64,000 bases of DNA. Origin: Verrucomicrobiaceae bacterium. Lineage in GTDB: Bacteria; Verrucomicrobiota; Verrucomicrobiia; Verrucomicrobiales; Akkermansiaceae. Positions 1-64,000 of this stretch are shown here, piece by piece (position 1 is the stretch's first letter; every line of letters begins with the position of its first letter). Below the pieces are notes generated by a model. It saw only the letters and a list, made by a program, of their open reading frames with translations. It was not told where the DNA came from and did not search any database. The stretch is taken from assembly GCA_027491155.1 (NCBI GenBank), contig JAIXWR010000018.1, forward strand, positions 62,001-126,000. Direction: 5' to 3'. The translations under genes were made by a program, and so were the position numbers.

Positions 1-2533
1 GCAAGGAACGGATGCCCGGCGTCAGATCGATGATCCCCGCGAGCTCCTGCTTCTTGAGCCACTCGTAAACCACGTGCGCCTTGAAGCGCAGCTTGAGGTC
101 GAGGTGGTGCGGGCCGAACTCGATCAGGATGTAGCGGTCACCAGCACGGCGGACCACGACGGCGTCGTCTTGATCGCCGAAGCGATCCAGAATTGCCGAT
201 TGAAGATCGACGATTGTCGATTGAGGAACGGGAAGATCCCGGGCTTCGCCGTTCAGGAATGCCGCCACCGCGATGCTTTGGTCGCGGGCCCAAGCTTCGT
301 CGACCGGGACGAAGGTGATCCGGTCGCCCGGGCGCAGTTGACCGAGCTTCCAGAGTTCGGCATCGACGACCACCACCGGGCAGACGAAGCCGCCGAGGCT
401 GGGACCGTCAGGGCCGAGGATGACCGGCATGTCGCCGGTGAAGTCGACCGCTCCGATCGCGTAGGCGTTGTCGTGGAGGTTCGACGGGTGAAGCCCCGCC
501 TCGCCGCCATCCGTCCGTGCCCACTTAGGCTTCGGCCCGATCAAGCGGACGCCGGTGCGGGCCGAGTTGTAGTGAACTTCCCAGGCCGTGGCGAAGAAGG
601 TCTCGATGTCCTCATCGAGGAAAAAGTCGGGAGCGCCGTGCGGCCCGTAGAGGACGCCGATCTTCCAGTCGTGGCGAAGCCCTAAGGAGTGTCGACCTGT
701 GGTCGACACGAGCGTCGACCGAAGGTCGACACTCCTTATCCCAAGTACGTCCCCCGGCAACAAAGCTCGACCGAAAGGCCCGCCGAATCTTCCCAGCGTG
801 AAGGTCGACGCGCTGCCGAGGTAATCCGGCGACTCGATGCCGCCCGCGACCGCCAGATAGCAGCGCATGCCAGGTCCCTCGATCCGACCGATCTTGAGCG
901 TATCGCCCGCCGCCACCTCGAAGGCCGTGCCGCAGTCCAACGCCTCGCCGTTCTTCAGCACCAGCACCTCCGCTCCGGCGATCGCCACCGTGGCGGAGGT
1001 GTTGAAGCGAAGCGTCGGCCCGCTCATCGTGATCTCCAAGCCGGGAGCACCTTCAGGATTGCCGACGAGACGGTTCGCCAGCCGGAACGACAGCGAATCG
1101 AAGGGCCCGCACGGCGGAACGCCGACCTCCCACAAACCGGTGCGCCCCGGCCAGTCCTGCACCGTGGTCATCGTGCCCGCCGACAGCACGTCGAAGGTGT
1201 TCGGCCGGTAGTCGAAGCCCGCCATATCACGCATCGCCACCCCGCCCGCCACGAAGAGCGGCCAGCACGCGACCTGGCGCAGGTAACGCAGGTTGGTCTC
1301 GATTCCCGAGATCCGGGTCTCGTCAAGCGCCCGCCCTAACAGCCCGACCGCCGCCGCCCGGTCCGCGCCGTGAACCATCACCTTGCAGAGCAGCGGATCG
1401 TAATACGGACTCACCTCGGTACCCGCGGCGATCCAGCCGTCGCAGCGCGCCCACTCGGGAAAGCTCGCCTCGGTCAGCAGCCCGCAACTCGGGCGGAAGT
1501 TATGGTTCGGATCCTCCGCGTAAACCCGGGCCTGGATCGCATGGCCCCGCGGCTCCGGCGCGGACAGCGGCATCACCCAGCCGGGATCGAGCGCCAGCCG
1601 GATCATCCACTCAACCAGATCGATCCCCATCACCAGCTCGGTCACCCCGTGCTCGACCTGCAAGCGCGTGTTCACTTCCAGGAAGAAGAAGTCCTGCCGG
1701 TCCGCGTCGTAGATGAACTCGACCGTGCCCGCCGAGCGGTAGCTCACGCTCTCGCCCAGCTTCACCGCGGCCGCGTGCAGGGCCCCGCGGACCTCGGCCG
1801 AAAGTCCCGGCGCGGGTGTTTCCTCAAAGACCTTCTGGTTGCGCCGCTGCACCGAGCAATCGCGCTCGCCGAGCGCCAACACCCGGCCCGCCCCGTCGCC
1901 GAAAATCTGCACCTCGACGTGCCGCCCACGCTGGATGAAGCGCTCGATGAACACGCCGCCCGAGCCGAAGCTCCGCTCGCTGAGCCGCACCACGCTTTCA
2001 AACTCTCTCGCCAGCTCGTCTGCATCGCGGCAGACCTTCATCCCGATCCCGCCGCCGCCCGCCGTGCTTTTCAGCATCACCGGATACCCGATCTCCTCCG
2101 CCGCCGTGACCGCCGTTTCCGCGCTCTCTAACAAATCCGTCCCCGGCACCAGCGGCACCCCCGCCTCGCCGGCAAGCCGCCGGGCCTCGTGCTTCAGGCC
2201 GAAGGCGATGATCTGCTCCGGCGTCGGCCCCAGCCACTTGACCCCGGCCTCCTCGCACATCCGGGCGAAATCGGTGTTCTCGCTCAGCAGGCCGTAGCCC
2301 GGGAACACCGCCGCCGCGCCGCTTTGCTTCGCGATTTCAATCAGCGAGTCCTTCCGCAAATAGCTCTCCGACACCGGCCCCGGCCCGAGCCGATGCGCTT
2401 CGTCCGCAAGATCCACGTGCGGTGCCCCGGAGTCCGGATCCGAGTAAACGGCGATCGCCCGATGGCCGAGACGGTGAATGGTGCGGATCGCCCGGGCGGC
2501 GATCTCGCCACGATTTGCTATGAGGATGTTCAT
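1..2533 (-). CDS. Urea/guanidine carboxylase, biotin-dependent (3' end beyond window)
   Basis: ATP- and biotin-dependent carboxylase that turns urea into allophanate or, in the DUF1989-associated class, guanidine into carboxyguanidine. The start at 2533 gives MNILIANRGEIA, the typical biotin carboxylase N-terminus, and STAGGGGIGMK near residues 155-165 is the ATP-grasp loop. The KipA-like (AHS2) domain spans roughly residues 440-780, with GPHGAPDFF and WEVHYNSARTGVRLIGPKP. The KipI-like (AHS1) domain begins near residue 795 with GDRYILIEFG and runs to the window edge with IIDLTPGIRSL. The biotinyl domain would lie outside. This domain order is diagnostic for urea carboxylases and differs from acetyl- or propionyl-CoA carboxylases. 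A 56-bp palindrome at 683-738 is read through in frame (about residues 599-617). Two DUF1989 genes directly upstream favour guanidine as substrate; that preference is inference. Confidence 0.93.
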   Translation of the reverse strand, partial: MNILIANRGEIAARAIRTIHRLGHRAIAVYSDPDSGAPHVDLADEAHRLGPGPVSESYLRKDSLIEIAKQSGAAAVFPGYGLLSENTDFARMCEEAGVKWLGPTPEQIIAFGLKHEARRLAGEAGVPLVPGTDLLESAETAVTAAEEIGYPVMLKSTAGGGGIGMKVCRDADELAREFESVVRLSERSFGSGGVFIERFIQRGRHVEVQIFGDGAGRVLALGERDCSVQRRNQKVFEETPAPGLSAEVRGALHAAAVKLGESVSYRSAGTVEFIYDADRQDFFFLEVNTRLQVEHGVTELVMGIDLVEWMIRLALDPGWVMPLSAPEPRGHAIQARVYAEDPNHNFRPSCGLLTEASFPEWARCDGWIAAGTEVSPYYDPLLCKVMVHGADRAAAVGLLGRALDETRISGIETNLRYLRQVACWPLFVAGGVAMRDMAGFDYRPNTFDVLSAGTMTTVQDWPGRTGLWEVGVPPCGPFDSLSFRLANRLVGNPEGAPGLEITMSGPTLRFNTSATVAIAGAEVLVLKNGEALDCGTAFEVAAGDTLKIGRIEGPGMRCYLAVAGGIESPDYLGSASTFTLGRFGGPFGRALLPGDVLGIRSVDLRSTLVSTTGRHSLGLRHDWKIGVLYGPHGAPDFFLDEDIETFFATAWEVHYNSARTGVRLIGPKPKWARTDGGEAGLHPSNLHDNAYAIGAVDFTGDMPVILGPDGPSLGGFVCPVVVVDAELWKLGQLRPGDRITFVPVDEAWARDQSIAVAAFLNGEARDLPVPQSTIVDLQSAILDRFGDQDDAVVVRRAGDRYILIEFGPHHLDLKLRFKAHVVYEWLKKQELAGIIDLTPGIRSL
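683..738. repeat. BIME-like inverted REP pair inside the carboxylase gene
   Basis: A perfect 15-bp inverted repeat pairs 683-697 (TAAGGAGTGTCGACC) with 724-738. Each half is GGAG followed by a short hairpin of TGTCGACC/GGTCGACA type, the two halves facing each other. This is the layout of paired REP elements (a BIME). It lies in a coding frame and is translated without a stop, in the linker before the IGVLYGPHGAPDFF segment of the KipA-like domain. It also supplies one of the rare TTA leucine codons of the gene. Confidence 0.8.
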
Positions 2534-2540
2534 CGGTGTA

Positions 2541-2616
2541 CTGGACCGCGGACTTTAGTCCGCTCGGAGGGTTAGACGGTTAGAAGATCTCGAGCGGACT
2601 AAAGTCCGCGCTCCAG
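2541..2616. repeat. Inverted repeat (REP-like, CGGACTTTAGTCCG class)
   Basis: Two 26-bp arms at 2541-2566 and 2591-2616 are inverted copies with one mismatch, separated by 24 bp. Each arm contains the near-palindrome CGGACTTTAGTCCG. The element fills the gap between the carboxylase start (2533) and the upstream DUF1989 gene. Its right arm supplies the last codons and the TAG stop of that gene, so it probably inserted at the gene's end. Confidence 0.8.
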
Positions 2617-3249
2617 GACATCCCAGATGAGGACCTCAACCGGAGTCGGGTTCCAACCGTTGCAGGGGTTGTTGAGCTGCGGGCAATTCGAAATGAGGCA
2701 CACGACATCCATCGCCGCCACCATCTCGACGTAGCGACCGGGAGCAGAGATCCCGTCGGCGAAGGTCAACCCTCCTTCCGGGGTGACCGGCACGTTCATG
2801 AAGAAGTTGATGTTGCACGCGATGTCCCGCTTCGTCAGCTCGACCTTCCACTCCTGTGCGCCGCGGATGAAGGAATCGCGGCAGGCGTGCATGCACTCCT
2901 TGTCGTGGGCGTAGCGCATCGTGTTGCTCTCCCTCGAGCAGGCTCCGCCAAGCGTGTCGTGGCGGCCGCAGGTGTCGGCGGTGATATCCAACAAGACATT
3001 CCCCTCCGTGCTCATCAGCTTCGTCCCGGTGGTGAGGTAGAGTGCCTGCTGGGCCTGGATGGTGCCGTCGGCGGAGTAGCGCTCGGTCGGGTCGGCGGCG
3101 CTGTAGAACAAGGTGTCGGCGGCCTGGTTGCCTTCCAGATCGAGGATCCGCAGGGTCTGGCCTTTCTTGATTTCGTGGACCCACCAGTCGCCCGCCGGAA
3201 TGACGTGGCGGTAGCTGGCAATTGCCGGATCGAGGCTGCTTTCGGTCAT
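2599..3249 (-). CDS. DUF1989 urea-carboxylase-associated protein (carboxyguanidine deiminase-type subunit)
   Basis: A 216-residue member of DUF1989, the urea carboxylase-associated family. In characterised guanidine pathways two such proteins (CgdA and CgdB) act together to deiminate carboxyguanidine to allophanate and ammonia. Family features include the early [25 protein letters not shown], the cysteine-containing [10 protein letters not shown], and [15 protein letters not shown]. The gene starts at ATG 3249, 5 bp after the stop of the second DUF1989 gene, and is followed by the carboxylase, so the three are almost certainly cotranscribed. Its last codons (ERGL and stop) lie inside an inverted repeat, so the natural C-terminus may have been slightly altered. 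I cannot say which of the CgdA/CgdB roles it plays. Confidence 0.9.
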
Positions 3250-3254
3250 GGCGG

Positions 3255-3971
3255 TCAGAAGCGCAGGGCGTGATAGGTTTCGTTGTTCTCCCAGGCGCGG
3301 AGATTTTCCGGCCGGACGACGAAGGACGGATCGTCCAAGCCCGGAGCCTCGCCCGCGAGGACTTCCAGTTTCACCAGCCGCGGCCGATAGACGGGATCGG
3401 GATCGAGAGGATGCTGGCAGGTGTTGAGAACGACCAGCGTGTCGATTTCAAAACGCAGCTCGACGACATCGCCCGCCTTCGAGTGGCCGGGAACGAAGGA
3501 CAGCTTGCCGGCTTCATCGGCCACGACCTTGGAGAACCAGTTGAGATTCGGCACCAGGTCCTTTTTGCCAAGGCCCCACTTGGCGAGCTCGATCAGGAAG
3601 CAATCGCGGCCGTTGCGGTGCCAGTCGTTGCGGGCTTGCTGGTAGTTGGCTTCGCCATACTTCGCCAGCACCCGCGCGGCGTCGGAATGGCCGCAGACCG
3701 TGTCGTGCCAGCCGACCGTATCGGCGGCGATCGAGGCCAGCAGCCGACCCATGTCCGAGTGCAGGCAATACGGCGCGCGGAGGTAGAAGATGTGCTGCCC
3801 TTTCAGCGTGTCGGGCATGTTGTAGCGCTCGTAGCGTTCCAGCGCGTTGTAGAGCAGCATCGACACGTTCGCGCCGCCCTCCAGATCGGTCATCCGCAGC
3901 CGCTTACCGCGGGAAATCACACCGGACCACATGCCCGCGCCCGTCAAAGTCTTCTCGTAAAGGGTCTTCAT
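3255..3971 (-). CDS. DUF1989 urea-carboxylase-associated protein, second subunit
   Basis: A 238-residue DUF1989 paralogue of its neighbour, the probable partner subunit in carboxyguanidine deamination. Shared motifs are [17 protein letters not shown] near the N-terminus, [15 protein letters not shown], and [10 protein letters not shown] at the position of [10 protein letters not shown] in the other copy. I chose ATG 3971 (MKTLYEK) because GGAG lies about 9 bp upstream; a TTG at 3986 is the only earlier start after the previous gene's stop. It follows the NikR-like regulator by 15 bp and precedes the other DUF1989 gene by 5 bp. The pairing of two DUF1989 genes with the carboxylase is the arrangement of guanidine rather than simple urea degradation (established for the family; the substrate here is inferred). 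Confidence 0.9.
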
Positions 3972-3986
3972 CGTCGAAATCTCCAA

Positions 3987-4448
3987 TCATCCATTGCCGC
4001 TCCGCTTCGCATGCAGCGGCGGGATCAGGTGCGGCGTGAGCGTCAACTGCGCGGTCCTCACGCCCTTGCAGGTCACCAGCTTGTTGGCAATCTCCCGCAG
4101 CGTCCGAGCCGGACCCTGCATCAGGATGACCTCCAGCACGTGCTCGTCCTCCAGCAGCACGTGCTGCGAGGAAATCACTTCCGCAATGTGGTCGCGGAAG
4201 ATGCGCGAAAGGTCGCGCAGAAGGGTGCTCTTCGACTCGTCGTAAACCAGCGTCAGCGTCCCCGCCATCACCTCGGTGCCGACTTTCCCCAGATGCTGGG
4301 CCGCATGCTGATGGACCATTTCCGCCACCGCCTGCGAGCGGCTGTCAAAGCCGCGCTCCCCGACCAGGCGGTCGAGCGCCTGGAAAGTCTCCTCGGGCAT
4401 CGAAACGGTCACCCGCCTCACCCCGTCGTTGTTGTCGTCCGCTGGCAT
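3987..4448 (-). CDS. NikR-like ribbon-helix-helix regulator with incomplete nickel site
   Basis: A 153-residue protein with NikR architecture: an N-terminal ribbon-helix-helix DNA-binding domain (VRRVTVSMPEETFQALDRLV) and a C-terminal ACT-like domain (EHVLEVILMQGPARTLREIA). Aligning HVLLEDEHVLEVILMQG with HVHINHDDCLEIAVLKG of E. coli NikR keeps the first histidine, but the HxH second histidine is leucine and the cysteine is valine, so the square-planar nickel site looks dismantled. It is the first gene of the DUF1989-carboxylase operon and so probably its local regulator. The effector could be another metal or a small molecule; this is inference. A sigma-54-like box lies immediately upstream. 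Confidence 0.85.
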   Translation of the reverse strand: MPADDNNDGVRRVTVSMPEETFQALDRLVGERGFDSRSQAVAEMVHQHAAQHLGKVGTEVMAGTLTLVYDESKSTLLRDLSRIFRDHIAEVISSQHVLLEDEHVLEVILMQGPARTLREIANKLVTCKGVRTAQLTLTPHLIPPLHAKRSGNG

Positions 4449-4459
4449 CGGCAGGAAGA

Positions 4460-4478
4460 CTAAGCAGTCGCGGGGCCA
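4460..4478 (-). promoter_or_regulatory. Possible sigma-54 promoter upstream of the NikR-like gene
   Basis: On the minus strand TGGCCCCGCGACTGCTTAG has TGG and CTGCT with exact GG-N10-GC spacing and the CTGCT box seen at the other candidate sites. The GC is only about 16 bp from the ATG at 4448, so the leader would be almost absent. That makes this the weakest of the four candidates. Confidence 0.3.
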
Positions 4479-4534
4479 GTATGAAGAACTTTTTCATTCG
4501 TCATACCCTCCAGCCGGAGTGCCGACCTCACAAA

Positions 4535-4577
4535 AGAACGACCCGCCCCCCGACCGAGAGGCCGAAGGGCGGGTCTG
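4535..4577 (-). terminator. Rho-independent terminator after the outer-membrane protein gene
   Basis: Read on the minus strand, ACCCGCCC pairs with GGGCGGGT across a loop of about 20 nt and is followed by CGTTCTTTTG. It lies about 60 bp past the stop of the gene ending at 4636 and separates it from the NikR-like operon. Confidence 0.65.
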
Positions 4578-4635
4578 AGCAGCAAGCAAACAACCAAACA
4601 CAATCGGGAACTCCCGCAGGAGCCCCCGGGGAGGA

Positions 4636-5583
4636 TCAGAAGCGCCAGACGAGGTCCAGCGTGAGGCGGCTTTCGATCACGCTGTTCTCCTCGCTGGTCA
4701 GCGGGATCTCGTAGGCGACGCCGGTCTGGATGGAATCGGTGATCTGCGAGCGGAACCCGACCGCGGCGGTCACCAGGTTCCGATTCTCTTCAGCATTGCC
4801 GGAGCCGATGTTGAAGAAGTCGAATCCTTCGAACTCCGCGATGACCGGGACGGCGCCTCCGGCCTGCGAATTGAAGGCGCGCCGGCCGTCGCCCGCATCC
4901 AGCACCGAGAACCAGTTGAGCTCGACCAGAGGGATGAACCAGGGAGTGACCTCGTAGCTGGCGTGCGTGCTGACGAAGCTGCTGGTAGCCTGCTGGTCGG
5001 AGAACGGGATCGTCACGCCCGCACCGCCGGCGAACTGCCATTGGTCGATCGTTTTGACCCCGGAAAGGATGAGGTTCACCGCCCCGTCGCCCGCGCCTTG
5101 GAAGACATCGGAGTTGCCGGTCGGAAACTCGAAGGTCATCGAGCCGCTCAACGCGTGCCCCGCTGCGGGATCGAGCAGGAAGGCATACTTCAGACCACCG
5201 CCGAGGTTGAGGAAGCCGCTCTCGCTGCTGAGCGTGGCGTCGGGGTTGAAGTCGGCGTAGCCGTCCTTGGTTGCCACGATCGAGAGCCTTTCGCTCAATG
5301 CGTATTCGAACTGAAGGGCGTAGACCTGGACGTCGCCTCCCACCGGCAGGTTACCGGCGGTGGTGTTCACGAAGTCCGGCAGCGCGTGATAGGCGAAGAT
5401 CGGCCGGATGTTGGTGCTCGGGACCGCCAGATCGAAGAGCGTCGGGTTGGTCATCGGGCGCCTGAGATCCATCAGCCAGTCGCCCCCGGAGTCAGGGGAG
5501 GCGGGAGGCATGTTCACGATTTCACCGGCCATGGACACGGTGCAGCTGCTGGCGACGAGAAGCGGTGCGAGGATGGATTTCAT
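4636..5583 (-). CDS. Outer-membrane beta-barrel protein
   Basis: A 315-residue exported protein. The start at ATG 5583 gives MKSILAPLLVASSCTVSMAG, a signal peptide. The remainder alternates hydrophobic and polar residues in beta-strand fashion (VQVYALQFEYALSERLSIVA; GGLKYAFLL; IQTGVAYEIPL) and ends with LTLDLVWRF, the terminal phenylalanine expected of a barrel inserted by the BAM machinery. I do not recognise a specific family or substrate. It is bounded by its own terminator downstream and a 130-bp gap upstream, so it is a separate unit lying between the two nitrogen operons. A channel for the imported nitrogen compound is a possible role, by position only. Confidence 0.75.
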   Translation of the reverse strand: MKSILAPLLVASSCTVSMAGEIVNMPPASPDSGGDWLMDLRRPMTNPTLFDLAVPSTNIRPIFAYHALPDFVNTTAGNLPVGGDVQVYALQFEYALSERLSIVATKDGYADFNPDATLSSESGFLNLGGGLKYAFLLDPAAGHALSGSMTFEFPTGNSDVFQGAGDGAVNLILSGVKTIDQWQFAGGAGVTIPFSDQQATSSFVSTHASYEVTPWFIPLVELNWFSVLDAGDGRRAFNSQAGGAVPVIAEFEGFDFFNIGSGNAEENRNLVTAAVGFRSQITDSIQTGVAYEIPLTSEENSVIESRLTLDLVWRF

Positions 5584-5697
5584 CTTGGTTTCTGGTTTGG
5601 TTTGGGTGGGCCACAGGGCCCGCGTTACCAAATCCAGAAATAAGGCGGCACCAATTGGAAAATCCGGCGCGGGTTTCCATTCGCACTAACAGCGCTG

Positions 5698-5714
5698 TGA
5701 TCCGGGCGCCGGAT
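5698..5714. terminator. Hairpin at the 3' end of the ABC-Rieske operon
   Basis: GATCCGG and CCGGATC pair around a 3-base loop directly at the stop codon of the Rieske gene. There is no T-run, so if it ends transcription it does so weakly; it may instead stabilise the mRNA end. Confidence 0.3.
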
Positions 5715-6883
5715 CAGGCTCCCGCCCGTCCGATCACCCCGGCCAGATATCTTTGGAGTTGCCAGATCGTCTCTTCCAAGTGGCTCAGGCGACCCGGCGA
5801 GTAGCCAGCCGATGCCATGCCGCGCTGGGTGGCGGTGCACATTTCCATGTCCTCCAGATGGAAGTCGATCCCCGCCTGGACCTCGCGGGCGAGCACCGCC
5901 TCATAGTCCGGCATCGCCTTCGCCTCCGGCCGGACAAGCATCGTGGTGAGCAGGCTACTGGTCGCCGGGCCGGTCGGCACGATGCGATACCAATAGACGC
6001 GGTCGGGGGCGTTGAAGAAGAGGCCGTTCGGGTAGGCGAGGTAGATCGACCATTCGAGGCAGTCGTCGAGCCCGAGGCCCGGAAAGATCGGAAAGGCGGT
6101 GCTCGCCGTTCCCGCTTGGCGGATCTCCTCTTGCATCGCTTCCTTGAGCGGCAGGTGCATGGCGGAAAAGGCGGGATCGAAGGGCTCGGTCCAGCAGCCC
6201 TTGGCGGGAAGGAAGGGCTCGAGCGTCTTCCGGTGCGCGCCGAGGTGGTGGTAGCACTCCATGAAATTCTCGACGAGGACCTTCCAGTTGAAGGCACATT
6301 CCCAGTGCGCCGACCAGACGACCTCGGCCTCGGCCATCCGCCACTTGCCGAGCAAGCGGTCCTTCAGGCCGGCCAGCCTTTCATCCAAGGGCGGGGCCTC
6401 GCCGGAGAGGTCGACGAAGACGAAGCCTTCCCACACCGCCGAACGGAAGGCGTGGAGGCAGACCTCGGAGCGATCAAAGCCCTCCGCCTGCTGCATCTCC
6501 GGCGCGCCGACGAGCTTGCCGGTGAGATCGTAGCTCCACAGGTGGTAGGGACAGAGGACCACGCGCTTGTTGCCCTCGTCCGGATGACCGAAGCCGCTGG
6601 GCATCACGTCCATCCCGCGGTGGCGGCAGGTGCGGGACAGCACGCGGATGACCTCGTCCTTGCCGCGGATCACCAGCAGCGGTTCGTCCGCGAGATCGAC
6701 GCGGACGAAGTCGCCGGGCTTCGCGAGCTGCGAGACGTGGCAGAGCGAGATCCACTCCTTGCGGAAAATCTCACGCTTCTCGAAGTCGGCAAACGCGGGA
6801 TCGAGGTAGGCTCCGGCGGGCAGCGATTCGGAGCGCTCGCGCGGCAGCGCGGCGGCGGCGGTGATGGCGTCGAAAAGGCTCAT
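5714..6883 (-). CDS. Rieske non-heme iron oxygenase, alpha subunit
   Basis: A 389-residue ring-hydroxylating oxygenase alpha subunit, a family that includes N- and O-demethylases acting on quaternary amines. The Rieske [2Fe-2S] ligands are in CRHRGMD (about residues 86-92) and CPYHLWSYD (about 111-119). The mononuclear iron motif is ENFMECYHHLGAHR near residue 210. ATG 6883 overlaps the stop of the TIM-barrel gene by 4 bp (ATGA), which fixes the start. It is the last gene of the ABC-GlnT operon. No reductase or ferredoxin gene is in the operon, so electrons must come from elsewhere. Its place among amidine- and amide-processing genes suggests oxidative attack on an N-alkyl group; the substrate is unknown. 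Confidence 0.9.
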   Translation of the reverse strand: MSLFDAITAAAALPRERSESLPAGAYLDPAFADFEKREIFRKEWISLCHVSQLAKPGDFVRVDLADEPLLVIRGKDEVIRVLSRTCRHRGMDVMPSGFGHPDEGNKRVVLCPYHLWSYDLTGKLVGAPEMQQAEGFDRSEVCLHAFRSAVWEGFVFVDLSGEAPPLDERLAGLKDRLLGKWRMAEAEVVWSAHWECAFNWKVLVENFMECYHHLGAHRKTLEPFLPAKGCWTEPFDPAFSAMHLPLKEAMQEEIRQAGTASTAFPIFPGLGLDDCLEWSIYLAYPNGLFFNAPDRVYWYRIVPTGPATSSLLTTMLVRPEAKAMPDYEAVLAREVQAGIDFHLEDMEMCTATQRGMASAGYSPGRLSHLEETIWQLQRYLAGVIGRAGA

Positions 6884-7710
6884 GACAGTGAATGGCGGTC
6901 GAGCTGGCGGCGGCCCAACCAGCGGTTGATCTCCCACAGGTCGGCGACCGGCGTCCGGGTGAAGGGCTGGCATTGCAGGTAGCCGTCCGGCCCGGACTCC
7001 GGAGTGAAGGTCGCGGTTTCCGTGCCACGTTCCCGCATCGCTGCGAGCAGGAAGTCCCACCAGCGCTCGTGGGCGGCCAGCTCGGCGGCATATTCCGGCG
7101 CCCGCGGATCGGGCACCTGCGGTCCCTGGGCGTAACCGACCCGGCCGTGGAGATGATGCGCGTGCCGGGAGATTGTCTCTAACAAAGCCGATTCATGATC
7201 GAGCACCAGCCGCTCGCACACGACGCACCAGTGGCTGAAGTCGCAGGTCAGTCGGAGCTCCGGAAAGGCCGCGAGGATCTCCGCGGTTCGCCACGGGTGG
7301 AAGGTTGGCCTGCCGCGGTGGGTTTCGACCGAGATCACGAGGCCGTGCCTTTGCTGCAAGAGCAGCACGCCCTCGTGGAAGCGCAGGCAGTCGTCGAGCC
7401 CCCAGGCGTCCGAGCCCGCCATCGTCGTGATGAACAGCGGCCCGCCCGGCAAGCTGCGGACGATCCCCTCCTCCAGTGACACGAGGTGCGCGTCCACGCC
7501 GAGATGTGGCCGTGGCAGGTATTCTCCGGGCGGCGTGCAGGTCGTCACCTCGGCGATCCACGGCGTGCCATCGAGCTGCCGGAAAAACCCGGCCGCATCC
7601 GCCGGCACCGGTCCTTCGATGCCGCGGAAGCCGGCTTCCAGCGCCATTTCGATCGCCGACGGGAGGTCACCGTCGTGGCCCCAGAGAGTCTTGAAAAGGG
7701 CGAGCTTCAT
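6880..7710 (-). CDS. Xylose isomerase-like TIM-barrel protein (AP endonuclease family 2 fold)
   Basis: A 276-residue protein with the opening strand MKLALFKTLWGHDGDL and the metal-site pattern of the AP-endonuclease-2/sugar-isomerase superfamily: LVISVETHRGRPTF (Glu and His), LRLTCDFSHWCVV (Asp and His) and HHLHGRVGYAQG (His). Members act as isomerases, epimerases or lyases on small hydroxylated compounds, usually with a divalent metal. The gene contains the LLE run coded TTG-TTA-GAG discussed in the findings. ATG 7710 is 6 bp from the preceding stop, and the gene ends in a 4-bp overlap with the Rieske gene. The substrate cannot be inferred from sequence. Confidence 0.8.
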   Translation of the reverse strand: MKLALFKTLWGHDGDLPSAIEMALEAGFRGIEGPVPADAAGFFRQLDGTPWIAEVTTCTPPGEYLPRPHLGVDAHLVSLEEGIVRSLPGGPLFITTMAGSDAWGLDDCLRFHEGVLLLQQRHGLVISVETHRGRPTFHPWRTAEILAAFPELRLTCDFSHWCVVCERLVLDHESALLETISRHAHHLHGRVGYAQGPQVPDPRAPEYAAELAAHERWWDFLLAAMRERGTETATFTPESGPDGYLQCQPFTRTPVADLWEINRWLGRRQLDRHSLS

Positions 7711-7716
7711 GGCGAA

Positions 7717-8385
7717 TCAAAGGTCGCGGGCGAGGCGGAAGCCGAGGTTGTCCCAGCGGGCGGACTCCGGCGCCCAGTCGCGACAGGAGGCCCGCAGCAA
7801 GCGCGGCAGGTGGTCCCAGGCCCCGCCGCGGATCACCCGGCGGCCGGGCGGCGCGTCGTCGAGCCACGGCGAGCCGTCGCACGGAGCGCCCTCGTAACCC
7901 GGATGCCAAAGGTCGGCCGTCCATTCGCAGACATTCCCTAACAGGTCGTGCAGGCCGAAGGCGTTCGGCGGATGACTTCCCACCGGCATCACCGCGCCGC
8001 GCCCCACCGCGAGGCCGCTCTCGTCGTAAAGGAAGTTGGCATCGGCCACCCCGAGGTCGGAGGCATGGGAGAACACCGTCGCCGAACCGGCGCGGCAGGC
8101 GTATTCCCACTCGGCTTCGCTGGGCAGGCGGCAGCCGTGGCGACGTGCGAAGGCCTCCGCTTCCCCGAAGGAAATCCCGGTCACCGGCAGCTCCGGGTCC
8201 GCGACCTCACCGCCGAACCACTCGCCGCGGGTCACCGGAACACGCGCCAGCTCGAAGGCGTGCACCGTCACCTCGTGGCGCGGCAGTTCCACCGCGCTGA
8301 CGAACTTGTCCTCCGGCACCCCGCCCATCCGGAAGCGGCCGGCGGGGATCACGATGAATCCGGTGGTGGGCGTTGCGGAGGACAC
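7717..8385 (-). CDS. Formylglycine-generating-enzyme-like (SUMF1/FGE) domain protein
   Basis: A 222-residue protein starting at GTG 8385. It has the FGE-sulfatase fold signature: FIVIPAGRFRMGG at the start, then RHEVTVHAFELARVPVTRGEW, RLPSEAEWEYACRAG, FGLHDLLGNVCEWTAD and RRVIRGGAWD near the end. The family includes sulfatase-maturing FGE, ergothioneine EgtB-type oxidases, nonheme-iron or copper oxidases and noncatalytic ligand binders. No sulfatase lies nearby, so sulfatase maturation is unlikely; an oxidative role on a small nitrogen compound would fit the operon. LRASCRDWAP keeps one cysteine near the C-terminus, but I cannot confirm a copper-binding Cys pair. It is 3 bp from the GFA gene and 6 bp from the TIM-barrel gene. 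Confidence 0.85.
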   Translation of the reverse strand: MSSATPTTGFIVIPAGRFRMGGVPEDKFVSAVELPRHEVTVHAFELARVPVTRGEWFGGEVADPELPVTGISFGEAEAFARRHGCRLPSEAEWEYACRAGSATVFSHASDLGVADANFLYDESGLAVGRGAVMPVGSHPPNAFGLHDLLGNVCEWTADLWHPGYEGAPCDGSPWLDDAPPGRRVIRGGAWDHLPRLLRASCRDWAPESARWDNLGFRLARDL

Positions 8386-8388
8386 GGC

Positions 8389-8808
8389 CTAACTGTCGGT
8401 GGGAAGCGGAGCGGCGACCTCGAAGCGCGGCACTTCCGCGATGCCGGCCGTCCATGGCAGCTCGTCGCAGGTCCAGCACTGGTCGACGGGCGGATGGGCG
8501 GCAGGATCGTCGAGCGTGTTGGTGTTCGCTTCGAACAGCTCGGGAATCGCGGGATCGAAGAAGGTCAGCGGGCTCCCGCAGTCGCCGCAGAAGGTCCGCT
8601 CGCGGTCGGCGTGGATCAGGAGTTTCGGCGCTCCTTTGACCCACGACAGGCCACCACTGCGGAAAAAGGTCCACGCCACACAGGGTGCCCCGCTGGCGCG
8701 GCGGCAGTCTTCGCAGTGGCAGAGCGTCGTTTGCAAGGCGCGCCCGCGGACTTCGTAGCGCACCGCACCGCAGAGGCAGCCGCCGGGATGGATCTCGCGC
8801 TCAGACAT
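8389..8808 (-). CDS. GFA-family zinc protein (glutathione-dependent formaldehyde-activating fold)
   Basis: A 139-residue GFA/CENP-V fold protein. Its zinc ligands are visible in GGCLCGAVRYEV, TLCHCEDCRRASG and TFCGDCGSPL. Proteins of this fold have been linked to S-hydroxymethylglutathione formation from formaldehyde, although many have other roles. ATG 8808 overlaps the creatininase stop by 8 bp. In an operon with a Rieske oxygenase, a formaldehyde-handling role would fit oxidative N-demethylation, because demethylation releases formaldehyde; this is inference. A longer reading frame upstream (to 8895) lies inside the creatininase gene and was not used. Confidence 0.85.
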   Translation of the reverse strand: MSEREIHPGGCLCGAVRYEVRGRALQTTLCHCEDCRRASGAPCVAWTFFRSGGLSWVKGAPKLLIHADRERTFCGDCGSPLTFFDPAIPELFEANTNTLDDPAAHPPVDQCWTCDELPWTAGIAEVPRFEVAAPLPTDS

Positions 8809-9589
8809 GGGGAACTTCGGGAAGACCGACCCAGTGCTCTGGTAGCAACGGAGGCTCCTCGTGGATCGCGGTTTCGATGATGGCGGACAGGGCATCGACC
8901 ATCGATGCGAAGAGCCGGCACCCCTGCTCCGCCGTGGCCCGCGACGGTTGGCCGGTCACGCCGTTGAGGCTGGTCTGCGCGACCGGATGCGAGAACACGG
9001 TGCCGGCAGTGCGGTCGGGATCGTCGGAATCCGCCAGCCGATCCATCCGCACGAGTTCCGGATGCAGGTGGAGCATCAGCGCGGTCTCCGCCTGGTTCGC
9101 GTGGAGGTCGGCGGCGTCGCTCGTGTATTCCGCCCAGATCGCATCGCTCAGTTTGAAGACATGGACCAGCCCGACCTGCAGACGGCCCAAGTACGACAAG
9201 CGCAGTTGATCGACCGCCACCCGCGCCGGAGCGTCGTTGCCAAAGTGGGCGTTGACGAAGATCAAGCGCTGCCATCCGGTCGCCACCGCCCAGGCCGCGA
9301 TGTCGCGCAGCGTGGCGATCAGCGTGTCGTGGCGCAGCGAAAAGGTTCCGGGCCATTTCGTGGTGTGGCCTTGCGAGGTGGTGTAGCGCAGCGCCGGCAG
9401 CACCGGCACGCCGGTCCGGGCCGAGGCCGCGTGGCAGACGGCCTCCGCCAGCAGCGTGTCCATCGCCACCGGCAGGTGCGGCCCGTGCTGCTCGGTCGCG
9501 CCGAGCGGCAGCAGCAGCAGTCCGCCGTTCCGATCGCGGAGTTCCGCGATCTCCGGCCAGGCGAGCTGCTCTAACAAGACCGGCTTCAT
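8801..9589 (-). CDS. Creatininase-family amidohydrolase
   Basis: A 262-residue member of the creatininase family, two-metal hydrolases that open or cleave cyclic amide and formamide bonds. The metal-binding pattern is present: LPLGATEQHGPHLPVAMDT (Glu, His and Asp), VNAHFGND in place of the usual NGHGGN, and LHANQAETALML (His and Glu). ATG 9589 (MKPVLLEQLAWPE) is 7 bp from the GlnT stop; the longer reading frame to 9793 lies inside glnT. True creatininases release creatine, a substituted guanidine, so this gene beside a guanidine-type carboxylase island is suggestive, but the family also contains unrelated amidohydrolases. I treat the substrate as undetermined. Confidence 0.87.
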   Translation of the reverse strand: MKPVLLEQLAWPEIAELRDRNGGLLLLPLGATEQHGPHLPVAMDTLLAEAVCHAASARTGVPVLPALRYTTSQGHTTKWPGTFSLRHDTLIATLRDIAAWAVATGWQRLIFVNAHFGNDAPARVAVDQLRLSYLGRLQVGLVHVFKLSDAIWAEYTSDAADLHANQAETALMLHLHPELVRMDRLADSDDPDRTAGTVFSHPVAQTSLNGVTGQPSRATAEQGCRLFASMVDALSAIIETAIHEEPPLLPEHWVGLPEVPHV

Positions 9590-9596
9590 CGGCGTG

Positions 9597-10955
9597 TTAG
9601 AAGAGCCGCGCGTAGGTATCGATCTCCCACTGGCTGACCCGCTGGTGGTACTGCCGCCATTCCTCGGATTTGTAGGTGATGAACTCGTCGCGCAACTCCT
9701 TGCCGAGGGTCTTCTCAACGAAGGGATCGGCAGCGAAGGCGGCGACCGCCTCGTCGAGGGTCTTCGGCAGCTCGCCGATTCCCCGGGCGGCAAATTCCTC
9801 GGGCGTCAGTTCGTAGAGGTTGTCCTCCTGCGCCGGGCCGGGATCGAGTCCCTCGCGGATGCCTTCCAGTCCGGCAGCCAGCACCAGCGCGGCGGCGAGG
9901 TAGGGATTGCAGGCGGCATCAGCGTTGCGGCTCTCGCATCGGCCGCCGGCCATCGGGACGCGAACCGAGTTGGTACGGTTGTTGCGGCCGTAGGAGTTGA
10001 AAACGGGTGCCCAGGAGTAATACGACATCAGCCCCTTGCGAACCAGACGCTTGTAAGAGTTCACCGTCGGTGCAAAGGCCGCGCAGAGCGCCGGGCCGTG
10101 CTTCAGCACGCCGGCGATGAACTGGTAGCCGAGCTCGCTGATCCCCAGGCCGCGCGGATCGTCGGCGTGGTCGCGCTTGAACAGGTTCGCGTTACTATGG
10201 ATGTCGTAGAGCGACATGTTGAAGTGCGCGCCGCTGCCGGTGCGATTGGCGAAGGGCTTGGGCATGAAGGTGGCGAGCAGGCCCTCCTCAGCGGCGTAGT
10301 GCTTGGCCATCACCCGGAAAAAGACATAGCGGTCGCACATCGTGAGCGCGTCGGCGTATTTGAAATCGAACTCGAACTGCGAGTTGGCGTCCTCGTGATC
10401 GAGCGAATAGAGGTCCCAGCCGAGGCCGTTGATCGCGGTGGAGACCTTGTCGAGCCAGGTGTAGCGGTCGAGGAAACGCTTTACGTCGTAGCAGGCCTTC
10501 ACCAGATCGTCGTCGGGATTCGGAATTTCCAGCGGACCACCCGGGGTGTGCTTGACGACGTAAAGCTCGCACTCGATCCCAAGGTTCATCCCGAAGCCCA
10601 TCTCCGCCGCGGCGGCGAGCTGCTTCTTCAGCGCGACGCGGGTGCTGACTTCGTATGGCTCGCCCTTGAAAGTGTTGTCCGCCGGGAACCAGGCGACCTC
10701 CTTGTTCCATGGCAACACGCAGCCGCGCTCCAGATCGGGCAGCGAGTTGATCTCGTCGTCGTTCGGCTTCTGGCCCAGCCCGTCGAGCGCGTAGCCGGTG
10801 TAAAGCTCGGAGCCTGCGGCGAAGTCCTCGAAGTGGTCGATCGGCACGAACTTGCCCTTCGGCACGCCGTGGATGTCGACGTAGGCGCCGACGCAGTATT
10901 TGACGCCTTGCTGTTTGAGCGAGTCCCGGAGGGCCCGGATGGAATCTTGATTCAT
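9597..10955 (-). CDS. glnT: Type III glutamine synthetase-like ligase
   Basis: A 452-residue glutamine synthetase of the GlnT class, which joins ammonia or an amine to glutamate at the cost of ATP. Relatives include gamma-glutamylmethylamide synthetase. Visible motifs are [45 protein letters not shown] and [18 protein letters not shown]. The start [11 protein letters not shown] at 10955 is chosen because upstream codons run into the ABC ATPase gene. The 61-bp gap to that gene suggests cotranscription. Its role here is probably to capture ammonia or methylamine released from the imported compound. Whether it prefers ammonia or an alkylamine cannot be told from sequence. Confidence 0.9.
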
Positions 10956-11016
10956 ACGTTTGGTTGGGAAAGTGTGAAATACCGGAGCCATGCTTCGCCC
11001 TAGCGGGGAGCTTCCG

Positions 11017-11910
11017 TTAGACAACGTCGGGATCGGAAACCGCCAGCCGCATGACCGGCGTTTCCTTCTGCCCGCTGCCCGGCGGATGCATGATCCCGTC
11101 GATGTGCTTGCGGGTGGCCATGAAGGTGGGATCGAAGAGCTGGGCCTCCGAGCGCGGGCGCGGGACCGGCACTTCGACCACCTCGTGGACCCGGCCCGGG
11201 TTGGCGTCGAGCACCAGGATGCGGTCGGAGAGGAAGACCGCCTCGTCGAGGTCGTGGGTGATGAAGACAATCGTGATGTCGACGTTCTTCCAGATGTCGA
11301 GCAGGTAGGACTGCATCTTGCAGCGGGTCTGCGCGTCGAGGGCGCCGAAGGGCTCGTCCATGAAAAGGACGCGCGGCTGGTTGGCGAGCGCGCGGGCGAT
11401 TGCGACGCGCTGCTTCATGCCGCCGGAGAGCTGGTGCGGGTAGGCGTTCTCGAACTTCGAAAGTCCGACCAGATCGATCCACTCGCGCGCTTCGCGCTCG
11501 GCGCTGAAGGCCGACTTGCCGGCCATCCGCGGGCCGAACATCACGTTCTCCTTCACCGACAACCAGGGAAAGAGCGTGTAGCCTTGGAACACCATGCCGC
11601 GGTCGGAACCGGGGCCGGACACCGGTTCGCCGTAGACGCGCACCTCGCCCGAACTCGGCGTTTCGAGGCCGGCGAGGATGCGGACCAGCGTCGATTTCCC
11701 GCAGCCCGACGGGCCGATCACGCACATCAGTTCGCGCTTGTGGACTTGGAACGACACGTCGTCGAGCGCGGTGACCACCCCGCGCGGCGTCTCGAAGCGC
11801 TTGGTCAAGCCGCGCACCTCGAGCGCGACCGGGCGCTGCCGCAGCCGCTCGAAGCGGGCGGCGACCTCGGGCGATTGGTCGCGATAGCCGGGAAGTTCGA
11901 GCGTGCTCAT
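11017..11910 (-). CDS. ABC transporter ATP-binding protein, nitrate/taurine/urea-carboxylase type
   Basis: A 297-residue ATPase of the NrtD/SsuB/TauB class. Walker A is GPSGCGKST, the signature is [15 protein letters not shown], Walker B is [15 protein letters not shown] and the switch histidine is in [11 protein letters not shown]. The start at ATG 11910 ([11 protein letters not shown]) overlaps the permease stop by 4 bp (ATGA), which argues against the longer frame to 12051. An N-terminal stretch of about 30 residues precedes the first ABC strand ([12 protein letters not shown]). It supplies energy for the importer formed with the two upstream genes. Confidence 0.93.
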
Positions 11911-13310
11911 GGCGATTCTTGGCGGGCGGATGCGACCCTTGACGCCTCCGCCGCGGACAGGCGGGCCTGGATCCCGGCAGCGGCGGTGCGGAAGGGCCAG
12001 GTGACGCAGCGGGCGATCCCGCGGGAGAATGAACCGGCATTCCCGGCCCACGGGAAAAGGAGGCCGTGCAGCCAGGAAAGGAACTGGTCCATCACGAAGC
12101 CGGTGACGCCGATCAGGATGATCACCGGGAAGACCCGGTCGAAATTGCGGAAGCGGCCCTGGGTCTCGATGAATTCGGTCAGGCCGCTTTTCACCCCGAT
12201 CAGCTCGGCGATGACCAGCCAGGTCCAGGCCCAGCCGAGGAGGATGCGGAGGTCGTTGTAGAGGTTCGGCAGGATGCCGGGGATGACGACCTTGGTGATC
12301 ATCTGGCGCGGCTTCGCACCCAGCGTCTGCGCCGCTTCCAGAAGGGACGGGTCGAGCAAGCGGGTGGTCTTGGAGACCACGAGGATCATCTGGAAGACGG
12401 TGCCGATGAAAACCAGCGCGACCTTCGGAGCGTCGCCCGCCAGCAGCACCGCGACCAGCAGGGTGCTGAAGGTCGGGGCGGGCATGTAACGGAAGAAATC
12501 GACGAAGGGCTCGAACAGCTTCGAGAAGAAATCGAAGACGCCGCAGAGGATACCGATCGGAATCCCGATCACGCAGGCCCAGAGGAAGCCGAGGAAGATG
12601 ACCCGCAGCGATTTCCGGTAGCGGTCACCCATCGTCAGTTCGCCCTCGGGGACTTCAGCACGGAAGTCCCGCATCCCGGCTCGGACGACTTCGTGCGGAG
12701 CGGGCAGATAGACCGGGTTGGCCGGCTTGCCCTGCGGAACGATCTTGAGCAGGGGCTCGTCGGGTAGCTTGCGGAAGGAGAAGTCGGAAGAGACGGCCGA
12801 GAGCTGTGCCCAGTTCTGCCGGATGATCCCGAGGTTCTCCTCGCTCAAAGCGGGCTTGGTCGCGGTCTTGGTGCCGGTGGCGAGATCGCGCCACAGGTGA
12901 TAGAGGACGGCGTCGTTCTGGGCATCGTCGTGCCCCAGCCAGCCATGGCCGACCGCCACCGGAGCAAGCTGACGGAGCAGCTTCTGGTTCTTGCGCCGGG
13001 CCCCGGACTCCGGCGTGCCCGCCGCCCTCGCCGCGAGCACTGCCTTGTTCTCGGTCCGCACTGCTTCGACGAACTCCGGAAAGAATTCCCGGCTCACGTG
13101 ATCCCCGGCGGTGAAGACGGTGGTCACACCTTCCCGCTCGGCGGAGAGCTCGATCTTCACATCCGGATGCCAGATCCAGGGGACGTAGGAAACCACGCAC
13201 CACAGCGCGAGCGGCAGCAGGAAGGAAACCGCCGTCAGCGCGACCCGCCGTCCCTGCGGGAGCTCGCGGCGGATCCGGAACCAGTCCTTGAGGAAGGCGG
13301 GACGTGCCAT
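11907..13310 (-). CDS. ABC transporter permease with large periplasmic insert
   Basis: A 467-residue permease. Residues 20-50 form a membrane segment ([20 protein letters not shown]). About 170 hydrophilic residues follow, containing [20 protein letters not shown] and [19 protein letters not shown]. The usual transport domain then begins with [20 protein letters not shown] and has the EAA loop [20 protein letters not shown]. Family members (SsuC, TauC) are usually about 250-290 residues, so the insert is extra. It is predicted to face the periplasm, because it lies between the first membrane segment and the start of the core domain. ATG 13310 ([10 protein letters not shown]) is preferred to the frame's first codon at 13361. 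It may help dock the substrate-binding protein, by position only. Confidence 0.88.
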
Positions 13311-13388
13311 GCTGGGAATCGATGGAGGAGAGAGCGGATCGTGCCGGTGTTGCCGCGGCACGATCCGGTGGAGGCGACGACGCGGACC

Positions 13389-14378
13389 TTACTTCGACTT
13401 GGACGCGGCCAGCGCCTTGGTCAGCGAAGGGTCGAGGTACTTCTCCGGATCCTGGCTCTTCTCGTAGACCTTGAACTTGAGGTTGAAGTCATCGACCACC
13501 TTCGAAGAGCCGTAAACGTTGCCCAGGCCGTCGCCCTTTTCCCAACGCTTCAGCGCCTCGTCGAGGGTCAGGATGTAAGTGCCCTTGAGGAAGGGCTCGT
13601 ACTCTTCCGGCGAGATCTTGACGCGGCCGGAGAGGATCTTGAGGGCGTCGTCCAGATTTTCCTCATCGCGGATGTAATCGGCGATCCGGTACCAAACCTT
13701 CACGACCTTGGCCCAGTCCTCCTTGTTCTTCTCGAGGCTCTCGGCCGAGACGTAGAGGAGGTCGTAGATGATCCCGGGCGCGTCGGCGGAGGTGAAGACC
13801 GGCTTCGAACCCGGAAGCGCCTTGAGCGCCTGTCCCGAACTCGGCTGCCAGGCCCCGATCGCGTCGACGGCTTTCGACGCCAGCACCTGCGGCGTCTCGT
13901 TGGTCGGGGTGTTGACAACGGTCACGTCGTCAGCGCCCATGCCGGCCTTCTCGAGCCCGGTGAGCAGGAGGAGATGGGAGACAAAGCCTTCTTCCAGCCC
14001 CACCTTCTTGCCTTTGAGGCCCTTGATCGAATCGATGCCCGGAGCGGCCACGATCATGTCGTTGCCGTTGGAGAAATCGTTGATGATGATGCCGACGGAG
14101 GGCTTGCCGGTGGCTCCGGTGACCAGGGCGTCGCCGTTGGTCATGCACACCGCATCGACCTTGCCGGCCACGTAGGCGTCCATCGAGGGGACGTAGTCGA
14201 ACCACTCGAACTTGACGTCGACGCCTTCCTCCTTGAACCACCCCTTCTGGATGGCGATCTCCCAGGCGACCCAGCCGGGCCAGTCGGAGTAGGCGATTTT
14301 GAGGGGTTCGGCCTGAGCAGTGCCGGCGAGGGCTAACAGGCCTGCAAGAAGGCAGCGGAAGCGGGGAAGCGTTTTCAT
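13389..14378 (-). CDS. ABC substrate-binding protein of the urea-carboxylase-region type
   Basis: A 329-residue periplasmic binding protein. ATG 14378 gives a clean signal peptide ([19 protein letters not shown], cleavage after TAQA). The mature start [19 protein letters not shown] and the motif [17 protein letters not shown] match the family annotated as putative urea ABC transporter substrate-binding proteins found near urea carboxylases. Its place at the head of the importer operon and near the carboxylase supports a urea- or guanidine-like ligand. The frame's earlier codons up to 14459 contain no plausible signal sequence. Promoter evidence is described separately. Confidence 0.92.
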
Positions 14379-14445
14379 GGCGATGCGGGATTGGAGTGAA
14401 TGAATGCCTGCGGTATGAACTTTCCGCATTTTATTCACACCCAAA

Positions 14446-14463
14446 CTAGCAGGGGCCATACCA
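14446..14463 (-). promoter_or_regulatory. Candidate sigma-54 promoter of the ABC-GlnT-Rieske operon
   Basis: The minus strand reads TGGTATGGCCCCTGCTAG, with GG and GC exactly 10 bases apart as sigma-54 requires. It lies about 70 bp upstream of the substrate-binding protein start, leaving a leader of about 55-60 nt. The CTGCTAG box is identical to that upstream of the porin. Confidence 0.45.
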
Positions 14464-14483
14464 ACCGCCTTCGCCGGGGAAAC

Positions 14484-14516
14484 AAAAAAGGGCGGTCACG
14501 TTGCCGTGACCGCCCG
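14484..14516 (-). terminator. Rho-independent terminator after the porin gene
   Basis: Read on the minus strand, GGGCGGTCACG pairs perfectly with CGTGACCGCCC over a GCAA tetraloop and is followed by TTTTTTGTTT. It lies 30 bp past the porin stop, so the porin is a separate transcript from the ABC operon. Confidence 0.88.
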
Positions 14517-14545
14517 GAATGGAATCAGGATGGAGTCCGGAAGGA

Positions 14546-15328
14546 TTAGAATCCGACCGAGAGCTTCACGCCGGCAACGAGGTGCTCGCGGCCGCCGAGG
14601 GTTCCGGTACCACCGACGATCGGGGTGTCGGAAACCAGGTTGCTGTCGGCGTCGGAGTACTTCACGTAGGGAGCGAGGGTGATCCCGTCGCGGAATTCCC
14701 AGGGAAGTTCAGCCTTCACGAACCAGCCTTGAAAACCATCGGCGGTGCCGACGGCGCCCAGCTTGTCAGCGACCTGCCAGCCGTGACCATCGGCAATGCC
14801 GACGCCAGCGGACAGGTTCAGGGCAAGGCACTCGTTGAATTCGAAGGACTTGCTGATCTCGGGCTGCAGGTACCAGCCGTTGTTCGAGTCGAAATCGTAA
14901 AACACGGTGGCACCGGCGGTGATACCCCAGATCACTTCGGCGGAGGCGCCGAGGTAAACTTCCTGGGTGTCAAGGGTACCCGGGGTGTCCTGGTAGTTGT
15001 AGTAGATGTAGCCGAGCTCCAGGGTGACCGGGCCGAGCTCCTGGCTCACAGCGGCATAGAGGTCCAGCTCGTTGAAGCTGTTGCCAAAGGTCTGCGAGTC
15101 GTTGACGGAACCGTACCAGGCACCGGCGGAGAAGGCGGTGCCTTCGTTCAGCTGGTAGGACAGGTCGACACCGGCTTCGATCAGATCGCTGCCGAGGTCC
15201 ACGAAGCGGAACTCGTACTGCGTGCTGTAGCCGACATGGACTTCTCCTTCGATTTCCGCCGAGGCGTAGCCAGCCACGAGGGCGGAGGCAGCGGCCAGGG
15301 CGCCGACATATTTGGTGTGTTTGCGCAT
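14546..15328 (-). CDS. Putative porin of the TorF/Gcw_chp family
   Basis: A 260-residue exported beta-barrel protein. The signal peptide is MRKHTKYVGALAAASALVAG with cleavage after YASA. The mature start (EIEGEVHVGYSTQYEFRFVD) and repeated strands such as VTLELGYIYYNYQDTP and VIWGITAGATVFYDFDSN match the Gcw_chp/TorF putative porins. It ends GVKLSVGF with the terminal phenylalanine of outer-membrane barrels. It is transcribed toward the ABC operon but ends in its own strong terminator. A sigma-54-like site upstream suggests expression under nitrogen limitation, with a role in passing the nitrogen compound across the outer membrane (inference). Confidence 0.87.
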   Translation of the reverse strand: MRKHTKYVGALAAASALVAGYASAEIEGEVHVGYSTQYEFRFVDLGSDLIEAGVDLSYQLNEGTAFSAGAWYGSVNDSQTFGNSFNELDLYAAVSQELGPVTLELGYIYYNYQDTPGTLDTQEVYLGASAEVIWGITAGATVFYDFDSNNGWYLQPEISKSFEFNECLALNLSAGVGIADGHGWQVADKLGAVGTADGFQGWFVKAELPWEFRDGITLAPYVKYSDADSNLVSDTPIVGGTGTLGGREHLVAGVKLSVGF

Positions 15329-15404
15329 CTTGGTATTGGTTGTTCGGTTGCTGCAGGCCTTTGAATCTCAAGCATTCACTCGATCTCCATGAAGGCATCG
15401 GCGA

Positions 15405-15422
15405 CTAGCAGCCCGCATGCCT
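15405..15422 (-). promoter_or_regulatory. Candidate sigma-54 promoter of the porin gene
   Basis: The minus strand reads AGGCATGCGGGCTGCTAG. GGCATG and CTGCT are separated to give exact GG-N10-GC spacing; only the first base differs from TGGCAYG. It lies about 80 bp upstream of the porin start. Confidence 0.42.
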
Positions 15423-15907
15423 TTCGGTCACCGGACGCTGCCTATCGGGGAATTGCTTAAGAAATCCGAAAGGAGTTGTCCAGCGAAAAAGAATGGGGTG
15501 GCCAGGGCCGGGCGAATGGTTAGACACCTCCAATCCTGCTGGCAAGGGGTAAAACCTTTGCCTCCCAAGCCTAACAGCATCCGCTGCCCCGCGGCTTGGA
15601 TTTCCCCGAAGAGATCCCGAATCTTCAAAAAATCCAGCCCTCCCCCTCCCCGGGAATCGGCTGTCACTTTAAAATTTCCCCGGAGACATGCCTCCCCCGG
15701 GGGCGCTTGGTGAACCGCCGCCGGGAACATTCCAATGCCCCGCATCGGCGGCGGACCGTCAATTGCAGGAAGACCCGCGTGATGATCGCGATTCTGCTCC
15801 ACGGCTCAGGGGAGGTGGCCCGAAGCACCTCCGACCAGGGCTCGGGAAACACCGGCAGGCTGCGGGAACCTTGCCCATTCCAAGGGAAATTCAGATTTGG
15901 AGATCGA
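15423..15907. other. Gene-free stretch between porin and amtB
   Basis: About 480 bp between divergent genes. Reading frames here are short, lack recognisable motifs, and overlap on both strands. The stretch at 15620-15690 contains pyrimidine-rich runs and an AT-rich patch (CACTTTAAAATTT) but no clear gene, RNA or hairpin. It probably carries upstream activator sites for the flanking promoters; I could not identify an NtrC-type palindrome with confidence. Confidence 0.5.
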
Positions 15908-15925
15908 TGGCACGGTCGCTGCTTT
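15908..15925 (+). promoter_or_regulatory. Candidate sigma-54 promoter of amtB
   Basis: TGGCACGGTCGCTGCTTT matches the sigma-54 consensus TGGCACG-N4-TTGCW at nearly every conserved position with exact GG-N10-GC spacing. It lies 65 bp upstream of the amtB ATG. Nitrogen-regulated sigma-54 control of amtB is well established in other bacteria. Confidence 0.6.
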
Positions 15926-15988
15926 TGCCTCTTTTGCCGCCCGGATCGGTCATGACCGGCGGCACAATCCATCCGAAACCGAGTCGAA

Positions 15989-17494
15989 ATGAGCCTGAAA
16001 ACACGATTGGCCCGCGGCGCTTGTGCGTTTGCAGCCGTAGCAATGATGGTCCTGCCACTGGCACCGAGTGCCCATGCGCAGGAGGAAGCCACCCCGCCAC
16101 CGGCCGCGACGGAAGAAGCCGCGGCGCCTGCTCCCGCCGAGGAAGCGGCAGCGCCGACTCCGACGGTTGATGAGCGTCTGGCCGATCTCGAAGCCTACGT
16201 GAACAACGTGGCCCGCCCCGAGAAGGCAAGCGGCGCCGCGTCGCTGGTCGCGGGCCCGGGCCCCGGTCACAACGCATGGCAGATGGTCAGTTCCGCGCTG
16301 GTCCTCTTCATGACCCTTCCGGGACTGGCTCTGTTCTACGGCGGCTTGGTCCGGAAGAAGAACGTTCTTTCGGTTCTCGCCCAGTGCCTTGGCATCGCCT
16401 GCATGGTGACACCGCTCTGGTGGCTGTGCGGCTACTCCCTTTCGTTCGGCGTCGATGCCAAGAGCGCCTTCTTCGGCGACTTCAGCAACGCGATGTTCAA
16501 GGGGGTCGAGCCGGGTGCCGTGGGTGCAGGCTACTACTGGATCTCCGATAGCATGTGGTCGATGTTCCAGCTCACCTTCGCCATCATCACCCCCGCGCTG
16601 ATCGTCGGCGCCATCGCCGAGCGCATGAAATTCTCGGCCGTGATGGCCTTCGTGCTCCTCTGGATGTTCGCGGTCTACTTCCCCTTCGCCCACATGGTGT
16701 GGTCCACCGTCGGCTACATGTGCGGTCCGCTGAACCCGAATGCAGGCATCAAGGCGATCGACTTCGCCGGCGGCACCGTGGTTCACATGACCTCCGGCTG
16801 GAGCGCGCTTGTGCTCTGCATGATCCTTGGCAAGCGGCTCGGCTTCGGCAAGGAGCAGATGGCTCCGCACAGCATGGTGCTTTGCATGGTCGGCACCGGC
16901 ATGCTCTGGGTCGGCTGGTATGGCTTCAACGCCGGTTCCGCCCTCGGTGCCGACGCGATCGCTTCCAACGCCTTCGTCACCACCACCCTCGCCGCCGCCA
17001 CCGCGGGCATGGCCTGGGCCGCGGTCGAATGGATCGCCAAAGGCAAGCCGAGCGTCCTCGGTTTCTGTTCCGGCATCGTCGCCGGCCTGGTGGTGATCAC
17101 CCCGGGCGCCGGGTTCGTCTCCGCCACCTCCTCGGTGATCATGGGCGTCATCGCCGGCGTGGTCCCCTTCCTCGCGGTCACCTACCTCAAGAAGATGCTG
17201 GGCTTCGACGACGCCCTCGACACCTTCGGCATCCACGGCGTGGGTGGAACCCTCGGCGCGATCCTCACCGGCATCTTTGCCGACGAGAAGGTCAACTCCG
17301 TCGTGGGCCCCCTCAAGGAAGGCCTGCTCATGGAACAACTCAAGGCTGTCGGCCTGACCATCGTCTGGAGCGTGGTTGCCACCGCCATCATCGCCTACAT
17401 CGTCAAGGCGGTCATCGGCCTCCGTCCGACCCCCGAGGACGAATCGACCGGCCTCGACCTTGCCGACCACGGCGAAGCGGGCTACGAGCACTGA
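15989..17494 (+). CDS. amtB: Ammonium transporter AmtB
   Basis: A 501-residue ammonium channel of the inner membrane. A signal peptide (MSLKTRLARGACAFAAVAMM, cleaved after AHA) is followed by about 60 residues rich in Pro, Ala and Glu (residues 31-90). The membrane core then begins at WQMVSSALVLFMTLPGLALF. The twin-histidine conduction pair is present in GTVVHMTSGWSAL and DTFGIHGVGGTLGA. The tail ends with DESTGLDLADHGEAGYEH, the C-terminal region that binds PII proteins in relatives; no glnK gene is adjacent. It stands alone between a sigma-54-like promoter and a terminator, next to the nitrogen island on the opposite strand. Confidence 0.96.
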   Translation: MSLKTRLARGACAFAAVAMMVLPLAPSAHAQEEATPPPAATEEAAAPAPAEEAAAPTPTVDERLADLEAYVNNVARPEKASGAASLVAGPGPGHNAWQMVSSALVLFMTLPGLALFYGGLVRKKNVLSVLAQCLGIACMVTPLWWLCGYSLSFGVDAKSAFFGDFSNAMFKGVEPGAVGAGYYWISDSMWSMFQLTFAIITPALIVGAIAERMKFSAVMAFVLLWMFAVYFPFAHMVWSTVGYMCGPLNPNAGIKAIDFAGGTVVHMTSGWSALVLCMILGKRLGFGKEQMAPHSMVLCMVGTGMLWVGWYGFNAGSALGADAIASNAFVTTTLAAATAGMAWAAVEWIAKGKPSVLGFCSGIVAGLVVITPGAGFVSATSSVIMGVIAGVVPFLAVTYLKKMLGFDDALDTFGIHGVGGTLGAILTGIFADEKVNSVVGPLKEGLLMEQLKAVGLTIVWSVVATAIIAYIVKAVIGLRPTPEDESTGLDLADHGEAGYEH

Positions 17495-17518
17495 TCCTCG
17501 CGGAGAAATACCGATTCC

Positions 17519-17551
17519 AACGGGCGGGCCGGCAACGGTCCGCCCGTTTTG
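17519..17551 (+). terminator. Rho-independent terminator after amtB
   Basis: ACGGGCGG and CCGCCCGT pair around a GC-rich loop (itself partly paired) and are followed by TTTTGCGTTT. It lies 25 bp past the amtB stop. Confidence 0.8.
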
Positions 17552-17577
17552 CGTTTGCCGGACGGCGGCGAGCGATT

Positions 17578-18033
17578 ATGGCTGCGCCCGTGACGCGCCG
17601 CACCACCCTCCTGCTCATCTTGCTGGCGATCTCGCTGGTCTTCGCGGGATGGCAGTGGTTCCGCCCCTATGAATGGTCCAGCGCCCCCGGGGCGCGCTTC
17701 CGCATCGTGCATTCCTCGCTGAAGCGGGATCACTCGCACGTCTGGCTCGATCTCTATCTGAAGAAGTCCGGGGAGGCGGATCACGATCTTTCCAAGCCGG
17801 TCTTCCTCCGCCTCGCCGACGGCCGCGAACTGGAACCGGCGGACACCACGCTGGAAGGCGACGAGGGCGAACCGGTGCGGGCGCTCGGTTTGCGCTTCTG
17901 GCTCGAGGAAAAGGATCTCGCGGGACCGCTCGACCTGACCATCAACGACGGCGTCCTCAGCATCCGCACCGGGAACGGGCTCCCCGAAATCAAGGAAGAC
18001 GGCGTGCGTTTCTTCACCACCCGCAACTGGTAG
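17578..18033 (+). CDS. Membrane-anchored protein of unknown function
   Basis: A 151-residue protein. Residues 8-27 (LLLILLAISLVFAGWQW) form one membrane segment or uncleaved signal anchor. The remainder is hydrophilic and probably periplasmic, with short strand-like segments (ARFRIVHSSLKRDHSHVWLD, RALGLRFWL, GVRFFTTRNW). I do not recognise a family. ATG 17578 is the first start after the amtB terminator, and the stop is 6 bp before coaX, so the two are probably cotranscribed. Confidence 0.7.
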   Translation: MAAPVTRRTTLLLILLAISLVFAGWQWFRPYEWSSAPGARFRIVHSSLKRDHSHVWLDLYLKKSGEADHDLSKPVFLRLADGRELEPADTTLEGDEGEPVRALGLRFWLEEKDLAGPLDLTINDGVLSIRTGNGLPEIKEDGVRFFTTRNW

Positions 18034-18039
18034 CAAACG

Positions 18040-18777
18040 ATGGCCTGGCTTCTCGTCGACAATTCGAACACCCGCACCAAGTTCGCCCTGGCGGACGCCG
18101 GCGGACTGCTGTCGCGGCGCGGCTGGCTCCCGACTGCGGAGATCTCGGACGCGGCCCTGGCGGGATCCCTGGAAGGCTTCGAGTTCGATGGCACCCTCCT
18201 CTGCTCCGTGGTCCCGGAGAAGGCCCGGATCCTGCACGACCACCTGATCCGGCGAGGTCCGGTCCACTCCCTTTCCCACCGCAGCGACACCGGACTGGTG
18301 ATCGACTACCCCGAGCCGGGACAAATCGGAGCGGACCGGCTGGCCAATGCCATCGGGGTGGCCTCGCGGCACGGCGCGCCCGCCATTGTCATCGATTTCG
18401 GGACCGCCGTGACCTTCGACGTCGTGGCGGCCGGCCCGGCCTATTGCGGCGGGGTGATCGCCCCGGGACTAGGTGCGATGCAGGATTACCTCGGCCGGCG
18501 AACCGCCCTGCTGCCGAAGATCGAGCTGGAAGAGCCGCGCGCCGCCATCGGCAAATCGACGGTGGAGGCCATGCAGGCCGGGGCCGTGTTCGGCTATCGC
18601 GGGCTGGTCCGTGAAATCATCGCACGCCTCCGGGCCGAGATGACCGGAGATCCCGCGATCGTGGCCACCGGCGGCGATGCCGCCCTGATCGCCCGCGGTT
18701 TGCCGGAAATCGTCGCGGTGGATCCCGATCTCACCTTGGAGGGCCTCCGCCTCGCCGCTGTCAGGAATCTTCTCTAA
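18040..18777 (+). CDS. coaX: Type III pantothenate kinase
   Basis: A 245-residue cytoplasmic kinase that catalyses the first step of coenzyme A synthesis, pantothenate to 4'-phosphopantothenate. The N-terminal WLLVDNSNTRTKFALAD carries the phosphate-binding DxGNT-like loop, here with a serine (DNSNT). GQIGADRLANAIG and VIDFGTAVTFDVV are type III motifs, followed by CGGVIAPGLGAM. The protein is slightly shorter than the usual 250-260 residues. It begins 6 bp after the unknown membrane protein gene and ends about 50 bp before the ROK kinase. Confidence 0.94.
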   Translation: MAWLLVDNSNTRTKFALADAGGLLSRRGWLPTAEISDAALAGSLEGFEFDGTLLCSVVPEKARILHDHLIRRGPVHSLSHRSDTGLVIDYPEPGQIGADRLANAIGVASRHGAPAIVIDFGTAVTFDVVAAGPAYCGGVIAPGLGAMQDYLGRRTALLPKIELEEPRAAIGKSTVEAMQAGAVFGYRGLVREIIARLRAEMTGDPAIVATGGDAALIARGLPEIVAVDPDLTLEGLRLAAVRNLL

Positions 18778-18826
18778 AAGTACGTGCCAAGCCGGGCCGT
18801 AGTGGATACAACGTAGTCACCCGTTT

Positions 18827-19780
18827 ATGTCTGAAACCCCTCTCGCCATCGGTGTCGATTTCGGCGGCACCTCCGTGAAATTCGGAGTCCTCTACCGCAG
18901 CAACATTATCGACCAGGCGCCGCCCATCTCGACGCCGGATTTCGACGGCCCCGACGCATTGATCGAAGCGATGCTGCGGGTGATCGGCGACCTGCGCGAC
19001 CGCCATCCGCGGATCGAGGCCATCGGCGTCGGAGTCCCGGGCTTCGTGCATTTCGAAAAAGGCATCGTCCACAACCTCACCAACGTCCCGGGCTGGGTGG
19101 CCATCCCGCTGAAGAAGAAGCTCTCCGAGGCCACCGGCCTGCCCGTGGTGGTCGAGAACGACGCGAACTGCATGGCCTACGCCGAATGGAAACGAGGGGC
19201 GGGCCGGGGTTTGCAGCATCTGGTCGCGCTGACGCTGGGCACCGGCGTCGGAGGCGGCGTCGTGGCAAACGGCAAGATGGTGCGGGGTGCCCAGTTCGGA
19301 GCCGGCGAAATCGGCCAGATGTCGATCGACTGGCAAGGCCGCCGCGGGGCCTACGGCAACCTCGGGGCCCTCGAGGACTATGTGGGCAACAACGAGATCG
19401 CCGCGGACGCCCGCGAGACTTACCTCAAGGCGGGGATCGAGCGCCATCTGGGCGACTGCAGCCCCGCGGCGCTCGCGAAAGCCGCGCTGCTCGGCGACGA
19501 GATCGCCCTCGGGATCTGGGACCAGGTGGCCGCGAAGCTGGCCACCGCGATCATGAACTGCTGCTGGCTGCTCAATCCCCAGGCGGTGATCATCGGCGGC
19601 GGTGTGGCGAAAGCGGGAGACATCCTCTTCAATCCCCTGACCGCCCACCTCTACGCGCAGCTTTCCGCGCCCTTCAAGGAGCACCTGATGATCCTCCCCG
19701 CCCGCTTCGGCAACGAGGCCGGCATGGTCGGCGCGGCCGCACTGGCGCTGGAGGAAGCCGGCGTGGTGCTGCAGCCCTGA
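18827..19780 (+). CDS. ROK-family sugar kinase lacking the zinc cysteines
   Basis: A 317-residue ROK protein, probably a glucokinase-type hexose kinase. It has the ATP loop AIGVDFGGTSVKFGVL, VVVENDANCMAYAEW and ALTLGTGVGGGVVANG. The zinc-binding segment of ROK kinases, normally GHM..., CxCGxxGCLE, reads GQMSIDWQGRRGAYGNLGA then LEDY. The histidine and all three cysteines are replaced while spacing is kept. That points to a zinc-free structural variant rather than a pseudogene, since the rest is intact. No repressor-type DNA-binding domain is present. Glucokinase would fit the alpha-glucan genes elsewhere in the window. Confidence 0.9.
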   Translation: MSETPLAIGVDFGGTSVKFGVLYRSNIIDQAPPISTPDFDGPDALIEAMLRVIGDLRDRHPRIEAIGVGVPGFVHFEKGIVHNLTNVPGWVAIPLKKKLSEATGLPVVVENDANCMAYAEWKRGAGRGLQHLVALTLGTGVGGGVVANGKMVRGAQFGAGEIGQMSIDWQGRRGAYGNLGALEDYVGNNEIAADARETYLKAGIERHLGDCSPAALAKAALLGDEIALGIWDQVAAKLATAIMNCCWLLNPQAVIIGGGVAKAGDILFNPLTAHLYAQLSAPFKEHLMILPARFGNEAGMVGAAALALEEAGVVLQP

Positions 19781-19808
19781 GCGGCCACCACACCGATCTC
19801 CCGGCACC

Positions 19809-20264
19809 ATGATCGAATGCCTCCCCGCCGGGATCTGCTCCTGGGATTACGTCCTGCGCGGCGATGGCCACGAGGCCAGGATCGTCTTCAACTGGATGAG
19901 CGAGCAGGGCCGCTTGTGGCTCGATGGCCGGGAATACCGGATCGAAAAGGACGGCCCGTTCAGCGGGAGCTGGCGGATGGAGTCCGATGAAGCGACTCTT
20001 TTCACCGCAAGGAAGACCTCCGCCTTCACCCGGACCTTCGAAATCGCCGGCGCCGGCGTCCAGGCCACCCTTCATGCCGCATCCCCGTTCGGGCGGACCA
20101 TGGTCGTGGAAACCGGCGGCCGGCAATGCGTGATCGCCCCGGCCCACCCTTTCACCCGCCGCGCCACGATGTCCGGCACCTGCGGCGACTTCCGCCTCGC
20201 CGCCTTCGCCTTCTGGCTGACCGGCCTGGTCTGGCGGCGAGCGGCGAACAGCGGCAGTTCTTGA
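19809..20264 (+). CDS. Conserved-looking protein of unknown function
   Basis: A 151-residue protein whose first part alternates strands (ARIVFNWMSEQGRLWLDG; YRIEKDGPFSGSWRME; ARKTSAFTRTFEIAGAG) in a manner recalling the LURP/Tubby-like barrel, a weak resemblance only. The C-terminal stretch RLAAFAFWLTGLVWRRA is hydrophobic and could be a membrane segment. It starts 28 bp after the ROK kinase gene and is likely cotranscribed with it. It converges on the glycosyltransferase with a 14-bp gap. I cannot assign a function. Confidence 0.65.
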   Translation: MIECLPAGICSWDYVLRGDGHEARIVFNWMSEQGRLWLDGREYRIEKDGPFSGSWRMESDEATLFTARKTSAFTRTFEIAGAGVQATLHAASPFGRTMVVETGGRQCVIAPAHPFTRRATMSGTCGDFRLAAFAFWLTGLVWRRAANSGSS

Positions 20265-20278
20265 TCCGTGGCAGCGGC

Positions 20279-21340
20279 TCAGGAGGACAGGACCTTGCCG
20301 TAAACCCCGAGCACCTTCGCCGTCATGGCGTCGAGCGTCACTTCGTTCGCCACCAGATCGAAGGACGGCCGGAGCCTTTCCCGCAGCCCTTCCAGGTCGC
20401 CGAGCGCGAATTTCAAGCCGCGGACCAGCTCCGGCACCGAGTGCGTCTCCATCAGCGCCTCCGCCGGCAGGAACTCCGGCGCGAAGCCGACCCGGGTGGA
20501 AATGCTCGGCACCTTCATGTGCAGCGCCTCGGCCAGGGTGTAGGGCCCGCCTTCGTTGCGCGACGCCACGATGAACAGGTCCGCGCAGCCCATCAGGCCC
20601 ACCGCATCGTCGCGGTGGCCGGCCATCCAGACGCGTCCGCGGAGTTCCTGGCGATCGAGGATTTCTTCCAACTGCGGCCGCTGCAAGCCCTCGCCGACCA
20701 GCCACAGCTTGAAGCCCGGCACCTGCGCCATCGCTTCCAACAGGAGATCCATGCCCTTCGCCGGGACCAGCCGGCCGACCGTGCAGAACACCGGCTCCGG
20801 CCCGCCGAGAAAGGGCGGAGCCGTCGCCAGCGCCGCCTCGCGGGTGCCCGGCGGCGGCGGGGCGATCGAGTTCCAGATCACCGTCGCCGGGATCCCCCCC
20901 AGCGAATCGCGGACCTGGGCCGATGCCGTGATCACCGCGTCGTAATCCCGGAACGGCCGGGCGCTGCGCTTGATGTTCTGGACGGTGGCGACCCGTTTGA
21001 TCCCCGGCAGCCAGCGTCGCAGGGAGCGCACCATAGCGCCGGCCTTGTTGGCATGGGCGTGGACGACCTGCGGCCGGGTGGACAGGATACGGTCCCGGAG
21101 CGCCCGGAGATTGAAAGGATTGAGCCGTCCGCCGCCCATCGGATGGGCCAGGAATTCCACCGCGGGATCGAAGTGCGGCCGCATCGACTCGTCCGCGACC
21201 ACGCTCACCGCATGCCCGAGCGAGGCCTGCCGGTTGGCGAGCTCGATGACGTTTTTTTCCAAACCGCCCTTTTCGCCGACGCTGGCGAGGACGTGACAAA
21301 CACGGATCACCGGGCGATTGGAGAGCCCCGGCCCGGGCAT
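20279..21340 (-). CDS. Glycosyltransferase family 4 (GT-B fold)
   Basis: A 353-residue retaining glycosyltransferase. The N-terminal acceptor domain starts IRVCHVLASVGEKGGLEKNV with the glycine-rich loop, followed by VVHAHANKAGAMV. The C-terminal nucleotide-sugar domain contains FCTVGRLVPAKGMDLLLEAM and the EX7E motif region ASRNEGGPYTLAEALHMKVP. Such enzymes build lipopolysaccharide, exopolysaccharide or glycolipids in the cytoplasm or at the inner membrane face. I chose ATG 21340; a TTG at 21352 is an alternative. It is transcribed divergently from the ABC-2 permease with about 105 bp between. Confidence 0.9.
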   Translation of the reverse strand: MPGPGLSNRPVIRVCHVLASVGEKGGLEKNVIELANRQASLGHAVSVVADESMRPHFDPAVEFLAHPMGGGRLNPFNLRALRDRILSTRPQVVHAHANKAGAMVRSLRRWLPGIKRVATVQNIKRSARPFRDYDAVITASAQVRDSLGGIPATVIWNSIAPPPPGTREAALATAPPFLGGPEPVFCTVGRLVPAKGMDLLLEAMAQVPGFKLWLVGEGLQRPQLEEILDRQELRGRVWMAGHRDDAVGLMGCADLFIVASRNEGGPYTLAEALHMKVPSISTRVGFAPEFLPAEALMETHSVPELVRGLKFALGDLEGLRERLRPSFDLVANEVTLDAMTAKVLGVYGKVLSS

Positions 21341-21445
21341 GCCAAGTGTCAAAAGGCCGCCGCCGCAGCAGCGGCCGGATTTTGGTGTTTCCGGCCCGAT
21401 GCTCTTTCCCTACACAAGCGGCCCCGCGAGGGACCGCACCGACTC

Positions 21446-22198
21446 ATGCGACTTTTGTTCATCATGCTCCGCAAAGAGCTGAAGGGGTATTTTTTCAACC
21501 TCTTCGGCTGGGTGGTTTTCGCCTTCGTGATCGTCATGCAGGGGGCCGCCCTCTCGACCGCGATGAAGGGTTTCCGCGATTCGCCCAGCCAGGACAGCCT
21601 GGTCTATTCGGTCTACAACACGACCCTCTTCTGGTTCTGGTTCCTCTTCATTTTCCCGCTCATCACCATGCGGCTTTTCGCCGAGGAAGAGCGCAGCGGG
21701 ACCCTGGAAGGACTGCTCACCGCACCGGTCCGGACCTGGCAGGTCGTCCTGTCGAAATACGGCGCGGCGATGGCCTTCTACACCCTGCTGTGGATCCCAA
21801 GCTTCATCCAGTTCCGGATGTATGAATGGGTCACCGACATCCCGCCCGCCTACTCGCCCGGTGCGATGGCCGGTGCCTACGCGATCCTTTTCCTGATGGG
21901 GGCGGCCTTCACCGCCGTCGGTTGCCTTGCCTCCGCCCTCACCTCCAGCCAGATCGTCGCCGGCTTGCTGACCATCGGCCTGCTGGTGATCCAGTATTTC
22001 CTCGGCTACGTGACGGTGATCTGGGGCGAGAACTTCCGGGCGGCCCCGATGTTCCACTACATCTCCAGCCAGGAGCACCTGCACTATTTCACCCGCGGCC
22101 TGCTCGATACCCGGCCGGCGGTGTATTACCTGAGCGTGACGGTGTTCGTGCTCTTCATCACCTATCAGATCGTCGACTACCGCCGCTGGCGCCGCTGA
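21446..22198 (+). CDS. ABC-2 type transporter permease, GldF-like
   Basis: A 250-residue inner-membrane permease with six predicted membrane segments, among them YFFNLFGWVVFAFVIVMQG, FWFWFLFIFPLITMRLF and YLSVTVFVLFITYQIVDY. RLFAEEERSGTLEGLLTAPV is the classic ABC-2/GldF loop. ATG 21446 (MRLLFIMLRKELKGYF) is preferred; the same frame stays open upstream only across the antisense glycosyltransferase. It begins a tight three-gene unit with the GldG-like and DUF4340 genes. The ATPase subunit normally found just upstream is missing here. Confidence 0.9.
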   Translation: MRLLFIMLRKELKGYFFNLFGWVVFAFVIVMQGAALSTAMKGFRDSPSQDSLVYSVYNTTLFWFWFLFIFPLITMRLFAEEERSGTLEGLLTAPVRTWQVVLSKYGAAMAFYTLLWIPSFIQFRMYEWVTDIPPAYSPGAMAGAYAILFLMGAAFTAVGCLASALTSSQIVAGLLTIGLLVIQYFLGYVTVIWGENFRAAPMFHYISSQEHLHYFTRGLLDTRPAVYYLSVTVFVLFITYQIVDYRRWRR

Positions 22199-22202
22199 AC
22201 CC

Positions 22203-23807
22203 ATGACCCAAGAGCCCGAAAGCCCCCCGCAGACCCAGCACCGGCCGGTGCGCCGCTTCGGCACCGGCGCGCTGTCGCTGCTGCAGGTCGCCTGCTTCAC
22301 GTTCCTGTTCCTCGCCGCGAACTACCTCGGCTCCCAGCATTACGCCACGAAGGACCTCAGCGAGGACGCCGCCTACACCCTGTCCCCCGCCACCCGGCGC
22401 TACCTGGAATCGCCGGCCATCCGCGACCGCGCGGAGCCGGTCCGCCTGCTGGTCGCCTTCCGCCGCGTCAACCCGATGTACGAGAAGGTCCGCGTGCTGG
22501 CGGAGGAATACATGCGCCTTTCCAACGGCAAGGTGCGCCTCGAGCTGCTCGACCCCGTGCGCTCGCCGGACCGCACCCAGCAGATCGCCGACGAATACGG
22601 CAAGATCTTCCGCGGTGCCTTCAACAAGTCGATGTTCACCACCGACCTCGCGATCATCGACGCCCGGACCGCGGAGGAGAAACAGGCGGCCGCCGCCGCG
22701 ACCGGCAGCGCCCCCGGCAGCCCGCACATCCGCTTCGTCGAGGCGGAAACGATGGCCCGCTTCGAGATCGATGCCGAGGGCAAGCGAAAGGTGGCCGGTT
22801 TCCTGGGTGAAGACGCCCTGACCACCGGGCTCGTCGCGGCGATCGAAGGCAAGCCGCGCCAGGTCTACTTCCTCGCCGACAAGAGCGGCTTCCCCGCCGA
22901 AGCCGCGGGATCCCCCCTCGCCAATTTCGAAGGCACGCTGCTCACCCAGAACGCCCTCACCCTGCCGGTCCGCATCTCCGCCCTCGAGCGGATTCCCGAC
23001 GACGCCGCGGCCGTCGCCATCCTCAAGCCGGTCTATGATTTCACCCCGGCGGAGCTCGAAGTGCTCACCGAATACTGGAACCGCCCGCGCTCGGCGCTGC
23101 TGGTGACCCTCGGCTCTTCCGAAACCCCGCCCCGCCTTCGCGCCTTTCTGCGCAATCTCGGCATCACCCCCGGCAAGGACCGCGTCATCACCCGGAAAGG
23201 CGAACAGGTCGTCACCGCCGTCCGCGGCAAGTTCGAGTCCGGCATGGAATTCACCCGCGACTTCTGGGGGAAAGTCGTCACCTTCGAAGGCTCGACCACC
23301 AGCCTGGAGGTCCGGGTCAGCGACAACGAGGACCTGATCGACCGCCGGATCTTCCCCTACACCCTCGTCGCCGCCGAGCCGGATTTCTGGGGCGAAACCC
23401 GCTTCTCCGCCGACAAGCAGGAATTCGACCCGCGCGAGGACAAGCACGGCCGCCTTTCCGACGACAAGAAGACCTTCCTCGGCCTCCCGCTTGCCGGCGC
23501 GGTGATCCGCGGTGCCGCCACCCGTGACGACATCGGCGAGGAGATTTCCCGCATGGTCGTGATCGCCAACTCCGACTTCCTCGACCCGAAACACTACTCG
23601 GACATCAACCGCGACTTCCTTGCCAGCAGCCTCAACTGGCTGATTGGACGCGAGCAGCTCGCCGGTTCCGGTCCCCGCACGCTGGGCACCTACAAGCTGC
23701 CGCTGCTCGATTCGCAGCTCTCGTTCATCAACCGCGTGAACCTGTTCTTCCTGCCCGCCTTCGCCATCGCGATCGGCGCGCTCGTCTGGTCCTCGCGCCG
23801 CGCCTGA
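22203..23807 (+). CDS. GldG-like ABC-associated protein
   Basis: A 534-residue membrane protein. One N-terminal membrane segment (LLQVACFTFLFLAANYLGSQ) precedes a large extracytoplasmic region with the GldG-type beginning (LSEDAAYTLSPATRRYL; EPVRLLVAFRRVNPMYEKVR; LLDPVRSP). A C-terminal segment (FINRVNLFFLPAFAIAIGAL) returns to the membrane. Such proteins accompany GldF-type permeases in gliding bacteria and in many nonmotile Verrucomicrobia, where their function is unknown. The gene starts 4 bp after the permease stop and ends 11 bp before the DUF4340 gene. Confidence 0.87.
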   Translation: MTQEPESPPQTQHRPVRRFGTGALSLLQVACFTFLFLAANYLGSQHYATKDLSEDAAYTLSPATRRYLESPAIRDRAEPVRLLVAFRRVNPMYEKVRVLAEEYMRLSNGKVRLELLDPVRSPDRTQQIADEYGKIFRGAFNKSMFTTDLAIIDARTAEEKQAAAAATGSAPGSPHIRFVEAETMARFEIDAEGKRKVAGFLGEDALTTGLVAAIEGKPRQVYFLADKSGFPAEAAGSPLANFEGTLLTQNALTLPVRISALERIPDDAAAVAILKPVYDFTPAELEVLTEYWNRPRSALLVTLGSSETPPRLRAFLRNLGITPGKDRVITRKGEQVVTAVRGKFESGMEFTRDFWGKVVTFEGSTTSLEVRVSDNEDLIDRRIFPYTLVAAEPDFWGETRFSADKQEFDPREDKHGRLSDDKKTFLGLPLAGAVIRGAATRDDIGEEISRMVVIANSDFLDPKHYSDINRDFLASSLNWLIGREQLAGSGPRTLGTYKLPLLDSQLSFINRVNLFFLPAFAIAIGALVWSSRRA

Positions 23808-23818
23808 GTCTCCAAGCC

Positions 23819-25762
23819 ATGCGCTCGATCCCCTTCACGCTGCTTCTCCTCATCGCCACGGTCGGCTTCTGCCTCACCGCCGCGATCCGCCTTTCGGAGG
23901 GCAGCCTGCAACAGCTCTTCGGACCGCCGGCCACCGGCATCGGCCAGAACCTCTACCGCTTCGAGACCAAGGACATCCACCGCATCCGCCTTTCCGGCAA
24001 CGGGGTGAAGGCCGAGTGCGTCTTTGAAAAAGGCACCTGGCGCATGGTCAAACCCTGGGATGACCGCATGGACCCCCGCGCGGCCGACCTGATCCTCCAG
24101 TTCACCCTCGGCACCCGGGTCGTGGACATCATCCCCGAAGGAAAAATCGATACCGCCAAGGCCGGCCTCACCGAAGGCATCATCGGCGTGAGCATCGAAG
24201 ACCGGCAGGGCGGCGTGCTCGCCCGCTACTTCCTCGGCCGCCGCACGCAATGGATCCACCGCGACCCGGAGACCGGCGTGGAGGATGCGACCGTCTTCAT
24301 CCAGCCCCACGACGAGGGACGGAAGGGCTTCACCTACGCCTGCACCGGCGACATCCACCCGCTCTTCAAGGACGGGCTGCGCCACCTCCGGGACCACCAC
24401 CCCTTCCTCTTCAATCCGCTCCTGCTCCAGTCCGTCCGGATCCAGGGCGGCGAGGGCGAGCTCCTGCTCTCCCGCAACGACGGCAAAAGCCCGTGGCGGA
24501 TCACCAAGCCGCTCGAGCTGCGGACCGATCCGGCCGCGGTGAAAAAACTGATCGAGGACCTCTTCAAGCTGCGCGCCCTCAAGGTGAGCGACCGCTCCGA
24601 GGTCACCCTGCCCGCCGACGAGGCCGCGGGCCGGCAACGCATCGCCGTGAAGCACTTCGGCGAAGCGGAGGAAGTCATCCTCGAAATCTTCCCGCCCGCC
24701 ACCCCGGAGTCGCCCACCGTCTTCGCGACGATCGGCAACCGGCCGAACACGGTGTTCGAATTGCCGCTCAGACCGATCGCGCCCGCGCCTTCGACCGATG
24801 AGGAAGCGGCCGACGCGGAAACCCCGGCTCCCGCCCCCGACGACGGGATGGTCTCGCTCGCGGGCCTGCCGGACACCGTCAACGAACTGCGCAACCCGAT
24901 GCTGACCAACATCGACGTCGAGTCGCTGCAGGGCATCCTCATCTCCCCTTCGACCAGCCCCGAGATCTTCCTTGCCCGCGAGAAGGGACAAGCATGGCAA
25001 TACCGCAACGGCAACCGGATGGAGCCGCTCAACGAGCTCACCCTGTTCCGCCTGCTCAAGGCGTTGACCCAGACCAAGGTCGCCGGCTTCGTCACCGACG
25101 CCGCCGTGAACCTCGCGCCTTACGGTCTCGACCGGCCTGCCCTCAAGCTCGCGTTCGTGTCCTTCGGCACGGACCGCCTCGAACTCATCTTCGGCCAGTC
25201 CCGTGACGGCACCTGGCATGCCATGCGCGTGGGCATCCCCACCGTGGTGAAGCTCGACGACGCGTTCATCCGGGAGATCGCCGTGCATCCCTGGCAGTGG
25301 CGGCAGCCGTCCGTCTGGTCGATCCCGACGGTCGATTTCAAAAACTTCAGCCGGACCATGGAAGGACGGCCCGACCTCGAATTGAAATACAACATGGTCG
25401 CCGACTCGTGGGAAGCCCGCGAGAACGGCATCGACCGCAGCAGCGAACTCGCCACCGACCGTGCCAGCCGCCTGCTTGAACTGCTGGTCAACCTCGACGG
25501 CGAAACGTGGCTGGGGCCGGATGACGAGGCGGCCCGAAAGGCCCTCGCCCGTCCCGCCTTGAGCTTCCGGCTGATCTACGAAAGATTCGACGCCCGCGGC
25601 GAATCCGCCGGCCTGGCGACCCGCACGCTTCAACTCGCTCCCGCCAGCGACCGGCCGGACAACCGGATCTTCTACGGCCGCGTCGATCTGGATCCCCACG
25701 CCTTCGTCGTCGGTGCCGAAACCGTCCGCCGGCTGGCGGTCGACCTGTTCGGCGACGATTGA
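23819..25762 (+). CDS. DUF4340-containing protein
   Basis: A 647-residue protein anchored by an N-terminal membrane segment (MRSIPFTLLLLIATVGFCLT). Repeated DUF4340-like units follow, with the pattern of a residue-poor strand, W-R/K-x-x-K-P and a LxxLKxxK helix: GTWRMVKPWDDRMDPRAADL, then KSPWRITKPLELRTDPAAVK, then the weaker QAWQYRNGNRMEPLNELTLF. DUF4340 proteins often sit next to GldG-type genes, as here, and probably act with them outside the inner membrane. Function is unknown. It is the last gene of the three-gene unit. Confidence 0.85.
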   Translation: MRSIPFTLLLLIATVGFCLTAAIRLSEGSLQQLFGPPATGIGQNLYRFETKDIHRIRLSGNGVKAECVFEKGTWRMVKPWDDRMDPRAADLILQFTLGTRVVDIIPEGKIDTAKAGLTEGIIGVSIEDRQGGVLARYFLGRRTQWIHRDPETGVEDATVFIQPHDEGRKGFTYACTGDIHPLFKDGLRHLRDHHPFLFNPLLLQSVRIQGGEGELLLSRNDGKSPWRITKPLELRTDPAAVKKLIEDLFKLRALKVSDRSEVTLPADEAAGRQRIAVKHFGEAEEVILEIFPPATPESPTVFATIGNRPNTVFELPLRPIAPAPSTDEEAADAETPAPAPDDGMVSLAGLPDTVNELRNPMLTNIDVESLQGILISPSTSPEIFLAREKGQAWQYRNGNRMEPLNELTLFRLLKALTQTKVAGFVTDAAVNLAPYGLDRPALKLAFVSFGTDRLELIFGQSRDGTWHAMRVGIPTVVKLDDAFIREIAVHPWQWRQPSVWSIPTVDFKNFSRTMEGRPDLELKYNMVADSWEARENGIDRSSELATDRASRLLELLVNLDGETWLGPDDEAARKALARPALSFRLIYERFDARGESAGLATRTLQLAPASDRPDNRIFYGRVDLDPHAFVVGAETVRRLAVDLFGDD

Positions 25763-25856
25763 GCCACCCGGCTTCAAGCAGCCGGAAAGAAACGGCGCGT
25801 GGCAATTCGCAAGATACAAGATGCGGAGCCGGACCGGCACGACGATCGTTGCCCTC

Positions 25857-26198
25857 ATGGATCCGAAACAAATCGAAGACTTCCGCCGCCGGCTTCTCGA
25901 ACAGCGCGAAGAGATCGTTTCCGGCTGGTCCGGCGGGGAAACTACCGAAGGCGATGTGCTGCGCGACCCGGAGGAACTCGCCACGCTGATCACCCGCAGC
26001 GAGGTGGAAGACCAGCTCGAGGAGGACGAGCGGCATCTGGTCGGGAAGATCGACTTCGCGCTCCGCAGGCTCGATGCCGGCACCTACGGCCAGTGCACCG
26101 GCTGCGGCGGCGAAATCCCGCTGGCCCGCCTTGAAGCGAAGCCGTCGGTGTCGCTGTGCATCGACTGCCAGGAGAAGAAAGACGCCGAAGCGGACTGA
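25857..26198 (+). CDS. DksA/TraR-type C4 zinc-finger protein
   Basis: A 113-residue protein with an N-terminal helical part (MDPKQIEDFRRRLLEQREEI and EDQLEEDERHLVGKIDFALR) and a C-terminal four-cysteine zinc finger (CTGCGGEIPLARLEAKPS then CIDC). This is the TraR/DksA/YbiI pattern; family members bind the RNA polymerase secondary channel and adjust rRNA or stress gene transcription. ATG 25857 gives the usual length; earlier codons in the frame overlap the DUF4340 end. It converges with glmS, separated by hairpins at 26206-26307. Confidence 0.9.
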   Translation: MDPKQIEDFRRRLLEQREEIVSGWSGGETTEGDVLRDPEELATLITRSEVEDQLEEDERHLVGKIDFALRRLDAGTYGQCTGCGGEIPLARLEAKPSVSLCIDCQEKKDAEAD

Positions 26199-26205
26199 CC
26201 GGCCC

Positions 26206-26307
26206 GTAGCGGAACGACTGCCTCGTTCCGTTAGGGGAGATCTGAAGAATGTTCGGAGGCGGCAAGCTCTGCCGGAGCGCACCCTGCCGGAAGGGCGCAG
26301 CCCTTCC
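26206..26307. repeat. Cluster of hairpins between dksA-like and glmS, including a GTAG-type REP
   Basis: GTAG at 26206-26209 is followed by an 8-bp perfect stem (26210-26217 with 26223-26230; CGGAACGA/TCGTTCCG). GTAG plus hairpin is the classic REP layout. A second perfect stem (GGAAGGGC/GCCCTTCC, 26289-26307) follows. Both lie between convergent genes and could also end transcription in either direction, although there is no T-run. Confidence 0.6.
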
Positions 26308-26325
26308 GCCACGTTGCGGTAGAAC

Positions 26326-28167
26326 TCACTCCACCGTCACGCTCTTCGCCAAGTTCCGCGGCTGGTCGATCTCGCAGCCCCGTGCGTTGGCGATGTGGTA
26401 GGCGAGCAATTGCAGCGCAACGACCGTCGGGATGGTGCTGACCAGCGGATGGCAGGCGGGAATCTCGATGACGTCGTCCATCGCTTCCATCGCCTCGTGG
26501 TCGCCTTCGGTGACGATGCCCAGAATCCTCGCCCCGCGGGCCCGGCATTCCTCGACGTTGCCGAGGGTCTTGTCCTTGCCGGGTATGTCGTTGGCCAGCG
26601 CGATGACCGGCGTGCCTTCCTGCAGCAAGGCGATGGGCCCGTGCTTGAGTTCCGCCGCATGGTAGCCCTCGGCGTGGATGTACGAGATCTCCTTGAGTTT
26701 GAGCGCGCCTTCGAGGGCCACCGGATAAAGCGGGCCGCGGCCGATGAAGAAGGCGTGCTCGTCGTTCGCATACTTCGCCGCGATGGCGGCGATGCTATCG
26801 CTGCGCTCGATCACCTTCTGCACCAGCTCCGGGATCGACTCGATCGCGCGGGCGAACTTCATCCCCTCGTCCCGGGAGAAACGGCGGCCGCGGCCGAGCT
26901 TGAGCGCCATCATCAGCATGACGGCGACCTGGCAGGTGAAGGCCTTCGTGGAGGCGACGGAAATCTCCGGTCCGGCGTGAAGATAGACACCGCGGCCGGT
27001 TTCGCGGGCGATGGTCGAGCCGACGACGTTGCACAGGCCCATCACGAAGGCACCCTTCTGGTTCGCTTCCCGAACAGCCGCCAGCGTGTCGGCGGTTTCG
27101 CCGGACTGTGAGATCGCGACAACCAGGTCGCGGCTGCCGATGATCGGATTCCGGTAGCGGAACTCCGCCGCCTGCTGGACCTCGGCGTGAAGGTCGGCCA
27201 TGTCCTCGATGGCGTATTCACCGACCAGCCCGGCATGCAGCGAGGTGCCGCAGCCGACGAACACGACGCGCTGGATTTCCGCCAGATCGCGCTGGGAAGT
27301 GCCCATGCCGGACAGCACGGAGGAGCCGAGATTGAAATCGAGCCTGCCGCGGATCGCGTTTCGCAGGGAGTCGGGCTGCTCGTGGATTTCCTTGAGCATG
27401 AAGTGGGCGAAGCCACCCTTCTCCGCCGCGGCGGCATCGAAGCCGAGCTCGCTGACCTCGCGGGCCACCGGGATCTGATGGAGGTCGCGGATGTCGACGT
27501 GGTCGGCAGTGACCACGGCGATGTCGTTGTCCTCGAGATAGATCACCTGCCGGGTGTGGGCGATAATCGCCGAGGCGTCCGACGCGACGATGGTTTCGCC
27601 TTCCCCGACGCCGATGACGATCGGACTGCCGCGGCGGGCGGTGATGATCTTGCCCGGCTCCTTGGCGGAAATGACAGCGATGCCAAAGGTTCCTTCGACC
27701 TGGCTCAGCGCGTCGCAGACGGCTTGGAAGAGATCGCCTTGATAGCGGTCGCCGATGAGATGGGCGAGCACCTCGGTGTCGGTCTCGGAGTAGAAATGGT
27801 GGCCCTTGGCCTCCATCCGGGTGCGCAGCGAGCGGTAGTTCTCGATGATGCCGTTGTGAACCAGAGCGATGTCGCCGGACTCGTCGAGGTGGGGGTGCGC
27901 ATTGACCTCGGTCGGCGGCCCGTGGGTGGCCCAGCGGGTGTGGGCAATGCCGGTGGAGGATTTCACGAAGCGCTCCGCCGGCCAATCGGCATGGGCCTTG
28001 TCGTTGAGCGCGGAGACTTTCCCGGGGGCCTTGCTGACGACGATGGAGCCGTCTTCAAGAATGGCCATGCCCGCGGAATCGTAGCCGCGGTATTCGAGCC
28101 GGCGCAGGCCGCTGATGAGAACGCTGGGAGCGGAGGCTTTACCGATGTATCCGACGATGCCGCACAT
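26326..28167 (-). CDS. glmS: Glutamine--fructose-6-phosphate aminotransferase
   Basis: A 613-residue enzyme making glucosamine-6-phosphate from fructose-6-phosphate and glutamine, the first step to UDP-GlcNAc. After the initiator Met, the N-terminal CGIVGYIGKASAPSVLISG carries the catalytic Cys1 of the glutaminase domain. LEYRGYDSAG and HTRWATHGPPTEVNAHPH follow. The two sugar-isomerase (SIS) domains cover about residues 290-600, with FVGCGTSLHAG and AISQSGETADTLAAVREA, and the end is QPRNLAKSVTVE. ATG 28167 is fixed by the Cys-2 requirement. The DNA just upstream is seven copies of an 8-bp unit instead of a normal ribosome-binding site. No glmS ribozyme core was found there. Confidence 0.97.
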   Translation of the reverse strand: MCGIVGYIGKASAPSVLISGLRRLEYRGYDSAGMAILEDGSIVVSKAPGKVSALNDKAHADWPAERFVKSSTGIAHTRWATHGPPTEVNAHPHLDESGDIALVHNGIIENYRSLRTRMEAKGHHFYSETDTEVLAHLIGDRYQGDLFQAVCDALSQVEGTFGIAVISAKEPGKIITARRGSPIVIGVGEGETIVASDASAIIAHTRQVIYLEDNDIAVVTADHVDIRDLHQIPVAREVSELGFDAAAAEKGGFAHFMLKEIHEQPDSLRNAIRGRLDFNLGSSVLSGMGTSQRDLAEIQRVVFVGCGTSLHAGLVGEYAIEDMADLHAEVQQAAEFRYRNPIIGSRDLVVAISQSGETADTLAAVREANQKGAFVMGLCNVVGSTIARETGRGVYLHAGPEISVASTKAFTCQVAVMLMMALKLGRGRRFSRDEGMKFARAIESIPELVQKVIERSDSIAAIAAKYANDEHAFFIGRGPLYPVALEGALKLKEISYIHAEGYHAAELKHGPIALLQEGTPVIALANDIPGKDKTLGNVEECRARGARILGIVTEGDHEAMEAMDDVIEIPACHPLVSTIPTVVALQLLAYHIANARGCEIDQPRNLAKSVTVE

Positions 28168-28174
28168 TGTTTAG

Positions 28175-28230
28175 AGATTGGGAGATTGGGAGATTGGGAG
28201 ATTGGGAGATTGGGAGATTGGGAGATTGGG
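28175..28230. repeat. Seven perfect tandem copies of an 8-bp unit upstream of glmS
   Basis: AGATTGGG is repeated seven times without a mismatch (56 bp) and ends 8 bp before the glmS start codon when read on the minus strand (CCCAATCT repeats). An 8-bp unit is not a multiple of three and is prone to slipped-strand copy-number change. Copy changes would shift any upstream promoter or translation signal relative to the start without touching the protein. Confidence 0.95.
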
Positions 28231-28259
28231 AGGACCAAGGGGCATGGCTTGCCTGGAAT

Positions 28260-28382
28260 GGAGTGTCGCCTTGCAGGCGACATGGCGGTGGACGGGCGGC
28301 ATCCATGCCGTCCGCGCCGACCCGGAATGTCGCTTGCAAAGCGACAACCCGCGATCATGTCGCGCATGGAGCGCGACACTCC
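28260..28382. repeat. BIME-like element, GGAGTGTCGC family
   Basis: Outer inverted repeat GGAGTGTCG (28260-28268) with CGACACTCC (28374-28382). Inside are hairpins TGTCGCC/GGCGACA (28264-28282), a GGGCGGCAT/ATGCCGTCC stem, TGTCGCTT.../AAGCGACA (28329-28346) and TGTCGCG/CGCGACA. The same plan is found at 41385-41497, so these are members of one dispersed family. Confidence 0.8.
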
Positions 28383-28413
28383 AATCGACTGCTTGGATCG
28401 CACGACGAGTCAT

Positions 28414-29223
28414 TCAAGTCACGTCGCGTTGCACGATCTCGCCCGGACGGGTGCTGGTTCCCGGCCACAGCTTTCTTCCCGGGTAGATCGAAGTGTTGAT
28501 ACCGGTGTGGACGCCGTCGCCGACGATGCAGCCGAACTTGCGGCGGCCCGTATCGACGAGCATGCCATCGACCACGCTGAGATGGTTCTTGCCGTCGTGG
28601 CGGAGGTTCGAGGTCACGGTGCCGGCACCGAAATTCACTCTCTCGCCGAGCACGGAATCCCCGACGTAGCTGAGGTGGCCGACGTTGGTGCCGGAAAGGA
28701 GGATCGAGTTCTTGATCTCGACCGCGTTGCCGACGTGGCATTTGTCGCCGATGGACGTCGAGCCGCGGAGATAGCAGTTCGGCCCGATCTTGCAGTTCGC
28801 GCCGATGATCGCGTTGCCCTCGATGTAAACCCCCGGCAAAATCCGCGAGCCGGGTCCAAGGTGGACGATGCCTTCGATCACGGCGTTCGGGTGGATCTCG
28901 CCTTCGATCTTCGGTTCGCTGAGCGCGCCGACGTGGAGCTCATTCGCCCGCAGGAAGTCCCACGGGTGGACGATGAGGAAGGACGACGTGGCAAACAGCG
29001 CGTTGTCGGGATCCGGCGCATCACCCAGCCACGCCAGCGGCCTGCTGACCGCATCGACGAGGGTGCGGTGGGCAACCGGCGAAAGCCGGGCCAGGTCTTC
29101 CGGAGTCACCCAGGCATGAGAATGAATCTGCAGTCCCCCGACCGTGAGTGCGGCGTGGTGGTCGCGGAGGAGGATGTTCCCGATTGGAAAGTCCTCGATG
29201 GCGCGGGTGGTGAAGAGAGGCAT
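28414..29223 (-). CDS. GlmU-like left-handed beta-helix acyltransferase
   Basis: A 269-residue protein. The first about 90 residues are unusual (FTTRAIEDFPIGNILLRDHH; VTPEDLARLSPVAHRTLVDA). From residue 95 on there are hexapeptide repeats of a left-handed beta-helix: IHPNAVIEGIVHLGPGSRIL, IGANCKIGPNCYLRGSTSIG, VGNAVEIKNSILLSGTNVGH then LSYVGDS, with the GTVTSNLRHDGK loop typical of GlmU acetyltransferase domains. It lacks the uridylyltransferase domain. Lying between glmM and glmS, it probably acts in UDP-GlcNAc synthesis or on a related sugar. ATG 29223 (MPLFTTRA) is chosen over the longer frame. Confidence 0.85.
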   Translation of the reverse strand: MPLFTTRAIEDFPIGNILLRDHHAALTVGGLQIHSHAWVTPEDLARLSPVAHRTLVDAVSRPLAWLGDAPDPDNALFATSSFLIVHPWDFLRANELHVGALSEPKIEGEIHPNAVIEGIVHLGPGSRILPGVYIEGNAIIGANCKIGPNCYLRGSTSIGDKCHVGNAVEIKNSILLSGTNVGHLSYVGDSVLGERVNFGAGTVTSNLRHDGKNHLSVVDGMLVDTGRRKFGCIVGDGVHTGINTSIYPGRKLWPGTSTRPGEIVQRDVT

Positions 29224-29248
29224 GGCGGCTTGCTTTAGAAGTGATTCG

Positions 29249-29351
29249 AACAACGAAAGAATCGAAACGACGCGAAATCTGAAAGGCAGGAGAACAAAAC
29301 TCCACATGCCATTGGCTCTCCCATTTCGTCTATTTCGCCCATTTCGTTGTT
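29249..29351. repeat. Inverted array of 9-bp TTTCG-containing repeats
   Basis: AACAACGAAA at 29249-29258 is inverted as TTTCGTTGTT at 29342-29351. The left side has GAAA blocks about every 9 bp (ACGAAAGA, TCGAAACG, GCGAAATC) and the right side has ATTTCG three times at a 9-bp period. The stretch is AT-rich for this genome and lies between glmM and the acyltransferase gene. It could fold into a long imperfect hairpin. Confidence 0.6.
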
Positions 29352-29367
29352 ACAAAAACAGCCTTCC

Positions 29368-30723
29368 TCACGCAGGCACCCCGATATCCTCCTTCACGGC
29401 CTGCGTGAACTTCCCGATCCACTCATCCACCATGTCGGCATCCCGGTGTTCGACGAGGATGCGGATCTTGTTCTCGGTCCCGGAGTAGCGGATTAGCTGG
29501 CGGCCGGCGTCGCCGAAGGCCGCGTCGGCTTCCTTCATGAGCTTCTGGAGGCCGGCGAGTTCGATCAACGGCGGCTTGGCGGCAACCTTGAGGTTGACCA
29601 GTTCCTGCGGGAACTCGCGCATGCAGGCGGCGAGCTCGGCGAGGGTGGCCTTCTTTTCCTTCATCACGCGCAGCACCTGGAGCGCGCTGAGGATGCCGTC
29701 GCCGGTGGTGGCGTGGTCGGCGAAGATCAGGTGGCCGGAATTCTCACCACCGAAGGAGCCGCCCTTCTCGCGCAGGGCCTCGATGACGTTGCGGTCGCCG
29801 ACCGGCGTGGTGAGGACCTCGATCCCCGCCTTCCGCATTGCCTCGTGCAGGCCGAGGTTGCTCATCACGGTGCAGGCCATCCGCTTGCCGCGGAGTTTTC
29901 CCTGCTCGTGAAGAGAAAGCGCGGCGAGGGCGAGGATGCGGTCGCCGGAAACCGGGGTGCCGGTGGCGTCGGTGAAGATCACGCGGTCGGCATCGCCGTC
30001 GAAGGAGATGCCGAGGTCGGCGCCGTGCTGGCGGACCAGTTCGCCGGCGGTCTCCGGGTAAAGCGCGCCGCATTTGTCGTTGATGTTGATGCCGTCGGGC
30101 TCGCAGCCGTGCTTGATGACTTCCGCTCCGAGTTCCTTGAAGATCAGCGGGGCGATGAAGTAGGCCGCGCCGTGGCCGCAATCGACGACGATCTTCAGGC
30201 CGTGCAGCGAGATGTTGTCGGCGGTATGCTTGGCGAACTCGATGTAGCGGCCGCGGGCATCGTCGATGCGGTAGGCCTTGCCGATCTTCTCCGGCGACAT
30301 CGCGCGCGGCTCGGGCTCGTCGCCGAGGATGTGGCGCTCGATGATTTCCTCCAGCGCGTCGGACAACTTGTAGCCGTCGGGCCCGAAGATCTTCAGCCCG
30401 TTGTCCTCGTAAGGATTGTGGGAGGCGGTGAGCATGATGCCCGCCGCGGCGCCCATCGACTTGGTGAGGTGGGCGATCGCGGGCGTCGGCAGCGGCCCGG
30501 GGAGCAGCACGTCCATGCCCATCGAGACCAGGCCGGCGGTCAGGGCGGTTTCGAGCATGTAGCCGGAAATCCGGGTGTCCTTGCCGATGACCACGCGGTT
30601 GCGGTTGTGGCCGGAAGAGCGCAGGACCTGGGCCACCGCCTTGCCGGCGCGGAGGGCCACTTCGGGGGTGATCGGGAATTCGTTCGCTCTGCCGCGAATG
30701 CCGTCGGTGCCGAAAAGCTTCAT
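29368..30723 (-). CDS. glmM: Phosphoglucosamine mutase
   Basis: A 451-residue enzyme converting glucosamine-6-phosphate to glucosamine-1-phosphate. MKLFGTDGIRGRANEFPITP is the typical start. The phosphoserine loop is GIMLTASHNPYEDNGLKIFG, the metal site is GISFDGDADRVIF, the sugar-binding loop is GGENSGHLIFADHATTGDG, and the C-terminal phosphate site is RQLIRYSGTENKIRILVE. ATG 30723 gives the family's usual length; the longer frame to 30837 has no support. Its product feeds the GlmU step, and glmS lies two genes downstream in the same direction. Confidence 0.97.
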   Translation of the reverse strand: MKLFGTDGIRGRANEFPITPEVALRAGKAVAQVLRSSGHNRNRVVIGKDTRISGYMLETALTAGLVSMGMDVLLPGPLPTPAIAHLTKSMGAAAGIMLTASHNPYEDNGLKIFGPDGYKLSDALEEIIERHILGDEPEPRAMSPEKIGKAYRIDDARGRYIEFAKHTADNISLHGLKIVVDCGHGAAYFIAPLIFKELGAEVIKHGCEPDGININDKCGALYPETAGELVRQHGADLGISFDGDADRVIFTDATGTPVSGDRILALAALSLHEQGKLRGKRMACTVMSNLGLHEAMRKAGIEVLTTPVGDRNVIEALREKGGSFGGENSGHLIFADHATTGDGILSALQVLRVMKEKKATLAELAACMREFPQELVNLKVAAKPPLIELAGLQKLMKEADAAFGDAGRQLIRYSGTENKIRILVEHRDADMVDEWIGKFTQAVKEDIGVPA

Positions 30724-30853
30724 GTCGCGGGGAGGATGCCCTCTTTGGCACGAAATGAAAGCTTCGGGTGCCCCATGCCGCAAATCGATGGACACCACGG
30801 CAGCAAAGCGCAGGAAAACCGAGTATCCCCTCTCCACCGTGGCACCGCTTGGC

Positions 30854-31693
30854 TCATTCCGAAGCCGGCAATGGGTCCGCGTGGACGCCCAGATGGTTCG
30901 CCACGCTCCGCTGCACCCCGCCGGGGATCGAGTTCACGATCCGCGGCTTACCATCCGGCCTCTTCACCACGAGCGTCGAGGACCCGCCTCCGTCGAGATT
31001 GATCGCGTCCCAGCAACCGAGCCGCTTCATCCACGCGGCGAGTTCGACCAGCGTGATGCCTTCGCTGAAGCCCTTCTGCCGGCCATCGACGACCACCAGA
31101 TGGACCTGCCGCCCGTCCTTCGAAACCCCGACCGCCGTCCGGGGATGGACATCGCGGGTGGTGGTCACGATCTCCCCGTCATCGACCAGCATCCCGTTCG
31201 CCCCGTACCAGCCTTGAAGCGCGTCGTCCGCGTCGGCCCAATCCTCTTTCCGGAAGGGCGCCCTGAGGATCCGCGCCTGATGGTTCGCGGTCACGAGGAA
31301 CACCGGATTGCCGCTCTTCAGATCGGCCTCGCTCACCACCGTCCCGTCGGAAACCGAGAGCCCCAACACGTCGACCGGCTTGCCCTCAGATGTGATCGGC
31401 TTGAAGCCGGTGCCATTGACCGCCACTTCGAGCCCGAACTCCTTGAGAAAAGTCGCCGTCCGCCGGCCGGTCACTTCTCCCGGCGCGTCGCCATTGGCCG
31501 GAGTGGTGAAGAACGAGATCCCCTCCGCCCGGGTGTCGATCCGCACCTGATGGACCCTCATGGGACGCGGCTCCGCAGTCACATTCAAGCGGTGCTCCAC
31601 TCCGCGGAACATGGGCTGCCATTTCCCGGTCTCCGGGGCCGGATCGGCGAAGGCGGGGACGAGCGTGAAGGCGAGAATGGAAAAGGCGCGCAT
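30854..31693 (-). CDS. Phosphodiester glycosidase family (NAGPA domain) exported protein
   Basis: A 279-residue protein with a signal peptide (MRAFSILAFTLVPAFA) and a NAGPA domain, named after the enzyme that uncovers mannose-6-phosphate by removing GlcNAc. Supporting motifs are VAVNGTGFKPITSEGKPVD near residue 90, LVVVDGRQKGFSEGITLVEL and the catalytic-region signature CWDAINLDGGGSSTLVVK near residue 230. Bacterial members are secreted and may act on cell-wall or exopolysaccharide phosphodiesters. It sits between the amino-sugar genes and a divergent phosphodiesterase-family gene. Confidence 0.87.
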   Translation of the reverse strand: MRAFSILAFTLVPAFADPAPETGKWQPMFRGVEHRLNVTAEPRPMRVHQVRIDTRAEGISFFTTPANGDAPGEVTGRRTATFLKEFGLEVAVNGTGFKPITSEGKPVDVLGLSVSDGTVVSEADLKSGNPVFLVTANHQARILRAPFRKEDWADADDALQGWYGANGMLVDDGEIVTTTRDVHPRTAVGVSKDGRQVHLVVVDGRQKGFSEGITLVELAAWMKRLGCWDAINLDGGGSSTLVVKRPDGKPRIVNSIPGGVQRSVANHLGVHADPLPASE

Positions 31694-31784
31694 GGCAAAA
31701 CGATCTAACGACCGCGTCGTCCGGCATCCTTCACCGATCATCCCCGGGATTGCCAGCCGCCGCCTCCGCTGGAAAGCTCTGCCC

Positions 31785-33122
31785 ATGCAACGCGTGGCGG
31801 TCATCAACGTGGTCGGGCTTTCCCCTTCCCTGCTCGGTCCTTCGACCCCGCGGCTGACGGCGTTCGCCCAGAAACACGGCATGCAGTCCTTTCCGCCGGC
31901 CTTTCCCGCGGTGACCTGCACAGCGCAGTCGTCGATGCTGACCGGCAAGCCGCCGCGCGAGCACGGGATCGTCGCCAACGGCTGGTACGACCGCGAAAGC
32001 GCGGAAGTCCGCTTCTGGAAGCAGAGCAACCACCTCGTGCGCGGCGAAAAGATCTGGGACCACCTGCGCCGCCTCCATCCCGGCTTCACCTGCGCCCAGC
32101 TCTTCTGGTGGTACAACATGTATTCCACCGCCGACCTCACGATGACCCCCCGGCCGCTCTACCCGGCCGACGGGCGCAAGGTCTTCGACATCCACACCCA
32201 GCCGATGGACTTGCGTGAAAAGGTGAAGGCCTTCCTCGGCCCCTTCCCTTTCCCGTCCTTCTGGGGCCCCGGCGCGGGCATCGCCTGCTCGGACTGGATC
32301 GCGAACGCCGCGAAGTGGACCGAAGAGCGCGAAACGCCGACCCTCAGCTTCGTTTACCTGCCGCACCTCGACTACTGCCTGCAAAAGTTCGGCCCCGGCG
32401 CGCTGGAAATCGCACCGGAACTGGAAGCCATCGACAAGGTCGCCGGCGAGTTGATGGCCTTCCTCGAATCCCGCGGCATCAAGGTGATGGTCGTTTCCGA
32501 ATACGGCATCTCCAAGGTCACCCGGCCGATCCATCTCAACCGCCTGTTCCGCAAGAAAGGCTGGCTGCAGGTCAAAGACGAGCTCGGCCGCGAGACGCTC
32601 GACGCCGGTGGCTGCGAGGTCTTCGCGGTGGCCGATCACCAGATCGCCCACGTTTACGCGAAGCACGGCCCGACCGCGGAACTCCGCGAGTTCCTCGAAG
32701 CCATCGACGGCGTGGCCGAAGTCCGCGAATCGATCGACGGCGACCGCAGCGGCGATTTCGTGGTCGTCTCCGAACCCGACGCGTGGTTCACGTACTACTA
32801 CTGGGACGACGACGCGAAAGCGCCGGACTTCGCGCGCTGCGTCGATATCCACCGCAAGCCGGGCTACGACCCCGCCGAGTTGTTCCTCGACCCGGAGATC
32901 TCCAATCCCAAGTGGGAGATCGGCAAGTTCCTGCTCAAGAAGAAGCTCGGCCTGCGCGGCCTGTTAGAGGTGATCCCGCTCGATGCCACCCTCGTCCAAG
33001 GCTCGCACGGACGCGACATCGTGGACGACGGGGAGAAGCCGCTGATCCTCGGCTCGCCGGTGCCGGTGAATTGCGCCGAGGAAGTCTTCGGTGCGATCGT
33101 CGCCGCGGTGGGCGGCGCCTGA
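31785..33122 (+). CDS. Alkaline phosphatase-superfamily phosphodiesterase/nucleotide pyrophosphatase-like protein
   Basis: A 445-residue cytoplasmic-looking member of the type I phosphodiesterase/nucleotide pyrophosphatase family. The N-terminal strand is RVAVINVVGLSPSLLG. The threonine nucleophile site is PAVTCTAQSSMLTGKPPREH then GIVANGW. The metal site SFVYLPHLDYCLQKFGP carries the Asp. VMVVSEYGISKVTRPIHLN holds the later metal ligands, although the usual SDHG reads SEYG, a notable change. ATG 31785 is preferred over the upstream frame that overlaps the antisense gene. The substrate is unknown. It converges on rimK with 13 bp between. Confidence 0.83.
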   Translation: MQRVAVINVVGLSPSLLGPSTPRLTAFAQKHGMQSFPPAFPAVTCTAQSSMLTGKPPREHGIVANGWYDRESAEVRFWKQSNHLVRGEKIWDHLRRLHPGFTCAQLFWWYNMYSTADLTMTPRPLYPADGRKVFDIHTQPMDLREKVKAFLGPFPFPSFWGPGAGIACSDWIANAAKWTEERETPTLSFVYLPHLDYCLQKFGPGALEIAPELEAIDKVAGELMAFLESRGIKVMVVSEYGISKVTRPIHLNRLFRKKGWLQVKDELGRETLDAGGCEVFAVADHQIAHVYAKHGPTAELREFLEAIDGVAEVRESIDGDRSGDFVVVSEPDAWFTYYYWDDDAKAPDFARCVDIHRKPGYDPAELFLDPEISNPKWEIGKFLLKKKLGLRGLLEVIPLDATLVQGSHGRDIVDDGEKPLILGSPVPVNCAEEVFGAIVAAVGGA

Positions 33123-33135
33123 CGGGCAGACCCGC

Positions 33136-34041
33136 TCACTTGTCCGTCGGCTTCGGCGGCTTCGGCCGCTTGACCGCCGCCTTCTCGATGAAGTCGATCA
33201 CCATGTCGGCCACCGGCTTGCCCGAGGACTTCTCGATTCCTTCCAAGCCCGGCGACGAGTTCACCTCCATCACCACGGGCCCGTGGTTGGAGCGGAGCAG
33301 ATCGACCCCCGCGAAATTGAGTCCCATGATCTTCGCCGCACGGATCGCCACCGAGCGCTCTTCCGGCGTGATCTTCACCTTCTCCGCGGTGCCGCCGCGA
33401 TGCAGGTTGGAGCGGAACTCGCCCTCCGCCGCCTGCCGCTTCATCGAAGCGACCACCTTGCCGTCCACCACCACGCAGCGGATATCCGCGCCCTCGGCTT
33501 CCTTGATGAATTCCTGGACCAGGATGTCCGCACGCAGCCCCTTGAAGGCCTCGATCACCGACTCGGCCGCCTTCGAGGTCTCCGCCAGCACCACGCCGAC
33601 TCCCTGGGTGCCTTCCAACAACTTGATCACCAGCGGCGCTCCACCGCACATCTTGATCAGCTCGCTCGTCGCATCGATGGAGTGGGCGAAGCCGGTGATC
33701 GGCAGCCCCACGCCCTTGCGCGCCAGCAACTGCATGCTGCGGAGCTTGTCACGGGACCGGGCGATGGCCACCGAGTCGTTCACCGTGAAGACGCCCATCA
33801 TCTCGAACTGCCGCACCACGGCGTTGCCATAGAACGTGTGGCTGGCCCCGATCCGCGGGATCACGGCGTCGGCCTTGAGCTCCTCGCCTTCGATGAAGAT
33901 CTTGGGGTTGTGCGCGGTGATGTTCATGTAGCACCGCAGGTAGTCGATGACCCGGACTTCATGGCCGCGGGCTTCGGCGGCGTTCACGAGCGCCGAGGTG
34001 CTGTAGAGGCTCGCATTGCGCGAGAGGACGAGAATTTTCAT
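33136..34041 (-). CDS. rimK: RimK-type glutamate ligase (ATP-grasp)
   Basis: A 301-residue ATP-grasp ligase of the RimK type, which adds glutamate residues to the C-terminus of ribosomal protein S6 in E. coli. The start [20 protein letters not shown] is typical. The ATP-binding region is [39 protein letters not shown] follows, and the metal site is [17 protein letters not shown]. Its start overlaps the stop of the retropepsin-like gene by 4 bp (ATGA), so translation is probably coupled. The pairing of RimK with this protease family recurs in Proteobacteria (RimK/RimB). Confidence 0.92.
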
Positions 34042-34595
34042 AAACGGCGGATGCCGGGAAGCTGCGACTCAAGATCGCGCAGCGGACCCATCAGATGGTC
34101 GCCCTGCGGGTCAATGAGAAAAAATCCGGCGAGCGCCCGCCGCCCGAGGAGCATCGGGCAGCGCATGTCGGAGCGGTTCGCCAGCGTCAGCCGCATCCGG
34201 CAGGTGAAGCCGCCGGCGAAGACCGCATCGGTCTCGATGTAGTAGCGCTTCTTCGCCACCCCGGTGGAGCTCCTGACTTTCCCGGTTCCGGCCAGCGGGG
34301 CCGTGCACTCGGTCTTCCTGCCGTAATGGTCGCAGGTGACGAAAAGGACACTCTGCCCGTCCGGCGAGACGCGGATTTCCTCCGCGTGCAGCGAGGAAGT
34401 CCGCGCGCCGCTGTCCGTCTTCGCATGCAATGGTCCGACCCCGAACTCCGGCAGCGCGATCCACTCGCGCCGGCCCACCAGCAAACGCGGCATTCCGACC
34501 TGCTTCCACGGCAAGCCCAGCTCCCGCGCCAATTGCGCCGAGGGAACATCCACCGGCTGCGGCACTGCCTTGAAGCTGCGGGGCTTTCGTTTCAT
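34038..34595 (-). CDS. Retropepsin-like 'ATP-dependent zinc protease' family protein (RimB-like)
   Basis: A 185-residue protein of the family often called ATP-dependent zinc protease, structurally a retropepsin-like aspartic protease. The active-site motif is [14 protein letters not shown] (DSGA) around residue 60. [19 protein letters not shown] and [16 protein letters not shown], with the usual LGRxxL signature, complete the fold. In RimABK systems such a protein trims the poly-glutamate tail added by RimK; here it is translationally coupled to rimK, so the same role is likely. It starts 9 bp after recN ends. Confidence 0.87.
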
Positions 34596-34603
34596 GGATC
34601 GGC

Positions 34604-36256
34604 TTAGTCCGCGAGCAAGCTCGCCGCCATCGCCCGCGCCGACTCGCCGCCGCCACCGAGCATCCGGACCAGCTCGGAGATCCGGCCTTCGCCGCTCACC
34701 GGGAACAAGCGCGAACGCGTCCGGCCGCCGGCGACTTCCTTCTCCACGACGTAGTGCCGCGCCGCCAGCGCCGCGACCTGCGGGAAGTGGGTGATCGCCA
34801 CCACCTGGTGCCGTGAGCCGAGGCCCGCCATCTTCTTGCCGACCGCCCGGGCGATCTCGCCCCCGACGTTGGCGTCGATCTCGTCGAAGACCATCAGCGG
34901 CGTCGCGTCCTGCTCGGCGAGAGCGCTCTTCACCGCCAGCATCACCCGGCTGATTTCGCCGCTCGAGGCGATCTGCCGCAGCGGCTGCAGCGGCTCCCCC
35001 GGGTTCGGACCGAAAAGGAACTCGATCGCCTCCATGCCCGCGGAGCCCGGCTCCTTGGCCGGCAGCACCTGGACTTCGAACGACGATTGCTTGAAGCCGA
35101 GGTCCTTCAACTGTCCCGCGATCTCCTTCGCCAGCTTCGGCGCGGCCTTCTTGCGCTTGGCACTGAGGGCAAGCCCCGCCTTGTCGGTCGCCTCGCGCAG
35201 CGCCGCGGCCTCGGCGCCGAGCTGTTCCAGCCGCTCGCCGCGGTTCTCCACGGCATCCAGCCGCGCCGCCGCTCGATCCCGGTGGGCCAGCACCGCCGCG
35301 AGGTCGCCGCCATACTTGCGCTTCAAGGTTTCGAAAAGATTCACCCGCTCTTCCAGCCGCTGCGCTTCGGCGGGATCGATGTCCAGGTCCTCCGCGTAGT
35401 CGGCCAGCGATCGCTCGAGCTCCTGCAATTCCATCACGGCGTTCTCCAGCCCCTGCGTCCGCTCGCGGATGCCCGGGTCCAGCTTCTCCAGGTCCCGCAC
35501 CAGCCGCTGGACTTCCACCAGATGGGAAAGCACCCCGCCTTCATCCGCACCCAGCGCGGCCGCGGCGGCACCGGAAAGCTCGACCAGGCGCGTCGCGTTG
35601 CTGGCACGGCGGTAGCGGTCGGCGATGTCATCTTCTTCGTCGGGCTTGAGCTGGGCGGCATCGATCTCGCCCACCTGATGTCGCAGCAGGTCGAGTTCCT
35701 GGCTGCTCGCCGACTCGGCCATCCTCAGGTCCTCCAGTTCGTTCACCTTGTCGCGCCACGACCGCCACGCGGCACGGTAGGCATCGAGCGCGGCGTCGCT
35801 ACCGGCGTAGGCGTCCAGCATCGCGAGCTGTCGATCCGTGGAAAGCAGCGACTGGTGGTCGTGCGGGCCGTGGAGATCGACCAGATGCTCGCCGAGCCGC
35901 TTGAGCAAATTCAGCGTGACCGGCGAATCGTTGACGAACTGGCGGTTCGCGCTTTGGCCGATGACCCGGCGGACGATCAGCGAGCCGTCGTCGCACGCAT
36001 CCAGCCCTCCTTCCGCCAGCACCGCGTTGATTTCGCCGGCATCGGAAAGATCGAAGACGGCCTCGACCGTGCAGGAATCCTCGCCGGTGCGGATCAGCGA
36101 TTTGTCGGCGCGCTCGCCCAGCACCAGCTTGAGGGCCCCGACGATGACCGACTTGCCGGCACCGGTCTCGCCGGTCACGCCGACCAGTCCGGGTCCAAGT
36201 TCCCAGACAAGTTCATCGACCAGGGCGAGATTGCGGATCTTGAGAAGGGTAAGCAT
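34604..36256 (-). CDS. recN: DNA repair protein RecN
   Basis: A 550-residue SMC-like ATPase used in double-strand break repair. The start MLTLLKIRNLALVDELVWEL leads to Walker A GVTGETGAGKSVIVGALKL. The centre (about residues 165-370) is rich in Leu, Glu and Arg, forming coiled coils. The signature is ASSGEISRVMLAVKSALA and Walker B is PLMVFDEIDANVGGEIARAV. The C-terminal HQVVAITHFPQVAALAARHY is characteristic. ATG 36256 is chosen over the frame's earlier codons, which run into a REP-like repeat and have no family similarity. Confidence 0.96.
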   Translation of the reverse strand: MLTLLKIRNLALVDELVWELGPGLVGVTGETGAGKSVIVGALKLVLGERADKSLIRTGEDSCTVEAVFDLSDAGEINAVLAEGGLDACDDGSLIVRRVIGQSANRQFVNDSPVTLNLLKRLGEHLVDLHGPHDHQSLLSTDRQLAMLDAYAGSDAALDAYRAAWRSWRDKVNELEDLRMAESASSQELDLLRHQVGEIDAAQLKPDEEDDIADRYRRASNATRLVELSGAAAAALGADEGGVLSHLVEVQRLVRDLEKLDPGIRERTQGLENAVMELQELERSLADYAEDLDIDPAEAQRLEERVNLFETLKRKYGGDLAAVLAHRDRAAARLDAVENRGERLEQLGAEAAALREATDKAGLALSAKRKKAAPKLAKEIAGQLKDLGFKQSSFEVQVLPAKEPGSAGMEAIEFLFGPNPGEPLQPLRQIASSGEISRVMLAVKSALAEQDATPLMVFDEIDANVGGEIARAVGKKMAGLGSRHQVVAITHFPQVAALAARHYVVEKEVAGGRTRSRLFPVSGEGRISELVRMLGGGGESARAMAASLLAD

Positions 36257-36380
36257 GGCGACGTCGGGAAAACGGCATGATGCAAGGCCGCGCCAGCGAG
36301 TCAACCCGCGCCCCCGGGAGCGCCCGTCCGCGACCGGCCGAAGGGTCCCCGGAGGCACTCGCAACCGCTCCTCCCTCCAA

Positions 36381-36402
36381 GCCGGCTTCAAGCCGGCGCT
36401 CC
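36381..36402 (-). repeat. REP-like hairpin upstream of recN
   Basis: On the minus strand GGAGC is followed by the perfect stem GCCGGCTT/AAGCCGGC with a one-base loop. It is a single GGAG-plus-hairpin unit in the gap between the divergent recN and metallo-hydrolase genes. Confidence 0.55.
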
Positions 36403-36450
36403 CGGGGGCTTGCGGCGGACCCGAAGCGCTGCCAGCCTCCGCCCGTCCCC

Positions 36451-37236
36451 ATGGCCGCCGACTTCGAAATCACCCTGCTGGGCACCGGCACCTCGGTCGG
36501 CGTGCCCGTGATCGGCTGCCCTTGCCGCGTCTGCCGCTCGGAGGACCCTCGAAACAAACGCACCCGCTCTTCCCTCCACATCCGGGCCGGCGAGACCTCG
36601 GTGCTGGTCGATTCCGGACCCGACCTCCGCGAGCAAGCCCTCCGCGAGAACCTGACCAAGGTCGACGCCGTGCTCTACACCCACGACCACGTCGACCACG
36701 TCGTCGGCTTCGACGAACTGCGCGCCTTCTGCTGGCACCGCGACACGCCGCTCCCGCTGCACGCCCGCCCTTCCTGCATGGCCACCCTGCAGACCATGTT
36801 CGGCTGGGCCTTCTCGTCCGGAAACCACTACAGCGGCTACGTCAAACCCGACCCGCGGCTGATCGACGGGCCCTTCACGGTCGGCGATCTCGCCATCACC
36901 CCGCTGCCGGTGGAGCACGCGCAAACCGAGACCAACGGCTTCCTCTTCGAGGCCGCGGGAGCTCCCGCCGTCGCCTACATCCCGGATGTGAAAAGTGTCC
37001 CCCCCGCGACCTTCGGGCTGCTGCGGAATGCCGACATCCTGATCATCGACGCCCTGCGCGCCAAGCCCCACCCCACCCACCTTTCGACCGATGAAGCCCT
37101 GGCCGTGATCGCCGAATCCGGTGTGGCCCGTGCCTGGCTGACCCACCTGTCCCACGACTGCGAGCACCACGAGCTCGAAGCCACCTTGCCCGCCGGCGTT
37201 CGCGTCGCCTGGGACGGCCTGAAAATCCGCGCGTGA
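36451..37236 (+). CDS. MBL-fold metallo-hydrolase (PhnP-like)
   Basis: A 261-residue metallo-beta-lactamase fold enzyme. The start is FEITLLGTGTSVGVPVIGCP. CRVCRSEDPRNKRTRSSLHI resembles the structural zinc loop of PhnP-type cyclic phosphodiesterases. The metal site is YTHDHVDHVVGFDELR (HxHxDH), further ligands are in PLPVEHAQTETNGFL and LIIDALRAKPHPTHLS, and the end is WLTHLSHDCEHHEL. Relatives hydrolyse cyclic phosphodiesters. The product here is not certain, since no phosphonate genes are near. It starts a plus-strand run that includes the TIGR03790, DUF2851 and dprA genes. Confidence 0.88.
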   Translation: MAADFEITLLGTGTSVGVPVIGCPCRVCRSEDPRNKRTRSSLHIRAGETSVLVDSGPDLREQALRENLTKVDAVLYTHDHVDHVVGFDELRAFCWHRDTPLPLHARPSCMATLQTMFGWAFSSGNHYSGYVKPDPRLIDGPFTVGDLAITPLPVEHAQTETNGFLFEAAGAPAVAYIPDVKSVPPATFGLLRNADILIIDALRAKPHPTHLSTDEALAVIAESGVARAWLTHLSHDCEHHELEATLPAGVRVAWDGLKIRA

Positions 37237-37285
37237 AGAACCACCCCCGGCTTGCCTCCCCGGGCCGAGCCGTCATGGTTCAGCG

Positions 37286-38845
37286 GTGATCCGCCCGCTC
37301 TGTCTTCTGATATCTTCCGCCCTGCCGCTGATTGCGGTTCCCGCGGCACCCGACCCGGCTTCGGTCGCGATTCTCTACAACTCGTCGTCCCCGGATTCCA
37401 AGGCCCTCGCCGAGTTCTACGCGCAGGCCCGGAAGATCCCGGCCGATCATCTGGTGGGACTCGAACTTTCCCAGGAAGAAGAGATCGACCGCAGGACCTA
37501 CAACACGACCCTGCGCGACCGCCTGATCCGCGAATACGACCGCCGCGAGTGGTGGCTGCGCGGCCGCGACAACGCCGGGAACCTGGCCCCCAAGGAATCG
37601 AAGATCCGCGTCCTGGTCTGCATGCGCGGCGTGCCCAGCCGGATCGCCAAGCAACCCGGCGCGCCCGCCCTCAAACCCGGCGAACCTCCCTTTCTCCACT
37701 CCGACGAGGCCTCGGTGGACTCCGAGCTGTCGCTGCTCGGCGTGGAAGGCCTGCCGCTCGCCGGTCCGCTCAACAATCCCTACTTCAAATCGGAGAAGCC
37801 TTTCGCCGAAGTCACGCTTCCGATGACGCTGGTCGGCCGCATCGACGCCCCGACGCGCGAGATCTGCGAACGCATGATCCGCGACGCGATCGAAACCGAG
37901 GCGACCGGCCTGTGGGGCATGTCCCTCATCGATGTCGCGCAGAAATTCTCCGAAATGCCCGAAGGCGATCCCGCCCTCGAGAACATCGTCAAGGCCCACC
38001 GCGTGCTCGGCATCCCGGTGGTCGCCGACCGCTTTCCCGACACCTTCCCGACGAACTACCCGCTGCGCGACGTGGCGGTCTATTTCGGCTGGTACGACTT
38101 CAACGTCAGCGGCCCCTTCCTCAATTCGGCGTTCCGTTTCAAGAAGGGCGCGGTGGCCGTTCACCTCCACTCCTTCAGCGCCGCGCAGCTGCGTGATCCG
38201 GCCAAGAACTGGTCCGCCCCGCTGCTCGCCCGCGGTGCCGCGGCGACGCTCGGCAACGTTTACGAGCCCTACCTGCAGATGACCCATCACTTCGACCTCT
38301 TCCAGACCCGGCTGCTCGCCGGCCACTCGCTGGTGGAGGCCGCCTACATGGCGCTGCCGGTGCTCTCGTGGCAGAACCTCGTCCTCGGCGACCCGCTCTA
38401 CCGGCCCTTCCTGCACCTCGACGGCACCGGCGAGAAAGCCGCGGCCGACCGCGACTACCGCGCGCTGCGGCTGGCCCATCTCCGCTGGAAGGAGGACCCC
38501 GCCGAGCTCGACCAGCAACTGCGCGATGCCGCCGACCGGCTCAAGAGCGGCACCCTGATGGAAGCGCTCGGCCTGATGAAGCGCGAAGCCGCGGATGCCG
38601 CCGGAGCCGCCGCCGATTTCCGCAAGGCGAAGCTGTATTTCACCGACAAGCCCGACCGCCTGCGGATGGACCTCCACATCGCGGCGATCGAGCGCGCCGC
38701 GGATCGCAAGCAGGAGGCGATTCAGCTCCTCCGCGGCGCCCGCACCCTTTACGCCGACATCCCCGAGTCCGCCGCCGCCAACGCCTGGCTGACCATCCTC
38801 GATCCGCCGCCACCGCCGCCCGCCACCCCGCCCCCCCCGAAATGA
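37286..38845 (+). CDS. TIGR03790-family exported protein
   Basis: A 519-residue secreted protein starting at GTG 37286 with a signal peptide (MIRPLCLLISSALPLIAVPA). It belongs to a family of unknown function. Recognisable blocks are SVAILYNSSSPDSKALAEFY, VCMRGVPSRIAK with a basic middle, PMTLVGRIDAPTREICERMI, and SGPFLNSAFRFKKGAVAVHL near residue 270. A TPR-like helical tail occupies about residues 400-490, and a proline run ends the protein. The stop codon overlaps the next start (ATGA), linking it to the DUF2851 gene. Confidence 0.87.
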   Translation: MIRPLCLLISSALPLIAVPAAPDPASVAILYNSSSPDSKALAEFYAQARKIPADHLVGLELSQEEEIDRRTYNTTLRDRLIREYDRREWWLRGRDNAGNLAPKESKIRVLVCMRGVPSRIAKQPGAPALKPGEPPFLHSDEASVDSELSLLGVEGLPLAGPLNNPYFKSEKPFAEVTLPMTLVGRIDAPTREICERMIRDAIETEATGLWGMSLIDVAQKFSEMPEGDPALENIVKAHRVLGIPVVADRFPDTFPTNYPLRDVAVYFGWYDFNVSGPFLNSAFRFKKGAVAVHLHSFSAAQLRDPAKNWSAPLLARGAAATLGNVYEPYLQMTHHFDLFQTRLLAGHSLVEAAYMALPVLSWQNLVLGDPLYRPFLHLDGTGEKAAADRDYRALRLAHLRWKEDPAELDQQLRDAADRLKSGTLMEALGLMKREAADAAGAAADFRKAKLYFTDKPDRLRMDLHIAAIERAADRKQEAIQLLRGARTLYADIPESAAANAWLTILDPPPPPPATPPPPK

Positions 38846-40209
38846 CCACCTACCGCGGACTGCTCGCCGCCGTCTGGGACGCTCCGGCCCTTCGTGAAAC
38901 GCCGCCGCAGGCCCTGCCCTCCGAGCTGGAACTCCAGGCGCTCTGGTTCGCCGGCGCCTTCGGCCGCGAGTTCCGCGACAGCGCGGGAAATACGGTGCGC
39001 ATCGTACAATTCGGCGAGTGGAACCGCGGTGCCGGCCCGGATTTCCTCCACGCCGCCGTCGAGATCGCCGGGCAGCTCCGCGAGGGACCCGTCGAGCTCG
39101 ATCTCCGCCCTTCCGACTGGGAAGCCCACGGCCACGGCGCGGACCCGGCCTTCGAGAACACCGTGCTCCACGTCGTCTTCACCTCGGACGGACCGGAAAG
39201 CTTCACCCGGACCCGCGAGCACCGCCAGGTCCCGCGGGTCGTCATGCCGCGCGATTTGTTAGAGGAAGCCCTGCTCCGCCCGCGCCGCGAGACCGCCATC
39301 GCCCGCCCCGGCCGCTGCGTCCAGCCGCTGGCGGCCGTCGCGCCCGCCGCCATCGCCGCGCTGATGGCCGAAGCCGCCAACTACCGCGCCGCGCAGAAAG
39401 CCGCGCGCTTTCTCCGCACCGCCGACGCCCACAACCGCGACGCCGCCCTCTATCACGCCGTCGCCGAGACCCTCGGCTACCGCTCGAACGCGCTGGCGAT
39501 GCGGCTGCTAGCCCAGCGCCTGCCCTTGTCCGCCCTGCGCGAGCATCCGGAGCAGACCGAGGCCCTGCTTTTCGGCGCCGCCGGCTTCCTCGCGCCCGAC
39601 CTTCACGAAAAGGCCCCGCCCGACACCCGCGACCACCTGCGCGGCCTCTGGGACACCTGGTGGAAGGCCCGCGGCCGATGGGAATCCGCCCATGCCATCC
39701 CGTGGAAAGCAGGCGGCCAGCGCCCGGCGAACCACCCCCACCGCCGCGTCGCCGCCCTCGGCGCATTGGCCCGCGACTGGCCGCGCTTCCGCAAGCTCGC
39801 CTTCGCCCGACCGCTCGATGCCCCGGCGCTGGTTTACTACCTTTCGAAGCTCGACGACCCCTTCTGGACCCAGCGCCACACCCTCTCCTCCGCCGCCACC
39901 GCCCGCCCCGTCGCTCTCTTCGGCAAGGCCCGCGCCATCGAACTCCTCGCCAACCACCTCTTCCCCCTCGCCCTCCACGAAGGCGAACCCTTCGACCGCT
40001 ACCTCAAGCTCGCCGCCGGTGCCCGCAACGAAAAGGTCCGCCGCTGCGCCATCCGCCTCTTCGGCAGCGAAGACGCCGCCTCGCCCTGGCTGAAAAAAGC
40101 CGCCCACCACCAGGCCCTCCTCCAGATCTACCGCGACTTCTGCCTCGAAGACGCCAGCGACTGCTCCGACTGCCCCTTCCCCGAACAGCTCCAGCAGTGG
40201 CGGATCTAA
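38842..40209 (+). CDS. DUF2851 family protein
   Basis: A 455-residue cytoplasmic protein. The N-terminal part contains the DUF2851 signature: FGEWNRGAGPDFLHAAVEI (about 50-70), VELDLRPSDWEAHGHGADPA (about 83-102) and NTVLHVVFTSDG. That fold resembles a nuclease-like core, but the catalytic role is not established. The middle and C-terminal parts are helical and end with a cysteine cluster (CLEDASDCSDCPFPEQ), possibly metal-binding. It is translationally coupled to the TIGR03790 gene and followed 38 bp later by dprA, so a DNA-related function would fit, weakly. Confidence 0.88.
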   Translation: MTTYRGLLAAVWDAPALRETPPQALPSELELQALWFAGAFGREFRDSAGNTVRIVQFGEWNRGAGPDFLHAAVEIAGQLREGPVELDLRPSDWEAHGHGADPAFENTVLHVVFTSDGPESFTRTREHRQVPRVVMPRDLLEEALLRPRRETAIARPGRCVQPLAAVAPAAIAALMAEAANYRAAQKAARFLRTADAHNRDAALYHAVAETLGYRSNALAMRLLAQRLPLSALREHPEQTEALLFGAAGFLAPDLHEKAPPDTRDHLRGLWDTWWKARGRWESAHAIPWKAGGQRPANHPHRRVAALGALARDWPRFRKLAFARPLDAPALVYYLSKLDDPFWTQRHTLSSAATARPVALFGKARAIELLANHLFPLALHEGEPFDRYLKLAAGARNEKVRRCAIRLFGSEDAASPWLKKAAHHQALLQIYRDFCLEDASDCSDCPFPEQLQQWRI

Positions 40210-40247
40210 CAACCCAGATTCCCGATCCCCCAATTCCCTTTTCTTCC

Positions 40248-41348
40248 ATGACCTCCCTCGAAGCCCTCGTCGCCCTCAACCTCCTCCCGAAAATCGGCCC
40301 CGTCCGGATCCGCCGCCTGCTCGACCGTTTCGATTCTCCCGAAGCCGCGCTTTCCGCCTCCCACAACGACCTGATGCGCATCGACGGCATCGGCGAGGAA
40401 ACCGCCGCCATTCTCACCAAATGGCAGGACCACGCCGATCCCGCCGCCGAACTCCGCGAGGTCCGCGAACGCGGCATCACCCTCCTCACCTCCGACGACT
40501 CAGCCTTCCCGCCCGCCCTGCGCGAGGCCTACGACGCCCCGCTCTTCCTCTACGTCTGGGGCAGGATCGAAGAACGCGACCGCCATGCCATCGGCGTCGT
40601 CGGCACCCGCCGCATCACCACCTACGGCCGCAACGTCACCAAGAAGCTCTCCTTCGAACTCGCCCACGCCGGCTTCACCATCGTCTCCGGCCTCGCCCGC
40701 GGCGTCGACACCGTCGCCCACGAAGCCGCCGTCGCCGCCGGTGGCCGCACCGTCGCGGTGATCGGCTCCGGCCTCGCGAAGCTCTTCCCCGCGGAGAACA
40801 TGGCACTCGCCGAAAAGATCGCCGATGGCCACGGCGCGGTCGTCAGCGAGTTCCCACTCCACACTTCGCCCGACAAGCAGACCTTTCCCCAGCGCAACCG
40901 AATCGTCGCCGCCTGGTCGCGCGCCCTGCTGGTCACCGAGTGCCCCGCCTGGTCCGGCTCGCTGATCACCGCCAACCTCGCCTCCGAATACGGCCGCCCG
41001 GTCTTCGCCGTCCCCGGCCCGATCAACGCGCCGACCTCCACCGGCTGCAACCGCCTGATCCGCGAAGGTGCCACCCTGGTCACCGACGGCTCCGACATCC
41101 TCGACGACCTCGGCGAACTCCCCTTCGCCCGCCAGCCCTCGCTGCCCTTCGCCGAAAACAACGCCGTCCCCGAACTCCCGCCCGAGGAAGCCAGCGTCTT
41201 CGCCGCCCTCGGCGACCAGGAATCCGGCGTCGACCGCCTCATTGACGCCACCGGCCTGCCCTCGCAAGTCGTCACCGCGACGCTGATGAAACTGGAGATG
41301 CGCCGGCTGGTCCGGGCCTTGCCGGGTTTCAGGTATGTGAAGCGATGA
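40248..41348 (+). CDS. dprA: DNA-processing protein DprA
   Basis: A 366-residue protein that protects incoming single-stranded DNA and loads RecA during natural transformation. A helix-hairpin-helix-like N-terminal domain (LPKIGPVRIRRLLDRFDSPE) is followed by the Rossmann-like core: AIGVVGTRRITTYGRNVTKK, IVSGLARGVDTVAHEAAV, VAVIGSGLAKLFPAENMAL, VSEFPLHTSPDKQTFPQRNR and FAVPGPINAPTSTGCNRLI. A C-terminal winged-helix part ends with MRRLVRALPGFRYVKR. A REP-like element follows the stop. Confidence 0.96.
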   Translation: MTSLEALVALNLLPKIGPVRIRRLLDRFDSPEAALSASHNDLMRIDGIGEETAAILTKWQDHADPAAELREVRERGITLLTSDDSAFPPALREAYDAPLFLYVWGRIEERDRHAIGVVGTRRITTYGRNVTKKLSFELAHAGFTIVSGLARGVDTVAHEAAVAAGGRTVAVIGSGLAKLFPAENMALAEKIADGHGAVVSEFPLHTSPDKQTFPQRNRIVAAWSRALLVTECPAWSGSLITANLASEYGRPVFAVPGPINAPTSTGCNRLIREGATLVTDGSDILDDLGELPFARQPSLPFAENNAVPELPPEEASVFAALGDQESGVDRLIDATGLPSQVVTATLMKLEMRRLVRALPGFRYVKR

Positions 41349-41384
41349 GATTCCCGTAAGGAGTGTCGACAAGCCGCCGGGAAT

Positions 41385-41497
41385 GGAGTGTCGCCTATCG
41401 AGGCGACATGACGACGGGCAGGCGGCATCCTGCCGCCCGTAGCCGACTCATTGAAAGGAGTCGTTCCATCGCCATGTCGCTTTGAAAGCGACACTCC
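41385..41497. repeat. BIME-like element, GGAGTGTCGC family, downstream of dprA
   Basis: Outer inverted repeat GGAGTGTCG (41385-41393) with CGACACTCC (41489-41497). Inner hairpins are TGTCGCCT/AGGCGACA (41389-41408), an ACGGGC...GGCA/TGCCGCCCGT stem and TGTCGCTTT/AAAGCGACA (41475-41493). It shares its plan with the element at 28260-28382. A lone GGAGTGTCGAC half lies just before it at 41360-41370. The rest of the 310-bp gap to topB holds no gene. Confidence 0.8.
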
Positions 41498-41659
41498 CAT
41501 CGGGTTCCGACTCCTTTCTCCTCATCTCCCCTTCCCCCCATCCCCAACCTCACCGAAATTTCCATCCCCTAAAGGGGATCCCCCGCCGCGATCCGGAATC
41601 CCCTTGCCAAGCCGCCTCCGGTCCGTCTAGTCCCTCGGCCCGGAGCCTGCCACCATCCC

Positions 41660-44173
41660 ATGGGAAAAATCCTCATCATCGCCGAAAAACCCAGCGTCAT
41701 GACCGACCTCAGCAAGGCCCTCGCCAAGGCCTTGGGGAGGTTCGAGAAGGAGGGCTCGGGACGCGACACGTGGTTTGAAAACGAGCAGGCGATCATCACT
41801 TCCGCCGTCGGCCACCTGGTCGAGCTCCGCATGCCGACCGGCCCGAACGGCAAGAAGCTGCCGTGGAATTTCGAGGTCCTGCCCGCCATCCCGGAGCGCT
41901 TCGAGCTGGATCCCATCCCCGACTCCGAGACCCGCCTCAAGCAGGTCCTCAAGCTCGCCAAGCGCAAGGACGTCGACACCATCGTCAACGCCTGCGACGC
42001 CGGCCGCGAGGGCGAGCTGATCTTCCGCTACATCATGGACATCGGCGGCATCAAGAAGCCGGTGAAGCGGCTCTGGATGCAGTCGATGACCAACCAGGCG
42101 ATCATTGAGGCTTGGGAAAAGCTCCGATCCGACGAGGAGATGCGCCCGCTGGCCGATGCCGCGAAGTGCCGCTCCGAGTCCGACTGGCTGGTCGGCCTCA
42201 ATGCCACCCGCGCCCTGACCTGCTTCCGCTCCCGCCACGGCGGCTTCAACATCACCGCCGCCGGCCGGGTCCAGACCCCGACCCTCGCCATCCTCGCCGC
42301 CCGCGAGGCCGAGATCCAGTCGTTCCAATCCAGCCCCTACTTCGAAGTCCACGCGAACTTCGGCGTCAGCGCCGGCAGCTACGACGGCAAGTGGATCGAC
42401 GAGGCCTTCCGCAAGAACGAGACCAACCCCCATGCCCGCGCCGAGCGGATCTGGGACCAGGCCGCGGCCGAAACCATCAAGGCGCGCTGCGAAGGCAAGA
42501 CCGGCACCATTTCCCAGGAGACCAAGGCCCAGACCCAGATCGCCCCGCAGCTCTACGACCTGACCACGCTCCAGCGCGAGGCTCCCTTCACCGCGAAGGG
42601 CACCCTGGCGATCGCCCAGGCGCTGTATGAGAAGCACAAGATGATCACCTACCCCCGTACCGATTCCCGCTACCTGCCGGAAGACTACGGGGACACGGTG
42701 CGCGAGACCTTGCGCGAGCTCGCTTCCTCCGACCTCGGCGTCGCGAAGTATGCCCGCATGGTGCTCGAGGGGAAAGCCGAGAACGGCCCGTGCTTCAGCA
42801 AGTCGAAGCGCGTCTTCGACTCGAAGAAGGTCTCCGACCACTTCGCGATCATCCCCACCGGCAAGATCGCCAAGCTCAGCGACACCGAGGAAAAGCTCTA
42901 CGACATGATCGTGAAGCGCTTCATCGCCGTCTTCTTCCCGAACGCCGAATACGAGCAGACCACCCGCCTGACCCGCATCATCACCGGCGATGTCACCGAC
43001 ACCTTCCGCACCGACGGCCGCGTGATGGTCAAGGCCGGCTGGCAGGAAGTCTATGGCAAGCGCCCCGGCGTCGCCTCCGGCAAGGACGAGTTGACCGCCG
43101 TCGCCGCCGGCGAGAAGGCGAAGGTGAACGACATCGAAGTCCGCCACGAGCACACCAAGCCGCCCGCCCGCTTCACCGAGTCCACCCTGCTTTCCGCGAT
43201 GGAAGGCGCCGGCAAGCTGATCGACGACGAGGACCTGCGCGAGGCGATGTCCGAACGCGGCCTCGGCACCCCGGCCACCCGCGCCGCGACGATCGAAGGC
43301 CTGATCGCGCAAAAATACGTCGTCCGCGACGGCCGCGACCTCCACGTCACGCCCAACGGCATGCGCCTGATCCACATCCTCAAGGAGATGGAGATCGTCG
43401 GACTGACCTCGCCCAGCCTGACCGGCGAGTGGGAATTCAAGCTCCGCCGGATGGAGCATGGCCAGCTCCAGCGCGAGGCCTTCATGGCCGAGATCGAGGC
43501 CTACACCCGCGATATCGTCGCCCGCGCCAAATCCCTGGCCGCCGAGATCAAGAACCGGCCCTTCGACGACCTCGAGGCCACCTGCCCGAAATGCGGTGCC
43601 AAGGGACTCAAGCAGACCGACGCCACCTACGAGTGCCGCGCCCCGGAATGCGGCTTCAAGGCGAAGAAGCACATCGCCGGCCGCCTGATCACCGAGGACG
43701 AGGCCCGCGAGCTCTTCAGCAAGCGCTTCGTCGGCCCGCTCACCGGCTTCAAATCGAAGTTCAACAAGCTCTTCGACGCCGGACTCGAGCTGGACGACAA
43801 GTTCAAGGTCAACTTCGTCTTCGAGGGCAAGGAGGACAAGGCGGTCGAACTGACCGACGAGATGATCCTCGGCACGGTGACGATGGCCGACGGCCGCAAG
43901 GTCACCGTCTACGGCACCGAGAAGGCCTACATCGTGCCCGAGCTCAAGACCAAGACCGAGCCCGAGGGCCTGCGCCTCGGCCGCGCGATCCTGCAGAAGG
44001 AGATCGAACCCGACCAGGCCTTCAAGCTGCTCGCCGAGGGCAAGACCGACCTGATCAAGGGCTTCGTCTCCAACCGCACCAAGCGCCCCTTCGACGCCCA
44101 CCTCACGATGGACTTCGCCAAGGGCAAGATCGGCTTCGAATTCCCCGAGCGCGCGCCGAAGGCGAAGAAGTAA
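41660..44173 (+). CDS. topB: DNA topoisomerase III
   Basis: An 837-residue type IA topoisomerase. The TOPRIM domain starts [20 protein letters not shown] with [12 protein letters not shown] and the acidic metal site [16 protein letters not shown]. The catalytic tyrosine lies in [39 protein letters not shown] and [20 protein letters not shown] are typical of topoisomerase III. After residue 620 comes one four-cysteine zinc finger ([18 protein letters not shown] then CGF), then two topoisomerase C-terminal repeat-like domains ([36 protein letters not shown]). The tail is basic. A topoisomerase commonly follows dprA in bacteria, although usually topA. Confidence 0.94.
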
Positions 44174-44196
44174 CGGGGCTTTCGCGGGGATTCCAC

Positions 44197-44305
44197 AAGG
44201 AGTGGCGGACTCCGATCCGCCATGCCCATGGGCCGCCGATGATTCGAGGGAACCGCATTTCAATCGCTTGCCGACGGCATGGCGGATCGGAGTCCGCCAC
44301 TCCTT
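44197..44305. repeat. Perfect 30-bp inverted repeat (BIME-like) after topB
   Basis: The arms 44197-44226 and 44276-44305 are exact inverted copies, separated by 49 bp. Each contains GGAG followed by the hairpin TGGCGGA/TCCGCCA, so two REP units face each other. It begins 24 bp after the topB stop and might also slow or end transcription. Confidence 0.9.
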
Positions 44306-45010
44306 GATTCTTCGGCCTCCACTTGTGGGCAGCGGGCAACTTCCGTCCCGCCCGGTTCATCGCCGCACGCTTGCGGCCTTCTCTAACCGCCCGCCCCTTG
44401 GCCCGCTTTCCGCTACCCCGGCCGTGCCCCGGCCCTCAAGCCGCCCACGGCTGCATTTCCCTCCGCACACAAAGACTACTAAACTTTTGATGAATCCAAG
44501 ATGACACGGATTTCCCGATTGCCTGAAAGTTTACCTCTCTTTACTTTTGTCCCGCAACCCACTGAAAATCAAAAGGCAATTTCGAACAAAAACCCCGCCT
44601 GCCTCGAATTTCACGGTTTGTCCACCTTCCATCTTCCTACGCGTTCGCGTGCCGAGAAACGTCTTGTCAGTTAAACCATCAGGAGGTCTACTGCGCTCGT
44701 TCCTCACGGAACTCCCCGCGCCGCCCGAATCCCCCCCCTGAGGACGGCAAAGGAAACCAATCGACCGACCGAAGGATCCCCCCCGTACCGAAGAAGGTCC
44801 CCAGCGACACCGGCCCGCCACGATTCCCCCCGATCCGAAACAGCCGCCTTCCCCCCGAGGTAAGTGTCCACGTGTCAGCCGCCCGGCGGGTCAACTCCCC
44901 GATCCGCCGGGCGGACTGCTCCGGAAAGAGGCTCCTTGTCCGCCCTTTCCCCGCCGCCCGCCGCGAGCTTCCCTTGCACCCCCGCCGGTTCTGGCCTACT
45001 TCCGGGCCGC
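44306..45010. other. Gene-free, comparatively AT-rich stretch between topB and the M50 protease gene
   Basis: About 700 bp without a convincing gene on either strand. The middle (roughly 44470-44700) is clearly less GC-rich than its neighbours, with patches such as ACTAAACTTTTGATG and GGCAATTTCGAACAAAAACC. The right part has long C and G runs. Short frames exist on both strands, but their composition does not look like protein coding here. It may hold promoters, or be the remnant of a decayed gene or inserted element. Confidence 0.5.
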
Positions 45011-45652
45011 ATGGTTCGCTTCTCCCTTTTCGGAATCCCCGTCGAAATCCAGCCGTGGTTCTGGCTGACCCTCGCCCTGGTGGGCGGCATCGGGGAAGCC
45101 GATAGCCCGCATGGACTGCTCGCCCTGATGCTCTTCGTGCTGGCGGGCTTCATTTCCGTGCTGGTCCACGAACTCGGCCACGCCCTCACCGGCCGCCATT
45201 TCGGCGCCCAGACCGCAATCACCCTGCACGCCTTCGGCGGCTACGCGACCTTCCCGGCCGGCCGCTTCACCCGCGTCCAGGATTTCCTGGTCACCGCCGC
45301 CGGCCCGGCGATCCAGATCGTGCTCGGCGGGATCTTCCTCGCCGTGTCCCTGTTCGGTCCAGAGTTCACCCCGCTCGGCCAGCGCTTCATCACCGCCCTC
45401 GCCTGGATCTCGATCGTCTGGGCGATCCTCAACCTGATCCCGGTGCTGCCGCTCGACGGCGGCCGCCTGATGTCCTCGCTCCTCGGCCCGCGGCGGATCG
45501 AGCTCACCCTGCAGATCAGCATGTTCGTCGGCATCGTCGCCGCCGGTCTCCTCCTCATGTTCACCAAGAGCCTGTTGTTCCCGATCTTCCTCGGCTTCAT
45601 GGTTTACCAAAACTGGCAGGAACTGCAGCACCGCCGCCGCGGCGGGCTATGA
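45011..45652 (+). CDS. M50-family (site-2 protease-like) membrane metalloprotease
   Basis: A 213-residue polytopic protein of the compact site-2 protease family. The zinc-binding motif HELGHALTGRHFG is in the second membrane segment (about residue 57), and the third ligand motif NLIPVLPLDGGRLMSSLLGP is near residue 145. About six membrane segments are visible, including LMLFVLAGFISVLVHELGHA and ISMFVGIVAAGLLLMF. No PDZ or CBS domain is present. Such enzymes cleave membrane-embedded regulators; the substrate is unknown. Its last 6 bp overlap the end of the convergent permease gene. Confidence 0.92.
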   Translation: MVRFSLFGIPVEIQPWFWLTLALVGGIGEADSPHGLLALMLFVLAGFISVLVHELGHALTGRHFGAQTAITLHAFGGYATFPAGRFTRVQDFLVTAAGPAIQIVLGGIFLAVSLFGPEFTPLGQRFITALAWISIVWAILNLIPVLPLDGGRLMSSLLGPRRIELTLQISMFVGIVAAGLLLMFTKSLLFPIFLGFMVYQNWQELQHRRRGGL

Positions 45653-46435
45653 GAAAAAGATGAGCCGCCCCGCCGCGAGGATCGAGAAGCCCACGATCAT
45701 CCACTCGAAGACCCGCTGCGACACCCGCTGGATCAACCATTTCCCGGCAAAAACGCCGCAGAACAAGGCCGGCAGGCACTTCGCGTTCTCGACCAGGCTG
45801 TCCGCGGTGATCAACTCGAGCTGCCGCGTCAGCGGGACTTTCAAGAGGTTCACGAGCAGGAAGAAGCGCGCGCCGATCCCGATCAGCTCCATCTTCGGTA
45901 GCCGGCGGGAGAGCAGGTAAAGCTGGATCACCGGTCCCGCGGCATTGGCCAGCATGGTCGTCACCCCGCCGGTCACTCCCGCCGCCGTGCCGAAGGCCCG
46001 CGAGGCCGCCAGCCGGTCCACCGCCGCCGGCTTCCAGGAACGGAAGGCCTGCAAGGCGACCATCGCGAGGATGCACAGGCCGATCGTCTTGCGCGCGACG
46101 CCGTCCGAGATCGCGTCGAGCAACCACCAGCCCGCCGCAAGCCCGATCACGGTGGCCGGCAGCAGCTTCCACACCGGCTTCCAGCTCCCGTGCTTCATGA
46201 AGGCGGGATACACCGTGAGGTCCGCCACGATCAGCAGCGGCACCGTGATCCCGACGGAGGCCTTCGCGCCGTAGAGATCGGCCATCAGGAACACCGAGAT
46301 CAGCGAGATCCCGCTGAAGCCCGCCTTCGACATCCCGATGCAAAACGCCGCCAGCAGGGCGAGCGAGTAAGCGGCGGGTCCGTCGGGCACGGACGGAGCC
46401 GTAGCGGGCACCGGCGCGCGAGGCAAGGCCGGCAC
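45647..46435 (-). CDS. TauE/SafE-family membrane permease
   Basis: A 262-residue protein with about eight membrane segments. The N-terminal SLALLAAFCIGMSKAGFSGI is the TauE/SafE signature. The second half repeats the motif as GTAAGVTGGVTTMLANAAGP then VIQLYLL. Members export sulfite, sulfoacetate or related anions, or carry other small anions. The start is GTG 46435, and an N-terminal Pro/Ala-rich leader of about 20 residues precedes the first segment. Nothing nearby identifies the substrate. Confidence 0.9.
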   Translation of the reverse strand: MPALPRAPVPATAPSVPDGPAAYSLALLAAFCIGMSKAGFSGISLISVFLMADLYGAKASVGITVPLLIVADLTVYPAFMKHGSWKPVWKLLPATVIGLAAGWWLLDAISDGVARKTIGLCILAMVALQAFRSWKPAAVDRLAASRAFGTAAGVTGGVTTMLANAAGPVIQLYLLSRRLPKMELIGIGARFFLLVNLLKVPLTRQLELITADSLVENAKCLPALFCGVFAGKWLIQRVSQRVFEWMIVGFSILAAGRLIFFS

Positions 46436-46448
46436 GCGGCCACGCCGG

Positions 46449-48653
46449 TCAAGGCGGCGTCACTTCCACGATCCCGAAGCCCCGCGGATGGATCGCCGGA
46501 TTCCGCGGCTGGTCCAGGCGCACCCGTTCCCACTGGCTGCCCAGATCGGTGACGGTGACCGTGCCGCTCATCGGCACGAAGCTCCCGCCGGCCAGCGACG
46601 AGGAGATCTTCGGCGTGTAAACGAGCCCGCTGCCCTTCCGCCGCAGATACTCGACGCGGAACACCGTCTGCGCGCCGCTGCCCGCGACGCTGAACACCGG
46701 CAGCCCGGCCAGGCCGCCGCCCTGGTTCAGGGTCCGGAGGTCCGGGCCGCTTCCGCCCAGATTGAAGGCATACTTGAGGAGATTCGCCACCCCGTCGTGG
46801 AACGGGACCGCTTCCTGCGCCGCCGCAGGCCCGGCGAGTCCTGCCGCCGCGGCCCACGACGGGTAGAGCGTTTCCCCGCCGACCGCGCTGGCGGCGAGCG
46901 CGATGTCGAAGGGCGACTCGTCCGCATCGTTGCTCATCAACTGCAGCGTCGCGCCGTGGTTGCCGGCCGACATTCCCTGGAAGTGGACATCGAGGGTGGC
47001 CGCGGCTCCGGGGAGGATGCCCAGCGGCAGGACTCCCGCATCGAGCCAGAAACTGCCCGGGTTCGCCCCCGCCATCGCATGCCCCGTGACCACCAGCGGC
47101 CCGCTGCCGGTGTTCCGGATCGTCAAGGTCCGGCGGGTCGCCACGCCGGTCGCCGCAGGCGCGTAGGACACCTGTCCCGCGCCATCGGTCAGCGCGGAGG
47201 CGGCGGAAGGTTCGACCGCGATCTCCGGGGCATCGGGCGGCGGGATCACGAATCCGTAGGCGGCACCCGAATTCAACGCGCCGTTGCCGGTCTGGCTGGC
47301 GTTCACCCCGCGGCCTGCGCTCGACTCCCGCGCGGCTCCCGCGGCCACGGTGTCACCGGAAACCGCCACCGCCCCGCCGAACTCGTCGCCGGCTTCGGTG
47401 TTCGAGGCCTTCAGGTAGCCGGCCTGATACCACTGCGCGACACTTCGGGAAAAGACATAGGCCGCCCCTGATCCCGAAGCGGAATTGCTCGCCTGATTCC
47501 CGTCCACCCCGGTCGCCGCGCTGTCTTCCCCGGGCGCACCGACGACCAGCGCGTCCCCATCCAGCGACAGCGACTTGCCGAAAGCGTCGCCCGCCCCGGG
47601 ATTGGATGCCTTCAGATACGCCTGTTCCGCCCAAACTCCCGCCCCGAACTGGAACACGTAAGCCGCCCCGGCATCGGGCGCCGAGGTATTGGCGGGATTG
47701 CCAAGGACCCCGCTGGCCTCGCCCCGGGCACCCACCGCGATCGTCCCGCCGGAAACGGCCACCGCGCCGCCGAAGCGGGCGTCCGGGGCTGAGTTCGATG
47801 CCGTCAATCGCGCCTGATGGGACCAGTTCGCACCGCTCCGGCTGAACACGTGGACCGCACCGCGATGACCGTCCGCCAGCGGCGCGCCGGCCACCACCCG
47901 GTCGCCGTGGACCGACACCGCACTGCCGAACTCCGACCACGCCGCGGTGTCGGAGGCCTTGAGGTAAGCTTGCTGCGTCCAGGCCGATCCCGTGCGATGG
48001 AAGACATAGGCGGCACCGGAGGAATACGACAGGTCGTTCGCGCCGTTGCCGTTCACCCCGCTCGCATTGCTGCTCTCGCGGTTGGCGCCCACCACCACCG
48101 TGTCGCCCGACACCGCGACCGCGGCACCGAAAAGATCCCCCGCCCCGGCGTTCGAAGCCTTGAGAAACGCCTGCTGCGTCCATACCGTCCCGCTGCGCTG
48201 GAAAACATAGGCCGCCCCCGAATTCGCGGCGTCGTTGTTCGATCCGCTGCCGTTGACGCCCATGCTGTCGCTGTCTTCCAGATGCGCTCCCACCACGATC
48301 GTGTCTCCCGAAATCGCCACCGACCACCCGAAGGAATCGTAGGCCCCGGTATTCGAGGCCTTCAGATACGCCTGCTGGGTCCAAGTGCCGCCGTTCCGGA
48401 CAAAGACGTAGGCGGCCCCGGATTGCAGCGCCGACTCGCTGTTGGAGTTGCCGTTCACCCCGGTCGAACCGCTGCCCTCGTTCGGTGCGCCGATCACCAG
48501 GGTGTCGCCCGAGATGGCCATCGCGCTGCCAAAGGCATCCGAGGTCCCGGAGTTGGAGGACTTCAGATAGACCTGCTGCGTCACCGGTGTCGCCGACACC
48601 ATGGCGAGGCCGCTGCCGGCAAGCCGGGATAGGAGGCTCAAGAGGGCTTTCAT
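46449..48653 (-). CDS. Secreted FG-GAP repeat protein with choice-of-anchor-like domain
   Basis: A 734-residue exported protein. After a signal-like start (ALLSLLSRLAGSGLAMVSA) come seven FG-GAP repeats of about 55-65 residues covering residues 25-450. Each contains a version of QQAYLKASNTGAYDSFG, then VAISGDTIVVGAHLEDS and NSGAAYVFQRSGTVWT. These form a beta-propeller like that of integrin alpha chains, with acidic loops likely to bind calcium. Residues 470-590 resemble an immunoglobulin-like choice-of-anchor/ASPM-SPD2-Hydin domain (IRNTGSGPLVVTGHAMAG). The end (FRVEYLRRKGSGLVYTPKIS) is common in verrucomicrobial secreted proteins. The role is probably at the cell surface. Confidence 0.88.
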   Translation of the reverse strand: MKALLSLLSRLAGSGLAMVSATPVTQQVYLKSSNSGTSDAFGSAMAISGDTLVIGAPNEGSGSTGVNGNSNSESALQSGAAYVFVRNGGTWTQQAYLKASNTGAYDSFGWSVAISGDTIVVGAHLEDSDSMGVNGSGSNNDAANSGAAYVFQRSGTVWTQQAFLKASNAGAGDLFGAAVAVSGDTVVVGANRESSNASGVNGNGANDLSYSSGAAYVFHRTGSAWTQQAYLKASDTAAWSEFGSAVSVHGDRVVAGAPLADGHRGAVHVFSRSGANWSHQARLTASNSAPDARFGGAVAVSGGTIAVGARGEASGVLGNPANTSAPDAGAAYVFQFGAGVWAEQAYLKASNPGAGDAFGKSLSLDGDALVVGAPGEDSAATGVDGNQASNSASGSGAAYVFSRSVAQWYQAGYLKASNTEAGDEFGGAVAVSGDTVAAGAARESSAGRGVNASQTGNGALNSGAAYGFVIPPPDAPEIAVEPSAASALTDGAGQVSYAPAATGVATRRTLTIRNTGSGPLVVTGHAMAGANPGSFWLDAGVLPLGILPGAAATLDVHFQGMSAGNHGATLQLMSNDADESPFDIALAASAVGGETLYPSWAAAAGLAGPAAAQEAVPFHDGVANLLKYAFNLGGSGPDLRTLNQGGGLAGLPVFSVAGSGAQTVFRVEYLRRKGSGLVYTPKISSSLAGGSFVPMSGTVTVTDLGSQWERVRLDQPRNPAIHPRGFGIVEVTPP

Positions 48654-49094
48654 CAAGGGGGGAGCGGTCCCCGGGCACGATCCGTCGCGATGGGCGCACG
48701 ACAGGATCGCCCGATTCGGCGAACCGGGAGGGAGCTAACAGAAAGCACCCGGATCCGGCAAGAGCGCCGCCTGAAGGCGGGACCGCTCATCCGCAGGAGC
48801 CCGGCCAGACCACCGCAATAACACCACAAGCCACTCCCCACCAGAAACTTGCAATCCCATCCCGCTACCCGAAGCAGCACGAAGGGAGAAGCTTCCCGGA
48901 TTCGCTGATTGTCATCGGATTCAAAGGGGATCGCAGATTTCCCATCTCAGCCGCTGCGGGAGTGGGAGGGCTGATCGGGTTGTCCCGGAGGCGGCACCCC
49001 TCGCTGGAGTTCGATCTCGCCATCCTTCCGCCTGAAGTTTTGGCTATCCACTCCTTCACGTCGTTTCTGAGTCTTCATCCAGCCCCACTTGACC
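48654..49094. other. Gene-free gap upstream of the lipoprotein genes
   Basis: About 440 bp between divergent genes. It contains a REP-like hairpin at 48762-48788 (CCGCCT/AGGCGG inside GAGCG/CGCTC). No gene is supported; short frames on either strand have no recognisable motif. Promoters for both flanking genes presumably lie here, but none stands out. Confidence 0.5.
48762..48788. repeat. REP-like nested hairpin
   Basis: Inner stem CCGCCT/AGGCGG (48767-48772 with 48775-48780) with a two-base loop, enclosed by GAGCG/CGCTC. There is no T-run, so a terminator is less likely than a REP-type element. Confidence 0.5.
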
Positions 49095-49538
49095 ATGTGC
49101 CGGAAGACTTTCGCCCTTCTCCTCCTGATCGGCCTTGCCAGCGGATGCCGCGAATCGCCAGCGCCGCCGAAGAACGCATCGCTGACCAACGAGCAGTTGT
49201 TGAAGCTGATGGGCGGCGAGTTGTTCGAATTACGGATCCCCATGGACATCCGGCCGGAGCAGCATGCCGGACTGGCGCTCCGCCATGCCGATGGCAAGCG
49301 GGTGACCATGGCAAGCAGCAGCGGCTGGGTTCCGGGGGAGATCGTCAAAGTGGCGTGCTTCGCAGTCGAAGGATCGGAGTTCCGATATGCATGCCTCACC
49401 GAAAAGGGAGTCCTCCGGGGCACGAACACCCGCTTTCCCGTCGTGGCCGGGAATCCCTCCGCCACCAATCCGAAGCGGACGGACCTTCAGCCCGGGGAAT
49501 TCCTCGTCCGCTACAGCCTGGACAACAGCCTCACCTGA
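49095..49538 (+). CDS. Small lipoprotein of unknown function
   Basis: A 147-residue protein with a lipoprotein signal peptide (MCRKTFALLLLIGLASGC; lipobox LASGC). The mature part has strand-like segments (ELFELRIPMDIRPEQHAGLA; EIVKVACFAVEGSEFRYACL; EFLVRYSLDNSL) and two cysteines that could form a disulfide. No family is recognised. ATG 49095 is preferred to a TTG two codons earlier. A second, similar-sized lipoprotein gene follows 88 bp later, so they may form a pair. Confidence 0.65.
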   Translation: MCRKTFALLLLIGLASGCRESPAPPKNASLTNEQLLKLMGGELFELRIPMDIRPEQHAGLALRHADGKRVTMASSSGWVPGEIVKVACFAVEGSEFRYACLTEKGVLRGTNTRFPVVAGNPSATNPKRTDLQPGEFLVRYSLDNSLT

Positions 49539-49626
49539 CGGGAGATCCCGCGGGCGATGATTTCGACATCGTCTTTCATGTGCAGGAGGTGGTGAAAGAG
49601 GCTGGCAGCCCGACCGTTGCGGAACC

Positions 49627-50055
49627 ATGAAGGACGTGATCCGCTTGCTTGCCACCGGGATTGCCGCGGCGCTCACAGGCTGCGGGAAGCCGTCGACTTC
49701 CAAGACGGGCATGCCGCGTCACGAGGTGGAAGCGAAACTGTTCTCGATCACCGGTTTGAAGATCCCGGCCTCGGCGACCGGGGTTCACGCGAGCGAGGCT
49801 TCAGCCTTCACGCACCTGTTCGATTGCAACTTCGAGTGCCCCCTCCTTGACCTGAAGGAGGCCTGGAGGGATGCGCCCCCTGCCATGGAAGGCCATCCGA
49901 TCGACCGGCTGATCCTGCCACCGCGAGGAACCGCAGCAGTCTTCGACGGCCCGTGGCCCGCCCGGGAGGGAATGCTATCCGTTGAAATCAACCTCCACGA
50001 TGTGGAAGCCGGCCGCGTCAGGGTCGAGATTCGGACGACTCACGAAGTGGACTGA
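49627..50055 (+). CDS. Small lipoprotein of unknown function
   Basis: A 142-residue protein with a lipoprotein signal (MKDVIRLLATGIAAALTGC; lipobox LTGC). The mature portion begins KPSTSKTGMPRHEVEAKLFS and contains two cysteines close together (FDCNFECPLLDLKEAW). The end is strand-like (GMLSVEINLHDVEAGRVRVE). No family is recognised, and it does not closely resemble the preceding lipoprotein beyond size and signal. It converges on the GH57 gene with about 40 bp between. Confidence 0.65.
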   Translation: MKDVIRLLATGIAAALTGCGKPSTSKTGMPRHEVEAKLFSITGLKIPASATGVHASEASAFTHLFDCNFECPLLDLKEAWRDAPPAMEGHPIDRLILPPRGTAAVFDGPWPAREGMLSVEINLHDVEAGRVRVEIRTTHEVD

Positions 50056-50096
50056 GTCCGCTCTTTTCCGGTGCCGGCAGGCCTTCATCCGCCCCT

Positions 50097-51299
50097 TCAG
50101 CCCGCAGCCGCCGCCTTCGCCTCGCGGATCCGCTTCAGCCGGATCTGCAGGTCGGCCAGGGCGTTCATGAAGTAGATGTAGGCGTCGTAGGCGCTGCCGT
50201 AGGGCGAGAAGTACTGGTGCACGCTGCCATCGGTGCCGCCCTTGGTGGACATCCAGTAGAAGTGGTCGGAAGTCTGCATCTTCGCCCAGGCGTGGGTCAG
50301 GTCCGGATCCTTCGCGGCGAGCACTTCCTCCTCCAGCTTGTGGATCTTGGCGATGGCTTCCTGCTGCATCACGTTGCCCATCCACGCGCTCAGGTCGCGT
50401 TCGGCATCGGCCCACGAGGTCGGCCAGTGGCAGTCGTATTCCTTCGAGGCGCGGAACAGGTCGACCACCTCGCTCGGCGTCACCCACTTGATGTCCTCGT
50501 CGAGCACCGCGTCCGGCAGCTTCTCCCAGAACTCGAAGATGCCGGTGTCCTTCCACTGGTGCTCCCCGATGGTCTCGTAGTCCATGAAGAGGTTCACCAC
50601 GTCGCCCGGCGCGTTCTTGATCCAGCCGGCGAGCTTCTCCGGTGTCAGCGGCCACTCGCTCCAGGTCTTGTCGGAAAAGCGGAAGCCGAGGTCGTCGGAA
50701 AGGTCGACGTTCCGCAGCAAGGTCTTGAGCTGCGAGACCTGCGGCGCGCGGTAGAGGTAGTTCGGCGATTGGCCGTTGAGCACCCACGGCACGCCTTCGG
50801 CGAGGATCCCGTCGAAGCCCATCGTCTCGGCCTGGGCGGCGATCGCGTTGTTGTAGATCAGCTCGGTGTTGCGGAAGACCCGCGGCCGGATGTGGAAGAC
50901 CTCCTCCAGCTTGTCGAGGTGGCGCTCCACCTGTCGCTCGAACTCCTTCTTCGAATGGAGGATCGCCAGCGAGTGGTAGTAGGTCTCCGCGAGCAACTCG
51001 ACGTTGCCGGTGGCGACGAGGTCCTGGAACGACTTCAGCACGTCGGGCCTGTGGTGCTCCATCTGCTCGATCACCGTGCCGCTGATCGACAACGCCATCC
51101 GGAAGCGGCCGCGGCTTTCCCGGATCGCCTTCTGGAACAGGGCGTTGGCCGGCAGGTAGCACTTCTCGGCGACCTTCGAGAGGATCTCGCCGTTCACCCC
51201 GTCGTCCTCGTAGAAGGCGTGCTCGCCGATGCGGAAGAAATCGTAAGGGATCAGCCGGTTCGGCTGATGAACCTGGAAATAGAGACAGACGTCGGGCAT
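50097..51299 (-). CDS. Glycoside hydrolase family 57 (alpha-amylase/branching-type)
   Basis: A 400-residue GH57 enzyme acting on alpha-glucans. The N-terminal strand VCLYFQVHQPNRLIPYDFF is the family hallmark. The catalytic nucleophile is Glu in VFRNTELIYNNAIAAQAE (about residue 145), and the acid/base is Asp in VNLFMDYETIGEHQW (about residue 240). No signal peptide is present, so it acts on cytoplasmic glycogen or maltodextrin. It lies directly downstream of the GT4 gene (15-bp gap) and near a GH31 glucosidase, which together suggest storage-glucan turnover. Amylase and branching activities cannot be told apart by eye. Confidence 0.92.
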   Translation of the reverse strand: MPDVCLYFQVHQPNRLIPYDFFRIGEHAFYEDDGVNGEILSKVAEKCYLPANALFQKAIRESRGRFRMALSISGTVIEQMEHHRPDVLKSFQDLVATGNVELLAETYYHSLAILHSKKEFERQVERHLDKLEEVFHIRPRVFRNTELIYNNAIAAQAETMGFDGILAEGVPWVLNGQSPNYLYRAPQVSQLKTLLRNVDLSDDLGFRFSDKTWSEWPLTPEKLAGWIKNAPGDVVNLFMDYETIGEHQWKDTGIFEFWEKLPDAVLDEDIKWVTPSEVVDLFRASKEYDCHWPTSWADAERDLSAWMGNVMQQEAIAKIHKLEEEVLAAKDPDLTHAWAKMQTSDHFYWMSTKGGTDGSVHQYFSPYGSAYDAYIYFMNALADLQIRLKRIREAKAAAAG

Positions 51300-51313
51300 G
51301 GGGCGAAATGGGG

Positions 51314-52606
51314 TCAGGGCACGAGTTCGCGGTAAATCTCGACCACCGTTTCAGCCGCCGCATCCCAAGTCGAGGCTGCCATGTCCTGCTCGGCCTGCTT
51401 GATCACCCGTTCGCGCAACTCGTCGTCGGTGAGCAGGTCGATGATGTGCTTTGCCATCAGCTCGACGTCCCAGAAATCCGCCTTCAGCGCGCCCTTCAGC
51501 ACCTCGGCCACGCCCGACTGCTTGGAAATCACGGCCGGGATGCCGAACTGCGCCGCTTCCAGCGCCGAAAGGCCGAACGGCTCGGAAACCGAGGGCATGC
51601 AGTAGATGTCGGTCATCGACAGCAGCTCGTTGACCTTCTCCTTGTTCAGGAATCCGGTGAAGTGGAAGTAGCCGCCGAGACCGCGGAACGCGCCGCTTTC
51701 GATCAGCGGTTTGAGCCGTTCGCCGGTGCCGGCCATCACGAAGCGGACGTTCTTGTTCTGCTCGAGCACCTTCGAGGCGATCTCGAGGAAGAACTCCGGC
51801 CCCTTCTGCGCGGTCAGGCGGCCGAGGAAGAGAACCAGCTTCTCCGGGAACTTCTTCTTCGTGGAAAAGACTTTCACCGGCTCCGCGCCGTTGTGAACCG
51901 GGCGGATCTTGGCGGGATCGATGCCGTAGTGTCCCGAACAGATCTGCCCGGTGTAGCGGCTGACCGGGATGACGATGTCCGCCTGCTCCATCCCGTACTT
52001 TTCGAGATCGTAGATCCAGCCGCGGGCGTCCACCCCGGCGCGGTCGTACTGCGAGGCATGGACATGCAGCACCAGCGGCTTGCCGGTGGCCTTCTTCACC
52101 TCCACTCCGGCGAGGAAGGTCATCCAATCGTGGGCGTGGACGATGTCGAAATCGGTCTGCAGGGCCAGCTTCGCCGCGATCTTCGAAAACTCGATCACCT
52201 TGGTCGAGAGGTCGGCACCGTAGAGCTCGCCCATCTTGAACTGCTCGAGCTGGTTGCGCGTCGTCTGCGAGAAGCGGATCTCGCCGCCGGGCTCCATCCG
52301 CACGCGCTCGACGGTCGTTTCGTCGGAATCGTAGGGATCGAGATGAATCGGCACCCGGTCGATCTGCGCGAAGCTTTCGTAGCGGTAGCGGCCCTCGACG
52401 GTCTGCAAGTCCTCGACGCGGAGGTTGTTCAGGCCGGTGAGCTGGAATCCCTCGAATCCGGAATCCGGCGCCGCGCGGGGCACGATCACCCGGAGGTCGA
52501 CGTGTTTCGCGAGCGCTTGGGAAAGGCCGAGGCAGGCGATGCCGAGACCACCGTTGATCAAGGGAGGAAATTCCCAACCGAGTTTGAGCACGCGAAGACG
52601 ATTCAT
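51314..52606 (-). CDS. Glycosyltransferase family 4 (glycogen synthase-like architecture)
   Basis: A 430-residue GT-B enzyme. The start LRVLKLGWEFPPLINGGLGI resembles the glycogen-synthase/GT4 pattern (WEFPPxxxGGLG). DFDIVHAHDWMTFLAGVEVK and LVLHVHASQYDRAG follow. The donor domain contains LVLFLGRLTAQKGPEFFLEI and the EX7E region MPSVSEPFGLSALEAAQFGI. Archaeal and bacterial homologues often sit next to GH57 genes and make or extend alpha-glucans. It forms a two-gene unit with the GH57 gene. Confidence 0.92.
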   Translation of the reverse strand: MNRLRVLKLGWEFPPLINGGLGIACLGLSQALAKHVDLRVIVPRAAPDSGFEGFQLTGLNNLRVEDLQTVEGRYRYESFAQIDRVPIHLDPYDSDETTVERVRMEPGGEIRFSQTTRNQLEQFKMGELYGADLSTKVIEFSKIAAKLALQTDFDIVHAHDWMTFLAGVEVKKATGKPLVLHVHASQYDRAGVDARGWIYDLEKYGMEQADIVIPVSRYTGQICSGHYGIDPAKIRPVHNGAEPVKVFSTKKKFPEKLVLFLGRLTAQKGPEFFLEIASKVLEQNKNVRFVMAGTGERLKPLIESGAFRGLGGYFHFTGFLNKEKVNELLSMTDIYCMPSVSEPFGLSALEAAQFGIPAVISKQSGVAEVLKGALKADFWDVELMAKHIIDLLTDDELRERVIKQAEQDMAASTWDAAAETVVEIYRELVP

Positions 52607-52845
52607 GACCTGGGGAATCCTTTTGAGGCCTGATTTTCAGGCACTCCGGGACCGCGGAAAGTGCGAGAGCAAGGGTCGGGCCAACGTGGAGGGATTTTGC
52701 GGCGACCGCGGTTCCTGGAGGGAGGGGAACCATGGGACGTTTTGGTCACAACACAAGATAAAGCTCAACCCTGCGTGCCGCCGGGCTTGGCATGGCTCCG
52801 GCTTGGGTGTTTCCTGAAGCGGCTTCACCCGCAGGCCGGCCGGTC

Positions 52846-55323
52846 ATGGCATCCGAGGATTTTTCAGGGAACTACATGGAGAAGCACCGCCCGGCGGAGG
52901 CGGCGACGGAGTTTTTCCCCGGTCACGTCCGCGAGTTGCGGCGGCCTGCGCCGGGCGTGTTCGAATTCTTCACCGACAACGGCGTGCTGCTCCAGGTAAG
53001 CCTCGTCGCGGAAGGCATCGTGCGTTTCCGCTTCTCACCGGACGGCCGCTTCGAAGACGACTTTTCCTATGCGATCGATCCCGCCTTCGAAGCCCCCGTG
53101 CCCGGGCACGAGCTGATCGAGTTCGCCGATGGATTCGCGCTCCGCACCGGAGGGATCTCCGTGCGGATCGGCCGCCACGGGCTCAAGACCACGATCACCG
53201 ACGCCGCTTCCGGCAAGATCCTCTGCCAGGACGAGAAGGGCTACCACTGGGAAGACAACAAGCGCCACGGCGGCGAGATCGTGAAGATGGGCAAGGTCTG
53301 CCAGCCGGCCGAATACTTCTACGGACTGGGAGACAAGTCCTGCGACCTCAACCTCCGCGGCCGGAATTTCCAGCTCTGGGGCAGCGACACCTACGCCTAC
53401 GGGCCCGAGTCGGACCCGCTCTACAAGAACGTCCCCTTCTACCTGAGCCTCTGCCGCGGGGAAAGCTACGGCATCTTCTTCGACAACACCTTCCGCAGCG
53501 CCTTCGACTTCGGCAGCGAGAACCCGCATGTCACGACCTTCCAAGCCCGGGGCGGGGAAATGAACTACTACTTCATCCGCGGGAACGAACCGCTCGATGT
53601 CGTCCGGCTCTACACCCGCCTGACCGGCCTGCCGGAAATGCCGCCGCTGTGGGCGCTCGGCTACCACCAGTGCAAGTGGAGCTACTACCCCGAGGCGCTG
53701 TTCCGCGGGATCGCCCGCGGCTTCCGCGAACGCCGCATCCCCTGCGACGCGCTCTATCTGGATATCGACTACATGGACGGCTACCGCTGCTTCACCTGGG
53801 ATGCCGAGCGCTTCCCGGATCCGAAGCGGATGGTCGCCGAACTGGAGCGGGACGGCTTCAAGACCGTCGCCATCATCGATCCCGGCCTCAAGATCGACCC
53901 GGCCTACCCCGTCTGGGCCGAAGGCGTGGCGAAGGGCTACTTCTGCCGCCGCCAGGATGGCAACCTGATGAAGGGCTCGGTCTGGCCCGGGCTCTGCCAT
54001 TTCCCGGACTTCACCCGTCCCGAGGTGCGCGACTGGTGGGCCGGGCTGTTCCATGGACTGGTCGGTGAAACCGGCATCCACGGGATCTGGAACGACATGA
54101 ACGAGCCCGCGGTCTTCGAGGAGGGCACCTTTCCCGACGACGTGCGCCATGACTACGACGGGCATCCCTGCTCCCACCGCAAGGCCCACAACATCTACGG
54201 CATGCAGATGATCCGCGCGACGCGGGAAGGACTGCGCCGCTTCGGCAAGGGCCGGCGCGCGTTTTCCATCACCCGCTCCGCCTATGCCGGCACCCAGCGC
54301 TTCGCCTGCGCCTGGACCGGCGACAACCTGGCCTCCTGGGAACACCTCAACATGGCCAACACCCAGTGCCAGCGACTCGCCACCTCCGGCATGTCGTTCA
54401 TCGGGTCGGACATCGGCGGCTTCATCGAAACCCCGACGCCCGAACTCTACCTGCGCTGGGTCCAGCTCGCGGTGTTCCACCCCTTGTTCCGCACCCATTC
54501 CTCGGGCGACCACGGCGACCAGGAGCCGTGGTCCTTCGGCGAGGAAACCACGGACCGGGTCCGCCGGGCGATCGAGATGCGCTACCGCCTGCTGCCCGCG
54601 GTTTGCACGGCCTTCCGGCAATACGTGAAGGACGGCACCCCGATGCTCCGCTCGCTGCCTCTGGTCGACCACCGGAACCCCGACGCCTACTGGCGCAGCG
54701 CCGAGTTCTTCTTCGGCGATCACCTCTATGTCGTGCCCATCATGGCCGAAGGCGAGGAAGGCCGCTTCCTCTATCTGCCGGAGAGCGACTGGTTCTCCTA
54801 TCACGACGACTCGCGCCCGAAGGCGGTGGCCACCGACATCTGGATCGAGTGCCCGATCGACCGCATCCCGGTCTTCGTCCGCGCCGGCGCCGCGGTGCCC
54901 CACTGGCCTCTCCAGCAATACGTCGGCGAAATCCCCCACCCCGAACCCGAACTCCGCATCTGGTGGAAGGACGGCCGCGAGAGCAGCCTCTGGTACGAGG
55001 ACGAGGGCGACGGCGAGGCATGGAAAGACGGCGTTTACCGGGAGTCCGCCCTGGAGGTGGAGGGCTCCCGCGGCCGCCTCGCCGTGCACCGGGAATGGCA
55101 GGGCACCTGGCTTCCCGGCTACGCGACCGTCCACCTGACTTTCTGCGGGATCGGCAGTGCCGATGCGGAGCTGAAGGTGACGATCGATGGCAGCGAGCAC
55201 ATCGCCCTGCGCGGCGACGACGGCCGCTACCGCGCTGCCGCACCCCGCGACTTCCGCCGCGCCGAACTCCAGTGGGTGCCGGTGGCAACCCGGGCCGGAA
55301 TCGCGAACGGCACCCGGGACTGA
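52846..55323 (+). CDS. Glycoside hydrolase family 31 alpha-glucosidase
   Basis: An 825-residue GH31 enzyme releasing glucose from alpha-glucans or oligosaccharides. The N-terminal beta-sandwich covers about residues 20-230. The (beta/alpha)8 barrel starts with MPPLWALGYHQCKWSYYPEA and contains LYLDIDYMDGYRCFTWD, the nucleophile Asp in GIWNDMNEPAVF, and the acid/base Asp in AWTGDNLASWEHL. SFIGSDIGGFIETPTPELYL and FHPLFRTHSSGD complete the pocket. No signal peptide is evident, so it is probably cytoplasmic. ATG 52846 is used; ATG 52876 is an equally possible start. Confidence 0.95.
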   Translation: MASEDFSGNYMEKHRPAEAATEFFPGHVRELRRPAPGVFEFFTDNGVLLQVSLVAEGIVRFRFSPDGRFEDDFSYAIDPAFEAPVPGHELIEFADGFALRTGGISVRIGRHGLKTTITDAASGKILCQDEKGYHWEDNKRHGGEIVKMGKVCQPAEYFYGLGDKSCDLNLRGRNFQLWGSDTYAYGPESDPLYKNVPFYLSLCRGESYGIFFDNTFRSAFDFGSENPHVTTFQARGGEMNYYFIRGNEPLDVVRLYTRLTGLPEMPPLWALGYHQCKWSYYPEALFRGIARGFRERRIPCDALYLDIDYMDGYRCFTWDAERFPDPKRMVAELERDGFKTVAIIDPGLKIDPAYPVWAEGVAKGYFCRRQDGNLMKGSVWPGLCHFPDFTRPEVRDWWAGLFHGLVGETGIHGIWNDMNEPAVFEEGTFPDDVRHDYDGHPCSHRKAHNIYGMQMIRATREGLRRFGKGRRAFSITRSAYAGTQRFACAWTGDNLASWEHLNMANTQCQRLATSGMSFIGSDIGGFIETPTPELYLRWVQLAVFHPLFRTHSSGDHGDQEPWSFGEETTDRVRRAIEMRYRLLPAVCTAFRQYVKDGTPMLRSLPLVDHRNPDAYWRSAEFFFGDHLYVVPIMAEGEEGRFLYLPESDWFSYHDDSRPKAVATDIWIECPIDRIPVFVRAGAAVPHWPLQQYVGEIPHPEPELRIWWKDGRESSLWYEDEGDGEAWKDGVYRESALEVEGSRGRLAVHREWQGTWLPGYATVHLTFCGIGSADAELKVTIDGSEHIALRGDDGRYRAAAPRDFRRAELQWVPVATRAGIANGTRD

Positions 55324-55330
55324 GGCCGGA

Positions 55331-56944
55331 TCAACCGCGCGAACGGATCGCCTCGATCGCCCGGTCGATCAAGACCCGCACCTCGGGCGACGAACCTTCC
55401 CGCGAGGCTTCGAGCACCGGCAGGCTTTTCGCGCTCCCGACCTTGCCCAGAAGGCGGCAAGCCGACATCCGCAAGGTCACCGTGCCCTTCTCGTAGCGCG
55501 CCAGGACAGGGTCCTCGATGGCCGGCCCCAGATCGACGTAGAGCGCTTCCCAGGTGGTGCAATCCAGCGCCCACAGGCTGTCGAGCACCGGGATGACGCC
55601 TTCGTCTTTCCGGGCGACCAGGAATTTCACCAGGGACTCGGGCATGTCGTGACCGGTCGCGGCGATCTTCCGCACGGCTTCGAGCACCACCTTCTCCGAC
55701 CCGTCCCCGGGCTTGCCCCAGTTGAGCAGCGCCTTGCCCACCTCGCCCTGGAGCTCCAGATCCCCCTCGCGGATCAACTCCTGCATGCGGCGGATGATAT
55801 CTTCGCGGTAAAGCTTCGGCTCGGCCGTGGCCAAACGGACCACCGCCTTGCGGGCCCGCTCGAGATCGATGCTCTCGAGCTCGCGCCGGTTGAGTTCGTA
55901 GAAGGCGGGATTCGCGGGGTCGGTCAGCTTGTCATGGTCCCCTTCCAGGAAGGCCGCGTTGTCCACGCGGACCTCGATCACCCTAAGCTCCTCGACGATC
56001 CGAGCCTCGCCGAAGCGCTGGCAAAGGCGCGCCATCTGGGCGAAGTCGTCCGCCACGCCGGAAACCACCATCAGGTAGCCGCCCTGCCTCTGGTAAAGGT
56101 GCGAGCTGGGATCGGCACCGGTGTTGCGAATGACGTAATCGCGAACCTGGAACTTGTGGAGTTCCTGAAGCCCGATCAACCAGAGCCCGATCACGCCGCG
56201 CCCGGTGTTGCCGGGCTGGCTGCCGTAACGGAGGATCTCGCGTTCCAGCGGCGCGTATTCCATTTCCCTCTTCAAGCGGGCGAGTTCGCCATCGGGCTCC
56301 ACCGGCGCGGCATCCCCATCCTCGGGGTCCGGCAACTTCCGCTCGGGGTATTCGAGGCCGGCCGTCACCGATCCCACGGGCTGGTTTCCTTCCGTGAACA
56401 GGAATGGCAATCCGAGCAGGACCGACGCCGAAGCCAGAGCCCCGAGAACCGCTTTGCCCCGCGACCGGGGATTCGCATAGATCAGGAAAGCCCCGGTCAC
56501 GATGGCCGTGAATCCGGCAAGCATCAGGCGCTTCGACTGGGACGTCCCGTAGAGCACCCCGCCCGCCGATCCGCCGAAGATCAGCATCAGCGCGATCATC
56601 ACCGCCACCGTCACGGCGATGAACCCGAAAATGAGGCGGACCGGCGAACTCGGCTCGAGCGCCACGCGGGCCGGCTCTTCGGCATATTGCACCGTCTGGA
56701 AATTCGTCTGCCCCGTGACGATCGTTTTCGGCACCCGCCCGAAGGCGTCGAGCGAACGGTTGCGCCGCTCCCCGGGATAGAACTTCTTGGTGCGCACGAT
56801 CACCTCTTCGTTGACCCGGAAGCGGTGCTCGCAGGTGCCGCACTCCACCATCCGGTCGCGCAGGTCGAGGCCCACCTTGAAACGCTGCCCGCAACCGGGG
56901 CAACGGATGGCGAGCTTTTCGGCGTCGGAGTGCGGTTCGTCCAT
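55331..56944 (-). CDS. Zinc-ribbon membrane protein with HEAT-like C-terminal region
   Basis: A 537-residue protein. An N-terminal zinc ribbon (IRCPGCGQRFKVGLDL, then VECGTCEHRFRV) of the MJ0042 type is followed by a basic linker. Two or three membrane segments come next (VRLIFGFIAVTVAVMIALML; RLMLAGFTAIVTGAFLIYA; VLGALASASVLLGLPFLF). The long soluble part ends in alpha-helical HEAT-like repeats (VVLEAVRKIAATGHDMPESL; VTLRMSACRLLGKVGSAKSL). I do not recognise a named family; this layout is frequent in Planctomycetes and Verrucomicrobia. ATG 56944 is chosen because the ribbon begins soon after. Confidence 0.8.
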   Translation of the reverse strand: MDEPHSDAEKLAIRCPGCGQRFKVGLDLRDRMVECGTCEHRFRVNEEVIVRTKKFYPGERRNRSLDAFGRVPKTIVTGQTNFQTVQYAEEPARVALEPSSPVRLIFGFIAVTVAVMIALMLIFGGSAGGVLYGTSQSKRLMLAGFTAIVTGAFLIYANPRSRGKAVLGALASASVLLGLPFLFTEGNQPVGSVTAGLEYPERKLPDPEDGDAAPVEPDGELARLKREMEYAPLEREILRYGSQPGNTGRGVIGLWLIGLQELHKFQVRDYVIRNTGADPSSHLYQRQGGYLMVVSGVADDFAQMARLCQRFGEARIVEELRVIEVRVDNAAFLEGDHDKLTDPANPAFYELNRRELESIDLERARKAVVRLATAEPKLYREDIIRRMQELIREGDLELQGEVGKALLNWGKPGDGSEKVVLEAVRKIAATGHDMPESLVKFLVARKDEGVIPVLDSLWALDCTTWEALYVDLGPAIEDPVLARYEKGTVTLRMSACRLLGKVGSAKSLPVLEASREGSSPEVRVLIDRAIEAIRSRG

Positions 56945-56999
56945 GCGCCGCCATGATTGGCGCTCCAACGCGCCAATGCAACCCGGGAGAACGGGTCCG

Positions 57000-57380
57000 T
57001 TAGATCGTCCGGCGCCCGCGGCTCATCCGGACGGCGACACAGTCGGTCTCCGGAAGGATGAATTTCTCCACGGTGACCTCCACCCGCTCCACCAGCGGAA
57101 AGCCGAGTACGTGGCCGGCGATGTCGGACGCCAGGGTCTCGATCAACTGCCGCGGACGGGAGGCGGCCAGATGCTGGATCCCGGTGGCCAGCGCCGCATA
57201 GTCGAGGGTTTCCCCGATCCGGTCCTCCATGCCGGCGAAGTCCCGGCCCAGGACGATCGCGAGGCTCACCCGCAGTTCCTGCGGCACGGCGCGTTCTTCT
57301 TCCGGCACTCCGATGCAGGTGACCACCCGCAGTCGCCGGATCTCGATCTGGTGGAAATCGTCCATCGCTCCAGGCTCCAT
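57000..57380 (-). CDS. folB: Dihydroneopterin aldolase
   Basis: A 126-residue enzyme of folate synthesis, cleaving dihydroneopterin to 6-hydroxymethyl-dihydropterin and glycolaldehyde. The motif VVTCIGVPEEERAVPQELRV corresponds to the family's G-x-x-x-x-E-R-x-x-x-Q-x-x block. TLDYAALATGIQHLAASRPR then LIETLASDIA is the active-site region, and VTVEKFILPE is the final strand. ATG 57380 overlaps the previous stop (TGATG); ATG 57365 is also possible. No other folate gene is nearby. Confidence 0.9.
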   Translation of the reverse strand: MEPGAMDDFHQIEIRRLRVVTCIGVPEEERAVPQELRVSLAIVLGRDFAGMEDRIGETLDYAALATGIQHLAASRPRQLIETLASDIAGHVLGFPLVERVEVTVEKFILPETDCVAVRMSRGRRTI

Positions 57381-57946
57381 CAGCGGGAGTAGATGCCGCA
57401 AGGCGCGGACACCGCACAGGGCCCGCCGGTGATGCCGGTGGCGGGGATCGAAATCTCCACCGGACGGCCGTCGACCTTCAGCGAGGCGCGGGAAGCGGGA
57501 GCCTCGATCCCCTGCTGCACGAAAGGCGCGGTGGCCATGGGCGCCCGCTGGATCACCTCCGCCGGAGCCAGCCCGCCCAGCTCCGTCTCGAACACGTGCC
57601 CCGCGGCCTCCACCCGCGCCGTGCAGCCGTCCGGCCCGCTGGTGACGGAAATCACCGCTTCCAGCACCGGTGCCTGCTCGAAGGGCGTGCCCGCGAAAAT
57701 GTTGGGCCCGAAGTATTTCCCCACCTCGGGATCGCTGCTCACGAACCCGCAGACGAGCGGCGCCGCCGCGGGGTCGGGCTGCCAGAAAAGGATGCCCGCC
57801 GGGGCGGAGCCGACCGGCGTGTGGACCATGCGGGCCACATGCACGATCACGTTCGGTGTTTCGAGGTCGGGCGCGGTGGCGGCGATCAGGTCCACGCCGC
57901 CCTCCCAGCTCATCCATTTCGTCGTCGGCATGGCGCGAGACTCCAT
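57380..57946 (-). CDS. Protein of unknown function
   Basis: A 188-residue protein without signal peptide or membrane segment. The sequence is strand-rich (VNVI-like segments NVIVHVARMVHTPVGSAPAG, LEAVISVTSGPDGCTARVEA, ISIPATGITGGPCAVSAPCG). Two cysteines close to the C-terminus (PCAVSAPC) could bind metal or form a disulfide. No family is recognised. The start may be ATG 57946 or ATG 57931. Its stop overlaps the folB start, so the two are translationally coupled. Confidence 0.6.
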   Translation of the reverse strand: MESRAMPTTKWMSWEGGVDLIAATAPDLETPNVIVHVARMVHTPVGSAPAGILFWQPDPAAAPLVCGFVSSDPEVGKYFGPNIFAGTPFEQAPVLEAVISVTSGPDGCTARVEAAGHVFETELGGLAPAEVIQRAPMATAPFVQQGIEAPASRASLKVDGRPVEISIPATGITGGPCAVSAPCGIYSR

Positions 57947-57991
57947 GACCTGAGCGCGGAATCAAGTCCCGGCACGGAGCCCCTCCGCACT

Positions 57992-59035
57992 TCAGCCCGC
58001 GAGCAGCCCTTGCCTCGCGGCTTCCTCGAGCAGCGTCCTCGTCGGCCCGTTGAGATCCAGCGCCATCGCCGTGGAAGGAGTGACCCAGCGGTATTCCTGG
58101 GCCTCGTCGTTGAGCACCACCGGTCCCGGCAGGGCGCGGGCCACGTAGTTGAGCAGCAGGAAATGCTCGGGCCGCTGGAACTCGGCGGAGTCGATGCAAT
58201 CCTGCACCAGCACGAAAAGCGGATCGTCGATCGCCAGCCCGGTCTCCTCGAGGATCTCGCGGCGCAGCGCGTCCAGCGAACTCTCGCCGCGCCGGATCTT
58301 GCCACCCGGGATGCCCCAGCGATGTCCCCACTTGTGGGTCTTCACCATCAACACCCGGCCCGCACCGTCGTGGATCAAGGCCCCCACGGTCGCCACCGGC
58401 CGCGGTTTCCAGCCCGGCCGGGCCATCAACCGGCGCAGCACGTCGAGATCCGGCACCGTCAAATCCGGACGCGCCTCCGACAGCGGACCGGCATGGGTGT
58501 AGCCGGTCAGCACCGCGATCGAGGTCATGTTGCCGTGCCGAGCCGTGTCGATGTCGTGCGTCATGTCCCCCACGAACGCGCTTTCCGCCGGATTCAAGCG
58601 GTGGCTTTCCAGGATCCCGTGGATCCGCTCCCGCTTGTCCAGCACGCCGGAATAGGTCGCCTCGAAGAATTCGGCGAGCTCCAGATCGTGCAACTGCCGC
58701 CGGAAGGCATCGCTGTCCATGCTGGTCAGCACGAAGGTCCGCACGCCGTGGTCGCGGCACCACTCGAGCTTCTCCCTCGCATGGGGCAACACGGTCACCG
58801 GTGCCTGCGAACCGGCGAAGGCCTTGCGGAAATGCACCTCCAGCTCCTCCAGCGGCACGCCCGGCAACAGCTCCTCGTAGAACTCTCGGTAGGGCAGCCG
58901 GAAGCGCCGGCGGAACTCCTCCCGGTCGAACGACCCGACGCCGTAAAGGCCGAGCACGTGGTTGGTCGCCTCCAGCACCGGCGGAAGGTCGTCCACCAGG
59001 GTCCCGGACCAGTCGAAGATGAGATTGTGAAACAT
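57992..59035 (-). CDS. Fusion of HAD-family phosphatase and NUDIX hydrolase
   Basis: A 347-residue two-domain protein. Residues 1-210 form a HAD hydrolase: LIFDWSGTLVDD has the nucleophile Asp (the general acid Asp of DxD is replaced by Ser in DWSGT), FVLTSMDSDAFRRQL is motif II, and SAFVGDMTHDIDTARHG is motif IV. Residues about 215-347 form a NUDIX domain with a full box, GGKIRRGESSLDALRREILE then ETG (GX5EX7REX2EEXG). One chain could thus cleave a nucleoside diphosphate derivative and then dephosphorylate the product. The frame is uninterrupted. It lies between the unknown protein and the DUF721 gene. Confidence 0.9.
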   Translation of the reverse strand: MFHNLIFDWSGTLVDDLPPVLEATNHVLGLYGVGSFDREEFRRRFRLPYREFYEELLPGVPLEELEVHFRKAFAGSQAPVTVLPHAREKLEWCRDHGVRTFVLTSMDSDAFRRQLHDLELAEFFEATYSGVLDKRERIHGILESHRLNPAESAFVGDMTHDIDTARHGNMTSIAVLTGYTHAGPLSEARPDLTVPDLDVLRRLMARPGWKPRPVATVGALIHDGAGRVLMVKTHKWGHRWGIPGGKIRRGESSLDALRREILEETGLAIDDPLFVLVQDCIDSAEFQRPEHFLLLNYVARALPGPVVLNDEAQEYRWVTPSTAMALDLNGPTRTLLEEAARQGLLAG

Positions 59036-59047
59036 GGGAATCAGGTT

Positions 59048-59419
59048 CTAACCGACGCTGAAGCGGAGCATCTTCACCACGCCCGGTCCGGCCGCCTGCT
59101 GGATCTTCTGGAGCAGCACGCCCTTGGTCTGCTCGAGGTGAAAGCGCATCGATGGCTGCAACACGTGCAAGGTGAGGCACCCGCCCTTCAAGGACACCGG
59201 CGTCGCGTGGCGCGCCACGAAATCCCCGGCGACCTCTTTCCACATGCCGCGCAGGCGCTCCTCGTCGATCCCCTCCGTCGCCCCGGCCTGGCGCAGGATG
59301 GCGGCCAGGAACTCCGTCGGCAGATGAAGCCGCTCGTCGGGATGCGTCGGATCATCGCCTCCCCGCCAATCCCGGAGCACGGCGCGTCGGATCGCCTCGA
59401 GCCGGGATTCCTTGGCCAT
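59048..59419 (-). CDS. DUF721 (DciA-like) protein
   Basis: A 123-residue protein. The C-terminal DUF721 region, WKEVAGDFVARHATPVSLKG then GCLTLHVLQPSMRFHLEQTK, is clear. DciA, the best-known member, loads the replicative helicase in bacteria that lack DnaC/DnaI. The N-terminal 50 residues (MAKESRLEAIRRAVLRDW) are less conserved. ATG 59419 lies 8 bp after the ferredoxin stop, so cotranscription is likely. Whether this copy serves replication is not shown by the sequence. Confidence 0.82.
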   Translation of the reverse strand: MAKESRLEAIRRAVLRDWRGGDDPTHPDERLHLPTEFLAAILRQAGATEGIDEERLRGMWKEVAGDFVARHATPVSLKGGCLTLHVLQPSMRFHLEQTKGVLLQKIQQAAGPGVVKMLRFSVG

Positions 59420-59426
59420 GGGAATG

Positions 59427-59663
59427 TCAGCCTTCGCCGTCCTCGCCGATCGCCTCGACCGGGCAGCCCTCCATCGCCTCGCGGCACTGGGCTTCCTCCT
59501 CGGCGTTCGCGGGTTGCTTGTAAACGAACGAGTAGCCCTCGTCGTCCGAGCGGGTGAAATTGTTCGGTGCGGTTTCGCGGCAAAGGTCGCAGTCGATGCA
59601 CTGGCTATCGACGTAGAACTTGCCTGTGACGTTCTCCCGGTTCTTGTCTTCGCGGTCGGCCAT
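59427..59663 (-). CDS. Ferredoxin, single [4Fe-4S] type
   Basis: A 78-residue cytoplasmic electron carrier. Cluster ligands are in CIDCDLCRETAPNNF (C-x2-C-x2-C) and MEGCPVEAIGED (C-P), the pattern of monocluster ferredoxins. The insert between them (TRSDDEGYSFVYKQPANAEE) is typical. The N-terminal MADREDKNREN is charged. ATG 59663 is the first good start; the longer frame to 59759 includes noncoding sequence. It could supply electrons to an oxygenase such as the Rieske protein, but it is 53 kb away and no link is visible. Confidence 0.92.
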   Translation of the reverse strand: MADREDKNRENVTGKFYVDSQCIDCDLCRETAPNNFTRSDDEGYSFVYKQPANAEEEAQCREAMEGCPVEAIGEDGEG

Positions 59664-59798
59664 GGGAAGGTGAAGCTGCTGGCGTTTGCATCGCCCTCCC
59701 GGGCCGGGCTTGCAACCCCTTTTTCCCGAATCCTCGCGGGCATCGATTGGACTGGCCAAGCACAGGGCCTGTTTCTAAACCGGTGGCGGCATCCGCTC

Positions 59799-60905
59799 AT
59801 GTCATTGGAACCACCCAGCTCTTCCGGATTGCCGGGCCGCAGCCGCCCGGCCCTGTCGGACCTTTCACGGGAAACGACCGAGGGAGACCTGTGGAACCTC
59901 GACGACGAACCGGCCGACACCACGCTCTCGTCGGTGGATTTCCCGCCGCAGCCGCGGAAAGCCCTCGATCCCGCCGCGAAGCGCGAGGACGGCGGGGAAC
60001 CCCCGGTGGCGAAAACCCGGGGCCGCACTCCCGATCCGATTCGCCACGAATCCGGCGAGGTTCCCAAGCTGACCCGGCCGGCACCGGTCGACGAGATCGG
60101 CGACCTCGATGAACCGGAGCACGAAAGCCCTTCCGCGAAAGCCGCTTCCTCCGACCGGCAGCTGTCCCCCCTGCCCACGCCGCCGGCCGCCGCAGCCCCG
60201 GTCGAAGCCCGGCGGGAAGCCCCGGCGGAGCTTCCCCTTCCTGTCCGGGTGCCGGACCACCCTTCGGACGATCTTTCGCCGGAACCGGCTCCATCCAAGG
60301 AGCGGAGCGGCGGGAATCCACCGACCCGCCCCAACCTGAGCCGCACGCGCCTCAACCGGCGGGAAGTCATCGGGCTGGCGGCCTTCTCCTTCGCCCTCCT
60401 GCTCGTCGCCATCTGGGTGGTCTCCCGCTTCTTCGCGGCCTTCGAATTCAAGAGCGGGTTCGTCGAAAGCCCCGATTTCCCCGTGAAGGGCGAACGCGTC
60501 CAGATCGGCGGGGCCGAAACCTTCTGGCGCGAACCCGTCCGCACCGGCGAGACCCGCGACTTCGCCCGCCGCGAGGTGACCATGATCCCCGTGGTCGAGA
60601 TCACGCTCGATCCCGAAAAGACCAGCGGCGGCACCCTGCTGGTGATCTACCGCAACAGCGAGGGCGAACCCGTCGGCGACCCGATCCGCCGCTCCTTCAC
60701 CGGCGCCCGCTTCGACGCCAGCGGCCAGCCGACCATCGCTTTCCCGTCCACCGACGGCTTCGTCGCAGAAGCCGATTTCAACGCCTACCGGGCCGGCAAG
60801 GGCGATGCGTGGATGGCCGAGGTGTTCGAGGGCCCGTCGGTCGACGCCCCCGCGAACCAGTTCAAACTCATCGCCCGGATCCCCGTTCTGCCCAAGCTCC
60901 GCTGA
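59799..60905 (+). CDS. Single-pass membrane protein with disordered N-terminus
   Basis: A 368-residue protein. The first about 180 residues are Pro-, Glu- and Ser-rich and lack hydrophobic clusters (for example PPTPPAAAAPVEARREAPAE-like runs), so they are likely disordered and cytoplasmic. One membrane segment follows (EVIGLAAFSFALLLVAIWVV, about residue 190), then a folded strand-rich domain outside the membrane (TMIPVVEITLDPEKTSGGTL; DGFVAEADFNAYRAGKGDAW). No family is recognised. ATG 59799 is the first start without overlap. Its stop is 2 bp before chdC, so the two are probably one operon. Confidence 0.72.
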   Translation: MSLEPPSSSGLPGRSRPALSDLSRETTEGDLWNLDDEPADTTLSSVDFPPQPRKALDPAAKREDGGEPPVAKTRGRTPDPIRHESGEVPKLTRPAPVDEIGDLDEPEHESPSAKAASSDRQLSPLPTPPAAAAPVEARREAPAELPLPVRVPDHPSDDLSPEPAPSKERSGGNPPTRPNLSRTRLNRREVIGLAAFSFALLLVAIWVVSRFFAAFEFKSGFVESPDFPVKGERVQIGGAETFWREPVRTGETRDFARREVTMIPVVEITLDPEKTSGGTLLVIYRNSEGEPVGDPIRRSFTGARFDASGQPTIAFPSTDGFVAEADFNAYRAGKGDAWMAEVFEGPSVDAPANQFKLIARIPVLPKLR

Positions 60906-60907
60906 TC

Positions 60908-61735
60908 ATGTCCGAATCCAAAGTCCCGCCCCTGGTGCCGCGTGAAGGCTGGCACGTCATGCACCTGTTCTATCAGATCGACCACGCCCAGTGGGCGATC
61001 CTCGGCGACGATGAGAAGCGCGCCGCCAAGACCCGCCTGACCGAACTCGTCCAGGAGATCCGCGCGACCAAGGACACCCATCTGCTCACCTTCGCGATCG
61101 CCACGCCGAAAGCCGACCTCGGCTTCATGCTGCTCACCCCTGACCTGCAGGTGGCGAACGCCTACGAGAAACAGCTCACGCTCTCCCTCGGACCGGAAAT
61201 CCTCAGCCCGGTGTATTCCTACCTCTCCCAGACCGAAGGCTCCGAATACACCACCACCTCCGAGCAGTATGCCAAGGAAACCCTCGTCGGCGAAAAGGGC
61301 CTCGCGCCCGGCAGCCCGGAGTTCGAGCAGGCGATGAAGGAGTTCGACGAGAGGATGGCCCACTACCTCAAGCACCGGCTCTATCCCGTGCTGCCGGACT
61401 GGCCGGTCGTCTGCTTCTACCCGATGTCCAAGCGCCGCAGCGGCAACGACAACTGGTATTCCCTCTCCTTCGAAGCCCGCCGCGAACTGATGTCCGGCCA
61501 CGCCCGCGTCGGCCGCCAGTATTCCGGCCGCATCCTCCAGCTCATCACCGGATCCACCGGCCTCGACGAATACGAGTGGGGCGTGACCCTGCTCGCCAAG
61601 GACACCATCGACATCAAGGCCATCGTTTACGAGATGCGCTTCGACGAGGTCTCCGCCCGCTACGCCGAGTTCGGGGACTTCTACATCGGCATGCAGCTCC
61701 CGCTCGACGAGCTGTTCCGCCGCGTCTGCCTCTGA
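60908..61735 (+). CDS. chdC: Coproheme decarboxylase (HemQ/ChdC)
   Basis: A 275-residue member of the chlorite dismutase superfamily that makes heme b by oxidative decarboxylation of coproheme. Typical motifs are GWHVMHLFYQIDHAQW at the start, TFAIATPKADLGFMLLTPDL, VVCFYPMSKRRSGNDNWYSL with the catalytic tyrosine, and LMSGHARVGRQYSGRILQLI with the axial histidine. The end, FGDFYIGMQLPLDELFRRV, matches HemQ. Its presence implies the coproporphyrin-dependent heme route; no other heme gene is nearby. Confidence 0.94.
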   Translation: MSESKVPPLVPREGWHVMHLFYQIDHAQWAILGDDEKRAAKTRLTELVQEIRATKDTHLLTFAIATPKADLGFMLLTPDLQVANAYEKQLTLSLGPEILSPVYSYLSQTEGSEYTTTSEQYAKETLVGEKGLAPGSPEFEQAMKEFDERMAHYLKHRLYPVLPDWPVVCFYPMSKRRSGNDNWYSLSFEARRELMSGHARVGRQYSGRILQLITGSTGLDEYEWGVTLLAKDTIDIKAIVYEMRFDEVSARYAEFGDFYIGMQLPLDELFRRVCL

Positions 61736-61780
61736 ACCGGGGCCGGCAAAAGCTCGCGGCCCGGCCAGGGAGGCAACGGA

Positions 61781-63010
61781 TCACTCGCCGATGCCTTCCA
61801 TCTCCCGCCGCATCCGCTCCATCAGCCGCTCCATGTCCTCCAGATGGCGGCGGAGCGCCTCGGCCTGGCCCGGCTGCACCGGCACGCTGCGCTGGCGGGG
61901 CATCGCTCCCGGCGGGGCACCGCCCGGCGGCGGCAACACAACGCGCTGGCGGACGGCAAGCTCGGGTGCCACCGGCTCGGTTTCGAGCAGTTTGACGATT
62001 GCCGCGGTCGGAATGATGAAACTCCGCGTGCGGTCCGCCCGGGCAATGCTTACCCCGACGAACCTGCCGTCGAGATCCACCACGGGGCCGCCGCAGTGGT
62101 CCCGCTCGAGCTGCATGTCGGTCTGGATCACCGAGGGGAAACCGTCGCGCACCAGGCTGAGGCTGGTTCCCATCCGCTCCATCTGGCGCAAGCGCGCGTT
62201 CGGGAACTGCGGGAAGCTCTCGGTCTTTTCCTTGAGCTCCGCCTCGGCCTCGGCCTGCGCGCCGTCCCGCTGGTAGCGGATCGCCACCCGCTGGCCCGGA
62301 CCGAAGCCGGACAGGGCGGTGCGCATTTCAATCAGGCTGTTCACCTCGCGGCCGCCGACCGAAAGGATCACGTCGCCTTCCGCCAGTCCCGCTTCCTCCG
62401 CGCCGCTCGCTTCCTCGACGCCCAGGATCCTCACCCCGGTCCCCTGATGGTCGGGATCGAGCCGCACTCCCAGGAACGCCTGGTCCTTTTCCCGCAGCGA
62501 CCGCGCTTCCACCGCCACCACCCCGACGCTGGCCGGGGTATCGTCGGGCGAAGCCGCGATCACGAAGCTGCCGAGCTTCGGCGCCTCGACGTGGGCAAGA
62601 TCGACCGGCCGGTAGCGCGCTCCCTTCAAACTCAGCAAGGCGAGATCCTCATCCTGATAGACCCCTTTCACCGTGGCCGTGGCCGTCTTCCCGTCGCCGC
62701 CGACCACCAGGATCGGCCCGCGGGCCATCGCGATCTCGCTCCATTTCGTAATCACCTCGGTGCCATCGCCGATCACCGTGCCGTAGATCACCGGCTTCTT
62801 GCCGCGGCCGGTGGTGTCGGTCCAAATCCACACGGTCGAGGCCACCGCCCGCTGGCTGGCCGGACGGATGGCGTCGAAAAACTCGATGGTCTGCCGCTGC
62901 ACCGCCTCGGCCTCCTCGGGCCGCATCAAGGGCACTTCCGGGCCGCGCTGGGCATGGGCACCCGCCAGCAGCGATGCCTGGAGCAAAAGGACGAATGATC
63001 CCGTTTTCAT
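61781..63010 (-). CDS. HtrA-like PDZ protein with degenerate protease domain
   Basis: A 409-residue exported protein. The signal peptide is MKTGSFVLLLQASLLAGAHA. A trypsin-like fold is suggested by GDGTEVITKWSEIAMARG, DEDLALLSLKGARYRPVD and RDHCGGPVVDLDGRFVGVSI. The catalytic His position carries no His (KWSEIA where TAAHV is expected) and the Ser of GDSGG is Cys (DHCGGP), so proteolysis is unlikely. A PDZ domain follows (QAFLGVRLDPDHQGTGVRIL; AGLAEGDVILSVGGREVNSL). The C-terminus is Pro- then Met/Arg/Glu-rich, possibly a coiled coil. It lies directly downstream of the intact HtrA-like gene, 17 bp away, and probably partners it. Confidence 0.85.
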   Translation of the reverse strand: MKTGSFVLLLQASLLAGAHAQRGPEVPLMRPEEAEAVQRQTIEFFDAIRPASQRAVASTVWIWTDTTGRGKKPVIYGTVIGDGTEVITKWSEIAMARGPILVVGGDGKTATATVKGVYQDEDLALLSLKGARYRPVDLAHVEAPKLGSFVIAASPDDTPASVGVVAVEARSLREKDQAFLGVRLDPDHQGTGVRILGVEEASGAEEAGLAEGDVILSVGGREVNSLIEMRTALSGFGPGQRVAIRYQRDGAQAEAEAELKEKTESFPQFPNARLRQMERMGTSLSLVRDGFPSVIQTDMQLERDHCGGPVVDLDGRFVGVSIARADRTRSFIIPTAAIVKLLETEPVAPELAVRQRVVLPPPGGAPPGAMPRQRSVPVQPGQAEALRRHLEDMERLMERMRREMEGIGE

Positions 63011-63027
63011 GGTCGATCCGATGTTTC

Positions 63028-64000
63028 TCACCGCAGTTCGTTCATTTGTTTGAGCTCCACTTCGGCCTCGAAGGCCTTGCCCGACCTCAGTCCGCCCACC
63101 TTGACCTTGTCGCCCGCCTGCCGCTTGGCCAGCAGCACCTGCATGTTCGCGCCGTTGCGCACCACGGTCCCGTCGAGCGTCAAGATCACGTCGCCGGGAC
63201 GGATCCCCGCCTTGGCCGCCGGACCACGCACCGCGGAGACGACGACCCCGCCGCCCCGCACCGAGGGTCCGAAATTGATCCCCATCACCGGCCGCTCCTG
63301 GTTGCGCAGCGGGTTCATCTGGAGCTCGCCCCAGACCTCGCCCGCGATCAGCCGGTCCCAGTCGTCCTTGAAACCGTCGACGCCGGCGTGGTTGTTGTTC
63401 TTCAAGGCCTCGCCGATCGACGAGTTGATGCCCACGATCTTGCCTTCGAGGTCGAACAGCGGCCCGCCCGAGTCTCCGCCGATCAGCGTGCAATCGGTGG
63501 TCATGAAATTCCCCGGGCCGTCCGAAACCACCCGGCCGAAACGCACCGGCGGCGTCCGCGCGGGGTCGAAACCGGTCGAGTGACCCATCGCGATCACCCA
63601 GTCGCCCGCTTTCAGCGGCTTCGACTCGCCCCGCTCCATGAAAGGCCAGGGACCCTTCTCCTTCTCGTCGTCGATCTGCACCAGGCCGATGTCCTTCGAA
63701 AGGTTCGCCCCGAGGACCTTGCCCTTCACCTGCTTGCCGTCGGGAAAGACCACCTCGACCTCTTCCACGCCCTCGATCACGTGGGCGGCGGTCAGGATCA
63801 GGCCGTCGGCGGACGCCACCACGCCCGAGCCGGAAGCCCCGGTGGCCTCGGAAATCAGCGCCACCGTGGCCTTCATCGCCTTCTCGGCCACGCCCGCGAT
63901 CTGCTTTTCAAGCTTGCGAACGTCCTCGATCGAGCCCACGGGCTCCCTCGCCGGCGCGGCAGCGGCCAGGACGAAAAGCACGGCGCAAGCCGCCACTCCA
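63028..64000 (-). CDS. HtrA/DegP-like serine protease with PDZ domain (5' end beyond window)
   Basis: At least 323 residues; the frame stays open to the right edge, so the true start lies outside. A signal-like stretch (AACAVLFVLAAAAPAREPVG) precedes a trypsin-like domain with an intact triad: His in LILTAAHVIEG, Asp in LSKDIGLVQID and Ser in TLIGGDSGGPLFDLEGKIVG. A PDZ domain covers about the last 90 residues (VMGINFGPSVRGGGVVVSAV; AGIRPGDVILTLDGTVVRNG). It degrades or refolds damaged envelope proteins. The next gene (61781-63010) is a catalytically degraded relative, suggesting a paired system. Confidence 0.9.
   Translation of the reverse strand, partial: GVAACAVLFVLAAAAPAREPVGSIEDVRKLEKQIAGVAEKAMKATVALISEATGASGSGVVASADGLILTAAHVIEGVEEVEVVFPDGKQVKGKVLGANLSKDIGLVQIDDEKEKGPWPFMERGESKPLKAGDWVIAMGHSTGFDPARTPPVRFGRVVSDGPGNFMTTDCTLIGGDSGGPLFDLEGKIVGINSSIGEALKNNNHAGVDGFKDDWDRLIAGEVWGELQMNPLRNQERPVMGINFGPSVRGGGVVVSAVRGPAAKAGIRPGDVILTLDGTVVRNGANMQVLLAKRQAGDKVKVGGLRSGKAFEAEVELKQMNELR

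Follow-up and report, generated by a model that had tools for sequence, protein, structure and literature searches.

The window, by which we mean the whole stretch of 64,000 nucleotides that was analysed, carries on its minus strand all the genes from which the initial annotation had built a nitrogen island: a carboxylase, two DUF1989 proteins, a NikR-like regulator, a Rieske oxygenase and a TIM barrel, together with an FGE-like protein, a GFA-family protein, a creatininase-family hydrolase, GlnT, an ABC importer and a TorF-type porin. Two operons can be read from them. Operon 1 begins with the substrate-binding protein (SBP) of the importer (13389..14378), which is SsuA/TIGR03427-like; its longest reading frame runs from 14459, its likely start is 14378, and its best named match in the profile search was TIGR03427 with 160 bits, below the cut-off of 333.9. 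The permease (11907..13361) and the ATPase (11017..11910), both identified by profile search, are followed by GlnT, a GmaS-like gamma-glutamyl-amide synthetase (9597..10955), the creatininase-family amidohydrolase (8801..9589), a protein placed in the GFA family by its family match (8389..8808), an FGE/PvdO/EgtB-like protein (7717..8385), a xylose-isomerase-like TIM barrel (6880..7710) and a CntA/GbcA-like Rieske oxygenase (5714..6883), with intergenic gaps of -8 to 61 nt in the ABC operon. Operon 2 starts with the NikR-like regulator (3987..4448) and continues with two CgdA/B-type DUF1989 subunits, UAAP1 (3255..3986) and UAAP2 (2599..3249), and with the carboxylase (2..2533), which is present but cut by the window edge. 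In the contig the carboxylase has a full length of 1193 aa (L003:12952-16533), and an allophanate hydrolase follows it beyond the window edge (L003:11186-13141).

The porin had been counted among the genes of the island. It is indeed present but probably lies outside the system, since a terminator-like hairpin of 11 pairs (14490..14515, minus strand) separates it from the ABC operon and only 2 of 80 related loci have it; the hairpin is a pattern match of a kind no more frequent in the region than in shuffles. An outer-membrane-like protein with a weak Phenol_MetA_deg match (4636..5631, minus strand), missed in the first reading, was matched in 0 of the 80 related loci by the search used for the porin, and it too probably does not belong to the system. 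An amtB gene lies next door (15989-17494).

Guanidine carboxylases are recognised by Asp at the positions of K. lactis 1330 and 1584, according to the available portion of PMC11410670. The carboxylase of operon 2 scored 1775.6 bits against TIGR02712 (cut-off 1303.85). On the printed alignment to 5i8i, counted by hand, its Asp697 occupies the column of K. lactis Asn1330, so that the Asn of the urea carboxylase signature is absent, and the other Asp that is required (1584) is retained. By these signature residues, assignment to the guanidine type is supported; urea was considered as the main substrate and is disfavoured by Asp697. The two DUF1989 subunits adjoin the carboxylase and both exceed their profile cut-offs, the arrangement by which CgdAB is recognised (UAAP1 type, TIGR03425, 316.7 bits against 205.95; UAAP2 type, TIGR03424, 328.7 bits against 284.7). 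Operon 2 has every enzyme of the Gca/CgdAB/AtzF guanidine carboxylase pathway, and both signature residues, as far as the pathway is set out in the portions available of PMC11410670 and PMC12186494. The island differs from that pathway in having a NikR-like regulator. Riboswitch control in this genome was considered and rejected: genome scans found no guanidine-I or guanidine-II aptamer, under stricter filters by which weak matches are lost, and a window-wide scan, the one scan to cover the other guanidine aptamer classes, gave nothing above the gathering thresholds.

Both operons are preceded by a predicted NikR-type operator. An exact GTATGA-N16-TCATAC is found at 4479..4506, about 31 nt in front of the NikR-like gene, and a version with one mismatch, GTATGA-N16-TCACAC, at 14413..14440, about 35 nt in front of the start that is likely for the SBP. 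The genome has no further site at up to one mismatch and none of the reversed pattern, and 100 shuffles of the window gave a mean of 0.00; at three mismatches there was no excess in the window (4 sites against 4.71 by chance). The operator scans grew out of a survey of palindromes upstream of genes, in which exact palindromes were prominent upstream of NikR and, among proteobacteria, of TIM, those before SBP, porin, cgd1 and FGE being common to at most three loci. In four relatives a single contig carries two operator sites, separated by 8.8 to 11.7 kb. Among the control relatives, 9 of 11 also have one to three sites at up to one mismatch (two exact ones in G051), and the reversed pattern occurred 0 to 5 times across the 20 genomes of this comparison.

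The closest solved relatives of the Rieske enzyme include carnitine monooxygenase and the demethylase 4qup, which we take to be stachydrine demethylase. The Rieske cluster ligands, the two-His-one-Asp iron site and a Glu at the CntA bridging position are all present, and presumably play the roles of the residues with which they align in CntA. These features are common to CntA/GbcA and the island enzyme, although the latter scored 148.8 bits against the GbcA equivalog NF058607, below the cut-off of 670. The N-demethylation or N-dealkylation initially suggested for it is plausible from its relatedness to carnitine monooxygenase and 4qup. The island showed no gene for a reductase that would serve the enzyme, and of the genes scanned in both operons none matched a 2-oxoglutarate dioxygenase family, the enzyme class of MgdH. 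The FGE-like protein has, by eye, one Cys in its C-terminal region; the active site of formylglycine-generating enzyme is a Cys pair. A profile of the TIM protein matched no PDB sequence, and its fold neighbours are ketose epimerases, sugar isomerases and related TIM barrels, not lyases of the kind proposed below.

Co-occurrence of the genes in relatives, which had been set as a check on the idea of an island, was found. Related loci were collected only through the TIM-barrel gene, and among the best 80 of 150 the carboxylase lies within about 10 kb of TIM in 35, in Verrucomicrobiota and Pseudomonadota and in 22 gene orders, some of which differ solely by truncation. In the same 80 loci the SBP occurs in 67, the Rieske gene in 42, FGE in 40, each DUF1989 subunit and GlnT in 36, and the creatininase-like gene in 35. 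L096 carries creatininase-like, GlnT, importer, PuuE-like, Rieske, FGE, TIM, carboxylase and hydrolase genes in a single run on one strand, where, counted from longest-ORF starts, neighbours overlap or stand no more than 48 nt apart. A whole-genome search of 45 TIM genomes (44 without a carboxylase at the TIM locus, plus G131) found a carboxylase above the cut-off elsewhere in 27, against a background of 26 in 194 genomes sampled from the window's own phylum, many TIM genomes belonging to another. The Rieske-FGE-TIM set is also found at a distance from the carboxylase, accompanied by a transporter of its own (G131, L044, L047), so it can function separately. In some related loci, amtB- and glnK-like genes were recognised by eye (clusters c22 and c20).

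FGE is present in 40 of the 41 Rieske loci and in 0 of the 39 others among these best 80, and in proteobacterial relatives a desaturase-fold enzyme replaces the Rieske/FGE pair. A Rieske or a desaturase-fold gene, never both, is found near TIM in 69 of the best 80 of 150 loci; this exclusivity counts few events because the choice largely follows phylum, and the Rieske label needs only two changes on the tree. Arginine hydroxylase GntB was rejected as an identity for the desaturase-fold enzyme (27.4 bits against a cut-off of 380, tied with other desaturases). In six genomes with TIM a guanidine-II riboswitch immediately precedes the desaturase-fold gene, in five of them above the gathering score, and of the desaturase loci scanned whole (21 of 28) only 3 have an above-gathering riboswitch in that position. 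Guanidine-I riboswitches precede SBP genes in L094 and L113.

Co-conservation, the common operator, the guanidine signature residue and the guanidine-II riboswitches of relatives argue for one system of two operons. It is with middling confidence that we propose a single NikR-type regulon, through which a substituted guanidine would be oxidised, guanidine freed and then degraded to ammonia; the single pathway envisaged at the outset survives in this form, with creatinine removed from it. Our best reading is that oxidative N-dealkylation of an N-substituted guanidine would feed the guanidine carboxylase pathway. The ABC transporter of operon 1 would import the substrate. By analogy with MgdH/MgdL, the CntA-like Rieske oxygenase, as a putative N-dealkylase, would hydroxylate the carbon adjoining a guanidino nitrogen, and the TIM-barrel enzyme, as a putative hydroxyalkyl-guanidine lyase, would convert the hemiaminal to guanidine and an aldehyde, while the GmaS-like ligase and the creatininase-like amidohydrolase may process a co-produced amine or amide. 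Operon 2 would supply the regulator, two carboxyguanidine deiminase subunits, guanidine carboxylase and allophanate hydrolase; enzymes of these families convert guanidine to ammonia and CO2.

The closest precedent is the MgdH/MgdL-extended guanidine carboxylase operon of Vreelandella boliviensis, as described in the available portion of PMC12508155. A guanidine carboxylase pathway, an ABC importer, and an oxygenase with a second enzyme are common to both, and the two-step guanidine release by MgdH/MgdL is the mechanism proposed here for the island. MgdH is a 2-oxoglutarate dioxygenase, whereas in the island a Rieske enzyme is paired with an FGE-like protein and accompanied by a TIM barrel; control lies with a riboswitch there and would lie with the NikR-like protein here; and GlnT and creatininase-like genes are found in the island but not in the legend to the MgdH/MgdL operon. 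For MgdL, PMC12508155 speaks of a beta-barrel and of residues within it, with Asp49 and Arg51.

Could guanidine be the sole substrate, operon 1 combining a guanidine importer with ammonia or amine assimilation and the Rieske, FGE and TIM proteins handling toxicity or a by-product? An importer, regulator, DUF1989 pair, carboxylase and hydrolase without TIM or Rieske are the usual form in the loci of the phylum that were examined, and the guanidine-I riboswitches before SBP genes favour this explanation as well. We nevertheless consider it unlikely: guanidine offers a C-hydroxylase no C-H bond to attack, the Rieske enzyme counts a demethylase and carnitine monooxygenase among its closest solved relatives, and in some cases an ABC transporter of its own accompanies the TIM module.

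In our preferred reading of a substituted guanidine as substrate, the NikR-like protein would keep the NikR operator and respond to a different signal in place of nickel, the simplest candidates being guanidine and an intermediate of the pathway. The nickel site of NikR consists of His76, His87, His89 and Cys95, and the E. coli NikR operator, GTATGA-N16-TCATAC, is identical to the one found here, where the sites stand at guanidine-type genes (available portion of PMC7055735). The island protein, a clear family match and the sole NikR_C match in the genome, reads R/H/L/V at the four positions, three of the four ligands being replaced. Cys95 is absent from 47 of 47 related regulators compared, in which His76 is kept in 19, His87 in 36 and His89 in 11. 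The picture is of a metal regulator that has apparently retained its DNA site and lost most of its metal site. That it still senses nickel or another metal, with the island replacing nickel enzymes (urease, guanidinase) when nickel is scarce, would agree with its family and its operator; several of the 47 (e.g. L065, L079, L103, L117, L119) keep all three histidines, so some could bind metal. The replaced ligands and the absence of Cys95 from all 47 make this improbable. We give similarly little credence to a loose nitrogen-scavenging island, in which unrelated catabolic genes would sit beside an ammonium transporter with no common pathway: amtB adjoins, amtB/glnK-like genes occur in some related loci and some modules are found apart, but the predicted operator stands at both operon starts and nowhere else in the genome at up to one mismatch, and L096 joins both halves in one tight run.

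GlnT scored 608.5 bits against TIGR03105 (cut-off 469.6), and its best PDB match is glutamate--methylamine ligase. It keeps the GmaS catalytic Asp177 and Glu186 and lacks GS Asp50, and at these columns all 43 readable loci, of 45, agree; the use of an amine, assumed from the start, is made plausible by this relative and these residues. Set against GmaS as given in the available portion of PMC7948447, the island protein has the Trp for the GS flap Glu, the catalytic Asp and Glu and an equivalent of Lys30, with Thr where GS has Asp50, whereas the pocket residues Gln175 and Asn188 are Ser and Asp (hand-counted). No clear candidate for an N-methylglutamate synthase partner was found in the genome, where PF01645 matched one frame of 2039 aa and gave a second match of 23 bits. 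The creatininase-like hydrolase scored 137 bits against TIGR04448, below the cut-off of 235, and has Gly in the column of creatininase Glu122, presumably a metal ligand; Gly or Thr stands there in 39 of 39 loci. Creatinine degradation is rejected on these two grounds, and the opening of creatinine that had been suggested is not borne out. A ring substrate (creatinine or an oxidised-guanine product) opened before oxidation by creatininase-like or, in relatives, PuuE-like hydrolases is highly doubtful, as both hydrolases accompany the module in relatives but the creatininase cut-off and Glu122 both fail and the hydrolase is found as well in loci that lack the oxidative module. Since GlnT and creatininase-like genes are present in carboxylase loci without TIM (L178, L183, L189, L192, L199), the pair may serve guanidine itself.

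In the accessible text of the open-licence PMC literature we found no description of a Rieske/TIM module combined with guanidine carboxylase and NikR-like control. The portions available of work on NikR with guanidine or urea carboxylase (including PMC2667541), on the fourth guanidine riboswitch (PMC7736828), on carboxyguanidine with Rieske enzymes, on guanidine riboswitches with fatty acid desaturases and on NikR with guanidine do not describe the combination, and a paper pairing guanidine carboxylase with creatininase concerns genomes without the guanidine genes. From this literature, the oxidising half and the NikR-type switch appear undescribed so far. It is tempting, if rather speculative, to see in them a widespread new route, in which interchangeable oxygenases (Rieske with FGE-like protein, or desaturase-fold) and a TIM-barrel lyase would free guanidine from N-substituted guanidines under NikR-family control by guanidine or an intermediate instead of nickel. 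Guanidine metabolism came to light through riboswitches, and to our knowledge the natural source of free guanidine is still open. If the proposal is true, a NikR-family protein would be the protein sensor in a role that riboswitches fill elsewhere, and the locus would offer a testable source reaction for guanidine in several phyla, with a protein switch on the same pathway.

The genome that holds the window (5.73 Mb over 46 contigs; completeness 99.67%, contamination 4.56%) likely carries these genes as two transcription units on the minus strand of the window. Operon 1 runs from the start of the gene for a substrate-binding protein (SBP), likely at 14378, to the end of the Rieske gene at 5714, with intergenic gaps of -8 to 61 nt, and encodes the SBP, permease and ATPase of an importer, GlnT, a creatininase-family hydrolase, GFA, an FGE-like protein, a TIM-barrel protein and a Rieske protein. 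Operon 2 extends from the start of a NikR-like gene at 4448, through two DUF1989 genes and a carboxylase gene, to a terminal allophanate hydrolase gene beyond the window edge. Terminator-like hairpins lie between the porin gene and operon 1 (14515-14490) and ahead of operon 2 (4628-4605 and 4575-4540); since the region holds 12 such hairpins against a shuffle mean of 10.0, which is not above shuffles, their placement is supporting only. An AmtB-type ammonium transporter gene (15989-17494) is divergent from the island.

By sequence criteria, the core of operon 2 is the guanidine carboxylase pathway. Against TIGR02712, whose cut-off is 1303.85, the carboxylase reaches 1775.6 bits, and both DUF1989 proteins exceed their equivalog cut-offs, for UAAP1 and UAAP2. 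In an alignment with positions counted by hand, carboxylase Asp697 occupies the column of Kluyveromyces lactis Asn1330, and a second required aspartate is also there; the available text of PMC11410670 gives these two aspartates as criteria that distinguish guanidine from urea carboxylases. We examined 40 further carboxylase loci, drawn from 36 genomes: 20 loci came from 20 of the 26 genomes in the phylum sample that gave a match, and the other 20 from 16 genomes with a TIM-barrel locus. The discriminating residue was Asp in 36 and Asn in four, and every Asn locus shares its genome with an Asp locus. A DUF1989 gene was visible at 33 of the 36 Asp loci (the exceptions being L188, L211 and L215) and at none of the four Asn loci, a split that agrees with the residue rule. 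At four loci with DUF1989 genes (L086, L096, L111 and L120), the carboxylase carries Cys in three cases and Asn in one at this position, and possibly uses a different substrate.

A palindrome search upstream of genes yielded GTATGA-N16-TCATAC, which is the Escherichia coli NikR operator as given in the available text of PMC7055735. With at most one mismatch, the whole genome contains exactly two such sites: an exact one at 4479-4506, some 31 nt upstream of the regulator gene, and one with a single mismatch at 14413-14440, some 35 nt upstream of the likely SBP start. No match to the reversed pattern occurred across the genome at the same threshold, and shuffles of the window gave a mean of 0.00. 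A looser scan of 122 sources found 44 sites, where mononucleotide shuffles averaged 11.4 per set, and 36 of the 44 are no more than 600 bases from the point at which an SBP, NikR-like or cgd1 (DUF1989) gene is predicted to start. Four relatives (G239, G243, G248 and G251) carry a pair of sites on one contig, with 8.8 to 11.7 kb between them; by contig positions mapped by hand, the sites fall close to where the SBP and NikR-like genes of loci L043, L053, L067 and L073 start. Nine of 11 control genomes from elsewhere in the phylum likewise have one to three sites at up to one mismatch, including two exact sites in G051, and in this comparison the reversed pattern occurs 0 to 5 times per genome; single sites therefore mean little, and the evidence is the placement at both operon starts. 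The regulator, the only NikR_C match in the genome, matches NikR structures, and its nickel-ligand positions read Arg, His, Leu and Val. All 47 related regulators compared lack the nickel cysteine, and the three nickel histidines are retained in 19, 36 and 11 of them; some retain all three and may have a metal role.

The initial annotation had joined the two gene sets in one pathway, and their co-occurrence in relatives was borne out. A scan of the species-genome collection with the TIM-barrel alignment alone found 150 stretches encoding a relative. In the best 80 of these, many of which end at contig ends, partner genes were scored by tblastn (E up to 1e-5): SBP in 67, permease in 65, ATPase in 51, Rieske in 42, FGE in 40, each DUF1989 subunit in 36, carboxylase in 35, allophanate hydrolase in 29, GlnT in 36, creatininase-like in 35, NikR-like in 24, GFA in 13 and porin in 2. 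The 35 carboxylase-bearing loci list 22 gene orders, some differing by truncation alone. In L096, the creatininase-like, GlnT, importer, PuuE-like, Rieske, FGE, TIM-barrel, carboxylase and hydrolase genes follow one another in a single run, in which neighbours overlap or lie no more than 48 nt apart. For the remaining 45 loci, 44 genomes were searched whole and G131 was added. The carboxylase was above cut-off in 27 of these 45 genomes, with partial matches (674 to 1298 bits) in eight more, the guanidine or urea type being determined for fetched carboxylases only; among sampled genomes of the phylum to which the window belongs the background was 26/194, a rough comparison because many of the TIM-barrel genomes belong to another phylum. 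Two observations count against a single pathway: the oxidative module is also found at a distance from the carboxylase, with a transporter of its own (G131, L044 and L047), and the GlnT/creatininase-like pair occurs with the carboxylase but without the TIM-barrel gene in five fetched loci. Two cyanobacterial TIM-barrel homologues (L101 and L115) have no partner gene nearby. In Gallionellaceae loci the guanidine cluster contains a biuret-hydrolase-like gene (L112:14020-14658; 253 bits, cut-off 370), with genes of the same sequence cluster in L093 and L114 (the score is from L112 only).

Proteobacterial TIM-barrel loci lack the Rieske/FGE pair and carry a desaturase-fold (PF00487) gene beside the TIM-barrel gene. 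With criteria stricter than in the tblastn tally, the best 80 of 150 loci comprise 41 with Rieske, 28 with the desaturase fold, none with both and 11 with neither; FGE accompanies Rieske in 40 of those 41 loci and is absent from the other 39. In the TIM-barrel tree, where the rows closest to the window protein are from Akkermansiaceae and other Verrucomicrobiota, this split tracks phylum and two changes of the Rieske label suffice, so the 69 loci with one or the other gene amount to at least one replacement event, not to 69 separate ones. Riboswitch scans covered 21 of the 28 loci with a desaturase-fold gene. Immediately upstream of that gene, a guanidine-II aptamer scores above the gathering threshold in L100, L107 and L117 and slightly below it in L103; two further cases (L240 and L262) lie elsewhere in the genomes of L106 and L089, and in L093, L113 and L114 the gene stands further down a same-strand run led by a riboswitch. 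These positions indicate that the counterpart module is, as predicted from sequence, under guanidine-type control in some genomes. According to the available text of PMC12508155, guanidine-II of V. boliviensis does not tell guanidine from methylguanidine. The window's own genome has no guanidine-I or guanidine-II match; six of the Verrucomicrobiota searched have guanidine-II matches, none of them flanked within 1.5 kb by these genes. In the Halopseudomonas pachastrellae genome (G216), a guanidine-I riboswitch has SBP-like and desaturase-fold matches within 1.5 kb (L233), separate from TIM-barrel locus L080. Other relatives known as named isolates are Thioalkalivibrio sulfidiphilus (L103) and Sinimarinibacterium (L079). 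Genes for an AiiA-like metallo-beta-lactamase-fold protein and an EamA transporter adjoin the desaturase-fold gene in L069, L100 and L117, riboswitch-led in the latter two.

As regards the individual enzymes, the nearest solved structure to the Rieske protein is carnitine monooxygenase, and the columns that hold its cluster and iron ligands are conserved in 43 or 44 of the 44 loci. GlnT is nearest to glutamate-methylamine ligase; it has Trp at the GS flap Glu position and Thr at the GS ammonium Asp position, and keeps the GmaS catalytic Asp and Glu. The model of the TIM-barrel protein is confident (mean pLDDT 91.9), with sugar epimerases and isomerases as nearest folds. Its Glu129, Asp157, His186 and Glu238 are invariant in 81/81 sequences, consistent with the metal site known from this family. 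For the creatininase-like protein, identity as a creatininase was rejected on the creatininase cut-off score and a metal-ligand residue.

The core pathway, the NikR operator and each protein family are already known; we found no description of this gene combination in the accessible portions of the open-licence literature searched. A published analogue for methylguanidine, which is a candidate substrate here, is the release of guanidine by MgdH and MgdL (PMC12508155, available text). In the simplest account, operon 1 would import an N-substituted guanidine, oxidise it adjacent to nitrogen and split the product into guanidine and an aldehyde, and operon 2 would take the guanidine to ammonia.
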